Made by a program: the position numbers and the translations under genes. Positions 1 to 64,000 of a stretch of 64,000 bases of DNA are shown piece by piece (position 1 is the first letter of the stretch; each line of letters opens with the position of its first letter). Source of the stretch: Eutreptiella sp. 'Long Island Sound 2002'. Lineage: Eukaryota; Euglenozoa; Euglenophyceae; Eutreptiales; Eutreptiaceae. The notes under the pieces were generated by a model. It was not told the DNA's origin and ran no database searches. It saw only the letters and a list, made by a program, of their open reading frames with translations. The stretch spans positions 682,001 to 746,000 of the forward strand of contig OZ038385.1 of the NCBI GenBank assembly GCA_964036045.1. Direction: 5' to 3'.

Positions 1-1642
1 TGATGTCAAGTGGCAACCGTGTATCTCAACGTTGCGCCATCATGACCCAAGTATGTTATGGGGGTACATACTTCGGTGCCCAACATATCTTGGACCCGGC
101 GGATAACTCCTCTTGGTCTCGGCGTACCGTGGCCGCCATGTTGGCGATTTGGGACCATCCCAAATCATGGGCTCACTTGGCGACCCTGCCATTCCCGAAA
201 CTGGAGGAGTTGGGTGACGCCCAAAAGATATGTTGGACACATAAGACTTGATGACAATCCTGTGGCACACTCCGGTCCAAGTCAGGGATGTGCCTCATTT
301 GCCCCAACCATGAGTGTGCGCATTTTCGGCCATTTTGAGCAATTTTCCACATTTTCTGCCCGCCGTGCACCATGTTCAGCCACCCCGTGCACGCCGGACG
401 CATGGACTAATGGACCATATATGACATGGGTATTATGTATATTGGTCCCCATGGTTCACACACCACGTGGGCGAAGCGGAGCTACCTTCGTTAAGGTGCT
501 AGCCCAAAGTGAGTGTGGATAATTTTGCCATTTTGGCAGTTACCCACCCAATTGGGATTGTCACCACGCCAAGTGGCATGGGGATCTTTGAGAGCCAAAG
601 GCATGAAAGTCTCTCTTAGACTCCCGGTGAATCGCGTATGGAATGGCGGATCCGATCTCCAAGCCGGCGTGGAGATATACTATTGGGAGCACCCCCGAAT
701 TTTGGCTCATTTCGAGCAGCCAAAATGACCCCCTTTTGGGACCCCAATTTCACCCTCCCGTGTGGTCAATTGGCGGACCCATATCTCTATGCCCATGGAA
801 GGCCCGGACCTAATTTCAAGTTGTACACTCAGATATGAGTCCTAGGTTCAACCTCCTATCCTGTGAGCCATTGGCCTTGCCCTGGCCGGGCGACCCACGC
901 GTGGGAAGGACGCCAATTTTCGTGACTTTGGCATCATAACCCCACCTGACGAACCCGTGGTGCCCTGATGCCGGGACCTCAGAGGGAACCAGGTTGGGTG
1001 AGGGCTCCAGGCAGTTCGTACCCGAAGGGCATAGGGTCAGTTGCCTGGTCCCTACCTCTGGCGGGTCCAGACGAGGGGTCAATTTTGGAGATTTTTGAGC
1101 TAATATCAGTTTGGGTTGAAACAGCCCATTTTCAACTACCAACTCCTAGGGGATAATGGCGGGGCCATCTCTCTGGCTCAGAGGTGAGTTCGGACCTGCC
1201 GTTAGGGGAGCATGGGGAGCCACGGTGGGTTGGCCTCGGAGCTGCTGGGTTGCCAGGAACTCGCCTGTGGCTGGGCGGGACACCTCCCCTTTTGGCAGGG
1301 TTTCAGGGTCCGGACTGAGCAGGGCATGGGTTGTGTTTGAGCCCCCGCCCCCACCAGCCACTGGGAGGGTCGGACCTGGGATTGGGATATGAGTTGGGAC
1401 TGAGTGTCTATTGTTCTGTGATGCCCTTACCCCAGTCCAGTCGTAACCCCATGTGTACATATCCTGATGTTTTGCTGAACATACTTTTGTTCCCTTGTTT
1501 CAGAGTGGCAAGGATCCTGAAACGCTTTGTCACATGACATGAGCGCAATGATGCCCCTGTGAGCGTAGTGCTTTGCCTGCCTGCCCACTTGCGCGTGTCC
1601 ACCGCAGCGTCCCGTGGCCAGGCCCCCCACGGGAAAGCGTCA
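1..1642 (+). mobile_element. Alpha-family LTR (LTR D), 3' part, cut by window start
   Basis: This is the reverse complement of the sequence at 22394 to about 24040 (LTR A) and matches LTR B (26689) and LTR C (40928). It ends at 1642 in GCGTCA, the same boundary as the other three copies, each of which has a different flank, so the LTR end is secure. It lies in the opposite orientation to the other three. The base after 1642 does not match the Alpha interior seen next to LTR C, so this is probably the 3' LTR of an Alpha element lying to the left of the window. The 11-base stretch TGAAACGCTTT at 1518-1528 is the predicted self-primer sequence described for Alpha-1. Confidence 0.85.
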
Positions 1643-2111
1643 GTACCAGCCGCAATCCGGATTACCGTGACGGCCACCCAGCCATTGAAAGAGAAATCTT
1701 CCGCAAGCCGGACCATCGTCAAGCAGCGTGGGATCGCCAACCAGCATCCTGGAGAACGCCGGAGCGCCAATCAGCGCTCCACCGAAGATAAGGTCCAAGC
1801 CCCGGTCACGCAGACCGTGGTCAAGCGTCGAGGGAGCGCCCACCCGCGCCCCAGAAAGCGCCGGAGTACCGACCAGTACCCCAACGTGGAGGAGAGATCA
1901 CCGGAAATCCACGCAACCCCAGTCCCAGTCGGTTAAGCTCAGAGCTCGCCATCCTACCAACCGAGACGGTGGAGTTGAAGGCCTGGGCCGCAGAGATGAC
2001 AGCGTGGGCAAGGAATGCAGCAGCGGAGACCCGGACCATGAAGTCAGAGGTGGAGAGTCGGCAAGAGCGAGTGCGCCGCCTGGAGAAGACATCCAAGTCG
2101 AAGTCCGCTAC
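1643..2111 (+). pseudogene. Arg/Pro-rich open-frame remnant, origin unknown
   Basis: Directly after the LTR a + strand frame (part of 1559-1936) encodes two imperfect repeats of about 32 residues rich in Arg, Gln, Ser and Pro (compare VKQRG and VKRRG). A second frame at 1969-2111 encodes an Ala/Glu/Arg stretch of coiled-coil character. I recognise no family. It could be a fragment of a gag gene from another retroelement. It contains no zinc knuckle and no complete domain, and it is probably not a functional gene. Confidence 0.25.
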
Positions 2112-2250
2112 TAAAGAAGGTCCCTACCAGGACCGGCCCCTGCTGTGCCCCTTCCGCCTGTCACCCCTGCTGACTTGCTCCGGATCAACGATTGCATTTC
2201 TCAAAATCCTCAAAAATCCCGGGTCCAAATCCAAAAATATAGAGAAAAAA
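2112..2250 (+). repeat. Dispersed ~125-bp repeat, copy 1
   Basis: About 125 bp beginning TAAAGAAGGTCCCTACCAGG is repeated in the same orientation at 19482-19610 with scattered substitutions and a short deletion. The two copies lie on either side of Gamma. The flanks do not match, so this is a short module rather than part of a longer duplicated segment. The family is unknown. Confidence 0.65.
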
Positions 2251-3561
2251 AATCCTCCTTCAACCCTGAACAGCAACCAGATCCCACAAATACAGCAATA
2301 ACCCAATCCACAATCCAATCCAAATGGCCGGGTTCCGTTCAGCACATCGATTGTCTCACGATGGCGGGCATGTACAAGAATTGCACCAAGGAAGAAAGCC
2401 CTGAAATTGGCATATGAACACAAATAAAGCAAAGTTGGGGAAAGAGGTAAACATACACATTCACAGCCATAAACCCCTCATTCCCTGGACTCAAGACCTT
2501 CCCTTGACTCACCAACATATTGCCCTGAACCAGGTCAAATGAGATGGCTGAATGCCATGTGTCACAAGTCACTACATAAACCCCAAAAATGTGTTCACTC
2601 CCAAGCCTATAAATCCTAGCCCAATGAAGGAGGGTGTTGTGTCATGGCCTAGAGTGGCACTCAGGACCATGCTCTACCCTGACGTAACTTTGGTTGGACT
2701 TGGGGTCGAATAGGCTTGGAGAACTGCCCCATGAAGATGACCTCACAACATGGCAAAATCAGGCAAATCACACCATAATGCCCAAAATGCAATTATATAC
2801 TCAAAAATGCATACGAGAAATATTCAAATGCTCCATGCATGTGTCAAACCAGAAAGTAAGATACAAGGGTGATATAGACCAAAGGTTAATGCCCAAGAAT
2901 ACTACATCATTGACTCCGAAACCCCTCCGGTTATGTACATGACATGCTTCACAAGTCAGCTCATGAGTTTGAGACCTAATTTTGTGAGGCCTCGTGTGCC
3001 AAGCCAAAGTGACCATGTGATCCGGCATATGGTGAGGTACAACACCGAAGCATATGCCAACATATAAGCAACATACCATAGTTCACGAATCTCTAGGCAC
3101 TTTACTGTTAGTCGACCCGTTGAGCACATGTAGTGCAAAAATGAGCAAAAATTGAGGTCAAAAACATGAAAATATGTCCAAATACAAAGTTGTCATGCTA
3201 GTATATCTCTATGCTCACCCATGATATCCGCTCATGGTTCAATACACAAATGATTGGAACCATTTGCGAACAATTCCCCCACTTGGATCCCCAATCAGGC
3301 GCATGGAGATACCTTCGCCACTCATATCTACAGGCCCCATGAAAATGGGAGTGCACTCATGGATCTCTTTTCCAAACATACCATGAGCATTACATACGCG
3401 GTAGACTTAGTCTAGCGCTTTGAATTCCACAATTGAGACATGGGCAAAGCCCTTGTCACGTGTAGCTCCCCATCTCTTAGGCCACACGAAGATATATAAC
3501 ATGGGCGTGAACACATCGAAGCACATACCATGCATATAACACAACCCTCAAAAAGTGGCTC
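2251..3561 (-). repeat. Left part of a diverged Alpha-like LTR (LTR E) plus unassigned AT-rich sequence
   Basis: The last stretch (about 3500-3561) aligns with the Alpha LTR just before the AGCTCCCACC segment (compare 28741-28785). It continues on the far side of Gamma at 18281, so both pieces belong to one LTR split by Gamma. The outer end of this LTR on the left is not identifiable. From about 2251 to 3400 I see no gene, no clear repeat and only short chance open frames. Confidence 0.5.
3557..3561. repeat. Target-site duplication of Gamma, left copy (GGCTC)
   Basis: GGCTC precedes the LTR at 3562 and is repeated at 18281-18285 directly after the other LTR. A 5-bp duplication is normal for Ty3/gypsy integration. 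Removing Gamma and one copy restores the Alpha-like LTR alignment. Confidence 0.92.
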
Positions 3562-4094
3562 TGAAAGTGCTGCCCTGGGTCGTGGAAGGTGCCGGAGGGC
3601 TCGGGGCTGGCAAGACCAGTGGGGCAGGCACGCGAGGAGTCGCCCTGACCGCTGCTGTTGGGGGTAGAACCGGATACACGGACACCAACGGAGGCGAGAG
3701 CAGCAACAACGGAAGCAAGATCCATGCTGATTGTTATCCGGCAGAAAATCCCAGTCTATCAAGAAAATTGATGCGGATTATTCTAAGTACATCTGAGTAA
3801 CCAAAACTATCTGAAAAGATTTATATAAATCCGATTGTGAAAAGTTTTTTGGCTGATTTGGCTTCGGGCGCGCATCAGCGGCAATTGGCGATTCCAGGTA
3901 AATGATCTGAACGCGACAGATTTACGATGAATGGACCGCGGAATCAGATCCGGTACATCAGAAATATATAGGTCTGATCCTGAGACTGAGCTGCGGGGCG
4001 GCGATTCCGCCGAAGCAGAGAAAATGACCAAAATGTAGCCAATCTGTGGCAGATCTGTGAAAATCTGAGCAGATGGGGGTTAGCCGCACTTACA
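3562..4094 (-). repeat. Gamma 3' LTR
   Basis: The 533-bp LTR reads TGTAAGTGCGG to CAGCACTTTCA on the minus strand and pairs with 17749-18280. Like the 5' copy, it carries the first codons of the gag frame, beginning at about 3725. Here that frame runs out into flanking DNA. Confidence 0.95.
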
Positions 4095-4108
4095 CCCCCC
4101 CTCCAAAG
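4095..4108 (-). promoter_or_regulatory. Gamma polypurine tract
   Basis: On the minus strand, CTTTGGAGGGGGGG lies immediately before the TG of the 3' LTR. This is the expected place and composition of the plus-strand DNA primer in reverse transcription. Confidence 0.85.
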
Positions 4109-5921
4109 GCACACTGGGGTGTGTCGCTACGTCAACGAAGAACGTAGTGCGGGTAAGTCCCAGAAAAAAGCAGAAATGTAGCCTCGATGGGGCGAAATCT
4201 GCTTGATCTGACCTGATTTGGGCTGAATTGGCACTGAATCGGGATGGATGAACCTGAAATGAGACAGAATGAGGAGTGACGAACAGTCCTCCGTGCAGTA
4301 AAACATTAGGTTAAGGGCTAAAAAGCATGTAAACGTATCGAGAATCGATACCAAACCATGCACTGGTTGAGAATGAGGTAGATTATTGGTGGATTGAGTG
4401 GGGGAATCAAGAAATGGAGTGACATCTCAGCGCTCTGGCACAGTTTCGCTGTCGCGGGCACGCTACGGTGTCCTCGCCGAACTCTACATCGTGTTACTCC
4501 CGCTTTTCTCGTTCTGAAAAGTGCAGCATGTGCTTCAGATTTGGCGCATCTGGTGGATGATCACAAGATTCAGCAAGATTGAGAGTCAATTTGAGCAGAG
4601 ATGAAGGAGATGAAACAATCACACAGAGGGAAAACAAATACAAATGTAGTCTGCAGGCCCTAAGTGAACCATTGAAGGCAGGGATGTTTTTCTGTTCACT
4701 CAGTTAGGCAAAGCCATAACAGATCTTCGAGGAATGAGAGGAGATGACAAGGAAATCAAACTAATCTGTCTTAAAATCAGCAAATTCCCTAAGATGAAGG
4801 TGAAATGAAGCGGAATGTCTAGAACTGAAACTACTAACACTTTCGTTTAGACTAGAGTTAATATATATTGTCGTTTATTCAGCTGAGTTATGCTTTCCGG
4901 CACGTTGGTTCGCGAGCATCCAACAGATTCATTGAAAATGTCGATCATGTGATGATGCATCATGATGGGACATGCTGGCCTGGATCCTTGGCATGTAACG
5001 CGCCGAAGGTTCGCTGAAGGCGCTTTACTGACAGTATATAACTGAGAGTGGCGGTGTCAATCGACTTGGACAAGGCACATCTTTCGATTGAGTCCCACAA
5101 GACACTTGGATTCACCATTTTCGACAGTTTCAGGTCGGATTGAGCTCACATTGGCGTGTGCCAAAAATACAACGAAGCTTACGGACTTCAGAGATTGCTG
5201 TTAGAAGTCCCTAGAGCTCCTATGTGAAGGTTGTCTGAACAATTGACGTCGGGGTTTTGCTGAACAGTGGCAGAATGATGGACAAACCTGAGGAATTCAA
5301 GGTAAATTCAAGGAATCTGGATCTGAATCTGGACTTTGGCGTCAGCATCACGGCAAATGAAGGTAAGATCTGAGTTACTGGCGTCGCAACTGGTGCAGCC
5401 AGTACTACAGGGGGTGCCTGTAGGGGTGAATGTCACCGGCCGGTGTTTTTACTATGTACATTTGCTTCCATCTGCACGAGTAGCCAAATTCCAAAAATGC
5501 ACAGACCAACAGAGACAAGACTACCCCGAATCTGCCTGAATTAAGCCTGAGTTTGGTTTTTTCTGGACACGGCAGCACACTCCGTGGCTTTCGGCAGCGT
5601 ATATACGCCTTGTCTGCCGAACGGAGACCAAAGAAAAGTTGATTGACGTCAAATTATCAAACATTCGCAGTTCTCCACATCATGATGTAATCAGGAAGAA
5701 TGAACAGTGGATTGAGCAGAATGTGGTTTTTTCAAGTCGTCAGAACACTCACATTGGAATAAGTGGTCGACGGGGCGAGGCTGGAGCTTTTGTAGGAGTT
5801 GGACATGCAAGGGTTTCGAACCTACACCCTTGAGCCCTAGCGACGAGTGCCATGACGCCCTGGACTAGACGACTGTTACCCAGATTATGGCGTCGGCGAC
5901 TCAAGTCACGACGGATCTCCC
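4109..5921 (-). other. Gamma 3' noncoding region
   Basis: About 1.8 kb lies between the end of the chromodomain frame and the polypurine tract. It is AT-richer than the coding part and has no open frame of interest. A tRNA-like segment at 5797-5881 is listed separately. I see no captured gene. Confidence 0.6.
5797..5881 (-). ncRNA. tRNA-like segment with B-box (possible SINE-type or decayed tRNA)
   Basis: On the minus strand the sequence contains GTAGGTTCGAAACCC, a good match to the Pol III B box and T-loop (GGTTCGAANCC). An A-box-like TCGTCTAGTCC lies about 45 bases upstream. The 5' end does not form a clean acceptor stem with the 3' end, so this is not a convincing functional tRNA gene. 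It may be a decayed tRNA-derived insertion in the Gamma 3' region. Confidence 0.35.
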
Positions 5922-6664
5922 TCAATTCGGCCAAGCACGAATACAGGTGACCACCAACCTGTCTGGTGGGGCCCTCGTACGGCTTGGGCGCTGCAAATCA
6001 GCGGCCGAACTCGAAGCTTGGTCCTCATTTGGCTCCTGGGCTGGCCTGACCGCAGGAGGGGGGATCGACGGATCAGCCCTGGAATGTGGCTGCTGAGGGC
6101 CGTAAAAGGCTGGATCTCGATTCACCACAGGTCGTTTTCCGTCGCTCTCCACCTGTCTGTCTGGTTTCGACAAACATTCTGTCAGGAGTACGCCAATTTC
6201 GGGGTGCTTCTTGAGGAAGTCGATGAACCCCTTGGTGTACCCATGGACAAAAGAATGGGCTGGTTCCCAGTTGTTGTGACTGGAATCAAAGCTCTCCACT
6301 CACATAGAAATTCCCATTCGCCCTTTTCGTCACGTCTTGCTTCTAGAATCCTCTTGAGTTCGTACTTCCCTCCTTCGATGACCCGATCAGACAAAAATTT
6401 CGAAGTCCAAAAAAGGGGTTTAACCCGATCCTTGGGGCAGGGGATCTCTCTCTTGAGGCGATCGCCCGAAACGTCAATTTCCCTGCTGACATCCACACGA
6501 ATCCTCCACCTGTTCTCACCTAGACGCGCTGTAACAGCGAATGGCCCCTCCCACAAGGGAAGAAGCTTATCATCTCCGTCCAGGGTGGTTTCGGATTTTC
6601 GAAGCCAAACTCGATCATCGACTTCAAAATTGTGGGGGTTTTTCGGCCTTGATTCTGGACCCAA
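5922..6664 (-). pseudogene. pol: Gamma pol C-terminus: integrase tail and chromodomain, frameshifted
   Basis: The frame 6664 to about 6300 encodes the integrase C-terminal beta-barrel (VDDRVWLRKS, LLPLWEGPFAV) and the start of a chromodomain (YELKRILEAR, WEFLCEW). The rest (NNWEPAHSFVHG, FIDFLKKHP) is in a second frame (6299-5922), so one frameshift lies within the chromodomain and another near 6640 joins it to the upstream integrase. Chromodomains at the integrase C-terminus are typical of chromoviruses, where they help target integration to marked chromatin. The last 80 or so residues are Pro/Ser/Arg-rich. Confidence 0.85.
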
Positions 6665-9312
6665 AGCCAGTCAGCTTGATGCTTATCGATTAATTTCGAG
6701 ACAGTTTTATCTGCTCGTTGGACGTCGTCCAAAAACAACGAAGCATCTTTACAAGGGCGAGGATTATTCAACGGCATGTTCCACCAACACTTCTTTCGTC
6801 CAAAGACAATTTCATTTGGAGAAAGGCCATGGTACAAAGGCGTGTTGTGGTAACGGCGAAGCAATGCGAAGAGAACTTCAAGCCAATGGAAATCCTTTTC
6901 ACTCGCGAGCTCCTTACGAAGCATATTTATAATAGAGCGGCCGGCTCTTTCGCCAGGCAGCGCTCGATGCGAGTGGATTTCACATCTTAGGTGGTGGATT
7001 CCAAGGCGAGCACATAATTCCTTCCACCATTCGGAGGTGTACTCTTTGCCTGAGTCCGTAACCACCTCGGATGGGACGTCCCAACCTCCCATCCAGGTCT
7101 GCGCGCACCATTTGGCGGCAGCCTTGCCAGTCATCGACTCGATGTTGCAAGGCAACACCTGCATGTAGCCAGAATGACGGCACTGTATAAAGAGAACTCC
7201 ATTGACCCTTTTGTTGGTCCAATGGCACTCTTCGTCGTCGAGTTCACCAAGATAGAAATAATCACTGGTGACTCTGTTAAAGAGGCGCTCCGGAATAGGA
7301 TGTGGCCTCAGATGGCCGTGCTTCTTCGCGCTGGGTGGCGTCGCGACAGCACATTGGGCGCATCCGGCGGCTACTTTCATACAATGAGTATATAGCCTTG
7401 AGCCGAACAACCTATGTTTAATCATCGACCATAATCGACGGCCATGTGCGTGGGGGGACTCCCATTTGTGCCACCACTTTAACACTCGGGGGGCCAGGGC
7501 GTCTGGTACGCACAATTTACCCTCCATCCACAGCTTCCCCCCATCCAACGAATATTCAGCAAAAATTCCATCCTTGTGAGCATCTTTGGATTTGAGATTC
7601 TCAAAGACCTCTTTAAACATGGAATCATGCAGATAATCGGACGTCCAGTCACGGATGATAAGGGAATCTTTCGGCAGGGGTGGAGTTTTGGCCGGATCTC
7701 GACGCTTAATGCCCTGAATCAACCGAAATCCACTTACACGTCGGGTATAGTCAAACCGTTTCACACTCCCCGAGGAGGGATCGGTGACTTTCTCCACGAC
7801 TTTCAGTGATTTGGTGCAGATCTCATGAGCATGCGCCGGATCTGAAAAGGCCGTGATGTCATGGCACGGTAATGCGTGCTGTTTAACAGCGCACTGCATG
7901 CATTCACGTTGAATGAGCTTTTTTTCTTCCTGATCCCACTCGATTACGACGTGGCGGTCCTGCTCCGTACCATGGATGTTGGTACTTTGCAGCCCCTCTG
8001 AAGCGGGGTAAGCCCATCGGCTCAGAGCATCCGCTACCGTGTTGTGTTTTCCAGGCAAATACGACACATGGAGGTCAAACAGACTGAGAAATTCCTGCCA
8101 TCTGGCCCGTCGACCAGCTGGGCTCGCGACAGTATCAATGTGTTCGGTGGCCCAATACTCCAGAGATCGATGATCCGTCAGGACCTCGACTCGATTGGTG
8201 CCAACCCACGATTGGTATTTTTTCAGCGCACAGATTATGGCATATGTTTCTTGCTCACGCGGCGACCATTGCATTTGGCGTGGGGCTAGCTTCCGAGACC
8301 AAAATGCAAGAGGGTAATGATCACCTGTGGCTTCATCAACCTGTTCAAGGACAGCTCCGATCGCGTACCTAGAAGCGTCGGTTCTTATGTAGAAGGGTCG
8401 GTCAAATTTCGGCACATGTAACGTGGCGACTTCGCAGAGGGCCGCCTTCAAGTGATGGAAGGCCTCCTCGCACTCGTCAGTCCACTTGACACGAACCTTT
8501 GAACCTGCCTTGCCCGCATCTCTCCCTACTTTCAATAATTCAGTGAGGGGGGCAGCAAATTTGGCATAATTCGGCACAAAGGTGTGGTAAAAATTGCAAC
8601 AACCCAGGAATCCTCTCAATTCCGTGATCGTCTCAGGGCGCTTCCACTTCTGAATAGCGACGAGCTTCCCTGGACTGGGTCGTCGGGTGCCATTGTCAAG
8701 GAGAGAACCACAAAATTCGACTGATTTTAAAAATAATTTTCCTTTCTTTGGCCCACAAATCAGCTGATTGGCATCAAGAATGTCCAAAACCTGGTTCAGC
8801 TGCTTTTCATGTAGGGCCACCAGCTCGGCTTCGGTCAGTCCCTCCCCCTCTGTCGCGATGATTATGTCATCTATGTACACACTCACGAAGGCACGAAGCT
8901 CAGGATGAGCTGTAAAAAGCACATCCTCCATCATTCTTTGAAAAAACGAAGGGGCGTTCTTCAGGCCCATGGGCATGACTGTCCACTGGACTGGGCCACA
9001 TGGCGTGCACATACAGGTGAGAGGTCGGCTGTCCTTCCTCAACGGCATTTGGTGAAAGCCGTGACGGAGATCCAGCACAGAAAACAAACGACCTCTTGCC
9101 CTCTTGGCGATTTCCTCCTCAATGAGGGGCAGGGGGTGTGAATCCGCCTTGGTTTCGGCGTTGAGGTTGCGAAAATCAACAACCATTCGCCAACAATCAA
9201 TAGTGTTCTGGTCTGCAGGCGGCAGCTTCGGGACTGTGAAGGGTGCACAGCACCATTCGCTGGTCATACAACCCTCAAGCCAACCAAATTCCCTGAGATT
9301 TCTCTCGATTAT
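6640..9312 (-). pseudogene. pol: Gamma pol: reverse transcriptase, RNase H, integrase
   Basis: This frame is open from just after the stop at 9313-9315 down to about 6640. RT motifs are VVDFRNLNAETK, FSVLDLRHGFHQMPL, VMPMGLKNAPSFFQ and the catalytic SVYIDDII. RNase H shows IRTDASRYAIGAVL, YAIICALKKY and LTDHRSLEYW. Integrase has an HHCC zinc-binding region (HAHG, then CAQC) and the DDE residues at SDYFY, VTDSGKEY and GERAGRS, followed by the GLSPNEIVFG motif. The frame is the same as gag and protease. The TAA at 9313-9315 interrupts the RT N-terminus (EILR stop IIERN) and is best read as a point mutation of a lysine codon. Confidence 0.93.
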
Positions 9313-9315
9313 TTA

Positions 9316-11103
9316 TCTGAGTATCTCATGTTTGTGTCCATGGTTCTCATAAGGACGCTGTTTCTTCGCCTTGTAACCTTCACGAAGCTCGATGAAGGCT
9401 TCACCGAACTGCCCACGGACAGAGGGGTCTTTGATCAACTTCCCTGAAAGGGTTGTGTCCTTCCGTTCCTCAAAAATCTTGTCTCTTTTCTTGGAACACA
9501 ACTCAGTGTCCACCTGATCGCCAGGAATTACTGTCGAAAAAACCTTGGCGACTTCTTCGGCCTTGGCAGGTAGAATCTTCTTACGGATGTCTCTAAAAAG
9601 GTCCGTATCAACTGCCTCTTGAAGATAGGTGGGTCGAGTGTCGACATTCCAGAGATTCTCTTCGTGATCCAGCTCCTCGAAAGGATCTATGAAAGCTTCC
9701 ACACGGGGTTTTTCATAAAAAACTCTGAATTTGCGGCGCGATTTAAAATTTTTCTTCGCCCGTGCACTGAAGATTCTTTTGGATGTAGATCGTATTGGGG
9801 AAGAGGGAGACGAGGCGGATCCATTTGACGTTGGATCACCTTGGGCATCTGACGGACAAAAATCAGAAAAAATAGATTCATCATCAGTACCACGCTCAAC
9901 CTCAGATTCAGACCCAACACAGGAATCAGTACCAGAATCAGCAGAATCAGAGTCAGAAAGCTTTCCATCCACCAGGAATGCAAGCGAACTCCAGGGCCGC
10001 TGTGGCAGGGGACCTGTGTCGTCCCTGGCATACAGCTTAATCTTCCTGGGAAGTTCGATGTAATCTACACAAATGTCTTGCAATTCCTGAAACCAAGGCT
10101 TGTCGTCCCACAAGGGCACAACTAAAATCGCCTTGGTTTTATCTTGCTTGATTTTGTGGATGACCTGCTGGATTAAGTGAAACGAAGGGTTAATCCACAA
10201 CTTCTTGTCCCATTTATGGGTCCAAGCGTCGCGAAAATGCTTGTCAAAGCGCTTGTTCTCGCGGTTAGCAAAGGCATCATACTGTGGCCAAAAGGAATGG
10301 TGTTCATAAAAATATTCACAAATTGTATCGCGCCATTTGTCGACAACTCTGTAGGATGAAGAGTGCCAGCGCGAAGGGCGTCGTGGCTGGGAGTCCCTAC
10401 GAAGACATTCTAACTCTCGGGAGTAATCGGCACTCCCATTCACCTCTGCAACGGTGACATCTTCGCCAAACTTTGGTGTAACCTTTCGCTTCAAAAATTC
10501 TTCTGCACTTTTAAACCCTGCGTGCAAAAAACGAAATTCAGGACGCTCCAAGGGACCTGACTCCAGCAAAAAACAACGCCGATGACCTACGGGCGCCACC
10601 CTGTTCTTGCTAAGCCAAGGGTGGCCCAAGTAAAGGTCATACTTTATGTCGGCACGATAGAAGTAGTCATCCTTAAGGATAACTTCCTCCACATTGCCTT
10701 CTTCCCAAAGGTCTTGAGCGACCAAATGAGTTGATATATAACAACCGCGTTGCCCACCTGCGAGAGAATGTCCAGAAACTCCCTCGAGGGTAACAAGATG
10801 AGGCGACTCAAACACGCAGTCGTCGGGTAAGAAAGAATTGGATTGGAGATTTACCTCTGATCTGTTGTCACACAAACAAGTGGCGAGGTGGAAATTTCCC
10901 TTGCGATCAGAGACCCACAGCTTTGTGACAAACTGACGGGCCCTGTGCTTGGACTGTACACCAACCTCGTCCACTACAACAGAAGGATCCGCTGCCGGAT
11001 CCAGGGGAGAGGAGACAAGCGACCCTACATCAAGTAGTGGTCCAGCAGGAATCTGGGGATCATGCCTGAAATCGCCTGGGGAGGGGCGATTTTCGTGGTC
11101 CCC
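9316..11103 (-). pseudogene. pol: Gamma pol N-terminus: degenerate aspartic protease and linker
   Basis: This frame runs without interruption from the UAG at 11104-11106 to the TAA at 9313-9315 and is in the gag frame. The protease region lies around 10900-10700. The active-site motif reads LCDNRSEVNL rather than the usual D-T/S-G-A/S, so the catalytic glycine appears lost and the enzyme is probably dead. A Ser/Asp/Glu-rich acidic segment lies at about 9960-9840, followed by a basic stretch. The only Met before the protease is at 10974, so expression would depend on readthrough from gag or on initiation there. Confidence 0.8.
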
Positions 11104-11106
11104 CTA
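11068..11106 (-). promoter_or_regulatory. Candidate gag-pol readthrough site of Gamma: UAG plus hairpin
   Basis: The gag frame ends in UAG (11104-11106) followed by GGG-GAC, and pol continues in the same frame. Eleven bases downstream is a hairpin with 8 perfect pairs (11085-11092 with 11069-11076, stem AAATCGCC) and an 8-base C-rich loop. One extra G-C pair across a bulge would shorten the spacer to about 9 bases. A G after UAG and a structured element about 8 bases downstream are features of gammaretroviral readthrough. That this site works is inference. Confidence 0.5.
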
Positions 11107-12012
11107 GGCGTTCTGACCTCCAGTGACTGCGTTAACATTGTGAACACACCCTGATTCGTCGACCCACTCATCTTGGAGCGGATCATCTGCTGGATTCAAG
11201 GCATTTTCAGCGTAATCTCGATCCGCATCGGACACCTGATCTGCACCCGAGACCTGATCCACACGATGGTTGCCCTTTCCACGTCCACGGCCACGGCCGC
11301 CGGATGATGGACCTCCACTGTCGCCACGCCCTCTGCCCTTACCAGAGGAAGGGGTTCCCGAAGGATTTCCCTTACCTTTACCCTGGAATCCTGGAGCATT
11401 TCCCTTGTTTGTACCGGATTGAGGGGTTTGGCCTGGATTTCGATTTACGCCTCCGGCGTTGCTATTGGGATCTTTCTGGCCGTTCGGCTGCCCACCGGAG
11501 CCGGATGGAGTCCGATTTCCTGTGCCTTGGGACCCGCCAGGGCCTCCAGTATTTTTGTTTCCACCGGAGGGGGTCGGATTCCCTTTTCCAGCCTTTCTAC
11601 CATGCACCTGTCTGTCATTCCTGTCTGAATTCTGCGGATTACTGATATTTTCACCAATCACCTTGTGATCGTAAGGAGACCATCGGTGATTATCAGTAGA
11701 ATGCGTCTTAGCTCGGTTCGTAGAACCTAAAAGAAGGCAGATGCTACAGTGCTGCTGAACATTCCGGGTGTCATTCACCTTTTTGTTGCCCTTTTGGGCC
11801 CCATTTTGGGTGTTTTGCTGGTCATTCTTGTTTCACCCAAGACCCTCATGGAAATTCTGATTGGCGGCGTCGGCGAGCCGCTCAACCTCTTCCCACAGTT
11901 CCTTCGGGGTGAATGAAAACACCCAGTTTTTGGCCTTCAGGCGATGGCCATGGAAGCTTACTCCCCTGTTGAGGACTTGGACAAACAAGTCCCGATCCTC
12001 GTGTTCATTAAA
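11107..12012 (-). pseudogene. gag: Gamma gag C-terminal part (zinc-binding region)
   Basis: This piece continues the gag frame beyond the 12027-15787 insertion. Across the insertion the peptide joins exactly (ETWKIK then FNEHEDRD). After an in-frame TGA at 11833-11835 comes a Cys/His cluster beginning CSICLLLGS, then a long Gly/Asn/Pro/Ser-rich tail with RGRGRGK-like basic patches that would bind RNA. The TGA lies inside gag rather than at the gag-pol border, so I read it as a mutation. The frame ends in the UAG discussed above. Confidence 0.85.
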
Positions 12013-12026
12013 CTTGATTTTCCACG
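12013..12026. repeat. 14-bp target-site duplication, left copy
   Basis: CTTGATTTTCCACG occurs here and at 15788-15801, flanking the GC-rich insertion. Deleting one copy and the insert restores the Gamma gag frame exactly. Confidence 0.93.
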
Positions 12027-12240
12027 CCATTTCCCCACCACCCCACAACTATGCCCGTACATGGTGGCAGCCCGCCTCATGGCGCTGCTATGGCCGGGCC
12101 CCCACACCCCCACCCAAAACTACCCCCACCTCACAGAGGGGGACATGCCCGGCATCCAGCGATGCTTCTTCGAGACCCTCGACTACCTCCAGCAGACACA
12201 CCCCCGCGTCCTGGAGCAGATATGGCCACCCCCCGGGTAA
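12027..12240 (+). pseudogene. Open-frame fragment at the 5' end of the GC-rich insertion
   Basis: The frame running to the stop at 12238-12240 encodes about 70 residues of ordinary, non-repetitive composition (YMVAARLMALLWPGP, IQRCFFETLDYLQQTHP). This differs from the Pro/Arg-rich shadows in the other frames. It has no start inside the insert, so it looks like the C-terminal end of a longer protein cut off at the 5' border. I do not recognise the family. Confidence 0.35.
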
Positions 12241-12606
12241 CCCACGTGCCCGCACAGCCGAGACAACACCGCCACGCCAGCACCAGCACGCACGGATCAC
12301 CAGGGAAAACGCGCGCACACGCCCGATGCCCGAACCAGCACCCGTGTTCTCGCTACTTACAGGACCCAGCATCATACGCCCGCCCCCGAGGCCCGGGACC
12401 CTCCGCCGTCTCCCGCGGCCCTCTCCTCCGCCTCCGACTCCACAACCTCCACCACCACGACCACCTCATCCACCACCACCACCACCACGTCCTCATCCAG
12501 CACTCCACCCCCCAGGCCGCGGGGGACACCTCCCAAACGGGCCTCCAAACCCGCCCCCACCGCGAGCAGCCCCACCGCCGCCAAAGCCCACGCCCCGGCG
12601 AAGCCC

Positions 12607-13647
12607 ATGCCCACGACCCAGCCGAAGCCCAAGGCCGCCGCCAAAGGGCGGCCCGCAGCCAAGCCCAAGCCCAGGCCCAAACCCGGCGCCACGACGGCAG
12701 CTCGGGCCCGGCCCCCCCAGGATGTCCTCTACGACATCCGGCCCCAGCCGTCCCAGGCCCGAAGGCAGCAGCGCCCAGCGCGGCGCCCCCCCACCGTCAC
12801 CAACACCACCGCCACCACCTTCATGGCGGAGCGCGCCGCGGCCGAAGCGCGGCGCGCCTCGTCCCACCACCTCCCAAAGCCCGCACCCCAGGCCCACGGA
12901 CCGCTCCAGGGTCCACCAGCAGCGCCCCCGCCCCCCTACCGGCCCCCGATGACAGCCCACATGCAACGCATGCCCCACTACCGCCGCCGCCACGAATCCC
13001 CGCCCAACCCCGAGGCGGAGACCGTACGCGCACACCCGCGGGTCCACATCCGCGTGCACCCCCACTCCCCACGCACCCCCACGGAACAGGACTACGAGGA
13101 ATCCCCCAGGCCCGCCACCGCCGCCGGCCCCCACGACCCCATCACACCCACCCACGCCCACTCCTCCGCCCAAGACCGCAGGCCCGCCCAGGAACAGTGG
13201 TGGCAGCGCTGGACCCACACGCAGCTCTGGGAGCTGCGGAAGTGGGCCCGGGGAGAGCCCTCCCTCGAGGGCCTGGTCCATCGGCCCCGCAAGGGGTCGG
13301 TTGAGAACTGCCGCCTCCGGCCGGCGGGGGGGTGGATGCCGCAGGCCGCATGGGAAGCCATGCTGGCCGATGCGCTCCACCCCCTGGGAGTCCACCCCCG
13401 CAACCTCCCCGCGCCCCAGGACCACCCGTACGTCCTCAGGCGCCTGCGGGAGACCCTCCAGGAAGCACGGCGAGACGGCATCCGCCTGTGGGACATCACC
13501 CAAAGCCCAGCCCCGCACGCACACACCCCCTCACCACCCCACAAGCGTCGGCGCACCGACACCGGCGACACCCACAACACCCCAGGAGCCCTGCGCGCCA
13601 CACAACACGACGCGCCTGACCCCCCGGCCAGCGGCGCCGCCATCTAA
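12607..13647 (+). CDS. Hypothetical Pro/Ala/Arg-rich protein in the GC-rich insertion
   Basis: This 346-residue frame starts at an ATG. The first two thirds are low-complexity Pro, Ala, Arg and Lys. The last third is more protein-like, with aromatic-rich motifs (EQWWQRWTHTQLWELRKW, then HPYVLRRLRETLQEARRDG). It could be the nucleic-acid-binding first ORF of a LINE, but no CCHC or RRM motif is present. In DNA this GC-rich, long chance frames are common. The reverse strand also has a long open frame over the same interval, so the coding status is uncertain. Confidence 0.35.
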   Translation: MPTTQPKPKAAAKGRPAAKPKPRPKPGATTAARARPPQDVLYDIRPQPSQARRQQRPARRPPTVTNTTATTFMAERAAAEARRASSHHLPKPAPQAHGPLQGPPAAPPPPYRPPMTAHMQRMPHYRRRHESPPNPEAETVRAHPRVHIRVHPHSPRTPTEQDYEESPRPATAAGPHDPITPTHAHSSAQDRRPAQEQWWQRWTHTQLWELRKWARGEPSLEGLVHRPRKGSVENCRLRPAGGWMPQAAWEAMLADALHPLGVHPRNLPAPQDHPYVLRRLRETLQEARRDGIRLWDITQSPAPHAHTPSPPHKRRRTDTGDTHNTPGALRATQHDAPDPPASGAAI

Positions 13648-13941
13648 CCCCGTTATCCAGCACAGCACCACCTCGGGGCGCCACGCCAGGCCCCGCCCAG
13701 GAGTCACCAAACAAACCGGACGCCAAAGGAAGCCAACGCACACGACAACGAGCACCACTACGCCCAAAGGCGCCGAACCCGGGCCCGATACCGTGGGCTC
13801 CTCTCCACCCTCAGCACGACACACACGTCACTGACGTCACTCCTCCGCCGGGCCCCCTCGCACGCCACCGCCCCGCCCCCCCCCCCCCCTCCCGCCGCAC
13901 GTCCCCACGCCGCCCAGCACCGAGCCCCACACACTGCGCCA

Positions 13942-14276
13942 CAGCATCGCCCTAGTCCGGCTCCTGCACCATCGCGGCACTTGGCACCTCACAGTAGACC
14001 GCCGTCCTGTGGTCCCGCTCCCCCCCAGCACCACTCCCGGGGCCGCACCCGACCCACGCCGTGTTCGCCCCCACGTCGCGGGCCGCAAACATCATCCCGC
14101 TCCCCGCCACCACCCCTCCCGGGCATCGCATACTACTTACCGCCAACCCCTCGGTCCTCAGTGAGGTCCCCATCGGGCACGCCGACGCCCTGCACGTGCG
14201 CCCGCTGCTGCCCAACCTGCACGCTGCGTACGCCCCCGGCACGCCCGCCGACCCCTCCGTGTGGGACTCCCAGTGA
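13942..14276 (+). pseudogene. Possible decayed coding segment in the GC-rich insertion
   Basis: Two adjacent frames give protein-like text: about 13942-14040 (HSIALVRLLHHRGTWHL) and then, one frame over, 14040-14276 (NIIPLPATTPPGHRILLTAN, ending VWDSQ stop). This suggests a frame disrupted by one indel. No family is recognised. Confidence 0.25.
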
Positions 14277-14397
14277 GGCCACCGGCCAACGGCCGGCCCA
14301 CACGCACCACCCCGCACCCGCCTCGGGCGCACGACTCCGTGGACGCCGCTACCCACACGCCCGGCCCCGCGCAACCGCCTAACCGAGCCAGAACACA

Positions 14398-14760
14398 AGC
14401 ACAAATCAAACCCGAGCCACACCCCGAAACCGCTAACCCTTGACTCCTAACCAAACCCGCCGAGGGAACAACGCAACCACAGCCCACACCCACAGCCCAC
14501 ACAGCCGCCTAACCAGCCAGCACCAGAAGCAAAGAAACACCTCACCAAACCCACCCTGACCCAAGTCTAACCGGGCCGAAGCCCCAACACAAATCAAACC
14601 CGAGCCACAACCCGAAACCGTCAACCCTTGACCCCAAACCAGGCCCGCTGAGGGAAATGCGTAGACACAGCCCACAGCCACAGCCCACACAGCCGCCTAA
14701 CCAGCCAGCACCAGAAGCAAAGAGACACCTAACCAAACCCACCCTGACCCATACCCATGT
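14398..14760 (+). repeat. Tandem repeat, ~190-bp period, about two copies
   Basis: Blocks such as CACAAATCAAACCCGAGCCA recur at 14398 and 14588, and the CAGCCGCCTAACCAGCCAGC block recurs 190 bases apart. The copies are about 90 percent alike. Repeats of this type are common near the 3' ends of LINE-like elements. Confidence 0.8.
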
Positions 14761-14896
14761 ACATCAGGACACGCGAGCCGCACCCCTGGGGCGCGACCGC
14801 CGCCACAGCACCGGCGACACACGCCAGAGGACACAACGCTATAGCACCGCCGCACCAGCTGCCCATGCCTTTGCCTGCAGTGTACGCGCGCCTCTG

Positions 14897-14975
14897 TTTT
14901 CCTCTTTTTTGTTTTTTCTTTTTCTTTTTTCAAAAAAAAAAAAAAAAGAAAAAAAAAAAAAGGAAAAAAAAAAAC
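14897..14975. repeat. Poly-pyrimidine / poly-purine tract
   Basis: A run of T/C (TTTTCTTTTTC type) switches at about 14931 to a run of A with few G. It is close to a mirror-image inverted A/T tract and could fold as a hairpin. It might mark an internal poly(A) tail inside the insertion. Confidence 0.85.
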
Positions 14976-15042
14976 GAACATTAGGGGGGGAGGAAGAGGG
15001 ACACATCCACCCATGGCACACGCGCACCGCACACAGCACGCA

Positions 15043-15200
15043 CACCGGTAAACAGGAGCCCAGGGGCCCAGGACACCGCACATGCAACACAACACACCGA
15101 GCGGGCACACCGGTGAACAGGAGCCAGCTGGCCCAGGACACCGCAGACGCACCACAGCAAACCACGCGGGCACACCGGTGAACAGGAGCCCAACGGCCCA
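15043..15200 (+). repeat. Tandem repeat, 64-65-bp period
   Basis: CACACCGGTGAACAGGAGCC (first copy with TAAAC) starts at about 15043, 15107 and 15172, each time followed by a CCCAGGACACCGC-like segment. There are about two and a half copies. Confidence 0.85.
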
Positions 15201-15787
15201 GGACGCTACACACACGTAGGGCAGCCGAGGGACAGGAAAGAACCAATACCCCATGGGTCGGACGCACTGGGGCGACCCAGCCGACCCACCGGGCCAGTGG
15301 CAGGAGCGGTACTCCAAAGCCACTGGTCCGAGCCCGGCCAGGCTGCATCGAGGACCATGGCAAACGTCACCCGGAGCCATGGAAGCAACCGGTGACAGGC
15401 GAGCCGGTACACAGTCCAGGAGGGGGTCACCTGCCAAGCAGAGTGGCCCCGCAACTCAAGCCACAAGGGTGAGGCGGTCGTACCGTAGACAAGCGGGAGC
15501 AATACCCCTCGTGGTGAGAGATACTCCACACGGCTGGGCAGCCCCCCAGAGCTGCCGCCCAAAGGAGGGGGCATGTGGCCCTACCCATGGACACATGTGG
15601 GGACACCCTCCCACCTGGGACACATGGATGGGTGTCCGCGACAATGCCTTCCCAAGCACATGCGGGAGCGGCTCAAGAGGCACCTGACATAGGGCAGTGG
15701 GAGGGACAGGACGTCCCCTTGGTAAGACCTTCTTCCTGCAATGTCAAAGGAGGCATCCCGAGCTCCCGAAGATACCTACCTACCTAC

Positions 15788-15801
15788 CTTGATTTTCCAC
15801 G
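15788..15801. repeat. 14-bp target-site duplication, right copy
   Basis: This is an exact copy of 12013-12026. On the minus strand it encodes the residues WKIK of Gag in the same frame on both sides. Confidence 0.93.
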
Positions 15802-17736
15802 TCTCCTCAGTGAATTTCACCTTGGAGAAGGACGTGGGGGAGCACTTTTGAAGTGCCTCCCTGACGGAGAACCTGTTGGCAGAGGCATCGAAGCCTTCCA
15901 CCTCCGCCCACCAGGTCTTGACCTTTTCTTCGGACTGTTTGTTCTGAAGGGTGGCGGCAGTTTCTGAGGGGATCTTGTCAAAAATCAGATTTTTCAGCTC
16001 GGCACTAGAAAATTTTTCACCTGAATGTTCAGCTTCTTCCACTAAATTCCAGAAGCGCTGTCTCTTGTCTTGCACTTCGTGCAAGATTAATCGCGAGAAT
16101 GAAGGAAAATTCTTCAACATTTGGTGGTAATGGTCCTCTGGCAGCCGGGATCCACGTACCTCCAACTGTTCCCACACCTCATCAAAGGTAAGGGGGGAAC
16201 TTGTATCCTCACGATCACTCCAGGTCCTGAGCCAAGTGTTGGCCGGCGCTCCCTCAAGGCAGTCCAAGAGGGCCATCAGGAACTGATCATCTTGGAGTTT
16301 TTGAGTCTTAACCCACAATTTAAATTCCCGTTGGAACTGAGGCCAACGTCGGGGGTTTCCATTATACTTCGGTTGCTTGGCAACCTGACGAAGTCGCAAT
16401 GAAGTAGGATTAAGAAGCGAATCCAGCCCAACACCGGCCGTAATGGCAGACACCTTGGCGGCATCATTCGCCACACCAGCTCGGGCGAGGGTCTGGGCGA
16501 GCAACAGCTGGGCTAAGGCATTGGAATCAGCAGCAGGAGGGGCAGTACGGGAGGCAGTTCGCTTGGCATTCTGAGCCTCAGTCCTAGCCTTCGCCGTCCT
16601 ACTCTCAGAACGAGAGATTTTAACCCTTTCCTTTAGCTTGGTCCTGCTGATCCTTGCATCGGTGGTCTTGGAGTCCACCGAAGGAGCAATTGAAAAAATT
16701 TCTGTCGCCTCCTCCGATGGCTCTGTTGCTTGTTCCACCGATGATGCGCCCTCAGACCGCATGTGCGTCTTGAAAAGATCTTTTATTCCCAGCGTTTGAA
16801 TGATGAGGTGCATTTGATCTTTGAGCAATTGGAGCTCAGAATCTCGCTGGAATCTGCAGGAGCAGTCGGCAGGACAGTACATACCGTGTCCTGAAGGGCC
16901 TGAGCAGGCTGTCGGACCGCTGATCTCGGTGGTCCGCAGCCAGGAGTCCACTTGGGGAGCTCCTTCAGCCCTGATTTCCAGGCTTGCCTGCCTGGCCGCC
17001 TCTAAAATTCCTTCCTCAACCGCGGCGGCTAGATCGTCGCGGATGGAAACAGGGGGATGAGGGGCGGAGGGCCCGGGAACAGGTGCCGTGCCCTTCTCCT
17101 TCGGGAAGGGGCTTGCCTCCGGGATCTGCAAAAAAATGGCAAAAGTGTCATCTTCTTGAGAACGCCACCACATCCTGGTATTAATTTCGTCCTGAAGGAG
17201 GAAAAAATATTCCGTTAAAAAATCAGAGGCGATTATTTCTTGTTCGATCAGCTTAGACGTGGCCAAGAGACAAAGGGCCTCAAGGCTCTCAAGGTTACGG
17301 GTCACTTCTAGGGACAAATGGTCGTCCCATTGTGCCCAAGAGGCTGGTCGATTATAGCTAGGTACCTCACCTGGACCGCCCATCTCAATGTCGTCAAGAT
17401 CGGCGTCCGTGGTCTCAAATGTCGGACATTGGTAAGGAATGTTGGTACCTGCCAGCTCCGTAAGGTCTACTGGAGCGTTGCCATCGTCGTAGGCCGGCTG
17501 ATTCCAGCTGCGCGATGGCCAGTTTCGACTGGGATTATGGTAATGTGGGTCTCCACAGCTGCTGATGTGCGCCCTTCTTGGGCAGCTTGGGCTTGCGCAA
17601 GGCATTCCTCTCAAGGCCTCGTTCGCGCAGCACCATGGCAGCGTAATCGTTACTTCTCCAGAAGCGGCGGGGTCTACGGGGCCATACTGGGGAACGGGCT
17701 GTGGACTGAAGGGCTGTGAAGCAACATTCAGGTAGC

Positions 17737-17748
17737 CTCTGCTACCAT
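17737..17748 (-). promoter_or_regulatory. Gamma primer-binding site (initiator tRNA-Met type)
   Basis: On the minus strand TGGTAGCAGAGG starts at the first base after the LTR. It is complementary to the 3' end CCTCTGCTACCA, which is the 3' end of initiator tRNA-Met in animals. It lies inside the open gag frame. Confidence 0.9.
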
Positions 17749-18280
17749 GAAAGTGCTGCCCTGGGTCGTGGAAGGTGCCGGAGGGCTCGGGGCCGGCAAG
17801 ACCAGTGGGGCAGGCACGCGAGGAGTCGACCTGAACGCTGCTGTTGGGGGTAGAACCGGATACACGGACACCAACGGAGGCGGGAGCAGCAACAACGGAA
17901 GCAAGATCCATGCTGATTGTTATCCGGCAGAAAATCCCAGTATATGAAGAAAATTGATGCGGATTATTCTAAGTACATCTGAGTGTCCAAAACTATCTGA
18001 AAAGATTTATATAAATCCGATTGTGAAAAAATTTTTGGCTGATTTGGCTTCGGGCGCGCATCAGCGGCAATTGGCGATTCCAGGTAAATGATCGGAACGC
18101 GACGGATTTACGATGAATGGACCGCAGAATGAGATCCGGCACATCAGAAATATATAGGTCTGATCTTGAGACTGAGCTGCGGGGCGGCGATTCCGCCGAA
18201 GCAGAGAAAATGACCAAAATGTAGCCAATCTGTGGCAGATCTGTGAAAATCTGAGCAGATGGGGGTTAGCCGCACTTACA
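17749..18280 (-). repeat. Gamma 5' LTR
   Basis: The 532-bp LTR, TG to CA on the minus strand, pairs with 3562-4094 (about 16 differences). It contains TATA-like motifs and the gag start codon. Confidence 0.95.
18005..18017 (-). promoter_or_regulatory. Candidate TATA box in Gamma LTR
   Basis: GGATTTATATAAATC on the minus strand lies about 100 bases upstream of the gag ATG at 17911 and is retained in the 3' LTR. A second TATATAT motif lies at about 18150-18156. Transcription starting about 30 bases after the first would leave a leader of roughly 70 bases. The motif is seen; its function is inferred. Confidence 0.4.
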
Positions 18281-19193
18281 GGCTCCCACCATGGTATGCC
18301 ATGCCCCTCCATGGACATAACTTCACGTTAAAAATACGTGGGAACCCAAGGAAAGTATCTATGCAACCCCAACACTCATGCGGTACACTCGAAAGTTGCA
18401 ATGAAATATTCGGTTGCACGGTCCAAGAGTTATATATCCCTTTCTCCCTTCTTGACCCTTATCCCTTGCTACACCGGGCATGTGTACACAACAAAGGCGT
18501 TTGATGCTCCCCAAATTAACTTGAGACCAATGCAGTTCCAACCCAATTCTCGAAATTGAGACTACTCGCGGTGAGCCGGAGATATGACCTTTCCAAGTGG
18601 CCTCACGAATCAACTTTGTGTCTCTAAGCAAAACGAAGGGCATAACAAAAGGAAGGTTGATTCGTGATCGGGGAAAAATGTCGGACCACTCGAGATTCGT
18701 CATATCGAGTGCGGCGATGTCGAAGTCGAAAATCCGATTCTGAAAGTCTGAAAAAATCAGATTAATTTTGCGAGTTTATAATATGAAAATTGCGAAAGCA
18801 ACGAACCCTTTACTGATGAAATCTGACCCTTCATCGGGGTTTCCGCCAAAATATCTGTAAATAACAGTTAACCATTCGGTTACCGCAAAATCGCGAGCCA
18901 AATGACAGTCGCCGATACATTGACTATCAGAACGGAAGGCTGAAAAGTTACGGAAACATTATGATAAAAAAACCCTGTTGATTCCTGATATTCTGATATA
19001 TAAAACTCCGCTGGCGGCTCCTCGGTACTGAATATGGCCACTCATAGCCGGAATGGCCAAACCTATCACACTATCACATCGGGTTAGGTCAGGTGGATGG
19101 GAGAGTATGATATCAGCCAACGGCGGCCTGCCGGCACATAGATACACACCCGAAGTGACCCCAAGATGGCCACGGGGGTCCGAACCGGCTTCA
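18281..19193 (-). repeat. Right part of LTR E, the 3' LTR of Beta, split by Gamma
   Basis: 18281-19010 aligns with the U3 part of the Alpha LTRs (compare 43015-43745) with many substitutions. The right end at 19193 reads TGAAGCCGG on the minus strand, like TGAAGCGG in LTRs A to C, and is preceded by a GGGGGG purine tract. It lies downstream of Beta pol on the same strand, so it is best read as Beta's 3' LTR. The first bases GGCTC are the Gamma duplication. Confidence 0.75.
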
Positions 19194-19716
19194 CCCCCCT
19201 TCTCAGAGCGTTGTCACCGCTCGGAAGTCATTGAAGAGAGGACGGGGGGACTCCAATGGGCTCCAACCTCCCCCCCCATGTCCCAAGGACACATGGAGGC
19301 CCCACACACGTCGTAGGCGTCCCCCATGCCCCAAGGGAGGGGTGAGGAAACTGATAATCAGTGCCCTACGCCATATCCGGTCTCCTCTTGATCTACAACA
19401 TGCACCAAGGGGATCAAAGATAGAGAAATGTCGTCAGTCGACCTAAATAAGTATACCACAGTGAAATATATATGCTACCATAAAGAAGGTCCCTACCAGG
19501 ACCGGCCCCCGTTGTGCCCCTTCCGCCTGTTACCCCTGCTGATTTACTCCGGATCAACGATTGCATCCCTCAAATTCCAAGGTCCAAAATCCAAAAATAT
19601 ATGTGGAGATCGAGTGAAGGGGGTAGATGGCCAATCAAGGCCCAAAAATCCCCGGATGAACGCCCTCAACCGTCTCCCCAAGCACAGAAACAAACTAAAA
19701 TGCCAAGGGGGATCCA
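19194..19716 (-). other. Beta 3' noncoding region with polypurine tract
   Basis: The segment lies between the pol stop and LTR E. GAGAAGGGGGG on the minus strand (19194-19204) is the expected polypurine tract. It contains copy 2 of the dispersed ~125-bp repeat at 19482-19610. No gene is seen. Confidence 0.6.
19482..19610 (+). repeat. Dispersed ~125-bp repeat, copy 2
   Basis: It matches 2112-2250 in the same orientation, with about a dozen substitutions and a short deletion near the end. Confidence 0.65.
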
Positions 19717-22393
19717 TTACGGTGCTACTGCAGCCACCAAATGGACCAACACGTCCTTGACATCCAAAGAAATGTTCTTCTTCTTCAGATAGTCCATCCA
19801 GACCCTGGTGTACCTCGGCACGAGACTGCTCGGAGGCTCCCACGAATCCCTGGATGCGGCGAATCCCTTCCAACGGACTTTATAAGGCCTACCCCCAGGC
19901 GTCCCCGGGTCCGGCTTGTCCGCCAGGATCTTCTCAGCGGTGAAGTTGTCGTCCTCACCCTCGTCGTCCGAGTCCACATCGCCGGCCGTGAACTCGAAGG
20001 TGACGGGACGTCCGCTGGGGTCTGGTGCTCGGGGACGAAGCTGGGTATGGTCGCGGTCCAGGATCTTGTTATCCCCCACACGAACCGCATACACATCCTG
20101 CCCGACCTTCCGCACGATTACCCCCGGCACATACCAAGATGCCTGCCGATGCCTGGACAGGACATCCTTGTGGTGCCGCTCCACCCACACGGTGTCTTGG
20201 AGAGCATACTTCTGGACCTTTCCCTGCTTGAAGTACTTGGCCCTCTTGTCATGCTCGTCCTGAAGTGCCTTGCACACCTTGGCCGCCGTGTCGTCCGCCT
20301 CAGCCATCATAGCGTTCGCATCCCGGGCCACTTTGCCATGGTTCAACCACGGGAGAGTGCGTGACACTCGATCCCGTAGGAACAGGATGCGATGGGGCGA
20401 CAGTCCAGTGGGTCCTGGAAGGTCATGGTACGCTTGGAGCACTCTCCACAGCGAATTGTACCAGTTCTGGCCCGGTTCGTCGATGTGCAGCTGGCGGAAC
20501 TTCTCGAACATCTGCCGCCCGGCAACCTCAGCCCGGCCATTCGACCGGCTGTGATACGCCACGGTCTTGGCATGTCGAATGCCCATCTGCTTGCACATCG
20601 TCTTGAACCACGTCCCCACAAATTGACTGCCCCGATCGCTGCAGATGACAGCTGGGACATCAAAAATCTTCAGCCAATGCCTGATCATGGCATTAGCGAC
20701 GGTCTTTGCCTGCAGCCCCACTCCATGCTTGTCCTTCTTGTCCTTCTTCTAGGACTTCTTGCCATGGACCGCCACGATATACCCACTGTGCCTATCCACC
20801 GCCAGGATGACACAGTCGTAGGTCTCTCCTTCCACGGTAACCTCCGGCATGGCGAATACATCCATGGCCACGGACTGCATAGGGGCCTCCGGTATAGCCG
20901 TATACACCGGGTTGCCCGCTGTGGAGTGGTTGGGGCTCCTCGTGGCCCGACACACGGCACAGTCGCTGCAGTACCTATCCAGGATGGCGTAGTACCCCGG
21001 TGGGAACTTGAAGCGCCACTCCAGGTCCTGCTGCATCTTGTCCCGACCAGGATGCATGAGCTGGGCGTTGTGCCAGTGGTCAATGAGCTCCTCCACTCGG
21101 TTCTCAGGGACCAGTAGCTTGTCCTTGAGGAACAGTTTGTCCCCATCCTCGGTCAAGCCCTCAGGCCACTCATCGTCCGACGGGGCGCTCACGGCATTCC
21201 AGTACTTGCTCCAGTGGTCGGATGCCGCATAGTCATCCGACCAGTCCTCTGTGAGCACCGACCTGACTAGCTCTACAGGGGCCACCATCCATTGCTCGAG
21301 GGTTTCCTCTCGAATAGCTTGGACGCGGGCGCCCCAGAAACTTGGCCAGGTCCGTACGGCTTGCCATCACCACAAAGCACTTGACCCCCTCTTGCTCCAT
21401 GGCCTTCTCCATCTCGATGATACGCTTGGCCTCCTCGGTCTCCTCGGCGTCCCCATGGCTGGATATGTCCATCCACGCCTTGCCCGCGGGGTAGGCCCAT
21501 CGACTGAGGCAATCTGCCACAGTGTTGTCCTTCCCCGGGATGTATACGACGCTGAGGTCGAACTTGGCGAACGTCTCGTGCCACCGGACCCTCCGTGCCG
21601 CCGGTCCCGAGGGGGTATCGACGTGCTCCTTGTGCCAGCTCTGCAAGGACTGATGGTCCGTGCAAACCACCACCGGTTGCAATCCGATGTGGCCAGACCA
21701 CTTCCTGAGCGCACAAACAATGGCGTACGTCTCCTTCTCCCTCGCGGTCCAGGTGCGGTGTTGGCCCTCGGCCAGGATTCGACTCCAAAACGCCACGGGT
21801 ACGTGCGACCCGTCGTCCCGGATCTGCTGGAGGACTGCCCCTACAGCATAGTCCGAGGCGTCCGTCCGTAGCACAAATCCCTGGTCCGGGTCCACCAGGA
21901 GTAACCCCAGCTGCCCCGTGAGTCGCTCTTTCGGGCGGCTGAACGCATCTTCAGCCTCAGGGGTCCAGGCAAGCTTCTTCTTGCTCCCCTTCCGGCCATC
22001 GAACTTCCCCACCTGCAGCATGATGTGCAGCGGCCCCGAGAGTTCTGCATACATCCGGACATAGCCCGAATAGTAATTGCAGAACCCCATGAAGGACCGG
22101 AGTTCGCTGATGGTCTGGGGCTTCTCCCAGTGATGCAGGGACGCCAGCTTCCCAGGCATGGGACGGCGCTGCTCGTGACCAGCCACGTGACCCGCGAACT
22201 CCACTTCCTTCACGAAGAGTGAGGCTTTGGTGGGCTTGCACACCATGTTGTGCTTGTCCAACTCGCCGAGCACTCGGCGCAGATCCTTCTCATGCGCGTC
22301 GATGAGCTCATCCTCAGTCATGTTCTCCGTGCCGGACCTGATGATGATGTCATCCACGAAGGAATCAGCACAGTCCCGGACAGGACCGAGTAG
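19717..22393 (-). pseudogene. pol: Beta pol fragment: RT (partial), RNase H, integrase, chromodomain
   Basis: It begins at 22393 in the middle of RT, just before the catalytic SFVDDIII, because an Alpha LTR is inserted there. RNase H motifs are LRTDASDYAVGAVL and CTDHQSLQSW. Integrase shows the HHCC region (HWHNAQLMHP, CSDCAVC), DDE residues (MDVFAMP, ICSDRGSQF, NGRAEVAGR) and the GLSPHRILF motif. The chromodomain is FTAEKILADK to SWEPPSSLVP. There is a frameshift near 21300 and an in-frame TAG at 20749-20751. The sequence is clearly related to Alpha pol but diverged. The N-terminal half should lie beyond 64000 if the intervening insertions are removed. Confidence 0.92.
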
Positions 22394-25384
22394 TGACGCG
22401 TTTCCGTGGGGGGCCTGGCCACGGGACGCTGCGGTGACACGCACAAGCAAGCAGGCAGGCAAAGCACTGCGCTCAACGGGGCATCAATACGCTCGTGTCA
22501 TGTGACAAAGCGTTTCAGGATCCTTGCCACCCTGAAACAAGGGAACGAAAGTATGTACAGCAACACATCAGGATATGTACACCTGGGGTTAAGACTGGAC
22601 TGGGGTAAGGGCATCACAGGACAATAGACACTCAGTCCTAACTCGTATCCCAATCCCAGGTCCGACCCTCTCAGTGGCTGGTGGGGGCGGGGGCTCAAAC
22701 ACAACCCATACCCTGCTCAGTCCGGACCCTGAAACCCTGCCGAAAGGGGAGGTGTCCCGCCCAGCCACGGGCGAGTTCCTGGCAACCAAGGGGCTCCAAG
22801 GCCAACCCACCGTAGCTCCCCATGCTCCCCTAACAGCAGGTCCGAACTCCTCTCTGGGTCAGAGATATGGCCCCGCCATTATCCCCTAGGAGTTGGTAGC
22901 TGAAAATGGGCTGTTTCAGCCCATACTGATATTAGCTCAAAAATCTCCAAAATTGACCCCTCGTCCGGACCCGCCAGAGGTAGGGACGAGGCAACTGACC
23001 CTATGCCCTTCGAATACGAACTGCCTGGAACCATCACCCAACCTGGTTCTCTCTGAGGTCCAGGCATCAGGGCACCACGGGTTCGTCAAGAGGGGTCATG
23101 ATGCCAAAATCACCAAAATTGGCATCATTCTCACGCGTGGCTCGCCGAGCCAGGGCAAGGCCAATAGCTCAAAGGGTAGGAGACAGGATCTAAGGCTTCC
23201 ATCTGAGTGTACAACTTGGAATCAGGTCTGGACTCTCCATGGGCATAGAAATATGGGGCCGCCAATTGACCACACGGGAGGGTGAAATTGGGGTCCCAAA
23301 AGGGGGTCATTTTGGCTGCCGAAATGAGCAAAAATTCGGGGGTGCTCTCAATAGTATATCTCCACGCCGGCTTGGAGATCAGATCCGCCATTCCATACAC
23401 CATCCACCGGGAGTCCAATGGAGACTTTCATGCACTTGGCTCTCAAAGATCTTCATGCCAATTGGCGTGGTGACAATCCCAATTGGGTCAACAAATGCCA
23501 AAATGGCAAAATTGTCCACACTCACTTTGGGCTAGCACCCTAACGAAGGTAGCTCCGCTTCGCCCACGTGGTGGGTGAACCATGGGGACCATTATGCATA
23601 TCACCCATGTCATATATGGTCCATTGGTGCATGTGTCCGGCGTGCATGGGTGGGCTCAACATAGTGCACGGCGGGCAGAAAAAGTGTAAAATTGCTCAAA
23701 ATGGCCGAAAATGCGCACACTCATGGTTGGGGGAAATGAGGCACATGCCCGACTTGGACCGGAGTGTGCCATAGGATTGGTATCAAGTCATATGTGTCAA
23801 ACATATCTTTTCGGCGTCGCCCAACTCCTCCAGTTTTGGGAATGGCAGGGTTGCCAAGTGAGCCCATGACTTGGGATAGTCCCAAATCGCCAACATGGCG
23901 GCCACGATATGCCAGGCCCAAGAGGAGTTATTCGCCGGGTCCAAGATATGTTGGGTACCGAAGCATGCACCCTCATGACATACTTGGGTCATGATGTCAA
24001 TTGAGCGCAACGTTGAGATACACGGTCGCCACTTGACATCATGACGGGCAAAGAACAGCAATATTGCCGAAAAAACACCCAGAAGTGCCTTGAAAGGCGC
24101 ACAAATATATTATATTATCTTCGGCTTGGATTGAGTAATCAACCAATCCTTCTAAACACAATGACTTGACACCAATGACCTTCGATTCCACATATGTGCT
24201 CCACTTGGGGCGCTTTGAAAGGTTAAGAGCGCTACTTCCCGGGTGGGCACATGAAAATATTGAAAATTGCAAAACACACACCTTGCTCCCAACGCATCGC
24301 TTTGGGATCGCCACACAACCTTCCCTTCACAGAGGTTAGGCTTGCAATTGATAGTGGGGAGTATGAGGAAGGGCCTCGTGCAATATGAGGTCCATTGGCG
24401 GGTTTGGCTTGGAGCGATGGACCCGCCAAATGGGCACGCAACACAACAAAAGGCACATACTCCATATTGCCCAAAAAGGTAGCTCCCCCCACGATATGTC
24501 ATGCCCCTCCAAGGGCATAACTTTGTCTCAATCGCTCATAGGAACTCAAGGAGAGTTCCTATGCAACACCAACACTCGCGCGCTACACTCGAAAGTTATC
24601 TTAACGCACGCAATATCATGGCCAAAGAGTTATAACGCAAACTCTACCCTCTTGACCATGATCCATTACGCTAGCGCGCACGTGTGGAGACGCAAGGCGT
24701 ATAATGCTTCCTAAATTACGTCAGGTGTATTGTGAATACATCCCACGTTTCCTTATTGTCATTCCTCGCAAGCGGCACGAGATATGACCCTCACAAGTGG
24801 CCTCACGAATCAACTTTGTTTTGCCCATATCTCTAAGACAAATGGAGGGCAAGACAAAAGGAAAGTTGATTCGTGCATAGGGAAGCACGTAGGTCCACTC
24901 GAAAGAGGTCAAATCAGGTTCGGGGATGTCGAAGTCGAAAATCCGATTTCGACATCCTGAAAAATTCGGATTAAGGTTGCGAGTGTAAGATGTGAAAATT
25001 GCGGATGCATCAATGCAATTCCTCAAGACTTTAGAGTCTTCGTCACGATTTGCGCTAAAATATCTGTATATAACAGTTAAACTGGCGGTTACGCTAAAGT
25101 CGCGAGCTAACCGCCAGCTGTCAAAACAGTGAATATCAGAACGGAAGCGTAAAAATTGACGGAAACAATATGAAAATAAAACCCTGTTGATTCCTGATAT
25201 TCTGATATATAAATCTCCGCTGGCGGTGCATCGGTTGCCGATGCGGGGCTTTACGGCACGGAACACGCTCCCGCCGGGCTCGCACCGGGCGTCAACGGGC
25301 GTCTTCCCTTCCGTATATGGGGTTAGTGGACCGGAGACCGGTTGTATGCCGTAACCTAGCAATGGGGTTCTGGGTACCGCTTCA
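22394..25384 (-). repeat. Alpha LTR A (terminal 3' LTR of the tandem array)
   Basis: This 2991-bp LTR reads TGAAGCGG to GCGTCA on the minus strand and is more diverged from B and C than B and C are from each other. Its outer edge abuts Beta pol codons, with the flanking pentamer CTACT (minus). A purine tract AAGGAGGGGGG (25385-25395) precedes its TG. Confidence 0.9.
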
Positions 25385-26688
25385 CCCCCCTCCTTAGAGC
25401 AAACCCTGGGGGGGGCTCGATAACACCCACGCATGGCAGCGGGTACCCAGGACCATTTCCTGACGGGGGGGGGTCTCACTTCAGGCTGCTTCGCAGGTTA
25501 GGCTGCCCAAATCCCACAGTAAGACTGGTACGGTGCTGTAGCTGTTAGTAACTGCAAGTATACTATCAAGTATCAAGTCCCGGGTCCTGGCAGCGATTGT
25601 TGGCATCCAAAGGACCCGTTAACCCATACCAGGCGCACCGGGTGCCGGCTGCTACGGTCACTACCACAGTGGCAGTGGCATACACGGCCAACATAGGCGT
25701 CACACTACGACCGAGGTGGTCCCACAGGTCGAGAGCGACCACAAAGATCCATCAGGCTACCCCAAGCTTCCCAAGGCCCGCCGGCTGGGGGAGAGTCCCC
25801 ACGGGTCCTTCCTCGGGCGCACCATGTCCATATCCACGACGCGAGTCCAGAGTGGTACAGCGGAACGAGCTCCTCCTTAAGGGATCGGGCGTCAAGGCCG
25901 TCTTTTCCCTCGCCCTATTACCACGAAGGCCATACATGAGGGAGTCCTCATGCAGTGTGGGCGGAGGCGTCAACTCCTCAAACCACCAGTTTCCCAGGCA
26001 AACCTTCCCCATCCGACTGCAAGTGCGTCTGCGAGTCGGCAGGCTCACACTGGGACTGACCGTGGCGGACCGCTGGGAGTGTAGTCAGGCAACTGGGCTT
26101 CCCGCCTGGCGCCATCAGGATCTCCACATCACAGCGAATAGGGCACACGGTATCACGGGCACTCAAACAGAAGAATCTGTACTTAGGTACTGGTCTAAGC
26201 TGGAGCCTATGTAGGAACATGTAAACGGCGACTCAGGGCGCCTTCGTAGTCGATTCGCATCCCGTCGGGGGGGAAAGACAGTCCACACTTCAGTGATGGG
26301 CTGACATACAGATGCACATATCCTTGGGAATAGAAAGACGAGCAATAAGCGGGGTAATAGGCGTGTAAACACACTCTGGACAGAGCGCCAAACCACGCCC
26401 TGGTTAGGATAAGGCATGTGCAGGAGGGTGGACAGGAAAACGCCTGCGTTCAGGCCATATATAGTCAGCTGACACACGTCGACTGGTCTGGATTCCGCAA
26501 GTGCCATGGAACCAGACCACACACCAAAAAAATCGCAATGCCGATGACAGCGGCATCCGTTGCGCAACGTCGTATGGGCTTCAAGGCCCCAAGAGCTCAA
26601 AAAGTGTGAAGGTCAGTCGCCCTACCTGGTTTCCCAAGGATTCAGCAGGGGGGGGAGTGACGAATATAAGTTGAAGAGGGGGGCCATC
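25385..26688 (-). mobile_element. Alpha remnant between LTR B and LTR A (3' noncoding segment only)
   Basis: The 1.3-kb segment matches 29637-30990, the 3' noncoding region of Alpha-1, with several indels. It starts directly at the end of LTR B with GGATGGCCCC and has no gag or pol. It looks like an Alpha element reduced to LTR, 3' noncoding region and LTR by an internal deletion. No open frame of interest is seen. Confidence 0.8.
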
Positions 26689-29636
26689 CTGACGCGTTCC
26701 CGTGGGGGGCCGGCCACGGGACGCTGCGGTGACACGCACAGGTCAGCAGGCAGGCAAGGCACTACGCTCACAAGGGCATCAATACGCCTGTGTCATGTGA
26801 CAAAGCGTTTCAGAATCCTTGCCACTCTGCAAAGAGGGAACGAAAGTATGTACAGCAACACATCAGGATATGTACACATGGGGTTAAGACTGGACTGGGG
26901 TAAGGGCATCACAGGATCATAGACACTCAGTCCCAACTCATATCCCAATCCCAGGTCCGACCCTCTCAGTGGCTGATGGGGGCGGGGGCTCAAACACAAC
27001 CCATGCCCTGCTCAGTCCGGACCCTGAAACCCTGCCAATAGGGGGGGTGTCCCGCCCAGCCACAGGCGAGTTTCGTGGAAACCAAGGGGCTCCAAGGCCA
27101 ACCGACAGTGGCTCCCTCTGCTTCCCCAATGGCAGGTCCCAACTCCACTCTGAGCCAGAGATATGGCCCCGCCATTATCACCCAGGAGTTGGTAGCTGAA
27201 AATGGGCTGTTTCAGCCCAAACTGAAATTAACTCAAAAATCCCCAAAATTGACCCCTCGTCCGGACCCGCCAGAGGTAGGGACGAGGCGACTGACCCTGT
27301 GCCCTTCCAGTACGAACCCCCTGGAGCCCTCACCCAACCTGGTTCCCTCTGAGGTCCCGGCATCAGGGCAACACGGATGAGTCATGTGGGGTCATGATGC
27401 CAAAATCACCAAAATTGGCGTCATTCCCACGCGTGGCTCGCCTGGCCAAGGTAAGGCCAATGGCTCACAGGGTAGGAGGCAGGACCTAGGACTTATATCT
27501 GAGTGTACAACTTGGATTTAGGTCCGGGCTCCCTATGGGCTTAGAGAAATGGGGCCGCCAATTGACCACACGGAAGGGGGAAATTGGAGTCCCAAAATGG
27601 GGTCATTTTGGCTGCTTGAAATGAGCCAAAATTCGGTGTGCTCCCAATAGTATATCTCTACGCCGGCTTGGAGATCGGATCCGCCAACCCATACGCGATC
27701 CACCGGGAGTCCAACAGAGACTACCATGCCCTTGGCTCCCAGGGATCTCCATGCTGCTCGGCGTGGTAACGCTCCCAATTGGGTCCACAAATGCAAAAAT
27801 GGCAAAATTGCCCATACTCAATTTGGCCTAGCGCCTCAACGAAGGCGGCTCCGCTTCGCCCACGTAGTATGTGGACCATGGGGACCATTACCCATAACAC
27901 CCATGTCATATATGGTCCATTGGTCCATGCGTCCGGCGTGCACGAAGGTTAGAACATGGGGCACGGCGGGCAGCAAAAGTGGAAAAATGCTCAAAATGGC
28001 CAAAAATCCGCACACTCATGGTTGGGGCAAATGAGGCACATGCCCGACTCGGACCGGAGTGTGCCATAGGATTGGTATCAAGTCATATATGTCCAACATA
28101 TCTTTGGGGCGTCGCCCAACTCCTCCGGTATTGGGAATGGCAGGGTCGCCAAGTGAGCCCATGATTTGGGATAGTCCCAAATCGCCAACATGGCGGCCCC
28201 GGTATGCCAAGCTCAAGAGGAGTTATTCGCCGGGTCCAAGATATGTTGGTGACCGAAGTATGTACCCTCATAACATACTTGGGTCATGATGTCAATTGAG
28301 CGCAACGTTGAGATACACGGTCGCCACTTGACATCATGACGAGCCAAAAATGGCAAAATTGGCACAAAGACACACAAAAGTGCATTGAAAGGTGCACAAT
28401 CATATTATAATATCTTTGGCTTGGTTCGTGCAATCAACTAATCCTTCTAAACACAATGACTTGACACCAATGACCTTCGATCCCACATATGTGCTCCACT
28501 TGGGGCGCCTTGAAGGGTTACGAGCGCTGCTTCCCAAGTGGGCACATGAAAATATGGAAAATTGTAAAACACACACCTTGCTCCCAACGCATCGCTTCGG
28601 GATCACCACACAAGCTTCCCTTCACGAAGGTTAGGCTTGCAATTGACCGTAGGGAGTATGGAGACTGGGCTTGCACAATATGAGGTCCATTGGCGGGTTC
28701 GACTTGGAGCAATGGACCCGCCAAATGGGCACGCAACACAACACATGGCACATACCACATATTGCCCAAAAAGGTAGCTCCCACCACGATATGTCATGCC
28801 CCTCCAAGGGCATAACTTTGTGTCAATCGCTCATAGGAACTCAAGGAGAGTTCCTATGCCACACCAACACTTGCGCGCTACACTCGAAAGTTATCTTAAC
28901 GCACGCAATATCATGGCCAAAGAGTTATAACGCAAACTCTACCCAATTGACCATGATCTATTACACTAGCGCGCACGTGTGGAGACGCAAGGCATATAAT
29001 GCTTCCTAAATTACGTCGGGAGTATTGTAAATACATCCCACGTTTCCTTGTCGTAATTCCTCGCAAGCAACACGAGATATGACCTTCACAAGTGGCCTCA
29101 CGAATCAACTTTGTTTTGCCCATATCTTTAAGACAAATGGAGGGCGGGATAAAAGGGAAGTTGATTCGTGCATACGGAAGCACGTAGGTCCACTCGAAAG
29201 AGGTCAAATCAAGTGCGGGGATGTCGAAGTCGAAAATCCGATTTCGACATCCTGAAAAATTCGGATTAAGGTTGCGAGTATTAATTATGAAAATTGCGGA
29301 AGCATCCATGCAGTTCCTGGCGACTTTGGAGCCTTCGTGACGGATAGCGTTAAAATTTCCATTATAAACAGTTAAACTGGCGGTTACGGTAAAGTCGCGA
29401 ACCAACCGCCAGCAGTCAAAACAGTGAGTATCGGAACGGAAGCGTAAAAATTGACGGAAACAATATGAAAATAAAACCCTGTTGATTCCTGATATTCTGA
29501 TACACAAATCTCCGCTGGCGGTGCATCGGTTGCCGATGCGGGGCTTCACGGCACGGAACACGCCGTGCATGGGGTTAGTGGACCGGAGACCGGTTGTATG
29601 CCGTAACCTGGCTATGGGGTTCTGGGTACCGCTTCA
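26689..29636 (-). repeat. Alpha LTR B (3' LTR of Alpha-1)
   Basis: This 2948-bp LTR reads TGAAGCGG to GCGTCA on the minus strand. It is nearly identical to LTR C (about 3 differences in the first 240 bases). It contains an exact copy of the 11-base segment complementary to the primer-binding site (26802-26812). It also serves as the upstream LTR of the remnant at 25385-26688. Confidence 0.92.
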
Positions 29637-29647
29637 CCCCCCTCCTT
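29637..29647 (-). promoter_or_regulatory. Alpha-1 polypurine tract
   Basis: AAGGAGGGGGG on the minus strand lies immediately before the TG of LTR B. A second purine run, AGAGGAGGA, at 30991-30999 precedes a TG as well (see the LTR-array finding). Confidence 0.75.
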
Positions 29648-31125
29648 AGAGCAAACCCTGGGGGGGCTCGATAACACCCACGCATGGCAGCGGGTACCCA
29701 GGACCACTTCCTGAAGGGGGGGGGGGGTGTCACATCCTTACTCAGTAAGCCACAGTAAGATAGGTATCCCACAGTGGGATAGATATGCTGCTGTAACAGC
29801 TCGTAGCACATGTATAGTATCAAGTATCAAGTCCCGGGTCCTGGCGGCGATTGTTCGGCATCCAAGGGACCCGTTAACCCATACCTAGCGCACCGGGTGC
29901 CGGCTGCTACGGTCACCACCACAGTGGCAGTGGCATACACGGCCAACATAGGCGTCACACGACGGCCGAGGTGGCCCCACAAGTCGAGAGCGACCACAAA
30001 GATCCATCAGGCTACCCCAAGCTTCCCAAGGCCCGCCGACTGGGGAGAGTCCCCACGGGTCCTTCCTCGGGCGCACCATGTCCATATCCATACGACGCGA
30101 GTCCAGAGTGCCATAGTCGAACTCCTTACGAACCCCAAATCGTAAGGGAACTCCTCCTGAAGGGATCGGGCATCAAGGCCGTCTTTTCCCTCGCCCTACT
30201 GCCATGAAGGCCATACATGAGGGAGTCCTCATGCAGTGTGGGCGGAGGCGTCGACTCCTCAAACCACCAGTTTCCCAGGCAGACTGACCGAGGTCAGGAG
30301 CACCGGAGGCCGCCATCCGAATGCAAGTGCGTCTGCAAATCGGTAGGCTCACACTGGGACTGACAGTGGCGGAGCGCTGGGAGTGTAGTCAGGCAACTGG
30401 GCTTCCCGCCTGGCGCCATCAGGATCTCCACACATCACAGCGAATAGGGCAACACGGTATCACGGGCACTCAAACAGTAGAATCTGTAATCAAGTACTGG
30501 TCCAGGCTGGACCAGGTTGTAAGGATATGTACACGGCGACTGAAGGCGCCTCTGTATCCCGATTCGTGGTGAAAAACAGTCCATCTCTCAGCGATGGGCT
30601 GATGACACTTAACATACAGATGCACATATCCTGGAGGGCAGAAAAACAAGCAACAATTTGGGTAAAAAGGCGTGTAAACACACTCAGAACAGAGTGCCAA
30701 ACCACGCCACGGTCAGGATAAGGCAAATGCAGGAGGATGGACAGGATAACGCCTGAGTTCAGGCATATATAGTCTCGAGACACACGTCGACTGGTCTGGA
30801 TTCCGCAAATGCCATGGAACCAGACCACACACCAAAAAAATCGCAATGCCGATGACAGCGGCATCCGTTGCGCAACGTCGTATGGGCTTCAAGGCCCCAA
30901 GAGCTCAGAATTATGAAGGTCAGTCGCCCTACCTGGTTTCCCAAGGATTCAGCAGGGGGGGGAGTGACGAACAAAAGAAGAGAGGGGCCATCCTCCTCTG
31001 GATTCAGCAGGGGGGGGCATATGGCCACTCTGTCACCGAAAGATGGAAGAGAGCAAGCAAGTAAGGGACGATTCGTCGGCCTCACAAGCGCTCATAACAC
31101 ATCAGGGGAGAGCTCAGGGCGCTGA
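29648..31125 (-). other. Alpha-1 3' noncoding region
   Basis: About 1.5 kb lies between the pol stop and the polypurine tract. It is shared with 25385-26688 but largely deleted from Alpha-2. It contains a conserved inverted repeat (30792-30804 with 30816-30827) and repeated CAGCAGGGGGGG blocks. No gene is seen. Confidence 0.65.
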
Positions 31126-34100
31126 TCAGGCACCCCTGGCTGCAATCGCCCGGGTGAGTGCTGCCAAGTCCGAAACGTGGATCTTGGTCTTGTGCTTGCG
31201 GATGTACTCCATGAAGGGAGTATTGACCCGCGGCACAAACGAGGAGACGGGTTCCCAGGTGTCGTGGGACGGCCCATAGCCTCGCCAACGAACCTTGAAC
31301 TCCAGACCTCCGGGTGCCGAGGCCTTCGGACGCTGAGCCAGGATCTTCTCGACAGTGTAGTCGTCCTGCTCAGCATAGTCGTCGTCCGAATCGGCCTCAT
31401 GTTTGGCGTAGTCCAGGGACACATGTCGGCCACGGAGGTCGGGTTCCCGCACACAGAGTTGACTCTCGTGGCGCTCCCGGAACTGTCCGTGACCCACCTT
31501 GATGCGGTAGGTGTCCTCACCAATCCTGCGGACCACCTCGCCGGGTGTGAACCAGGTCTTGGTGCGGTGGGTGCCCATGGGGCGGGGTCTGATCACCCAC
31601 ACCGGGTCTCCCACCCTGAACTTCTGCGCTGTCGAGCTCGGGGCGGACTTCTGACGCTCAGCATGCTCCTTCTCAAGCTGCTGGCGGATGTCCTGCGCCG
31701 TTTGCTCTTGCCGCGCGAAGAACTCCTTGGCATCCATGGCCATGCCATCACCAGACAAGGGAAGTCCCCTACCCAGGGGGTCCCTGCCGAAGAGAATCTG
31801 GTGAGGGGACAAACCGCCCGGAGTGGGGGTGTCATGATGGGCCTTCAGAGCAGGCCACATCTCCTCGAACCAGTTCCGACGTGGATTGGTGATGTGGATC
31901 TTGCGCAGCTTCTCGAACAGCTGCCGTCCAGCCACCTCAGCACGGCCGTTAGACCGGCTGAGATAGGCCACGCTCTTGGCATGACGTATCCCCATGAGGG
32001 AACACATAGCCTTGAACCAGCCACCAGTAAACTGGGGCCCTCGGTCACTGCAAATGGTGCGGGGGATGTCAAAGACGGTCAGCCAATGACGAATCATCAT
32101 GACTGCCACCTCCTTGGCAAGCAACCCCTTTTTGCGTGCCGGAACGGCTACAACGTAGCCGCTGTGGCGGTCCACACAGAGAACCACACAGTCAAAGGTC
32201 TCCTTGCCAATGTGCACTTCGGGCATGGAGAAGACGTCCATGGCCACGCTCTCCATGGGCTGGTCAGGAACCGGGGTCCATTGGGGTTCCCCCTTGACGT
32301 TCCGGTTATCGGGATTGCAGGCCTGACAGACCGAACAACCCTTCCTGATCTTCTTGATGGCGGTGTAGAGAACGATATGGTCGATCTCGAACCGACGCTG
32401 CATGTCAAGAGCTTGCTTCTTGACCCCTGGGTGCAGCATGTGGTGGTGCCAAGCTTCACACAGCTCGAGCACCCGGGACTCCGGGACTGGCAGCTTACCA
32501 TTCCGGTAGAGCTTGCCATCTTCCTCGGTCAGCCCCTTTGGCCACTTCTGCCCGTCGTCAGGGTCGGTCACAGCCCTATACTCGGCCGCAAAGGCCTCAG
32601 AACTGGCGTAGTCGTCGGTCCAGTCGTCCTGGAGGCAAGACTCCGGGAAGAGGTGCTTGTCGGACTCGGTTCCCACAGGGGGCGCCGGACCGGGCCTTCC
32701 GCCCGCGGCACCCACAGGGGCGAGTACACTGACCGTTCTGCTCACCCTCGAAGCGAGGGGGGCATCTGCGGCCATGACGACGAAGCATTTGGCACCCTCC
32801 TCCTCCATCAGGCGCTCCATTTCAATGATCCTCTTGGCTTCAGCGGTCTCAGCCTCATCGCCATGGGCAGAGATATCCTGCATGCCCTTGCTGGCGGGAT
32901 AGGCCCACCTACTGAGACAGTCCGCCACGGTGTTATCCTTTCCAGGAACATAAACAACCGTAAGGTCGAACTTGGCCAAGGTCTCGTGCCATCTTGCCCG
33001 TCGGGAGGCGGGACCCGAGGGGGTGTCCACGTGCTCCTTGTGCCACGACTGCAGACTCTGATGGTCGGTGCAGACGGTGACGGGATGGAGGGCTATGTAC
33101 CCAGCCCATTTCCTGAGAGCCATGACGATGGCATACGCCTCCTTTTCACGGGGCGTCCACGTTCGTCTCTGGCCCTCCGCCAGGACTCGGCTCCAGAAGG
33201 CCACGGGCACGTGCCTCCCGTCGTCAAGCACTTGCTCCAACACAGCGCCAATGGCGTAGTCGGAAGCGTCGGTGCGCAGGACGAACCCTCGGTCGGGATC
33301 CACGAGGTGCAGACCCACTGCGGATAGCAGCGCCTGCTTCATCCCCTCAAAGGCACGGTCGGACTCTTCAGTCCAGACCAGAGCCTTCTTGGACCCCTTC
33401 TTGGTCTGCTCTCGGTTGCCCTTGAGCATGGTCGTCATGGGGGCTGCATACTCGGCATACATCTTGATATACCCCGAGTAGTAGTTGCAGAACCCCAGAT
33501 ACGCCCGTAGCTCAGAGACCGTCTTGGGCTTTTCCCAGTGCTCAATCGCAGCCACCTTGCCAGGTATGGGCTTTCGCTGCCCGTTCCCAACTACGTGGCC
33601 AGCGAAGACCACCTCGCTTACCGCAATGGTGGCCTTGTCACTGCTGCCCGTGAGTTTGTGCCGAACCAGAAGGTCCAGCACTCGAGTGACGTCCCTCTCG
33701 TGTGCCTCCAGGAGCTCCTCGTAGCTCATGCTGGGGTCCCCGGACGCGATGATCACGTCGTCCACGAAGGGGTCCGCACAGTCGCGCACCGGCTCAAGCA
33801 GGTTCTCCAGCATCCGCTGAAAAGCCGCATTGCCGTTGGTAACGCCCATAGGCATCACCTTCCACTGGAGAGGTCCAAGTGGGGTGCTCATGGCTGTGCA
33901 GGCACGGGACTCCTCGGCGAGAGGCATCTGATGATAACCATGTTTCAGGTCAATCACCGTGAAGATCCTCCGCCGGTGTTGTTTTTGCAGCATATCCTCA
34001 ATGAGGGGCAGCGTATAGCTGTCGTGCTGCGTTTGGGCGTTCAGGCCGCGGTAGTCGGCCACGAGCCGCCACTCACCGGCAACCTTCTTGGGGACGACGA

Positions 34101-36147
34101 AGCAGGGAGAGGCCCACTCGGAGTGGCACGGCTCAAGCCAGCCTCTCTGGATGAAGTCACGGAGGATCTTCTCCATGGCCTCTTTCCTCTCGCCCCTCAG
34201 GGCAAACTCCCGGTGACGATACACACGGGGGTCCTGCTTCAGTCGTATCTTGGCCTCGCCATACGGTCCACGCACCGGTGGGGGGAACACAGGTTTGCCG
34301 CTGAAGAAGGTCTCGCCATACTTCTGCTTCAGCCTGGCCCTCAACGCCTGGATCTTGGGGCAGTCATCGGACTCCGCCTTGGCTTTCCCGGGCACTTGAA
34401 CCACGGAGCTTACTTGAGGGGTAGCGACCCCGCTCGCTTTCGGCTCAGGTGGTCTTCCCAGGTGGCCCAAAGGGCCATCTCTGGTCTTGCCTCGGAACAG
34501 ATCGCCGTAGGTGGGTGGGTTACCGCCAGGCGGCTCGTCTTGGTTGGACATGTGATCCAGCACCCTCTGCACGAAGGTATTCCCGTCATAGGAACCGGAG
34601 ACGATTGAGTCCACTTCCCACCAGGCTTTGTCCTGGCCTTTGCCCTCACGCTGGTTTCCCCAGTCGTGAAAGGGCTGATCCATATACCCCTGAACCAGAT
34701 CCCACTCCTCTTCAGTGAGGGGGTCTTCGGAGTCCGATTCTTCGATGTCAACAGGGGGAACCGCAAAGCATTGCCTCCAAGGTTCTGCTATGATACGGTT
34801 GACACACACGAAGTCCGTGGTGTCGGCCTGATCAAGGCCCCCATCCACATAGTGGAATTCTGTTGGCCATCTTTGGGGTGGCATGGGCTGTCCCTTAGCG
34901 TCCTGATAGACAGTCTCTCCAGCCGGTAGGACGACCTTGTTCAAGGTCATGTTGGTCAATGAGGCTACCCAATGTCGGGTACTTTCCTCCTCGGTGCATC
35001 CCATAGGAACAACCAGCACTGCCTTGGAGCGGTCCTTGCGAATCTTCGCTATCGCTCTTGGAATGTCCCAACGGGGGCAATGGATCCACATCAATCCCTG
35101 ATGCGGACCCCAGTGCTTCTTCCACGCGGAGTCCTGGGCGCTCCAGTACTTCTCACATACCCGCAGATGGGCGGAGGTTCCTGAAGAGAACGCATCCAGG
35201 GCCGGATCCGACGCTCCCAGGTCCGCGACCACTCGGTACGCCACTTCCGGCCTTACGCCGTACTCCTGGTTCGCTGGCCCAGTAGGCTCAGTGTCCAGCG
35301 CGGCCACTTCGAGCTGATTGCGTTCGGGGTGGATCCATTGGCATTCCACATGGTGCTCAGGTGACGAAAGCCACGAGAGCTGGTCGTCCTGGTACAGGGT
35401 CATGGAGGCCTGGGCCGGGAGGACGCCGGAGTCCGTCTCCATCATGAAGTCGTACCCGACGATCATGTCCCAGTCCATCTCGGCCTCGTAGAAGCTACCG
35501 TGCAGAAGGATTTCCTTGCCGAGGTCTGGGCGGCTCAGCTCACGATGGTTCACGAACTGCAGCCCAATGGCCGCTTCCTTCGTGCCTCCCACCATGTACT
35601 GGCCGTTCGCCACCTTCAGCCTGACAGGTTTCCGACTGTCGGTAAGACACTCTGGCGGAAGCAGGCCAGCCTTGACCAAGCTGACTTGAGCTCCCGTGTC
35701 GACCAACACGTCGAAAACCTTTTCCACTTCCCCGCATAAGGCACGGACCTTAAGATGCAACTGCCGCTCGCGACCGACACGGCGCACGGCGTGCAAACTC
35801 AGGCTCTCTGGCCGTTCCAGAAGCTCCACAAGCGACTGGTGCAGGTCGTGGACAATGGGCTCAGGCTGCCCATCTGCAGCATCCAGCTGCGGTCCGGGTG
35901 ATCCTCCGATACTCTCGGATAGATCCTGTAGTACATCAAACACGTTCTTGGTCGCGAAGGACGGACGGGTGCAAGGGTTCGTGCCTTCACTTGCCCGCAC
36001 CCCGCCTCCGCGACTGGGCGCCAGACCGGGCCTTCCGCCCGCGGCAGTCCCCTTGTGCTTATCGACTCCCGACTGGGATGGATCGGCGCTTCCCACGTCA
36101 CCATCCTGCGACCGCCCTAGCTGGGGCCCTTGGCTGCAGGGGCTCCG
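31126..36147 (-). CDS. pol: Alpha-1 Pol polyprotein (protease, RT, RNase H, integrase, chromodomain)
   Basis: It is open from the codon after the gag UAG (36148-36150) to the stop at 31126, about 1673 codons, in the gag frame. The first in-frame Met comes after the protease active site (VLVDTGAQVSLV, about residue 149), so a separate start would lose the protease. RT motifs are DYRGLNAQTQ, IDLKHGYHQMPL, VMPMGVTNGNAAFQ and the catalytic PFVDDVII at about 796. RNase H shows LRTDASDYAIGAVL and CTDHQSLQSW. Integrase has HHMLHP with CSVCQAC, then VDRHSGY, CSDRGPQF and NGRAEVAGR. The chromodomain (YTVEKILAQR to TWEPVSSFVP) is at about 1600-1655. It would be made as a Gag-Pol fusion. Confidence 0.95.
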   Translation of the reverse strand, partial: RSPCSQGPQLGRSQDGDVGSADPSQSGVDKHKGTAAGGRPGLAPSRGGGVRASEGTNPCTRPSFATKNVFDVLQDLSESIGGSPGPQLDAADGQPEPIVHDLHQSLVELLERPESLSLHAVRRVGRERQLHLKVRALCGEVEKVFDVLVDTGAQVSLVKAGLLPPECLTDSRKPVRLKVANGQYMVGGTKEAAIGLQFVNHRELSRPDLGKEILLHGSFYEAEMDWDMIVGYDFMMETDSGVLPAQASMTLYQDDQLSWLSSPEHHVECQWIHPERNQLEVAALDTEPTGPANQEYGVRPEVAYRVVADLGASDPALDAFSSGTSAHLRVCEKYWSAQDSAWKKHWGPHQGLMWIHCPRWDIPRAIAKIRKDRSKAVLVVPMGCTEEESTRHWVASLTNMTLNKVVLPAGETVYQDAKGQPMPPQRWPTEFHYVDGGLDQADTTDFVCVNRIIAEPWRQCFAVPPVDIEESDSEDPLTEEEWDLVQGYMDQPFHDWGNQREGKGQDKAWWEVDSIVSGSYDGNTFVQRVLDHMSNQDEPPGGNPPTYGDLFRGKTRDGPLGHLGRPPEPKASGVATPQVSSVVQVPGKAKAESDDCPKIQALRARLKQKYGETFFSGKPVFPPPVRGPYGEAKIRLKQDPRVYRHREFALRGERKEAMEKILRDFIQRGWLEPCHSEWASPCFVVPKKVAGEWRLVADYRGLNAQTQHDSYTLPLIEDMLQKQHRRRIFTVIDLKHGYHQMPLAEESRACTAMSTPLGPLQWKVMPMGVTNGNAAFQRMLENLLEPVRDCADPFVDDVIIASGDPSMSYEELLEAHERDVTRVLDLLVRHKLTGSSDKATIAVSEVVFAGHVVGNGQRKPIPGKVAAIEHWEKPKTVSELRAYLGFCNYYSGYIKMYAEYAAPMTTMLKGNREQTKKGSKKALVWTEESDRAFEGMKQALLSAVGLHLVDPDRGFVLRTDASDYAIGAVLEQVLDDGRHVPVAFWSRVLAEGQRRTWTPREKEAYAIVMALRKWAGYIALHPVTVCTDHQSLQSWHKEHVDTPSGPASRRARWHETLAKFDLTVVYVPGKDNTVADCLSRWAYPASKGMQDISAHGDEAETAEAKRIIEMERLMEEEGAKCFVVMAADAPLASRVSRTVSVLAPVGAAGGRPGPAPPVGTESDKHLFPESCLQDDWTDDYASSEAFAAEYRAVTDPDDGQKWPKGLTEEDGKLYRNGKLPVPESRVLELCEAWHHHMLHPGVKKQALDMQRRFEIDHIVLYTAIKKIRKGCSVCQACNPDNRNVKGEPQWTPVPDQPMESVAMDVFSMPEVHIGKETFDCVVLCVDRHSGYVVAVPARKKGLLAKEVAVMMIRHWLTVFDIPRTICSDRGPQFTGGWFKAMCSLMGIRHAKSVAYLSRSNGRAEVAGRQLFEKLRKIHITNPRRNWFEEMWPALKAHHDTPTPGGLSPHQILFGRDPLGRGLPLSGDGMAMDAKEFFARQEQTAQDIRQQLEKEHAERQKSAPSSTAQKFRVGDPVWVIRPRPMGTHRTKTWFTPGEVVRRIGEDTYRIKVGHGQFRERHESQLCVREPDLRGRHVSLDYAKHEADSDDDYAEQDDYTVEKILAQRPKASAPGGLEFKVRWRGYGPSHDTWEPVSSFVPRVNTPFMEYIRKHKTKIHVSDLAALTRAIAARGA

Positions 36148-36153
36148 CTAGGG
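36115..36153 (-). promoter_or_regulatory. Candidate gag-pol readthrough site of Alpha-1: UAG buried in a stem
   Basis: Gag ends with UAG (36148-36150) followed by CGG. The stop is inside CCCTAGC (36147-36153 on the minus strand), which is perfectly complementary to GCTAGGG about 25 bases downstream (36115-36121). The stop codon would be paired in a 7-bp stem that could extend further with internal loops. Pol continues in frame. Readthrough is inferred; alternatively pol is made some other way. Confidence 0.5.
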
Positions 36154-39100
36154 GGCGTCGGTTGTGGAAGAGGGGGTGTTCTCCTCGGCCTCAACGTCGT
36201 TGATGCCCTTCTTTCTTCCCCCTTTACCTCCTCCTTTACCCTTCTTGTCCTTGTCCTTGTTCTGGTCATTCTGGTTGTTCTCCTTGTTCTTGTTGTCCGA
36301 CCTGGGGACCCAGTTCCGTTTGATCTCCTGGATCTCCTTGGCCAACTCGGTTCCCACCGACGACATCAGCTTGGCCAGCTCGTCCTTGTCCACCTCCATC
36401 TTGGCTTCCCGGATACCCGCGGGCGCACGCTTCTTCGACCCTTGCGCCTTCTTGTAAGCCTCCGTGTCGGCCTTGTGGACGGGGCATGTTCGGTGGTCAT
36501 GGTTGAAGCCTTTCTTCCTCCCATAACACACGAAACAGCCCTGAGGGTGAGCTCGTATGAACTCCCCAAAGGACAGCGGAGGGTCGCCAATGCGGCGAGG
36601 ATCCCTCTTCTCCTGCTTCCTCCAACCCTGCTGCAGGGGCTTCCAGTTTCCCGGCTTGCTCCCCGTGTTCAGGTTCTTGGCCACGAAGGCACAAACGGCC
36701 ACTTCGGCGGGCTCATCGTCGTCGTCATCGTCGACGAGAGTCTCATCGCCGCAGGCTCCCGCTGGGTCCATGGCAGATTCCCCGCCAGGTCCCTCGCCAA
36801 CGTAGTTGACGTCGCGGTCGCCGGGCCTCAACCCGCGGGTGTGGTGGAGGTTTCGGTACTCTTTGAGTACTTTCTCGCCAACCCACTCCAGGATCTCGTC
36901 GCAGCTCATCCGCGCCGGGATGGGCTGCAGACGGATGGTCTGGCCGCTCAACTCACAATCGTCAAGGCGCCACATCGCGGTCTTCTCGCGATCGCCCGAG
37001 ACGGTGATGAGAAGAGCGTTCCGCAGGGAGTGCCGTTTGACATCCCGGGCCACGTTCTTCTTCGCCCAAGACACAACGTTCGTATGATACTCCTTGGGGA
37101 GCATCATCTTGACCGTGTCGTTGGACTTGGCCCTCTTGGATTCCTCCTTGGTGACCCTCTTGATCCATGCTTCCGGCAGCATGGAGAGCAGGCGAGCCTG
37201 CTCGTCACCCTCGTTCCAATCCTCCACGTTGCGGCGGAAGAGGGTGTATTTCCCTCGGAAGTCCCGCCACTCTCGTAGGCGGATCTTCCGTCCATGATGC
37301 TCAAGCTTGATGGACTTCCAGCGCTTGGCAGCCACCTGCGGAGCGTCCACCCGCTCCTGCTCGTTGAGCCACTTCTTGGCGTCCTTGAGGGTCTTGATTC
37401 TCCCCTCCTTGGTCGCCACGAAGTATAGCTCGCCGAGCACTTCCGGCAGGCGGTACCTGAACCGTTTGAAGACATACTTCTCCGCATCAGCGGGAGGTAT
37501 GTCTTCAGTGACGGTCAGCCCCCAATCGTCCAGCTTCTCCAAGAAGCGGTCGAGGTTGAGGGGGTTGCCGTCGTACATGGGGGGCTTGATGTCCTTCAAG
37601 TCTTCCCACACGGCGGCGTCCGCGGCCTTAGAGACCATGAACGCCGGCCGCGAGGTCGACCGAGGTTCCCATCGGCCTCGCCCACGGACTCCCACGGCCG
37701 CCACGTCCATCTCCTCCATGGAATCCCTGTGGCTACGCCGCGGTTCCTCCACGTACGCTGAACCGAAATGTTCACGCCGTACTGCATCCATGTACGCATC
37801 CTCATCACGGCGCCGGCGGCTGCGTTCAGCGGCCTCCCGTCGTACACCACGCGGCGGGCTGATGTCGAACTCCTCCAGGTCCAGGTCCAGGTCCAGGTCC
37901 TCACCTTCGCCGACATCCCACTCCACGTCTCCTCTGGGGACCTCATCCCTGAGTCCACCATAACGTCCTCCAGCCCTGGGGATTGGCACCGGGGCTGGTG
38001 GCGGGCGTCGGGGGCGTACAGGCGTCCGCGGTGGGGCACGGCGGTTGTGGTAGTCAGCGCTGAGCCACTCATCGCGCCATTCCTCACTGCCACTGCCGGG
38101 CGGCGCGCGCTCGTTGCAGCGGCCCGCGCTGTGGTGAGAGGGGGCGGTGAGAGAGGGGGCACTGGCGCTGGGGCAACTCCTGGGGGCTCCGCCGGGGGCG
38201 TGGGGTCTGCCTGGACCTGGTCCGGGTCCCCAGCCGTCGTCCGACGAGCCAGACTCCAGGGGTGGGTGGTCGCTGCCGACTCTCCCACGGGCTTCCAGCG
38301 CATCCAGCCTCTCCTGCAGGCCGCTGACGACGTTGGTCAGCGACTTGGTCTCGGCCCTGGCGATGTCCAGGTCCTTCTGCGCGCGCGCGGCGACCGTGGA
38401 GATGCGAGCCATCTCGACCTTGCCCGTGTCTACCTCGCACTCGAGGGCAAAGACCCTCCTGCGGAGGTAGACAATCCACCGCCACGTGGTGTCCGGGTCG
38501 CCGTTCCCTGGTGGGTCGTCGGGGTCCCCAGGGGGTCCTCCAGGAGGGCCACCGCCGGGTCCGCCCGGTCCAGGGGCTCCTCCCCCGCCCGGTGGTCCGC
38601 CTCCAGGGGGTCCACTTGGTGGGCGTCCTCCAGGGGGTCCTGATGGTCCTCCGCCAGGGGGTCCCGGTGGGTCTCCGCCGGGTCGCCTCGGTGGGTCCGA
38701 GGATGGGCGCTTCCTCGTGATGCCGAACTCCATGTCGTCATCCTCGTCCATGTCGCCCCACCTGGGCGTCTCGGTCTCGGAGGACTCGGAGCTCCGGTAG
38801 GGAGGAGGGGGATCCTCATCCTCACCTTCCATGGGGACGTCTCCGCCACCTCCGCCCGTCCAAGCCACCACTTGGCGATGTCGACGGCCTCGTTCATCCC
38901 CGTCACTGGCGGTGAAGAAGGGGTCACTGTCGTGGGGGTGCCCACCCGCTGGCCTCCGCGGCCTCTCGGGGGTCTTCCCCTTGCCCTTCCTCCGTCGACG
39001 GGCGGTGGTGCTACCGCTCCCACTGCTGCCCGTGTCCGCCTCATCCAGCTTCATCCTGGAGGAGGCGTCCCCTTCGAAAAGCCTTCGAAGGGTCTCCACT

Positions 39101-40476
39101 CGCGATCCTCCCGGGGGAGTCTCGTGGCGGAGTTTGGCCTCTGCCTCCTCCATTGCGGCGGCGGTGGCTGCAGCAGCTCGCGCTTCGGCTTCTTCCCGAG
39201 CACGAGCCGCCTCGGCTTCCCGGGCCTGCTGCAGCTGCGCCTTCTGCGCCTCCAACGCCGCCAGCTCCGCCTCCGTCTTGGCCTTCTCCTCAGCGACCTT
39301 CCGTCGCGCGGCCTCGATGGCTTCCTTCTTGGCGGCGTCCTCCTGGGCCTTAGCCGTCGCTTCGGCGTGGGCCCTTTCCTCCGCCTCCTTCTTTGCCCTC
39401 CCTTGGGCAAGCGCCTCTTCCAGCGCCTTCACCTCGGCCTCCTTGCAGGCAATGGCCTCCTGCGTCAGGCGGGCTTCCTCGTCGGCTGCCGCCAACTCAC
39501 CGTTGACCTGGGCAGTTGCTGCCCCATGGGCGGCTACGGCCGTGAGTCCGGCCGCAATGGCCGCCACGGTCTGGGTGTGGATGGCCATGCCATGCGCCCA
39601 CTGCACAGCCTCCTCCTGGGCGATGCCGGCGGCGCCCTCCACGGCAGCGCTGTACTGCCTGGCCCGTTGCCGGGCAAACCGACGGTTGCAGGGCACCCCA
39701 CAGGCGCGCTCAGAGGCGCGCGCCACGTCCCTTTCGGGAGCGACGCTGCTGCTGGAGCTGGCCTGGTCGGCCGGCGTCCTCCCGCGGTGGGCCGACTCGA
39801 TGTCGCTGCTGGGGCCTGCTGAGGCCTGCCGGGCCTTCAGGAGCAGCGAACGGGGCTTGGCCTGGGTCTGCTTGGCGACTTGGATGTAGTCGCCAAGGGT
39901 GGTGGAGCCGGGGTGGTGTCCACCATTGGGCCGTTGGGGACTGGGGGCTGGGGTTCCGCCCTTGGCGCCTTGGGCGGCTTCGGCAGCCAGGGACTCCTGG
40001 TACTCCCGCCACCTCCGGTCCCTCTTCTTGTCCCCGGCGGACCGCTTCTCCGTCCCCGGAGACGCGCTGCTGCTGCCCTGCAGCCTGGGCTCGCTTCCCG
40101 GTTCCGGGAACTTCTTCTCGATCACGTCCCACAGGGAGACGTTGATCGAGGCGCCCGACGGGTAGGCGTTGGGGTCCTCGTCCTCCTTGATCCCGTCGGG
40201 GCGCAGCCCTTCGCCGGGCCTGTCCGGCCGGGTCCACGCCCTCCAGCGCCTCTGCTGGTGGCGGTACTCGTACCCTTCCGCCCGCAGCCAGTCCTCCACG
40301 GCCTGCAGGCGGTCGGGGGCGATGTCCGTGCGGAGCTCGAAGCTCCTGGGCATGCCGCCTTCGCACTGGGGGTTGCTGTGGCGGTAGTGCTGGTCCCCAA
40401 CCAACCCACGCAGCAGGCGTGCTGCATGGGGGTGGGGCCGCGGCCACGTCCTGCCCGCTTGCTGCCAATTCACCAT
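36148..40476 (-). CDS. gag: Alpha-1 Gag, unusually large
   Basis: I chose the ATG at 40476 (GCCATGG context); the frame is open a little further upstream without ATG. At 1442 residues it is several times the usual Ty3/gypsy Gag. Regions in order are a structured N-terminus; an Ala/Glu/Lys coiled coil at about 330-450 (EAEVKALEEAL, KAKTEAELAALEAQKAQLQQ); a Pro/Gly tract at about 590-660; an Arg-rich and acidic linker; a capsid-like domain at about 960-1215 (YDGNPLNLDRFLEKLDDW, WLNEQERVD, FRGKYTLFRRNVEDW); a zinc knuckle variant CX2CX8HX4C (CFVCYGRKKGFNHDHRTC) at about 1313; and a Lys/Gly-rich tail. The capsid and zinc regions support Gag identity. The N-terminal 900 residues have no recognised family. 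Confidence 0.9.
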   Translation of the reverse strand: MVNWQQAGRTWPRPHPHAARLLRGLVGDQHYRHSNPQCEGGMPRSFELRTDIAPDRLQAVEDWLRAEGYEYRHQQRRWRAWTRPDRPGEGLRPDGIKEDEDPNAYPSGASINVSLWDVIEKKFPEPGSEPRLQGSSSASPGTEKRSAGDKKRDRRWREYQESLAAEAAQGAKGGTPAPSPQRPNGGHHPGSTTLGDYIQVAKQTQAKPRSLLLKARQASAGPSSDIESAHRGRTPADQASSSSSVAPERDVARASERACGVPCNRRFARQRARQYSAAVEGAAGIAQEEAVQWAHGMAIHTQTVAAIAAGLTAVAAHGAATAQVNGELAAADEEARLTQEAIACKEAEVKALEEALAQGRAKKEAEERAHAEATAKAQEDAAKKEAIEAARRKVAEEKAKTEAELAALEAQKAQLQQAREAEAARAREEAEARAAAATAAAMEEAEAKLRHETPPGGSRVETLRRLFEGDASSRMKLDEADTGSSGSGSTTARRRRKGKGKTPERPRRPAGGHPHDSDPFFTASDGDERGRRHRQVVAWTGGGGGDVPMEGEDEDPPPPYRSSESSETETPRWGDMDEDDDMEFGITRKRPSSDPPRRPGGDPPGPPGGGPSGPPGGRPPSGPPGGGPPGGGGAPGPGGPGGGPPGGPPGDPDDPPGNGDPDTTWRWIVYLRRRVFALECEVDTGKVEMARISTVAARAQKDLDIARAETKSLTNVVSGLQERLDALEARGRVGSDHPPLESGSSDDGWGPGPGPGRPHAPGGAPRSCPSASAPSLTAPSHHSAGRCNERAPPGSGSEEWRDEWLSADYHNRRAPPRTPVRPRRPPPAPVPIPRAGGRYGGLRDEVPRGDVEWDVGEGEDLDLDLDLEEFDISPPRGVRREAAERSRRRRDEDAYMDAVRREHFGSAYVEEPRRSHRDSMEEMDVAAVGVRGRGRWEPRSTSRPAFMVSKAADAAVWEDLKDIKPPMYDGNPLNLDRFLEKLDDWGLTVTEDIPPADAEKYVFKRFRYRLPEVLGELYFVATKEGRIKTLKDAKKWLNEQERVDAPQVAAKRWKSIKLEHHGRKIRLREWRDFRGKYTLFRRNVEDWNEGDEQARLLSMLPEAWIKRVTKEESKRAKSNDTVKMMLPKEYHTNVVSWAKKNVARDVKRHSLRNALLITVSGDREKTAMWRLDDCELSGQTIRLQPIPARMSCDEILEWVGEKVLKEYRNLHHTRGLRPGDRDVNYVGEGPGGESAMDPAGACGDETLVDDDDDDEPAEVAVCAFVAKNLNTGSKPGNWKPLQQGWRKQEKRDPRRIGDPPLSFGEFIRAHPQGCFVCYGRKKGFNHDHRTCPVHKADTEAYKKAQGSKKRAPAGIREAKMEVDKDELAKLMSSVGTELAKEIQEIKRNWVPRSDNKNKENNQNDQNKDKDKKGKGGGKGGRKKGINDVEAEENTPSSTTDAP

Positions 40477-40916
40477 GGCAGCGGGGGCGTAGATGGTCTC
40501 AAAGTCCTTGATGTGCACTCGTTCAACTCAACGAACTGGTTGTGGTTGTTGAGGAGGGTGCTGCAGCACTGGATTGGAAGTGCGGCTGGTGCTGGTCAGC
40601 CGGTGGTTGTGGAGGTGGTTGACGCGGCCTTGCTGGTCGGCCGATGGGACTCCGGGTCGGCCGATGGGGCTGATGCAGGAGTCCTGGTCTGTGCTACTCT
40701 TTCACGGTTGCTGCGCGGTCAGGGCGATGCGCTGGACGGCGCTGCGGGCTCCGTGACGAACTCGGCGCTGTCGCTGAGTGGCGCTGCGAGCCGCTGCGCT
40801 GCGCTGCGAGACGCTGCGCTGCGCTGCGAGCTGCGAGCTGCGCCGCGCTGCTGCGACGCGCTGCTCGGGGTTGTTGGCCCCGAGTGGCACGCGAGGGCTG
40901 GGTAACCCCGCGGCGG
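40477..40916 (-). other. Alpha-1 leader between primer-binding site and gag
   Basis: The 440-base leader is GC-rich. At about 40780-40865 it has a short-period repeat of GCTGCGCTGCGA type units on the + strand that would make the RNA strongly structured. It could hold the packaging signal. No open frame of interest is seen. Confidence 0.6.
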
Positions 40917-40927
40917 TGAAACGCTTT
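40917..40927 (-). promoter_or_regulatory. Alpha-1 self-complementary primer-binding site
   Basis: The first 11 bases after the 5' LTR are AAAGCGTTTCA (minus). They are the exact reverse complement of TGAAACGCTTT inside the LTR (LTR B 26802-26812, LTR A 22507-22517, LTR D 1518-1528; LTR C 41040-41050 with one mismatch). There is no TGG start and no match to a tRNA 3' end. This is the layout of Tf1-type self-priming elements, in which the 5' end of the transcript primes minus-strand synthesis. Confidence 0.65.
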
Positions 40928-43873
40928 TGACGCGTTCCCGTGGGGGGCCGGCCACGGGACGCTGCGGTGACACGCACAGGTGAGCAGGCAGGCAAGGCAC
41001 TACGCTCACAAGGGCATCAATACGCCTGTGTCATGTGACAAAGCTTTTCAGAATCCTTGCCACTCTGCAAAGAGGGAACGAAAGTATGTACAGCAACACA
41101 TCAGGATATGTACACATGGGGTTAAGACTGGACTGGGGTAAGGGCATCACAGGACCATAGACACTCAGTCCCAACTCATATCCCAATCCCAGGTCCGACC
41201 CTCTCAGTGGCTGATGGGAGCGGGGGCTCAAACACAACCCATGCCCTGCTCAGTCCGGACCCTGAAACCCTGCCAATAGGGGGGCTGTTCCGCCCAGCCA
41301 CAGGCGAGTCCCTGGAAACCAAGGGGCTCCAAGGCCAACCGACAGTCGCTCCCTATGCTCCCCTAATGGCAGGTCCCAACTCCACTCTGAGCTAGAGATA
41401 TGGCCCCGCCATTATCACCCAGGAGTTGGTAGCTGAAAATGGGCTGTTTCAGCCCAAACTGAAATTAACTCAAAAATCCCCAAAATTGACCCCTCGTCCG
41501 GACCCGCCAGAGGTAGGGACGAGGCGACTGACCCTGTGCCCTTCGAGTACGAACCCCCTGGAGCCCTCACCCAACCTGGTTCCCTCTGAGGTCCCGGCAT
41601 CGGGGCAACACGGATGAGTCATGTGGGGTCATAATGCCAAAATCACCAAAATTGGCGTCATTCCCACGCGTGGCTCGCCCGGCCAAGGTAAGGCCAATGG
41701 CTCACAGGGTAGGAGGCAGGACCTAGGACTTATATCTGAGTGTACAACTTCGATTTAGGTCTGGGCTCCCTATGGGCTTAGAGAAATGGGGCCGCCTATT
41801 GACCCCACGGAAGGGGGAAATTGGAGTCCCAAAATGGGGTCATTTTGGCTGCTTGAAATGAGCCAAAATTTGGTGTGCTCCCAATAGTATATCTCCACGC
41901 CGGCTTGGAGATCGGATTCGCCAACCCATACGCGATCCAACAGGAGTCCAACGGAGACTTTCATGCTCTTGGCTCTCAAAGATCTCCATGCTGCTTGGCG
42001 TGGTGACGCTCCCAATTGGGTCCACAAATGCAAAAATGGCAAAACTGCCCATACTCAATTTGGCCTAGCGCCTTAACGAAGATGGCTCTGCTTCGCCCAC
42101 GTAGTATGTGGACCATGGGGACCATTACCCATAACACCCATGTCATATATGGTCCATTGGTCCATGCGTCCGGCGTGCACGAAGGTTAGAACATGGGGCA
42201 CGGCGGGCAGCAAAAGTGGAAAAATGCTCAAAATGGCCAAAAATGCGCACACTCATGGTTGGGGCAAATGAGGCACATGCCCGACTCGGACCGGAGTGTG
42301 CCATAGGATTGGTATCAAGTCATATATGTCCAACATATCTTTGGGGCGTCGCCCAACTCCTCCGGTATTGGGAATGGCAGGGTCGCCAAGTGAGCCCATG
42401 ATTTGGGATAGTCCCAAATCGCCAACATGGCGGCCCCGGTATGCCAAGCTCAAGAGGAGTTATTCGCCGGGTCCAAGATATGTTGGCGACCGAAGTATGT
42501 ACCCTCATAACATACTTGGGTCATGATGTCAATTGAGCGCAACGTTGAGATATACGTTCGCCACTTGACATCATGACGAGCCAAAAATGGCAAAATTGGC
42601 ACAAAGACACACAAAAGTGCATTGAAAGGTGCACAATTATATTATAATATCTTTGGCTTGGTTCGTGCAATCAACTAATCCTTCTAAACACAATGACTTG
42701 ACACCAATGACCTTCGATCCCACATATGTGCTCCACTTGGGGCGCCTTGAAAGGTTACGAGCGCTGCTTCCCAAGTGGGCAAATGAAAATATGGAAAATT
42801 GTAAAACACACACCTTGCTCCCAACGCATCGCTTCGGGATCACCACACAAGCTTCCCTTCACGAAGGTTAGGCTCGCAATTGACCGTAGGGAGTATGGAG
42901 AAGGGGCTTGCACAATATGAGGTCCATTGGCGGGTTCGACTTGGAGCAATGGACCCGCCAAATGGGCACGCAACACAACACATGGCACATACCACATATT
43001 GCCCAAAAAGGTAGCTCCCACCACGATATGTCATGCCCCTCCAAGGGCATAACTTTGTGTCAATCGCTCATAGGAACTCAAGGAGAGTTCCTATGCCACA
43101 CCAACACTTGCGCGCTACACTCGAAAGTTATCTTAACGCACGCAATATCATGGCCAAAGAGTTATAACGCAAACTCTACCCAATTGACCATGATCTATTA
43201 CATTAGCGCGCACGTGTGGAGACGCAAGGCATATAATGCTTCCTAAATTACGTCGGGAGTATTGTAAATACATCCCACGTTTCCTTATCGTAATTCCTCG
43301 CAAGCAACACGAGATATGACCTTCACAAGTGGCCTCACGAATCAACTTTGTTTTGCCCATATCTTTAAGACAAATGGAGGGCGGGATAAAAGGGAAGTTG
43401 ATTCGTGCATACGGAAGCACGTAGGTCCACTCGAAAGAGGTCAAATCAAGTGCGGGGATGTCGAAGTCGAAAATCCGATTTCAACATCCTGAAAAATTCG
43501 GATTAAGGTTGCGAGTATTAATTATGAAAATTGCGGAAGCATCCATGCAGTTCCTGGCGACTTTGGAGCCTTCGTGACGGATAGCGTTAAAATTTCCATT
43601 ATAAACAGTTAAACTGGCGGTTACGGTAAAGTCGCGAACCAACCGCCAGCAGTCAAAACAGTGAGTATCGGAACGGAAGCGTAAAAATTGACGGAAACAA
43701 TATGAAAATAAAACCCTGTTGATTCCTGATATTCTGATACACAAATCTCCGCTGGCGGTGCATCGGTTGCCGATGCGGGGCTTCACGGCACGGAACACGC
43801 CGTGCATGGGGTTAGTGGACCGGAGACCGGTTGTATGCCGTAACCTGGCTATGGGGTTCTGGGTACCGCTTCA
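40928..43873 (-). repeat. Alpha LTR C (5' LTR of Alpha-1 and 3' LTR of Alpha-2)
   Basis: This 2946-bp LTR reads TGAAGCGG to GCGTCA on the minus strand and is almost the same as LTR B. On its upstream side is the 3' end of Alpha-2, with a purine tract CCACAGGAGGAT at 43874-43885. On its downstream side is the Alpha-1 primer-binding site. One LTR shared by two interiors is the signature of LTR-LTR recombination. Confidence 0.92.
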
Positions 43874-43885
43874 ATCCTCCTGTGG

Positions 43886-44017
43886 ATTCAGCAGGGGGGG
43901 GTATATGGCCACTCTGATGGCAGGTCACCGAAAGATGGAAGAGAGCAAGCAAGTGAGGGACGATCCGTCGACCACACAAGCGCTCAAACTGCATCAGGGG
44001 AGAGCCCAGGGCGCTGA
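43886..44017 (-). other. Alpha-2 3' noncoding region, shortened
   Basis: It matches 30999-31125 of Alpha-1. The 1.35-kb remainder of the Alpha-1 3' noncoding region is absent. The break lies at AGGAGG, which occurs at both ends of the missing segment, so a microhomology deletion is likely. Confidence 0.75.
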
Positions 44018-44677
44018 TCAGGCACCCCTGGCTGCAATCGCCCGGGTGAGTGCTGCCAAGTCCGAAACATGGATCTTGGTCTTGTGCTTGCGGATGTACT
44101 CCATGAAGGGAGTATTGACCCGCGGCACGAACGAGGAGACGGCTTCCCAGGTGTCGTGGGACGGCCCATAGCCTCGCCAACGAACCTTGAACTCCAGGCC
44201 TCCGGGTGCCGAGGCTTTCGGACGCTGGGCCAGGATCTTCTCGACTGTATAGTCGTCCTGCTCAGCATAGTCGTCGTCCGAATCAGCCTCATATGCGGCA
44301 TAGCTCAGGGACACATGTTGGCCACGGAGGTCGGGTTCCCGCACACGGAGTTGACTCTCGTGGCGCTCCTGGAACTGTCCGTGACCCACCTTGATGCGGT
44401 AGGCGTCCTCACCAATCCTGCGGACCACCTCTCCGGGTGTGAACCAGGTCTTGGTGCGGTGGGTGCCCATAGGGCGGGGTCTGATCACCCACACCGGGTC
44501 CCCCACCCTGAACTTCTGCGCTGTCGAGCTCGAGGCGGACTGCTGACGCTCAGCAATCTCCTTCTTGAGCTGCTGGCGGATGTCCCGCGCCGTTTGCTCT
44601 TGCCGCGCGAAGAATTCCTTGGCATCCATGGCCATGCCATCACCAGACAAGGGAAGTCCCCGACCTAGGGGGTCCCT
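44018..44677 (-). pseudogene. pol: Alpha-2 pol C-terminus (integrase tail and chromodomain)
   Basis: From RDPLGRGLPLSGDGM to the stop at 44018 this matches Alpha-1 pol with few changes, including the chromodomain (YTVEKILAQR to TWEAVSSFVP). It is the downstream half of a gene whose upstream half is at 61907-64000. The two were separated by the TIR unit. Both halves are open, so the gene was intact before that insertion. Confidence 0.92.
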
Positions 44678-44712
44678 CACATAGGATTTTATGACGTCCG
44701 AAAATCCCAAAA
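44678..44712 (+). repeat. Terminal inverted repeat, left
   Basis: It begins CACATAGGATTTTATGACGT and ends ATCCCAAAA. It pairs with 61872-61906 with 6 mismatches in 35. Confidence 0.88.
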
Positions 44713-44739
44713 CCTGCAGCATCAAAAAAAACACCCTTT

Positions 44740-45720
44740 TAAGTAGGTAGCATGCTGTAAATTGTGTTTGGGCGATCTGTGTCCCCGTACAACATGCTTT
44801 TTTGCATCCAGCACCCTCAAGATAGGGGTGGGGAGGTCTTCAACTGCTTTGCTGAGACCAAAAAACACAATTTTTCACCAAAAAGCGGCCATTTTTTGCC
44901 GTTTTTTCCATGAAAAATGGCAAATTTTGGTGCATATGCATGCTGTAAATTGCGTTTTTGTGATCTGTGTGCCCCTACAACCTGCTTGTTAGCATCCAGC
45001 ACCCTCAAAATAGGGGGGGGGGGTCTTCAACTGCTTATCTGAAGCTAAAAAAAACTCAATTTTTGGCCAAAAAATAACCATTTTTGGCCGTTTTTTTCAT
45101 GAAAAATGGCAAATTTTGGTGCATACGCATGCTGTAAATTGTGTTTTCGTGATCTGTGTCTGCCTAGAACCTGCTTTCTCGCATCCAGCACCCTCGAAAT
45201 AGGGGGGGGGGGGTCTTCAAATGCTTGCCTGAGGCCAAAAAACTCAATTTTCGACCAAAAACGGCCATTCTTGGCCGTTTTTTCATGAAAAATGTATGCT
45301 GTAAATTGTGTTTTCGTGATCTGTGTCTCTCTAGAACCTGCTTTTTTGCATCCAAAACCTTCAAAATAGGGCGGGGGGTTTTCAATTGTTTGTCTGAAGC
45401 CGAAAAACTCAATTGTTGACCAAAAAGCGGCCATTTTTTGCCGTTTTTTCATGAAAAATGGGAAATTTTGGTGCATATGGATGCTGTAAATTGTGTTTTC
45501 CTGATCTGTGTGTGCCTACAACCTTTTTCTTCGCATCCAGCACCCTCAAAATAGGGGGGAAGTCTTCAACTGCTTGGGTGAAGGCAAAAAAAATCAAATT
45601 TTTGACCAAAAAACTCCCTTTTTTGGCCGATTTTGGAACGAAAATGGTCTTCAACCGCTTGTCTGAGGCCAAAAAACTCAACTTTTGACCAAAAAACGGC
45701 CATTTTTTGGACGTTTTTGC
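44740..45720 (+). repeat. 188-bp tandem array, about five copies
   Basis: GCTGTAAATTG starts at 44754, 44942, 45131, 45298 and 45483, with spacings of 188, 189, 167 and 185 bases. Each unit has a CCTACAACCTGCTT-like part, a run of G, and an inverted pair GCCATTTTTT and AAAAATGGC that could form a hairpin. The last copy fades into a degenerate one. This is short satellite-like DNA. Confidence 0.92.
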
Positions 45721-45908
45721 ATCGTTGGGCAAGATGCGAGAAAAGTGCACGTAGGCGCCGGCATGGGTTCGATGAAACATTGGGTCCGTCCGACCTGTGC
45801 AGACCACACTGCCATGCAGAGGCAACGGAGATGTGGGATGGACACCTGGGTTGTTGCGTTAAGAAAAGACAAAATAAGTTGCTGGCAAAATGCAGTTTGG
45901 GCATCTGC
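45721..45908. other. Unassigned sequence
   Basis: I see no gene or repeat here. It separates the 188-bp array from the minisatellite block. Confidence 0.4.
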
Positions 45909-46084
45909 TCAATACACCTGTGTGTCTGCAGGAGTGGGCAGCGGACCACTGTACGTTGGGTAGGCAACAGGCGCATCATATGTGTAAACAGGTGGGGGGC
46001 CATTGTATGTTGGGTACTGCACAGGAGTCACTGGGGTGTTCCATGGTGCTGGCAGTGCGTAGGGCACACTGCTACCATAAGCGG
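45909..46084 (-). other. Pro/Tyr-rich open frame next to the minisatellite
   Basis: On the minus strand, a frame running out of the minisatellite ends with about 58 residues rich in Pro and Tyr that contain an imperfect duplication (QYPTYNGPPPVYTYDAP, then AYPTYSGPLPTPADT) and a TGA at 45909-45911. The composition is unlike random translation of this region, so it may be the C-terminal end of a real or former exon. No family is recognised. Confidence 0.3.
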
Positions 46085-47158
46085 GTGCGTGCAGCGTGCA
46101 CAATGCGTGCGTGCAGCGTGCACAATGCGTGCGTGCAGTGTGCACAGTGCGTGTGTGCAGCGTGCACAGTGCGTGCGTGCAGCGTGCACAATGCGTGCGT
46201 GCAGCGTGCACAGTGCGTGCGTGCAGTGTGCACAGTGCGTGCGTGCAGCGTGCACAATGCGTGCGTGCAGCGTGCACAGTGGGTGCGTGCAGTGTGCACA
46301 GTGGGTGCGTGCAGCGTGCACAGTGCGTGCGTGCAGTGTGCACAGTGCGTGCGTGCAGCGGGCACAGTGGGTGCGTGCGTGCAGCGTGCACGATGCGTGC
46401 GTGCAGCGTGCACAATGCCTGCGTGCGGCGTGCACAGTGGGTGCGTGCGTGCAGCGTGCACAGTGCGTGCGTGCAGTGTGCGCAGTGCGTGCGTGCAGTG
46501 TGCACAGTGCGTGCCTGCAGCGTGCACAATGTGTGCGTGCAGTGTGCACAGTGCGTGCGTGCAGTGTGCACAGTGCGTGCATGCAGTGTGCACAGTGCGT
46601 GCGTGCAGTGTGCACAATGCGTGCGTGCAGTGTGCACAGTGCGTGCATGCAGTGTGCACAGTGCGTGCGTGCAGTGTGCACAATGCGTGCGTGCAGCGTG
46701 CACAGTGCGTGCGTGCAGCCTGCACAATGCGTGCCTGCAGCGTGCACAGTGCGTGCGTGCAGCATGCACAGTGCGTGCGTGCAGCGTGTACAATGCCTGC
46801 GTGCAGCCTGCACAGTGCGTGCGTGCAGCGTGCACAGTGCGTGCGTGCAGTGTGCACAGTGCGTGCGTGCAGTGTGCACAGTGGGTGCGTGCGTGCAGCG
46901 TGCACAATGCGTGTGTGCAGTGTGCACAGTGCGTGCGTGCAGTGTGCACAGTGCGTGCGTGCAGCGTGCACAATGCGTGCGTGCAGCGTGCACAGTGGGT
47001 GCGTGCAGTGAGCACAGTGGGTGCGTGCAGCGTGCACAATGCGTGCGTGCAGTGTGCACAATGAGTGCGTGCAGCGTGCACAGTGGGTGCGTGCAGCGTG
47101 CACAATGCGTGCAGCGTGCACAATGCGTGCGTGCAGCGTGCACAGTGGGTGCGTGCAG
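46085..47158 (+). repeat. 22-bp minisatellite, about 49 copies
   Basis: The unit is GCGTGCGTGCAG then YGTGCACART, with occasional 4-bp GTGC expansions. Because 22 is not a multiple of 3, and the unit has no stop triplet in most frames, it reads as long open frames on both strands with a 22-residue protein period (CVQRAQCVRAACT type). These are almost certainly artefacts of the repeat. Confidence 0.96.
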
Positions 47159-47192
47159 GATGTGAATTGATGCAACAAACTCACGGACCCAG

Positions 47193-47959
<767 letters not shown>

Positions 47960-48556
47960 GTGCATAGTGTGTATGTACACTTAGCTATTCGGTTGGGGAC
48001 GTATGAAGACAGCATGTCACGGGAGTTCGGGCCGAAGGTTGAGTTGGAAGTAACAAAGACCATAACTTCAAGAAAAGGTAGGCGTGGTGTTAAAGCTTCC
48101 AGCGTGAGGTTCATACGGATAGTTGCAGTAAGTCGGCGCAATACCTGTGCAATACACTCGTTCACGGATGTGTGTTGCAGAAAACTCTGGAGAACCAAGA
48201 CCAGGAAATTATCCCGATATCTAACAATGGAGGGTAGGGAAGAAGAGTTCAAGTCAATTTCTTTTTTAGCTACGACCATGGAAGCGTATTGGGCGGAGGT
48301 GGACCCACCAATAGCAGTTCCCAGGGCTTATGCGAAAATTGACGAGCACATCACAAAAGTGTCGTTGTACATGAGATCCCAGAAAACGAAATGCAAGACG
48401 TTGTGGAACGAAAATTTGTAGAAGCCAGGACGGGATTGGTCGCTGGCTATACAGTCCAGGCCCTTGACACCACCCTTGTGTACGAAAAACTTTACCCGAT
48501 CCTCGCGGATACTGTGGGAGTTGTCTTGTTGGGTTCCACAAACCGCTCAGGTTGGT
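47960..48556 (+). pseudogene. Possible decayed coding remnant in the TIR unit
   Basis: The frame 47960-48421 encodes 153 residues, with a plausible end VPRAYAKIDEHITKVSLYM. In another frame, from about 48345 to the TAA at 48557-48559, follows protein-like text (EIPENEMQDVVERKFVEART, then VVLLGSTNRSGW). The two together look like one frame broken by an indel. It is the only candidate in the unit for the remains of a transposase or a host exon. No family is recognised. Confidence 0.25.
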
Positions 48557-48599
48557 AATCACGACGAAATCACAACAAAATCACTCTAATCCACATTTG

Positions 48600-49153
48600 T
48601 GGCTTCAAAAGTGCAAATATGGCTATTCAGGGGCACTTTTTGCACCCTCCGGACGATTATTTTGAGTAAAAGGCATGTAGGGTCACAATTTGTTGCTTGG
48701 CAAGCCTAACCGAGCTCTAGGGAAACATTTCATTAATGCCAAATCACACGAAAGCACAACGACATCAATGAAATCAACCATCGCGGGTTCAAAAGTGCAA
48801 ATACAGCTGTTTGGGAGATTGTTGCCACCAAGTGTTTCTAGCACATTGCCTAAGCCGGCTCTTTGGGTTGCCATCCAACGCGCGTTGCAATGCACGGTTT
48901 TTGCTTTGCTAGTTTTGGTGTGTGTTGTGTGTTGTGTGTGTGATATTTCATCTGCCCATAACGAGACACATGACATGGGCAACAATCCAATTTGAAACCG
49001 GATGAAAATTTCCCCGTACCTCGTTAGGTCACAAACATGATATGAGTGCAATGTGGGCAATGAAGCAATGGCAGCGCAAACACAAAGCCAGGCGATGTTC
49101 TCAAACTGCCTCAATTACGTCAATTATTACGGGTTGGAAATGTGGCAGGTTTG
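48600..49153 (+). repeat. 184-bp tandem array, left of Delta (diverged copies)
   Basis: TTTTTGCACCC at about 48633 and its counterpart at about 48817 are 184 bases apart and match the array at 60555-61640. Later copies toward 49000 are too diverged to align by eye. The last bases before Delta (GGAAATGTGGCAGGTTTG) join the sequence after Delta to rebuild a normal unit. Confidence 0.75.
49149..49153. repeat. Target-site duplication of Delta, left copy (GTTTG)
   Basis: GTTTG here is repeated at 60550-60554. Because bases next to it also match, the exact frame of the duplication can shift by one base (GTTTG or TTTGA). Confidence 0.88.
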
Positions 49154-49951
49154 AGTAAGAAAAAGTGCTTTTCCATTGCTTTGGGACATACTCTAGTTGT
49201 ATTAGAGATGCACTGAGCATCCATGCATTTTTATCTTAGTATTGGTCCAGCCAAAAGTGGTGAGAACACATTTTGACCTATGGAACCAAACACCCAATCA
49301 GGATATGGAGTGGACCCCTTAATCCCCTTTCAATCAGAAGTAAAACATCTTTTCCTGAGTTGACTGAGCACTGACATACCTAAGGTAGAACCTATGAATT
49401 TATCTATGTTTTTCCATGAATACTTATCTGCCCTAGTGGTATGCACCATAGGGGGTTAGGCACCTCTTTTTGAGAGGTCCTGGGTTCAATTCCTGGTCAG
49501 CCTAACTAAGTAGGAAGATCCCATGTGACATGGCAGTGACCTCATCGCCACATACCATGCCACCTCAGCACATATGGGACCCAAAACAAAGAGTGCACAT
49601 CTCCTAAGATGGCACTATGAAGAGAGAGTGATCCTGAGGCAGTTTTCTAACTCTTTTCCCAAAACATTTCAGCTATCTCTGTGAATATGCATTCATTTGT
49701 ATCCTGAGTTGCAGTTTCTGTGAATATCTAATCATCTTTCACTGTTTACACTGCAGCCCTTCATGCTTTGATCCTGAATTACCTTCTCCTTGCATACTAT
49801 TGGCTTGGGCTATCCTGGATTGAGTTGGCTTTACTGTATTTCAACAAACAAAAGCTTTTCATCATCCAAAACCAGCAGCAGGACACCCTACAGCAACAAC
49901 AAGCAGCAGGAGAAGCAAAAACACAGTGCTGAAAACACTATAAACTTTTCT
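49154..49951 (+). repeat. Delta 5' LTR
   Basis: The 798-bp LTR starts AGTAAGAAAAAG and ends AAACTTTTCT, so its ends are AG and CT rather than TG and CA. The boundary follows from the target duplication and from the flank change at both copies. It contains a tRNA-like segment at 49429-49503. Confidence 0.92.
49429..49503 (+). ncRNA. tRNA-like module inside Delta LTR
   Basis: The B-box GGTTCAATTCC sits in a T-arm of 5 pairs (CTGGG with CCTGG, loop TTCAATT). Just before it is a perfect 5-bp anticodon-like arm (ACCTC with GAGGT, loop TTTTTGA, which would present UUU). TAGTGGTATGC further upstream resembles an A box. There is no matching acceptor stem and the variable loop is only one base, so it is not a normal tRNA gene. 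It is identical at 60027-60101 in the other LTR. It may act as an internal Pol III promoter or be a captured tRNA-derived sequence. Confidence 0.45.
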
Positions 49952-49963
49952 GGTAGCAAGAGG
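49951..49963 (+). promoter_or_regulatory. Delta primer-binding site (initiator tRNA-Met type)
   Basis: TGGTAGCAAGAGG starts at the last base of the LTR. It matches the iMet-complementary TGGTAGCAGAGG of Gamma except for one extra A. Confidence 0.75.
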
Positions 49964-50049
49964 CAGCCTGTCTCTGTGCACCGGCAGCGACCCCGCGCCG
50001 TACAACCAGTGCTCCGAGCAGGCAAATACAAGCAGAAGGGCGGATTAAG
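49964..50049 (+). other. Delta leader
   Basis: An 86-base leader lies between the primer-binding site and the gag ATG, with nothing else recognised. Confidence 0.6.
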
Positions 50050-52551
50050 ATGGATCAAGGAAGAGTGGACGCCGAGGTGAACACAGCGCCAGCGCCAGAA
50101 GCACCGGCAAGGCCGGCGCCTGACGCTGTACCTTCGGTGGAGCCCTTACATGGGCCAATGGATACGGCGGAGGACTCCTTGGATGGCCTCCAGACGGCCT
50201 TTGGGGCCCTGTCGGTGAAGGAAATGGTCTCTCAGCCTCAGCCTGTGAAGAGGAAGAGAGGAAACGAGAGCGAGAAGGATGCTGGAGAAGGAGCAGACGA
50301 AGGAGAGGAGCAAGGGCAAGACCCGACGGATGTCCCTACCTTCGAAGGCGCACCAAGCGCTTCTGGCCTCCATGCATCACCCTCTCCCATAACCACCACA
50401 CTCCCAGCCGCCGCTACATCCACTTCCACAACCAACCAGCCTATGGCAGAGGGCACAGGCTTTACTGGCATGCCTCACTACCCCGCCTATGGCATGGGCC
50501 CACCTACCGCTGCGCTCCTTGAGGCAACTACTGCCAGTGAGCCGGTGGCTTCCAGCTCTGCGCCGCGTTGGTATGCGGCTGACCATCCCCATCCACTCCA
50601 CGCCACTGGAACCTACATGGAAGTTACTGGGTATGCTCCTGGGTGTGCACCTGGGTATGCACCCCTGAGTGGGTTGAGGAGAGGACCAGAGTCTCTGGGA
50701 GGCAGGAGTAGAGGATCGGGAAGATCCTCCAACAGGTCCCTGACGCGGTCGGAGATCAATGAGGTGCTCCGAGGAGCCACTTCGCAAATCGTGAGCGACC
50801 TCACGCAAGAAATCAGGGAGAAACTGCAGCCCCTGATGATCCCGTCCCATGCGTCACCTACGACAGTGGGAATGTCACCCCACCGAGTACAGGCTAACCA
50901 CCTGGCGGCAGGGTTGACGAATACCCTGGGGAGCCTGAGGAGCCGACCGATGCCGACTCCTGCAGCAGTACCGAGAAGTCCATTCGTCCCGAGGACAGCC
51001 CAGCCGCCCTACAGTCACGTGACGAACTCGACGAGGGCCGAGCTGGACCAGCTGGGGCTGACAGCCCTAAGAGCTATGGTGGACGTGGAGCCTTATGGCT
51101 CCAGTGATCTAGGCGGTGACCCCTCCGATGATGGGCCGCCTTCGATGACTTCTTCTTCGCCATCGGATGACGAAGACCCTGAGGACCCCGAGGACCCCAA
51201 GGGTAAGAAGAAGAAGAAGAAGAAGAAGAAGACCCGACGCCCTGAAGGACGCCGAGCTCAGGAGGCGAAGGCCATTGCCACCTCCAAGATAGTGGTGAAC
51301 CTGCCTGAATTCACAGGCAAGGACCTCAGCGAGTTCGCTGAGAACTTTGGCCGGTTCCTACGACTGACCGGCCAAACCCGCGCGAGTGGGCGAGTGAAGT
51401 GCGACCTGCTCCTGCAGTGCTGCAAGACGAAGTACCTGGAGAAGCAGGTCAGGCAGATCGTCACCAACTCCGCCACCTTTGCTGACGTGTTGGTTGCCCT
51501 GGAGAGGCAGTACCCAACCTACGAGACCGACCTCTCCATCAGGGCCGAGATCCAGAACCTGCCCGTGCTGCCGAACAACCCCAAACCCGGCAGGGTCTCC
51601 GAGCTGTTGGCGGACCTTGACCACTGGGCTGGACGACTGACGCCCGGTTCCTACAGCAGCGACGACCTGCTGTTTTGGTTGTGCTCCAAGCTCCCCCGTG
51701 AGCTATGGGACGAGTGCCGTCTGACGGCTGAGCGCAAGGCTAGATCCCTCCGCTACGAGGATCTATGCGTGCTGCTCCTGGAGATGGCGCTGGAGAAGGA
51801 GAGCGACCAACACCTGAACCACTACCGTCCTGGTGGTGGAGGTTCTGGAGGCAAAGGGTACCAAGGGTCCCGACCTGGGCAGGGGACTACCCCCAAACAC
51901 GCCCACGCCCGCCTAATGGAGAACGTGAAGGAGCTATTCTGGTGTGATGCCAGAGATGAACAGGGCCACCTGCAGCATGCCTCCGACTGCGAGCAGCGAG
52001 ACTGCTTTGTTGTCCAGGGGAAGCAGCAGGAAAAGATCACCGGCGCCAAGGTGAAGATGCCGGATCATTACCGCTGCACCATCACGTGTGCATTCTGCGG
52101 TAAGCGGAAGCACTATGAGGACGAGTGCTACCATAAGCAACGCCTATCGGCGAAGCTTAGGGGGGAAGATCCTGGCAAAAGCTCAGGCAAAGGTGGAGGC
52201 AAGGCCAAAGGCAACAACTCCGGCAAGGGCAAGTCGAAAGGACGTGGTCAAGGTGGTCAAGACAAGGGTCAAGGCGGACGAGGAGGAGGCGCTAATCGCC
52301 AGAACGACAACAAGAACAAGGACAAGAACGGAGGTAACCCCAACCCTAATCCAGGGGGGAACTCCGAGCCCTCTGGAGGGCAGTCTGGACCTACCACACG
52401 CTCACAGACGCAGGCCCAGCAAGAACAAGGAGCCAAGCGTGAGCATGAAGGTGGTGACGACGGCAACGCCAAGAAGAGAAGCCGTTTCATGAGGATGGCC
52501 CGCAAATTGCGGAACAAGGGGTTCGAGGTGACCTGTCCCGCGGAATTCTGA
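50050..52551 (+). CDS. gag: Delta Gag
   Basis: 833 residues starting at the first ATG after the leader. The N-terminal 370 residues are Pro/Ser/Gly-rich and acidic, followed by a run of nine lysines at about residue 387 after an Asp/Glu/Pro stretch. The capsid-like region lies at about 415-600 (LPEFTGKDLSEFAENFGRFL, LLLQCCKTKYLEKQV, FWLCSKLPRELWDECR). A classical zinc knuckle CX2CX4HX4C (CAFCGKRKHYEDEC) is at about 681-694, followed by a Lys/Gly/Asn-rich RNA-binding tail. The frame ends in UGA at 52549-52551, and pol continues in the same frame. Confidence 0.94.
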   Translation: MDQGRVDAEVNTAPAPEAPARPAPDAVPSVEPLHGPMDTAEDSLDGLQTAFGALSVKEMVSQPQPVKRKRGNESEKDAGEGADEGEEQGQDPTDVPTFEGAPSASGLHASPSPITTTLPAAATSTSTTNQPMAEGTGFTGMPHYPAYGMGPPTAALLEATTASEPVASSSAPRWYAADHPHPLHATGTYMEVTGYAPGCAPGYAPLSGLRRGPESLGGRSRGSGRSSNRSLTRSEINEVLRGATSQIVSDLTQEIREKLQPLMIPSHASPTTVGMSPHRVQANHLAAGLTNTLGSLRSRPMPTPAAVPRSPFVPRTAQPPYSHVTNSTRAELDQLGLTALRAMVDVEPYGSSDLGGDPSDDGPPSMTSSSPSDDEDPEDPEDPKGKKKKKKKKKTRRPEGRRAQEAKAIATSKIVVNLPEFTGKDLSEFAENFGRFLRLTGQTRASGRVKCDLLLQCCKTKYLEKQVRQIVTNSATFADVLVALERQYPTYETDLSIRAEIQNLPVLPNNPKPGRVSELLADLDHWAGRLTPGSYSSDDLLFWLCSKLPRELWDECRLTAERKARSLRYEDLCVLLLEMALEKESDQHLNHYRPGGGGSGGKGYQGSRPGQGTTPKHAHARLMENVKELFWCDARDEQGHLQHASDCEQRDCFVVQGKQQEKITGAKVKMPDHYRCTITCAFCGKRKHYEDECYHKQRLSAKLRGEDPGKSSGKGGGKAKGNNSGKGKSKGRGQGGQDKGQGGRGGGANRQNDNKNKDKNGGNPNPNPGGNSEPSGGQSGPTTRSQTQAQQEQGAKREHEGGDDGNAKKRSRFMRMARKLRNKGFEVTCPAEF

Positions 52552-52592
52552 CGGGGACGCTCTGGTGGCACCCAAGACCTGGTGTTTTGGGT
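52549..52592 (+). promoter_or_regulatory. Candidate gag-pol readthrough signal of Delta: UGA-CGG plus hairpin
   Basis: The stop is UGA followed by CGG, one of the known leaky contexts (type II, as in several plant RNA viruses). Eighteen bases further is a 9-bp hairpin (52570-52578 with 52584-52592, ACCCAAGAC with GTTTTGGGT, one G-U pair) with a 5-base loop. The pol frame is open from the very next codon and has no ATG before the protease active site. Confidence 0.65.
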
Positions 52593-55500
52593 ACGTATCC
52601 GACTAGGGGGACGTGAATACCTGGGGGTACTGGATACTGGAGCCACAATATCGATAGTGGCCAAGAAAATTTTACCCTGTGGGAGCCTGAAGAACACCAT
52701 GACCACCGCCGCTATACGGATGGGGGATGGACATGTGGTGCACAGCTGCGGGGACTGCGAAGTGGAGGTACCTATGGGCTCCAGGACTATCGCCCATCGG
52801 TTCTTTGTGATGGACACTGATGCCTTCGACTTTGTACTGGGTACTGACTTCTTCGTGCAGCACTCCCAGATACAATCCCTGACGCTGCAAGCGCCCTACC
52901 TCCTGTACGTGGACCACGGCAGTGGCAGAGAGTCTGTGCCACTGGAGCAGTCGGAACATACCTCGAGTTACCTGAGACTATCGAAGGAGGAGCCCTCGAA
53001 CATGATGGCGGCCTCCAAAACTGAGGACTATCAACTATTGGGGGAAGTCCTAGACCAAGGTCTGAAGGAGTTGGGTTACTCTCGAGAAGACCTAAGTGTG
53101 GAACTGTTCGCCAGCGACAAGCAGCATGTACTGGACCTATACTGCAGTAAGGGGAAGAACTGCAGCTACAAATTTTACTGGCCCTCTTTCGGGATGGCCT
53201 ACGGGAACCCCAGATTCAGTGAACTGGGGAAGGTGCTGACCAAGGTGGCCTTGGAACGGTCCCGTATGGCCCTGTGTTCCCCCGATTGGGGAGCCCATGG
53301 GGGCAACGAGTACTGGCGAACCCTCCTTGATAAGCTGACTATCAGCTCTGTGCGGTTACCTGATGAGGCCATCTACGTGCCTCTGGGACGCAAGACGCCC
53401 ATTGGGAAGCCCGGATCGGGGAGTATGCTCAGCGTGGTGGACGGAAGTCTTACCACCATCCCCTGGGAAGACCTGGACCCTACTCTGGTCCAGGCTATAC
53501 AACGAGAAAGCGATGGACTCGCCTTGGGTGACTTGAAGGATCGCCTACGACCTCAAGATGCTGTTGAAACTACACCCGGAGGAGATGAGTACGTCGTGAC
53601 TGACACCAACGCCCCCAACTCTCCCTGTCATGTACCTGTTCCTGATGGAGTCTCTGAGTGTGGACTATCTGAGCTACCTAGCTCTATCCACTCAGACGAC
53701 GAAACTGAGCACGACGCCTTCTTCGTGCAGACTGCGGTGGAAGAAGTGGAGAACGCCGAGTACGTCGCCCCACTAAAACCCCTACTCTCCATGAGGGTGG
53801 AAGACCCCGTGGATGAAGAGCTGGACCCTCGATCCAGGCTCAGGGAGTATGTGGATTCCAAGAGGAAGTTGGTGGCGAAAAAGCTATGCTACGCGAAGCC
53901 TACCCGCAGCTCATGGCCACTGAAGCAAGGACGGATGGGAGACCTATCCCAACTGAAGGAGGACCTCGAACAGAAGATCACCACCTGGCAAAGGGAGGTA
54001 GATCTCAAGCTCATGAAGAGCGTATGGGGTGCCCATGTGAGGACCCCAGAGGAGGACAACCTCTCGGAGGAATGTGTATGTGAACCCCCTAAAGCGTGCC
54101 TATGTTGCCATCGTCCACCGGAGATGGTTGAGCAAGACCTTCTGTATGCCTACCAAGGGCTGAAGGATGCTACCGCGGGCGAAGAGTCGGTGGAGGATCA
54201 CCTCCCGACGTCTATTCAAGGGGCAAGCAACTTACACTCCGACGAGGACATGGAGGACAAGATCAAGGTACTGGACCCGCGGGTGCAAAAGCTGATAAGG
54301 ACCTATCTGGAGGTGTTCGGAGAACTACCCCCTCCAGCCTCATGCGACAAGCTGGTACAGATGGACCTCAAGCTGAAACCCGAGTTCGTGGGTCACAAGA
54401 TTCGGAGGAGACCCTATCCAGCTCCTAAAGAGCAGGCCGACGAGATTGAGCGACAGATACAAGAATGTATCGACGCTGGCCTAGTCCTGGAGTACAAGGA
54501 TGGGGACTACCCCCTACACTGCAGCCCCTGTTTCCTGGTGGCTAAACCTGGGTCTACAGCCAAACGGCTGGTAGTGGACTATGGAGAGCTGAACAAGAAG
54601 ACGCTGAACCACTCAGGGTCCATTCCCAATATGGAGTCTACCCTGGAGAAGATAGCCTCCTGTCGCTACAAGACCAAGATGGACAAGCGAAGTGGATTCT
54701 GGCAAGTGGACCTGACGCCCAACGCGCAGGAACTACTGGCCTTCATCACCCCTCAGGGGAGGGTATTCAAGTGGAAGGTCATGCCATTCGGCGTGGCTAA
54801 CGCCCCCGCTCTGTTCCAAGAGCTGATGAACAAGATCTTGTCCATCCTACGAAGGAGACCTAAGGTGCAGGAGCTCATATCCCGTGGGGCCCAGATGGAG
54901 GCTCACATCGACGATGTATGCCTCGGGACCAATACCCAGGAGGATCACCTAATCCTCTTGGGTGAGTTCTTTGCGGTCTGCCAGGAGAACCACACACGAC
55001 TCAAGCTGGAGAAGTGTGAGTTCATGCAGGAGATCATGCAGTACCTGGGGTTTGACGTTGGCTATGGGTGGTGGACCCCAGCGGCCTCTAAGGCCAAACC
55101 CCTGATGGATGCCAAGGTACGACACGAAGACCCCAAGAAAAGACTTCATGATGTACGCAGTTTCATTGGCGCGTGCAACTTCTATCGCCGCCACATCAAA
55201 AAGTTCACCTACACCAGCGCGGTACTGACTGACTTGATCAAGAAGAGTACTACTTGGCGCTGGGGCCCACAAGAGCAACAAGCGTTTGACGAGCTCAAAG
55301 ACAAGGTAGCCAACGCTAAGTGCTTGGGCGTGCCTAGGGCACAGGGGGAGATTATCCTGGTGACCGACGCCAGCAATGTGGGCGGTGGTGGAACGTTGTT
55401 CCAGTGGCAAGCACTAGAGAAGGAGGAGTTCGACTCGGCCATTTCCCAATGGGGGACGGAAGGTCTCAACAGAGATGGAACCCTCAAGCACAGCTACCCT

Positions 55501-57480
55501 GACGACAAGTGGGTCCTAGTACCTCTGGGCCACTGGAACTGGAAGTGGAACCAGGCCAGGGGGAACTACTCCACCTATGAGCAGGAACTGCTCGCGGGTA
55601 TGCTGGTGCTATCCTCACAAGCACGACTGTTGGGGAGTAACCCTGTGGTCTGGCTATGCGACCAAGAACCGGTCCGCAGTTTCCAGAAGGGCCCCCCACC
55701 TGAGAAGGCCAAGCTACGTCGCTGGTGGACCTACCTCAGTCAACTACGGCTGACGGTACACCATATCCAGGGAGTGAAGAACGAGTGTGCCGACTACATC
55801 AGCCGCAACAACTTCGACGCCCTGATTGGTGCCCGGTCTGAAGCGCTGGCTAAGGAAGCGTTCAGCCGTATGGACGTACACCTGGACCTGAACATGACCA
55901 TGATATGCCCCCTGGATGGACTCCAACAATCGGAGTACCTACAGGAGTTTGGGGATATCTACCGGCGCCTGGAGAAACGCCTTGAACCCCTCCTGGTCAA
56001 CCAAGACCAGTGGAAGCGGGACAAGAGCTACCTCTGGCACGAGGACCGCATCGTGGTGCCTAGTGACCGAGTCCCAGCGCTGCTGAAGTGGACCCATGAG
56101 TCCAGTGGTCATGTGGGTGCTGACCGTACCCTGAGGCTGTTCAAGCAGTGGTTCCACACTACGTGGACTGACGACCAGCTGCGGAAGACGCTCCTGCCTA
56201 TCGTGGACAAGTGCCCGTGCAGGTCCTGTAAACCAGGGGATATCAGGGACAGAGGTCTCTACTCGACCCTGCCCATCCCTCACTGTGCTAACAGTGTTCT
56301 ATACGTGGACTACACGGAGATGCCGAAGTTCGGGGGCTATGACTTCGCCCTCGTGGTAACCTGTGAGTTGAGCAGGTTTACCAGGGTGTTCCAATGTACC
56401 AAGCACATTACCGGAGAGGAGACTATCAAGATACTCCTGGAGGAGTGGTTTTGTGTCTATGGGGCGCCCAAGGAGATCAACTCCGATGAGGACGTACGAG
56501 TACGCTCAGATACTGGCTGGTACAAGAGGGTCTTGAGGTCCCTCAATGTCCAGGTGTCTACGGGGATTCCCTACTCTCACACGAGCAACCCCCTATGTGA
56601 GCGACAGATTCGTGTCCTGAAGGAGAACGTCAGGATATGGTGCAAAACTGAACGCACCAGAGACTGGGTGAGACTACTCCCCGTCATATCCTTGATGATG
56701 AACTCTCAAGAGAGTTCAGCTACTGGCTACTCGCCACATGAGCTATTCATGGTGCGCCCGGCGTGGTTCCTACATGCCCCCTATCCAGAGGACACCCATT
56801 CTGCTGTGGGTGAGTGGGTCCAAGAGCAACAAGCGAGGGTGGACAAGGCCAAGGCTATGCTCCAGAGAGTGAGGGAGCGTCAGTGGAACAAAAAGAACAA
56901 GCACCGAGTACCGGCCACCTACCAAGAGGGGGACTGGGTGCTGGTGCACCACAGTCGACTACCCGCCTGGCCTCGCTCTACCAGCGATGACCCATACTTC
57001 GGGCCGTACAAGATTCTATCTGTGGATGGTCACCGTATCACGGTGCGGTGTTCTCCCCGTCTAGGGGGGACCCTGGTGTGCGCCGCTCAACACCTGAAGC
57101 GCTACCATGATCCTGAAGACCTCTGTGGGGAGGAGTGGGAGCTGAACGACGAGGAAATCGCCGCTCTGGACCTACAAGGGGCTGCCAGCCCTATGGAAGT
57201 TGAAGGTGAACTCCCCGACATGAACGCCGAGGAGATGGCTAAGGAGGGCTTCTACCTGGTGAAGTCTGTCCTACGCCACCGCTATCGCCAGGGTTGGCGC
57301 TTCCTCACCCTCTGGGAAGGGTTTGGAGTCGAAGAGGCCACCTGGGATCCCTTCTCTGCATTTGTTCTACCTGAGGGACGCCTAAACTCAGTTCTGGTTG
57401 ACTACTTGTCCGAGAACAACCTTGGTGAGTTACTGAGGCTCGCTGAGGCGCTTGCCTCCAAGACTAAAGCTAGGGACTGA
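52552..57480 (+). CDS. pol: Delta Pol polyprotein (protease, RT, RNase H, integrase, chromodomain)
   Basis: About 1642 codons, open from the codon after the gag UGA; the first ATG lies after the protease motif LGVLDTGATISIVAK. RT motifs are RLVVDYGELNKK, KMDKRSGFWQVDL, VMPFGVANAPALFQ and a catalytic AHIDDVCL, where the usual Tyr is His. RNase H shows VTDASNVGGGGTLF, YSTYEQELLAGM and CDQEPVRSF. Integrase has HESSGH with CPCRSC, then DDE at YVDYTEM, NSDEDVRV and LCERQIRVLKEN, and the ATGYSPHELFM motif. The C-terminal chromodomain is YLVKSVLRHRYRQGWRFLTL to ATWDPFSAF. No frameshift or extra stop is present. It is diverged from the Alpha, Beta and Gamma pols. Confidence 0.95.
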   Translation, partial: RGRSGGTQDLVFWVRIRLGGREYLGVLDTGATISIVAKKILPCGSLKNTMTTAAIRMGDGHVVHSCGDCEVEVPMGSRTIAHRFFVMDTDAFDFVLGTDFFVQHSQIQSLTLQAPYLLYVDHGSGRESVPLEQSEHTSSYLRLSKEEPSNMMAASKTEDYQLLGEVLDQGLKELGYSREDLSVELFASDKQHVLDLYCSKGKNCSYKFYWPSFGMAYGNPRFSELGKVLTKVALERSRMALCSPDWGAHGGNEYWRTLLDKLTISSVRLPDEAIYVPLGRKTPIGKPGSGSMLSVVDGSLTTIPWEDLDPTLVQAIQRESDGLALGDLKDRLRPQDAVETTPGGDEYVVTDTNAPNSPCHVPVPDGVSECGLSELPSSIHSDDETEHDAFFVQTAVEEVENAEYVAPLKPLLSMRVEDPVDEELDPRSRLREYVDSKRKLVAKKLCYAKPTRSSWPLKQGRMGDLSQLKEDLEQKITTWQREVDLKLMKSVWGAHVRTPEEDNLSEECVCEPPKACLCCHRPPEMVEQDLLYAYQGLKDATAGEESVEDHLPTSIQGASNLHSDEDMEDKIKVLDPRVQKLIRTYLEVFGELPPPASCDKLVQMDLKLKPEFVGHKIRRRPYPAPKEQADEIERQIQECIDAGLVLEYKDGDYPLHCSPCFLVAKPGSTAKRLVVDYGELNKKTLNHSGSIPNMESTLEKIASCRYKTKMDKRSGFWQVDLTPNAQELLAFITPQGRVFKWKVMPFGVANAPALFQELMNKILSILRRRPKVQELISRGAQMEAHIDDVCLGTNTQEDHLILLGEFFAVCQENHTRLKLEKCEFMQEIMQYLGFDVGYGWWTPAASKAKPLMDAKVRHEDPKKRLHDVRSFIGACNFYRRHIKKFTYTSAVLTDLIKKSTTWRWGPQEQQAFDELKDKVANAKCLGVPRAQGEIILVTDASNVGGGGTLFQWQALEKEEFDSAISQWGTEGLNRDGTLKHSYPDDKWVLVPLGHWNWKWNQARGNYSTYEQELLAGMLVLSSQARLLGSNPVVWLCDQEPVRSFQKGPPPEKAKLRRWWTYLSQLRLTVHHIQGVKNECADYISRNNFDALIGARSEALAKEAFSRMDVHLDLNMTMICPLDGLQQSEYLQEFGDIYRRLEKRLEPLLVNQDQWKRDKSYLWHEDRIVVPSDRVPALLKWTHESSGHVGADRTLRLFKQWFHTTWTDDQLRKTLLPIVDKCPCRSCKPGDIRDRGLYSTLPIPHCANSVLYVDYTEMPKFGGYDFALVVTCELSRFTRVFQCTKHITGEETIKILLEEWFCVYGAPKEINSDEDVRVRSDTGWYKRVLRSLNVQVSTGIPYSHTSNPLCERQIRVLKENVRIWCKTERTRDWVRLLPVISLMMNSQESSATGYSPHELFMVRPAWFLHAPYPEDTHSAVGEWVQEQQARVDKAKAMLQRVRERQWNKKNKHRVPATYQEGDWVLVHHSRLPAWPRSTSDDPYFGPYKILSVDGHRITVRCSPRLGGTLVCAAQHLKRYHDPEDLCGEEWELNDEEIAALDLQGAASPMEVEGELPDMNAEEMAKEGFYLVKSVLRHRYRQGWRFLTLWEGFGVEEATWDPFSAFVLPEGRLNSVLVDYLSENNLGELLRLAEALASKTKARD

Positions 57481-59740
57481 ACCTTACCCTTACCTGCCAA
57501 AGCGTATGTGTGAGTGTGCTAGTCCTAAGGTCCTGAGAGCAAGCCGCAGAAGTGGTGTCCTAATTATACACAAGTCTGCGCCCTTGCTAAACCTGGAGGG
57601 TTGGCTTATTGATGCCACGGGGTACGCCCCGGGTCTCCCCTCCCCTATGCGCCCAATTTCTGTGCTGGCGCAAAACCTTGGGGGAATACCCAGAGTGTTA
57701 ATCCAGGTATTGTTTTCCCTACCTACCTGTCTACTAAAGGGAGGGGTGGCCAAAAGCTATGAAGGCATGCAAAACGCCTGTTTGCTATGTGGCCAAAACA
57801 CTAACCTAACCCACTGTCACAGCCCACCAACCCAGCTAAAATTGCAGGAAAAGGGTGGGACAGTGACACGCCCCCTACAGGTCCTACACACCCTACAGTG
57901 GCACCATGCTGGTGGGCGAGCGCTGGGCAACTGGCTCTAGCCCCCACGCAGGACTACCACTCCTACACGCACACTCTACTTGGCGTTGTGAAGAGGAAGT
58001 TCTCGAGGGTCCTAGCGACCCACCTGTGAAATGACAAGAGAACACAGCGCTGCTAAGCAACTGTGGCCTCACAGGGGACGCCACAACGCGTTTCCCCTGC
58101 AAGGGCTTGGAGGGAAGGAGTGCTCTCGTGTGCAAGGCGCAGATGTCGATGAAGTCGGACTCCCTGCTCTGCCACAGGCGGAGCGGAGTTACTTGTTTGT
58201 GTGATCTGCGCCCCTGTTTAGCAGGGCATTAAAAAATGCTGCTGCACCACTCACCCTACCTGCCCACCTGTAAAACAAAGACAAATGAAAGGGCGTTTGC
58301 GGCGGAGGAACCAAGGCACACTCCAGGTATTATACCCTTCTCAGTGTGCCCTATAATACACTGTCCGCAAACACGCTGCATGGAGCAGCTACCCTTATCA
58401 AGCAAGCAAGCGTTAAGGGACTCCTCAGGTTCTCTTAAAGAACGTACCGAGGAGCCCCTGGGTAGCCTAAACAAGGTTTACCGTGCGCACTTCGCGTGGC
58501 CTACCCTTTAATGCGTGTGTGCATGCACGACTATGCACAATCACGTTGGGCAAACCTGCCCATCTCCACAACAATCTTGACTCCACCAGGGGGTGGCCCC
58601 GCCTGGGCGTACCTACATTACCTACCGCTGGGAAGTGAAGCAAGGAGAGAAAACAAAAGGGGCGCACGCGAAGAACGTTGCTATGCACTTGTGTGTATGA
58701 CTAATCACCCTGATCTGACCGCTAATCATCTGCAATCTTTGTAATCAATCCCTCTACCGCGCCCTATCGTGGTTATCGTTGTTAACGCTGCTACACGACT
58801 CGTTCACGGAGACACGAGACGAGCAATGTGTATGCGGCATGCAAGACGAGCATACCTGTAGTTTATACCTGATTCATTGAAGTCTTTTCAATCGATTTTC
58901 GAATTCTTGAATTCTTGAAGCTTCTATTAGTGTGGGTGGAATCTGTATGTTTGTTTATTAATGTGTGTCTCGTCATTTTCAAGACTACGTGATACATACG
59001 TTTATAATTCCATTATTTTTCCATTTTCCGGCGCTTCGCTAGGAGCCGCTCCTGCGCGCCGCCATTTTATGCGTATGAATTTCTGGACTTAGAAAATCCA
59101 GAGATGACTATAATTTCTATAAAAATGTGCCTTTGATGCACAATTGGATTCTACTCAGGTGTGTCGTTTCAGAAAAATTCTAGGCCGTCATTTGACGGAT
59201 TTTGGTGTCGTCGCTTCGTTTTTGCGTGGATTCGTCCATAATTCTCCCATTCCTGCCTCTGCAGATACCCACGCGCAGCCTCGCTGAGTAGGCCGTGTTC
59301 GGGCCGAAACGCAGGTGCCTGGAGAGACTGAGCAGAACCAAGACCCCACCAAGGGGCAAATTAATTTCTTTTCGACTCCCTACGCCCTAAGACAGGTCAC
59401 AGGTCGCCAGCAGGTTTACGAGAACCCATGCGAGTGTGTATAATATGTCTTGCGTTTGGGTTGTGTCGACGCTGCGTCTTGGAGGAAGGGATGCATATGC
59501 ACATGTTTGGCATGCTCCCAATCTAACCCAACCAAGCCACAGGAGCCCCGGCAGCGCCAAGAGCGCTGAGTCTTCTGTAGGAAACTGTACAATCAGAGCA
59601 GCAAAAGGACGCCAGCCATGGTGAGCGTCCATTTTTCAGTGTGAGGGAGACTGTAGGTATTTTAAAGTAGATGTGGAAACCAAGGAAAGGCCAAGAAAAA
59701 TTCCCTTTTTCCTAAAATGCGACAGTGGTGGCCACCACAG
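57481..59740 (+). other. Delta 3' noncoding region
   Basis: 2.26 kb between the pol stop and the polypurine tract, with no convincing open frame on either strand. The base composition changes from GC-balanced near pol to AT-rich after about 58740. The length is unusual for a retrotransposon 3' region, and I cannot see what it carries. Confidence 0.6.
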
Positions 59741-59751
59741 CACAAGGGGGG
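59741..59751 (+). promoter_or_regulatory. Delta polypurine tract
   Basis: CACAAGGGGGG directly precedes the 3' LTR (starting AGTAAG at 59752). Confidence 0.8.
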
Positions 59752-60549
59752 AGTAAGAAAAAGTGCTTTTCCATTGCTTTGGGACATACTCTAGTTGTAT
59801 TAGAGATGCACTGAGCATCCATGCATTTTTATCTTAGTATTGGTCCAGCCAAAAGTGGTGAGAACACATTTTGACCTATGGAACCAAACACCCAATCAGG
59901 ATATGGAGTGGACCCCTTAATCCCCTTTCAATCAGAAGTAAAACATCTTTTCCTGAGTTGACTGAGCACTGACATACCTAAGGTAGAACCTATGAATTTA
60001 TCTATGTTTTTCCATGAATACTTATCTGCCCTAGTGGTATGCACCATAGGGGGTTAGGCACCTCTTTTTGAGAGGTCCTGGGTTCAATTCCTGGTCAGCC
60101 TAACTAAGTAGGAAGATCCCATGTGACATGGCAGTGACCTCATCGCCACATACCATGCCACCTCAGCACATATGGGACCCAAAACAAAGAGTGCACATCT
60201 CCTAAGATGGCACTATGAGGAGAGAGTGATCCTGAGGCAGTTTTCTAACTCTTTTCCCAAAACATTTCAGCTATCTCTGTGAATATGCATTCATTTGTAT
60301 CCTGAGCTGCAGTTTCTGTGAATATCTAATCATCTTTCACTGTTTACACTGCAGCCCTTCATGCTTTGATCCTGGATTACCTTCTCCTTGCATACTATTG
60401 GCTTGGGCTATCCTGGATTGAGTTGGCTTTACTGTATTTCAACAAACAAAAGCTTTTCATCATCCAAAACCAGCAGCAGGACACCCTACAGCAACAACAA
60501 GCAGCAGGAGAAGCAAAAACACAGTGCTGAAAACACTATAAACTTTTCT
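59752..60549 (+). repeat. Delta 3' LTR
   Basis: 798 bp, identical to the 5' LTR except for three transitions. It is followed by the GTTTG duplication at 60550-60554. Confidence 0.95.
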
Positions 60550-61640
60550 GTTTGAGGGGGCTTTAGCACCCTCCGATCATTTATCTTGAGCAAAGAGCAT
60601 TTGGGGTCATAATTTGTGGTTTACCAGGCCCAAACCAACCTTAGGGACGAGGTTGAACAACTTGAAATCTCATGACATCTCCCCTAAATCTACCAATACT
60701 AGAATTACTCGTTAGAAGGGGCAAATATGGCTGTTTGGAGGCAATTTTGGCACCCACCGTTCATTAATCATGAGCCAAGAGCATTTAGGGTCACATATGG
60801 TGGTTTGCCAAGGCCGAACTAACCTTAGGAACAAGGTTGAGCAATTTGAAATCTCATGATACCTCCCCTAAAGCTACTTACACGAGAATTACATGTTAAA
60901 TAGGGCAAATATGGCTATTTTGAGGCAATTTTGGCTCCCGCCGTTCATTCATCTTGAGCCAAGAGGATTTAGGGTCACAAATGGTGGTTTGCCAAGGCCC
61001 AACTAACCTAGAGAACAAGGTTGAGCAATTTCAAATCTCATGACACTGCCCCTAAATCTACTTATACTAGAATTAGACGTCAAACAGGGCAAATAAGGCT
61101 GTTTTGGGGCAATTTTGGCACCCACCGCGGATATATCTTGATGCAAGAGCATGCAGGGTCACATATGGTGTTTTGCCAAGGCCAAGCTAACCTTAGGAAC
61201 AAGGTGGAGCAATTTGAAATCTCATGATACCTCCCCTAAATCTACTTATACTAGAATTAGACGTCAAACAAGGCAAATATGGCTGTTTTGAGGCAATTTT
61301 GGCACCCGCCGTTGATACATCTTGATTCAAGACCATGTAGGGACACATATGGTGTTTTGCCAAGGCCAAACTAACCTTAGCAACAAGGGTGAGCAATTTG
61401 AAATCTCATGATACCTCCCCTAAATCTACTTATGCGAGATTTACAAGTTAAAAAGGGCAAATATGGCTGTTTTGGGGCAATTTTGGCACCCGCCACTCAA
61501 TTATCTTGTTGCACCACCATTTAGGGTCAAATATGGTGGTTTGCTAAGGCCAAACTAACCTTAGGGAGAACCTTGACCCATTTGAAATCTCATGAGACCT
61601 CCCCGAAATCCACTTATGCCACTTTCTTCGTGAAAAAGTG
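60550..61640 (+). repeat. 184-bp tandem array, right of Delta, about six copies
   Basis: CAATTTTGGCWCCC starts at 60742, 60926, 61110, 61294 and 61478, exactly 184 bases apart each time, with an earlier diverged copy at about 60558. Each unit contains AGGGTCACATATGGTG and AATTTGAAATCTCATGA segments. GTTTG at 60550-60554 is the right copy of the Delta duplication. Confidence 0.95.
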
Positions 61641-61871
61641 CCAAAAAGGGCCCGAAAAGGCGGTATTTTGGAAATATCTCCCCAAAGGTTGATGGGATGA
61701 CCGTGATTTTATCACAGGAGCAGGATATGGTTGCGATTGGCAGATTTCGCTTCTTGAATCTGCCTAACTGCGCACAGAATTGGCACAAATCACGCAAAAT
61801 TAGCCAAAAATGCTTGCGGCGGCGGCAAAAATCGCGACCGCGGCGGTTTCTGCGATAGTCCGGCAACTGAA
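61641..61871. other. Unassigned sequence before the right inverted repeat
   Basis: It contains a short GCGGCGGC/CGCGGCGG-rich patch at about 61815-61850. No gene is seen. Confidence 0.4.
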
Positions 61872-61906
61872 TTTTGGGATCTGGCGACATCGTAAAATCC
61901 TATGTG
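61872..61906 (-). repeat. Terminal inverted repeat, right
   Basis: On the minus strand it reads CACATAGGATTTTACGATGT and ends ATCCCAAAA. It is the inverted copy of 44678-44712. Confidence 0.88.
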
Positions 61907-64000
61907 TGCCGAACACAATCTGGTGAGGTGACAAACCACCCGGGGTGGGGGTGTCATGATGGGCCTTCAGAGCAGGCCACATCTCCTCAAACCAGTTCCC
62001 ACGTGGATTGGTGATGTGAGTCTTGCGCAGCTTCTCGAACAGCTGCCGTCGAGCCACTTCAGCACGACCGTTAGACCGTCTGAGATAGGCGACGCTCTTG
62101 GCGTGACGTCTTCCCATGAGGGAACACATAGCCTTGAACCAGCCACCAGTAAACTGGGGCCCTCGGTCACTGCAAATGGTGCGGGGGATGTCAAAGACGG
62201 TCAGCCAATGACGAATCATCATGACTGCCACTTCCTTGGCAAGCAACCCCTTTTTGCGTGCCGGAACGGCTACTACGTAGCCACTGTGGCGATCCACACA
62301 AAGAACCACACAGTCAAAGGTCTCCTTGCCAATGTGCACTTCGGGCATGGAGAAGACGTCCATGGCCACGCTTCCCATGGGCTGGTCGGGAACCGGGGTC
62401 CATTGGGCTTCCCCTTTGACGTTCCGGTTATCAGGGTTGCAGGCCTGACACACCGAGCAACCCTTCCTGGCCTTCTTGATGGCGGTGTAGAGACCGATCT
62501 GGTCGATCTCGAACTGGCGCTGCATGTCAAGGGCTTGCTTCTTGACCCCCGGGTGCAGCATGTGGTGGTGCCAAGCTTCACACAGCTCGAGCACCCGGGA
62601 CTCCGGTACTAGCAGCTTACCATTGCGACAGAGCTTGCCATCTTCCTCAGTCAGCCCCTTTGGCCACTTCTGCCCGTCATCAGGGTCGGTCACAGCCCTA
62701 TACTCGGCCGCAAAGGCCTCAGACTTGGCGTAGTCGTCGGTCCAGTCGTCCTGGAGGCAAGACTCAGGGAAGAGGTGCTTGTCGGACTCAGCTCCATCAG
62801 GGGCGAGTACTCTGACCGCTCTGCCCATCCTCATTCCGAGGGGGGCATCCGCAGCCATGACGACGAAGCATTTAACACCCTCCTCCTCCATCAGGCGCTC
62901 CATCTCAATGATCCTCTTGGATTCAGCGGTCTCAGCCTCATCGCCATGGGCAGACACGTCTGTCATGCCCTTGCTGGCGGGATAGGCCCACCTGCTGAGA
63001 CAGTCCGCCACAGTGTTATCCTTTCCAGGAATATACACAACCGTGAGATCGAACTTGGCCAAGGTCTCATGCCATCTTGCCCGTCGGGAGGCGGGACCAG
63101 AGGGGGTGTCCACGTGCTCCTTGTGCCACGACTGCAGACTCTGATGGTCGGTGCAGACGGTGACGGGATGGAGGGCTATGTACCCAGCCCATTTCCTGAG
63201 AGCCATGACGATGGCATACGCCTCCTTTTCACGGGGCGTCCACGTCCGTCTCTGGCCTTCCGCCAGGACTCGGCTCCAGAAGGCCACGGGCACGTGCCTC
63301 CCATCGTCAAGCACTTGCTCCAACACAGCGCCGACGGCGTAGTCGGAAGCGTCGGTGCGCAGGACGAACCCTCGGTCGGGATCCACGAGGTGCAGACCCA
63401 CTGCGGATAGCAGCGCCTGCTTCATCCCCTCAAAGGCACGGTCAGACTCTTCAGTCCAGACCAGAGCCTTCTTGGACCCCTTCTTGGTCTCCTCTCGGTT
63501 GCCCTTGAGCATGGTCGTCATGGGGGCTGCATACTCAGCATACATCTTGATATACCCCGAGTAATAATTGCAGAACCCCAGATACGCCCGTAGCTCACAG
63601 ACCGTCTTGGGCTTTTCCCAGTGCTCAATCGCAGCCACCTTGCCAGGTATGGGCTTTCGCTGCCCGTTCCCGACTACGTGGCCAGCGACTACCACCTCGC
63701 TTACCGCAATGGTGGCTTTGTCACTGCTGCCCGTGAGTTTGTGCCGAACCAGAAGGTCCAGCACCCGAGTGACGTCCCTCTCATGTGCCTCCAGGAGCTC
63801 CTCGTAGCTCGTACTGGGGTCCCCGGACGCGATGATCACGTCGTCCACGAAGGGGTCTGCACAGTCACGCACCGGATCAAGCAGGTTCTCCAGCATCCGC
63901 TGAAAAGCCGCATTGCCGTTGGTAACGCCCATGGGCATCACCTTCCACTGGAGAGGTCCAAGTGGAGTGCTCATGGCTGTGCAGGCACGGGACTCCTCGG
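61907..64000 (-). pseudogene. pol: Alpha-2 pol, upstream half (RT, RNase H, integrase), cut by window end
   Basis: The minus-strand frame is open from the window edge down to the TIR unit. It includes the end of RT (VMPMGVTNGNAAFQ, PFVDDVII), RNase H (LRTDASDYAVGAVL, CTDHQSLQSW) and integrase (HHMLHP, CSVCQAC, VDRHSGY, CSDRGPQF, NGRAEVARR), stopping at LSPHQIVFG where the inverted repeat begins. It is very similar to Alpha-1 pol with scattered substitutions. Translation would run a short way into the TIR unit. The downstream half is at 44018-44677. Confidence 0.93.

Follow-up and report, generated by a model that had tools for sequence, protein, structure and literature searches.

Gag-stop-pol elements at the locus

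Three Ty3/gypsy elements, Alpha-1, Gamma and Delta, lie in the window, the 64,000-nucleotide stretch of Eutreptiella sp. 'Long Island Sound 2002' DNA analysed here, and in each of them gag and pol occupy one reading frame with a stop codon at their junction. On the minus strand, the Alpha-1 gag frame (36148-40527; 1459 codons plus UAG) closes with a UAG (36148-36150) followed by CGG, and the pol frame (31126-36147; 1673 codons) continues with protease, RT, RNase H, integrase and a chromodomain. Delta, on the plus strand, has a gag frame of 864 codons plus UGA (49957-52551) with a CCHC-like knuckle near its 3′ end as judged by eye, a junction UGA (52549-52551) also followed by CGG, and a pol frame of 1642 codons (52552-57480) encoding protease, RT, RNase H and integrase. 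The Pfam order RVT_1, RNase H, Integrase_H2C2, rve is that of Ty3/gypsy in both pols, the protease and integrase matches of each scoring under the curated cut-offs. A chromodomain match above its cut-off (PF00385, E 7e-9; residues 1597-1633 of 1673) sits at the C terminus of the Alpha-1 integrase, which makes Alpha a chromovirus. The Delta C terminus had no PF00385 match in Pfam and is chromodomain-like by eye only.

As the first-pass annotation of this DNA had proposed, a single junction stop interrupts frames that are otherwise open. The 3134 codons of Alpha-1 gag plus pol contain stops only at codons 1460 (TAG) and 3134 (the terminal TGA), and the 2508 codons of Delta only at 865 (TGA) and 2508 (again a terminal TGA), that is, one non-terminal stop each against approximately 67 and 76, respectively, predicted from composition under a model in which codon positions vary independently at unchanged base frequencies. 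In the remaining two frames of the two elements, 60 to 104 stops occur. A changed genetic code, in which UAG or UGA would be a sense codon for the host, is scarcely credible, given that in-frame stops occur in Alpha and Delta only at the junction and the pol end where composition predicts dozens, and that two codons, UAG and UGA, would have to be reassigned. Likewise in keeping with the annotation, neither pol has an ATG ahead of the protease active site: the first ATG after the stop is codon 185 in Alpha-1 and codon 50 in Delta, and the protease DTGA motif is at codons 150 and 28, respectively. In-frame GTG codons are present at pol codons 18 (Alpha-1) and 11 (Delta).

Both elements have the flanking repeats of Ty3/gypsy elements, LTRs in Delta and long LTR-like repeats, one of them incomplete, in Alpha. 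Repeat comparison placed the Delta 5′ LTR (800 nt) at 49153-49952 and the 3′ LTR at 59751-60550, both on the plus strand; because the pair is 99.6% identical, Delta is young. At the LTR end, TGGTAGCAAGAGGCAGCC (49951-49968) is a candidate primer binding site, which we take to resemble the end of the initiator-Met tRNA. The 5′ side of Delta bears a 22-bp minisatellite of ~48 copies (46085-47158) and then a (CT)n tract (47195-47353), and a tandem array of 184-bp units (60551-61617) begins within ~10 bases of the 3′ LTR end. For Alpha-1 (minus strand), the downstream repeat, 4.3 kb long, was placed at 26690-30994 by the same comparison, and the upstream repeat (40928-43873), 98% identical to 26690-29636, apparently lacks ~1354 nt of its start. 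Two 4.3-kb Alpha repeats stand head to tail at 22394-30994 without internal sequence between them, and the shortened third copy at 40928-43873 comes after another Alpha pol end (43874-44677); the Alpha elements here, with their very long LTRs, are in tandem or have recombined.

Gamma, on the minus strand, had been assigned the same layout, and this held only in part. The 3′ part of its gag (11104-11832) ends in an in-frame UAG (11104-11106) followed by GGG, yet pol is interrupted by a TAA (9313-9315) that divides it into a 5′ part (9313-11103) and a part encoding RT, RNase H and integrase (6520-9312) that follows the Ty3/gypsy order in Pfam, with integrase under the curated cut-offs. The protease motif reads DNRS in place of DTGA, and the 596 codons after the UAG contain no ATG. 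Gamma is decayed and, as one copy, is by itself weak evidence for the layout. A GC-rich, strongly skewed stretch at 12000-15500 separates its gag 3′ part from a 730-codon ORF (15776-17968) with a weak DUF1759 match (E 0.01). A search for a spliced-leader sequence was negative, and a 10-nt portion of it matched once where 0.23 matches would be expected.

The junction stop among genomic copies

Copies were sought in the 2.28-Gb host genome with patterns that left the junction codon free. The Delta pattern occurred at 4603 places and the Alpha pattern at 5959, totals that include places with 1-2 flank mismatches; junction codons were read only where the flanks were exact. Among the matches listed, which are the first 100 exact-flank places in contig order for each family (all on contig C1 for Alpha), the junction was TGA in 100/100 for Delta, and TAG in 99 and TAA in one for Alpha. 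Delta copies from a pol search also had TGA throughout (28/28, being 28 of the 29 places found, the window's own included), as did all 58 rows of a Delta alignment. These rows represent 57 distinct copies, again with the window's own, since L011 and L031 are the same place, and 20 of them span only 1301 nt. The other in-frame stops in the alignment, spread over 29 positions, were each confined to one row, and the diverged row L058 accounts for 13 of the positions. The alignment of copies had been put forward as a check, and it came out in favour of a functional junction stop: the stop was kept in the listed and fetched Alpha and Delta copies and other stops were scattered.

A sense codon at the junction, which if present in young copies had been named beforehand as evidence against readthrough, was absent from those copies and was seen only in proteins from single-member gene calls. 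Calls open across the site read S, L and T for Delta and Q and C for Alpha, and the Delta gag calls P0114, P0131 and P0177 read R, C and R. Because six of these eight residues are possibly one step from a stop (Delta T and Alpha C need two) and none is common to most, they fit decay of the stop. Of the 491 gag clusters 120 were listed, and of these 96 terminate at the junction, 19 stop short of it and 5 run past it, 3 of those cleanly; in the single-member gene call P0015, the junction site was lost by deletion. IMG/VR viral contigs yielded no match to the Alpha or Delta pol patterns, a search that covers close relatives only.

Among the fetched Delta copies, identity to the window's own ranges from 86 to 100% and is mostly 96-99%; these copies therefore share recent descent. 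Such descent would suit an accidental nonsense mutation multiplied in one burst of copies, the parent having made a single Gag-Pol. Against that account, two diverged Alpha copies that came from outside the pattern selection, L067 (93.4% identity over 2.7 kb) and L087, both carry TAG as well.

Selection around the stop

Delta changes common to at least 4 of the 58 rows comprised 59 synonymous, 17 nonsynonymous and 0 nonsense changes in gag (pN/pS 0.087) and 40, 6 and 0, respectively, in the first 500 codons of pol (pN/pS 0.047). Single-row changes comprised 173 synonymous, 378 nonsynonymous and 24 nonsense in gag (pN/pS 0.66), and 102, 157 and 6 in the same part of pol (pN/pS 0.48). The changes found in at least 4 rows were probably inherited from replicating parents. 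Both genes show purifying selection in these shared changes, and replicating parents therefore needed both while carrying the stop, a history at odds with an accidental nonsense mutation.

The 60 nt 3′ of the Alpha stop (36088-36147, minus strand) form a candidate cis element, with 0 shared synonymous changes and 1 shared nonsynonymous change over 22 rows. The corresponding 60 nt of Delta are also without a shared synonymous change, as are other stretches. Low variation near the stop is also partly a selection bias, because the search pattern dictated some of these positions and exact flanks were the basis on which 30 Delta loci and all but two (L067 and L087) of the 22 Alpha rows were picked.

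Sister families and families without the stop

Two further families carry the arrangement. The Delta sister (P0014, a cluster of 5370 members; 52.7% pol identity to Delta) has TAG at the homologous place in 27/27 copies, with GGG next in all variants printed, and the aligned sites read VKFPDEE* against VTCPAEF*. Because UGA in Delta faces UAG in its sister at a homologous site, it is the stop itself that is kept. The Alpha sister (P0048, 4545 members; 50.5% identity to Alpha) has 20 TAG and 1 TAA among 21 junctions and, as in Alpha, Arg-Ser-Pro after the stop; its upstream frame, a candidate gag, is open for 472 codons in copy L108. Overall, in Alpha, Delta and the two sisters a lone conserved stop separates gag, a candidate gag in the case of the Alpha sister, from a pol in the same frame, and Gamma shows its junction in one copy only.

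The first pol ATG of the Delta sister lies 3′ of the protease site, as in Alpha and Delta, and in these three families an independent pol start at an ATG would lose the protease, as had been argued for Alpha-1 and Delta. The argument does not extend to the Alpha sister, whose ATG at codon 92 precedes the protease site at codon 135.

An RT tree placed Alpha, the Alpha sister and Gamma together and Delta with its sister, the two groups being far apart; the tree is midpoint-rooted and the programme warns of long branches. On the Alpha-Gamma side of this midpoint-rooted tree, a single ORF of P0025 carries both gag-type and RT domains, and the stop perhaps arose more than once for that reason. In P0023, a Delta-related cluster of 53 members, gag and protease form a continuous reading frame, and a protein-level comparison shows a gap at the stop site; the gag-stop-pol layout is therefore not universal. 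The suggestion of a mechanism shared by three families and inherited lineage-wide was thus strengthened by two additional families and weakened by P0023.

P0023 is also what an accidental stop would lead one to expect, namely a relative with an intact gag-protease frame. Set against this are the five families in two distant RT groups that carry the stop and the different codons at one homologous place in Delta and its sister. The results for Alpha and Delta already speak against an accidental stop, and we regard it as very improbable.

Stop context and RNA structure

The triplet after the stop is CGG in Delta and Alpha, GGG in the Delta sister and Gamma, and AGG in the Alpha sister. NGG thus follows in 5/5 families, against a share of 7.5% among Alpha and Delta codons, a pattern seen after the fact among families that are not independent. 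A table in PMC3542737, as excerpted, covers viral readthrough sites both known and suspected; it lists UGA-CGG or UGA-CUA as type II and UAG-G or UAG-GGR as type III. By this excerpt, Delta UGA-CGG has a type II context, and UAG-GGG of Gamma and the Delta sister has a type III context. Alpha UAG-CGG and Alpha sister UAG-AGG are absent from the excerpted context list and do not fit UAG-G. Permissive decoding by the host, which had been offered as an explanation, need not be invoked, since unrelated viruses with two of these contexts appear in the same excerpt.

Folding of 48-90 nt windows 3′ of the five junctions revealed no consistent excess stability (z +0.2 to -2.2; 20 windows, five families) and so lends readthrough no clear backing. 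In a 120-window stability scan, the two windows nearest the stop ranked 69 and 76 in Delta, 75 and 119 in Alpha, and 7 and 22 in Gamma. Gamma windows were the most stable, with z -2.6 at +15 nt in the one Gamma copy. Folding places a 9-bp hairpin downstream of the Delta stop, in windows that are not unusually stable, and a positional match between the hairpins of Delta and its sister, sought by eye, was not found.

Relation to known systems

Murine leukaemia virus has, like these elements, a zero-frame gag-stop-pol layout with UAG; gammaretroviruses carry env and, downstream of the stop, a compact pseudoknot, and the present elements are not assigned to that genus. The gammaretrovirus genus context, UAG-G, fits UAG-GGG of Gamma and the Delta sister in the excerpted table (PMC3542737). 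The type II sites of that table (alphavirus, tobravirus, furovirus and others) include UGA-CGG, exactly the Delta context; they belong to RNA-virus genes with a known or suspected extended stem-loop; the region 3′ of the Delta stop is not unusually stable in the folding windows.

Readthrough of the stop had initially been described as the gammaretrovirus strategy, a view that is too narrow, as the layout is not unique to that genus and is known in Ty3/gypsy. According to the portions of PMC4600332 and PMC10085805 consulted, the fission-yeast Ty3/gypsy elements Tj1 (Schizosaccharomyces japonicus), Tosmo1-3 and Tcry1 have an in-frame stop between gag and pol, the Tj1 pol ORF has no AUG, and the Tj1 stop is required for integration. 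The strategy is therefore not new for Ty3/gypsy. In those accounts, Tj1, Tosmo and Tcry share a strictly conserved GAA-UGA-CU; here the contexts are UGA-CGG, UAG-GGG, UAG-CGG and UAG-AGG and, unlike in the fission-yeast elements, the stop codon itself differs between Delta and its sister. In Cer1, gag and pol are not separated by a stop, as stated in the excerpt of PMC10309623. As far as our literature searches show, these families, their contexts and the use of different stops in sister families are new, and they extend gag-stop-pol in Ty3/gypsy beyond fission yeasts.

Readthrough as the probable mode of pol expression

Together, these observations support well a functional in-frame stop for readthrough, the interpretation originally given; from sequence we infer the readthrough event itself, its rate and any stimulating RNA element. 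We consider it highly probable that the conserved stop serves occasional readthrough to give a low Gag-Pol share. Most ribosomes would halt at the junction stop, with Gag as the main product, and a minority would decode the UAG or UGA as a sense codon and carry on translating, without a change of frame, through protease, RT and integrase, an arrangement that would supply few enzymes per many shell proteins. Selection would keep the stop for the sake of the Gag to Gag-Pol ratio. Readthrough is supported because pol in Alpha, Delta and the Delta sister has its first ATG after the protease site.

Alternatively, pol could be expressed on its own, whether from a transcript that is spliced or starts internally or through initiation at an internal or non-AUG site, and the stop would simply end gag. 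Tca2 of Candida albicans is the warning case: in this Ty1/copia element an in-frame UGA separates gag and pol, and the consulted parts of PMC7175516 report a reporter study that found no readthrough, together with weak promoter activity in the junction. The GTG codons early in Alpha and Delta pol and the ATG that precedes the protease in the Alpha sister would be available to such initiation. A separately made pol needs no shared frame with gag, yet pol is in frame in all five families, and the frame is open from the first post-stop codon, with no shared nonsense change there in Delta. In addition, two of the stop contexts match known or suspected readthrough sites in the excerpted viral table. 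Tca2 also belongs to the copia group, and overall we judge separate production of pol improbable, although less so than an accidental stop or a changed code.

Beyond readthrough at individual junctions, an actively maintained readthrough rule, old or repeatedly evolved, might operate among the Ty3/gypsy elements of this genome, given that the five families fall into two distant RT groups. The selected unit would be the stop itself, with NGG next in all five and ~60 nt without shared synonymous changes after it in Alpha and Delta. We advance this broader reading only tentatively and rate it as rather doubtful, the more so as P0023 continues from gag into protease without a stop. The use of UGA and UAG at one homologous site points to selection for a leaky stop and not for one codon. 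Four well-sampled families, or five with Gamma, some with thousands of genomic places, form a natural series with differing stops and contexts in which the need for the stop and the sequence rules of readthrough can be compared.

A methyltransferase-like stretch in pol

The interval between protease and RT in the pols of Alpha-1 (31126-36147, minus strand), Gamma (9313-11103, minus strand) and Delta (52552-57480, plus strand) resembles by eye an adenine methyltransferase of the Dam type whose motif is degenerate, and this stretch may be a captured domain shared by the three pols. Alpha pol has a weak PF05869 match (E 0.033). The relatives P0054 and P0055 carry PF05869, and the relative P0056 carries PF00145.
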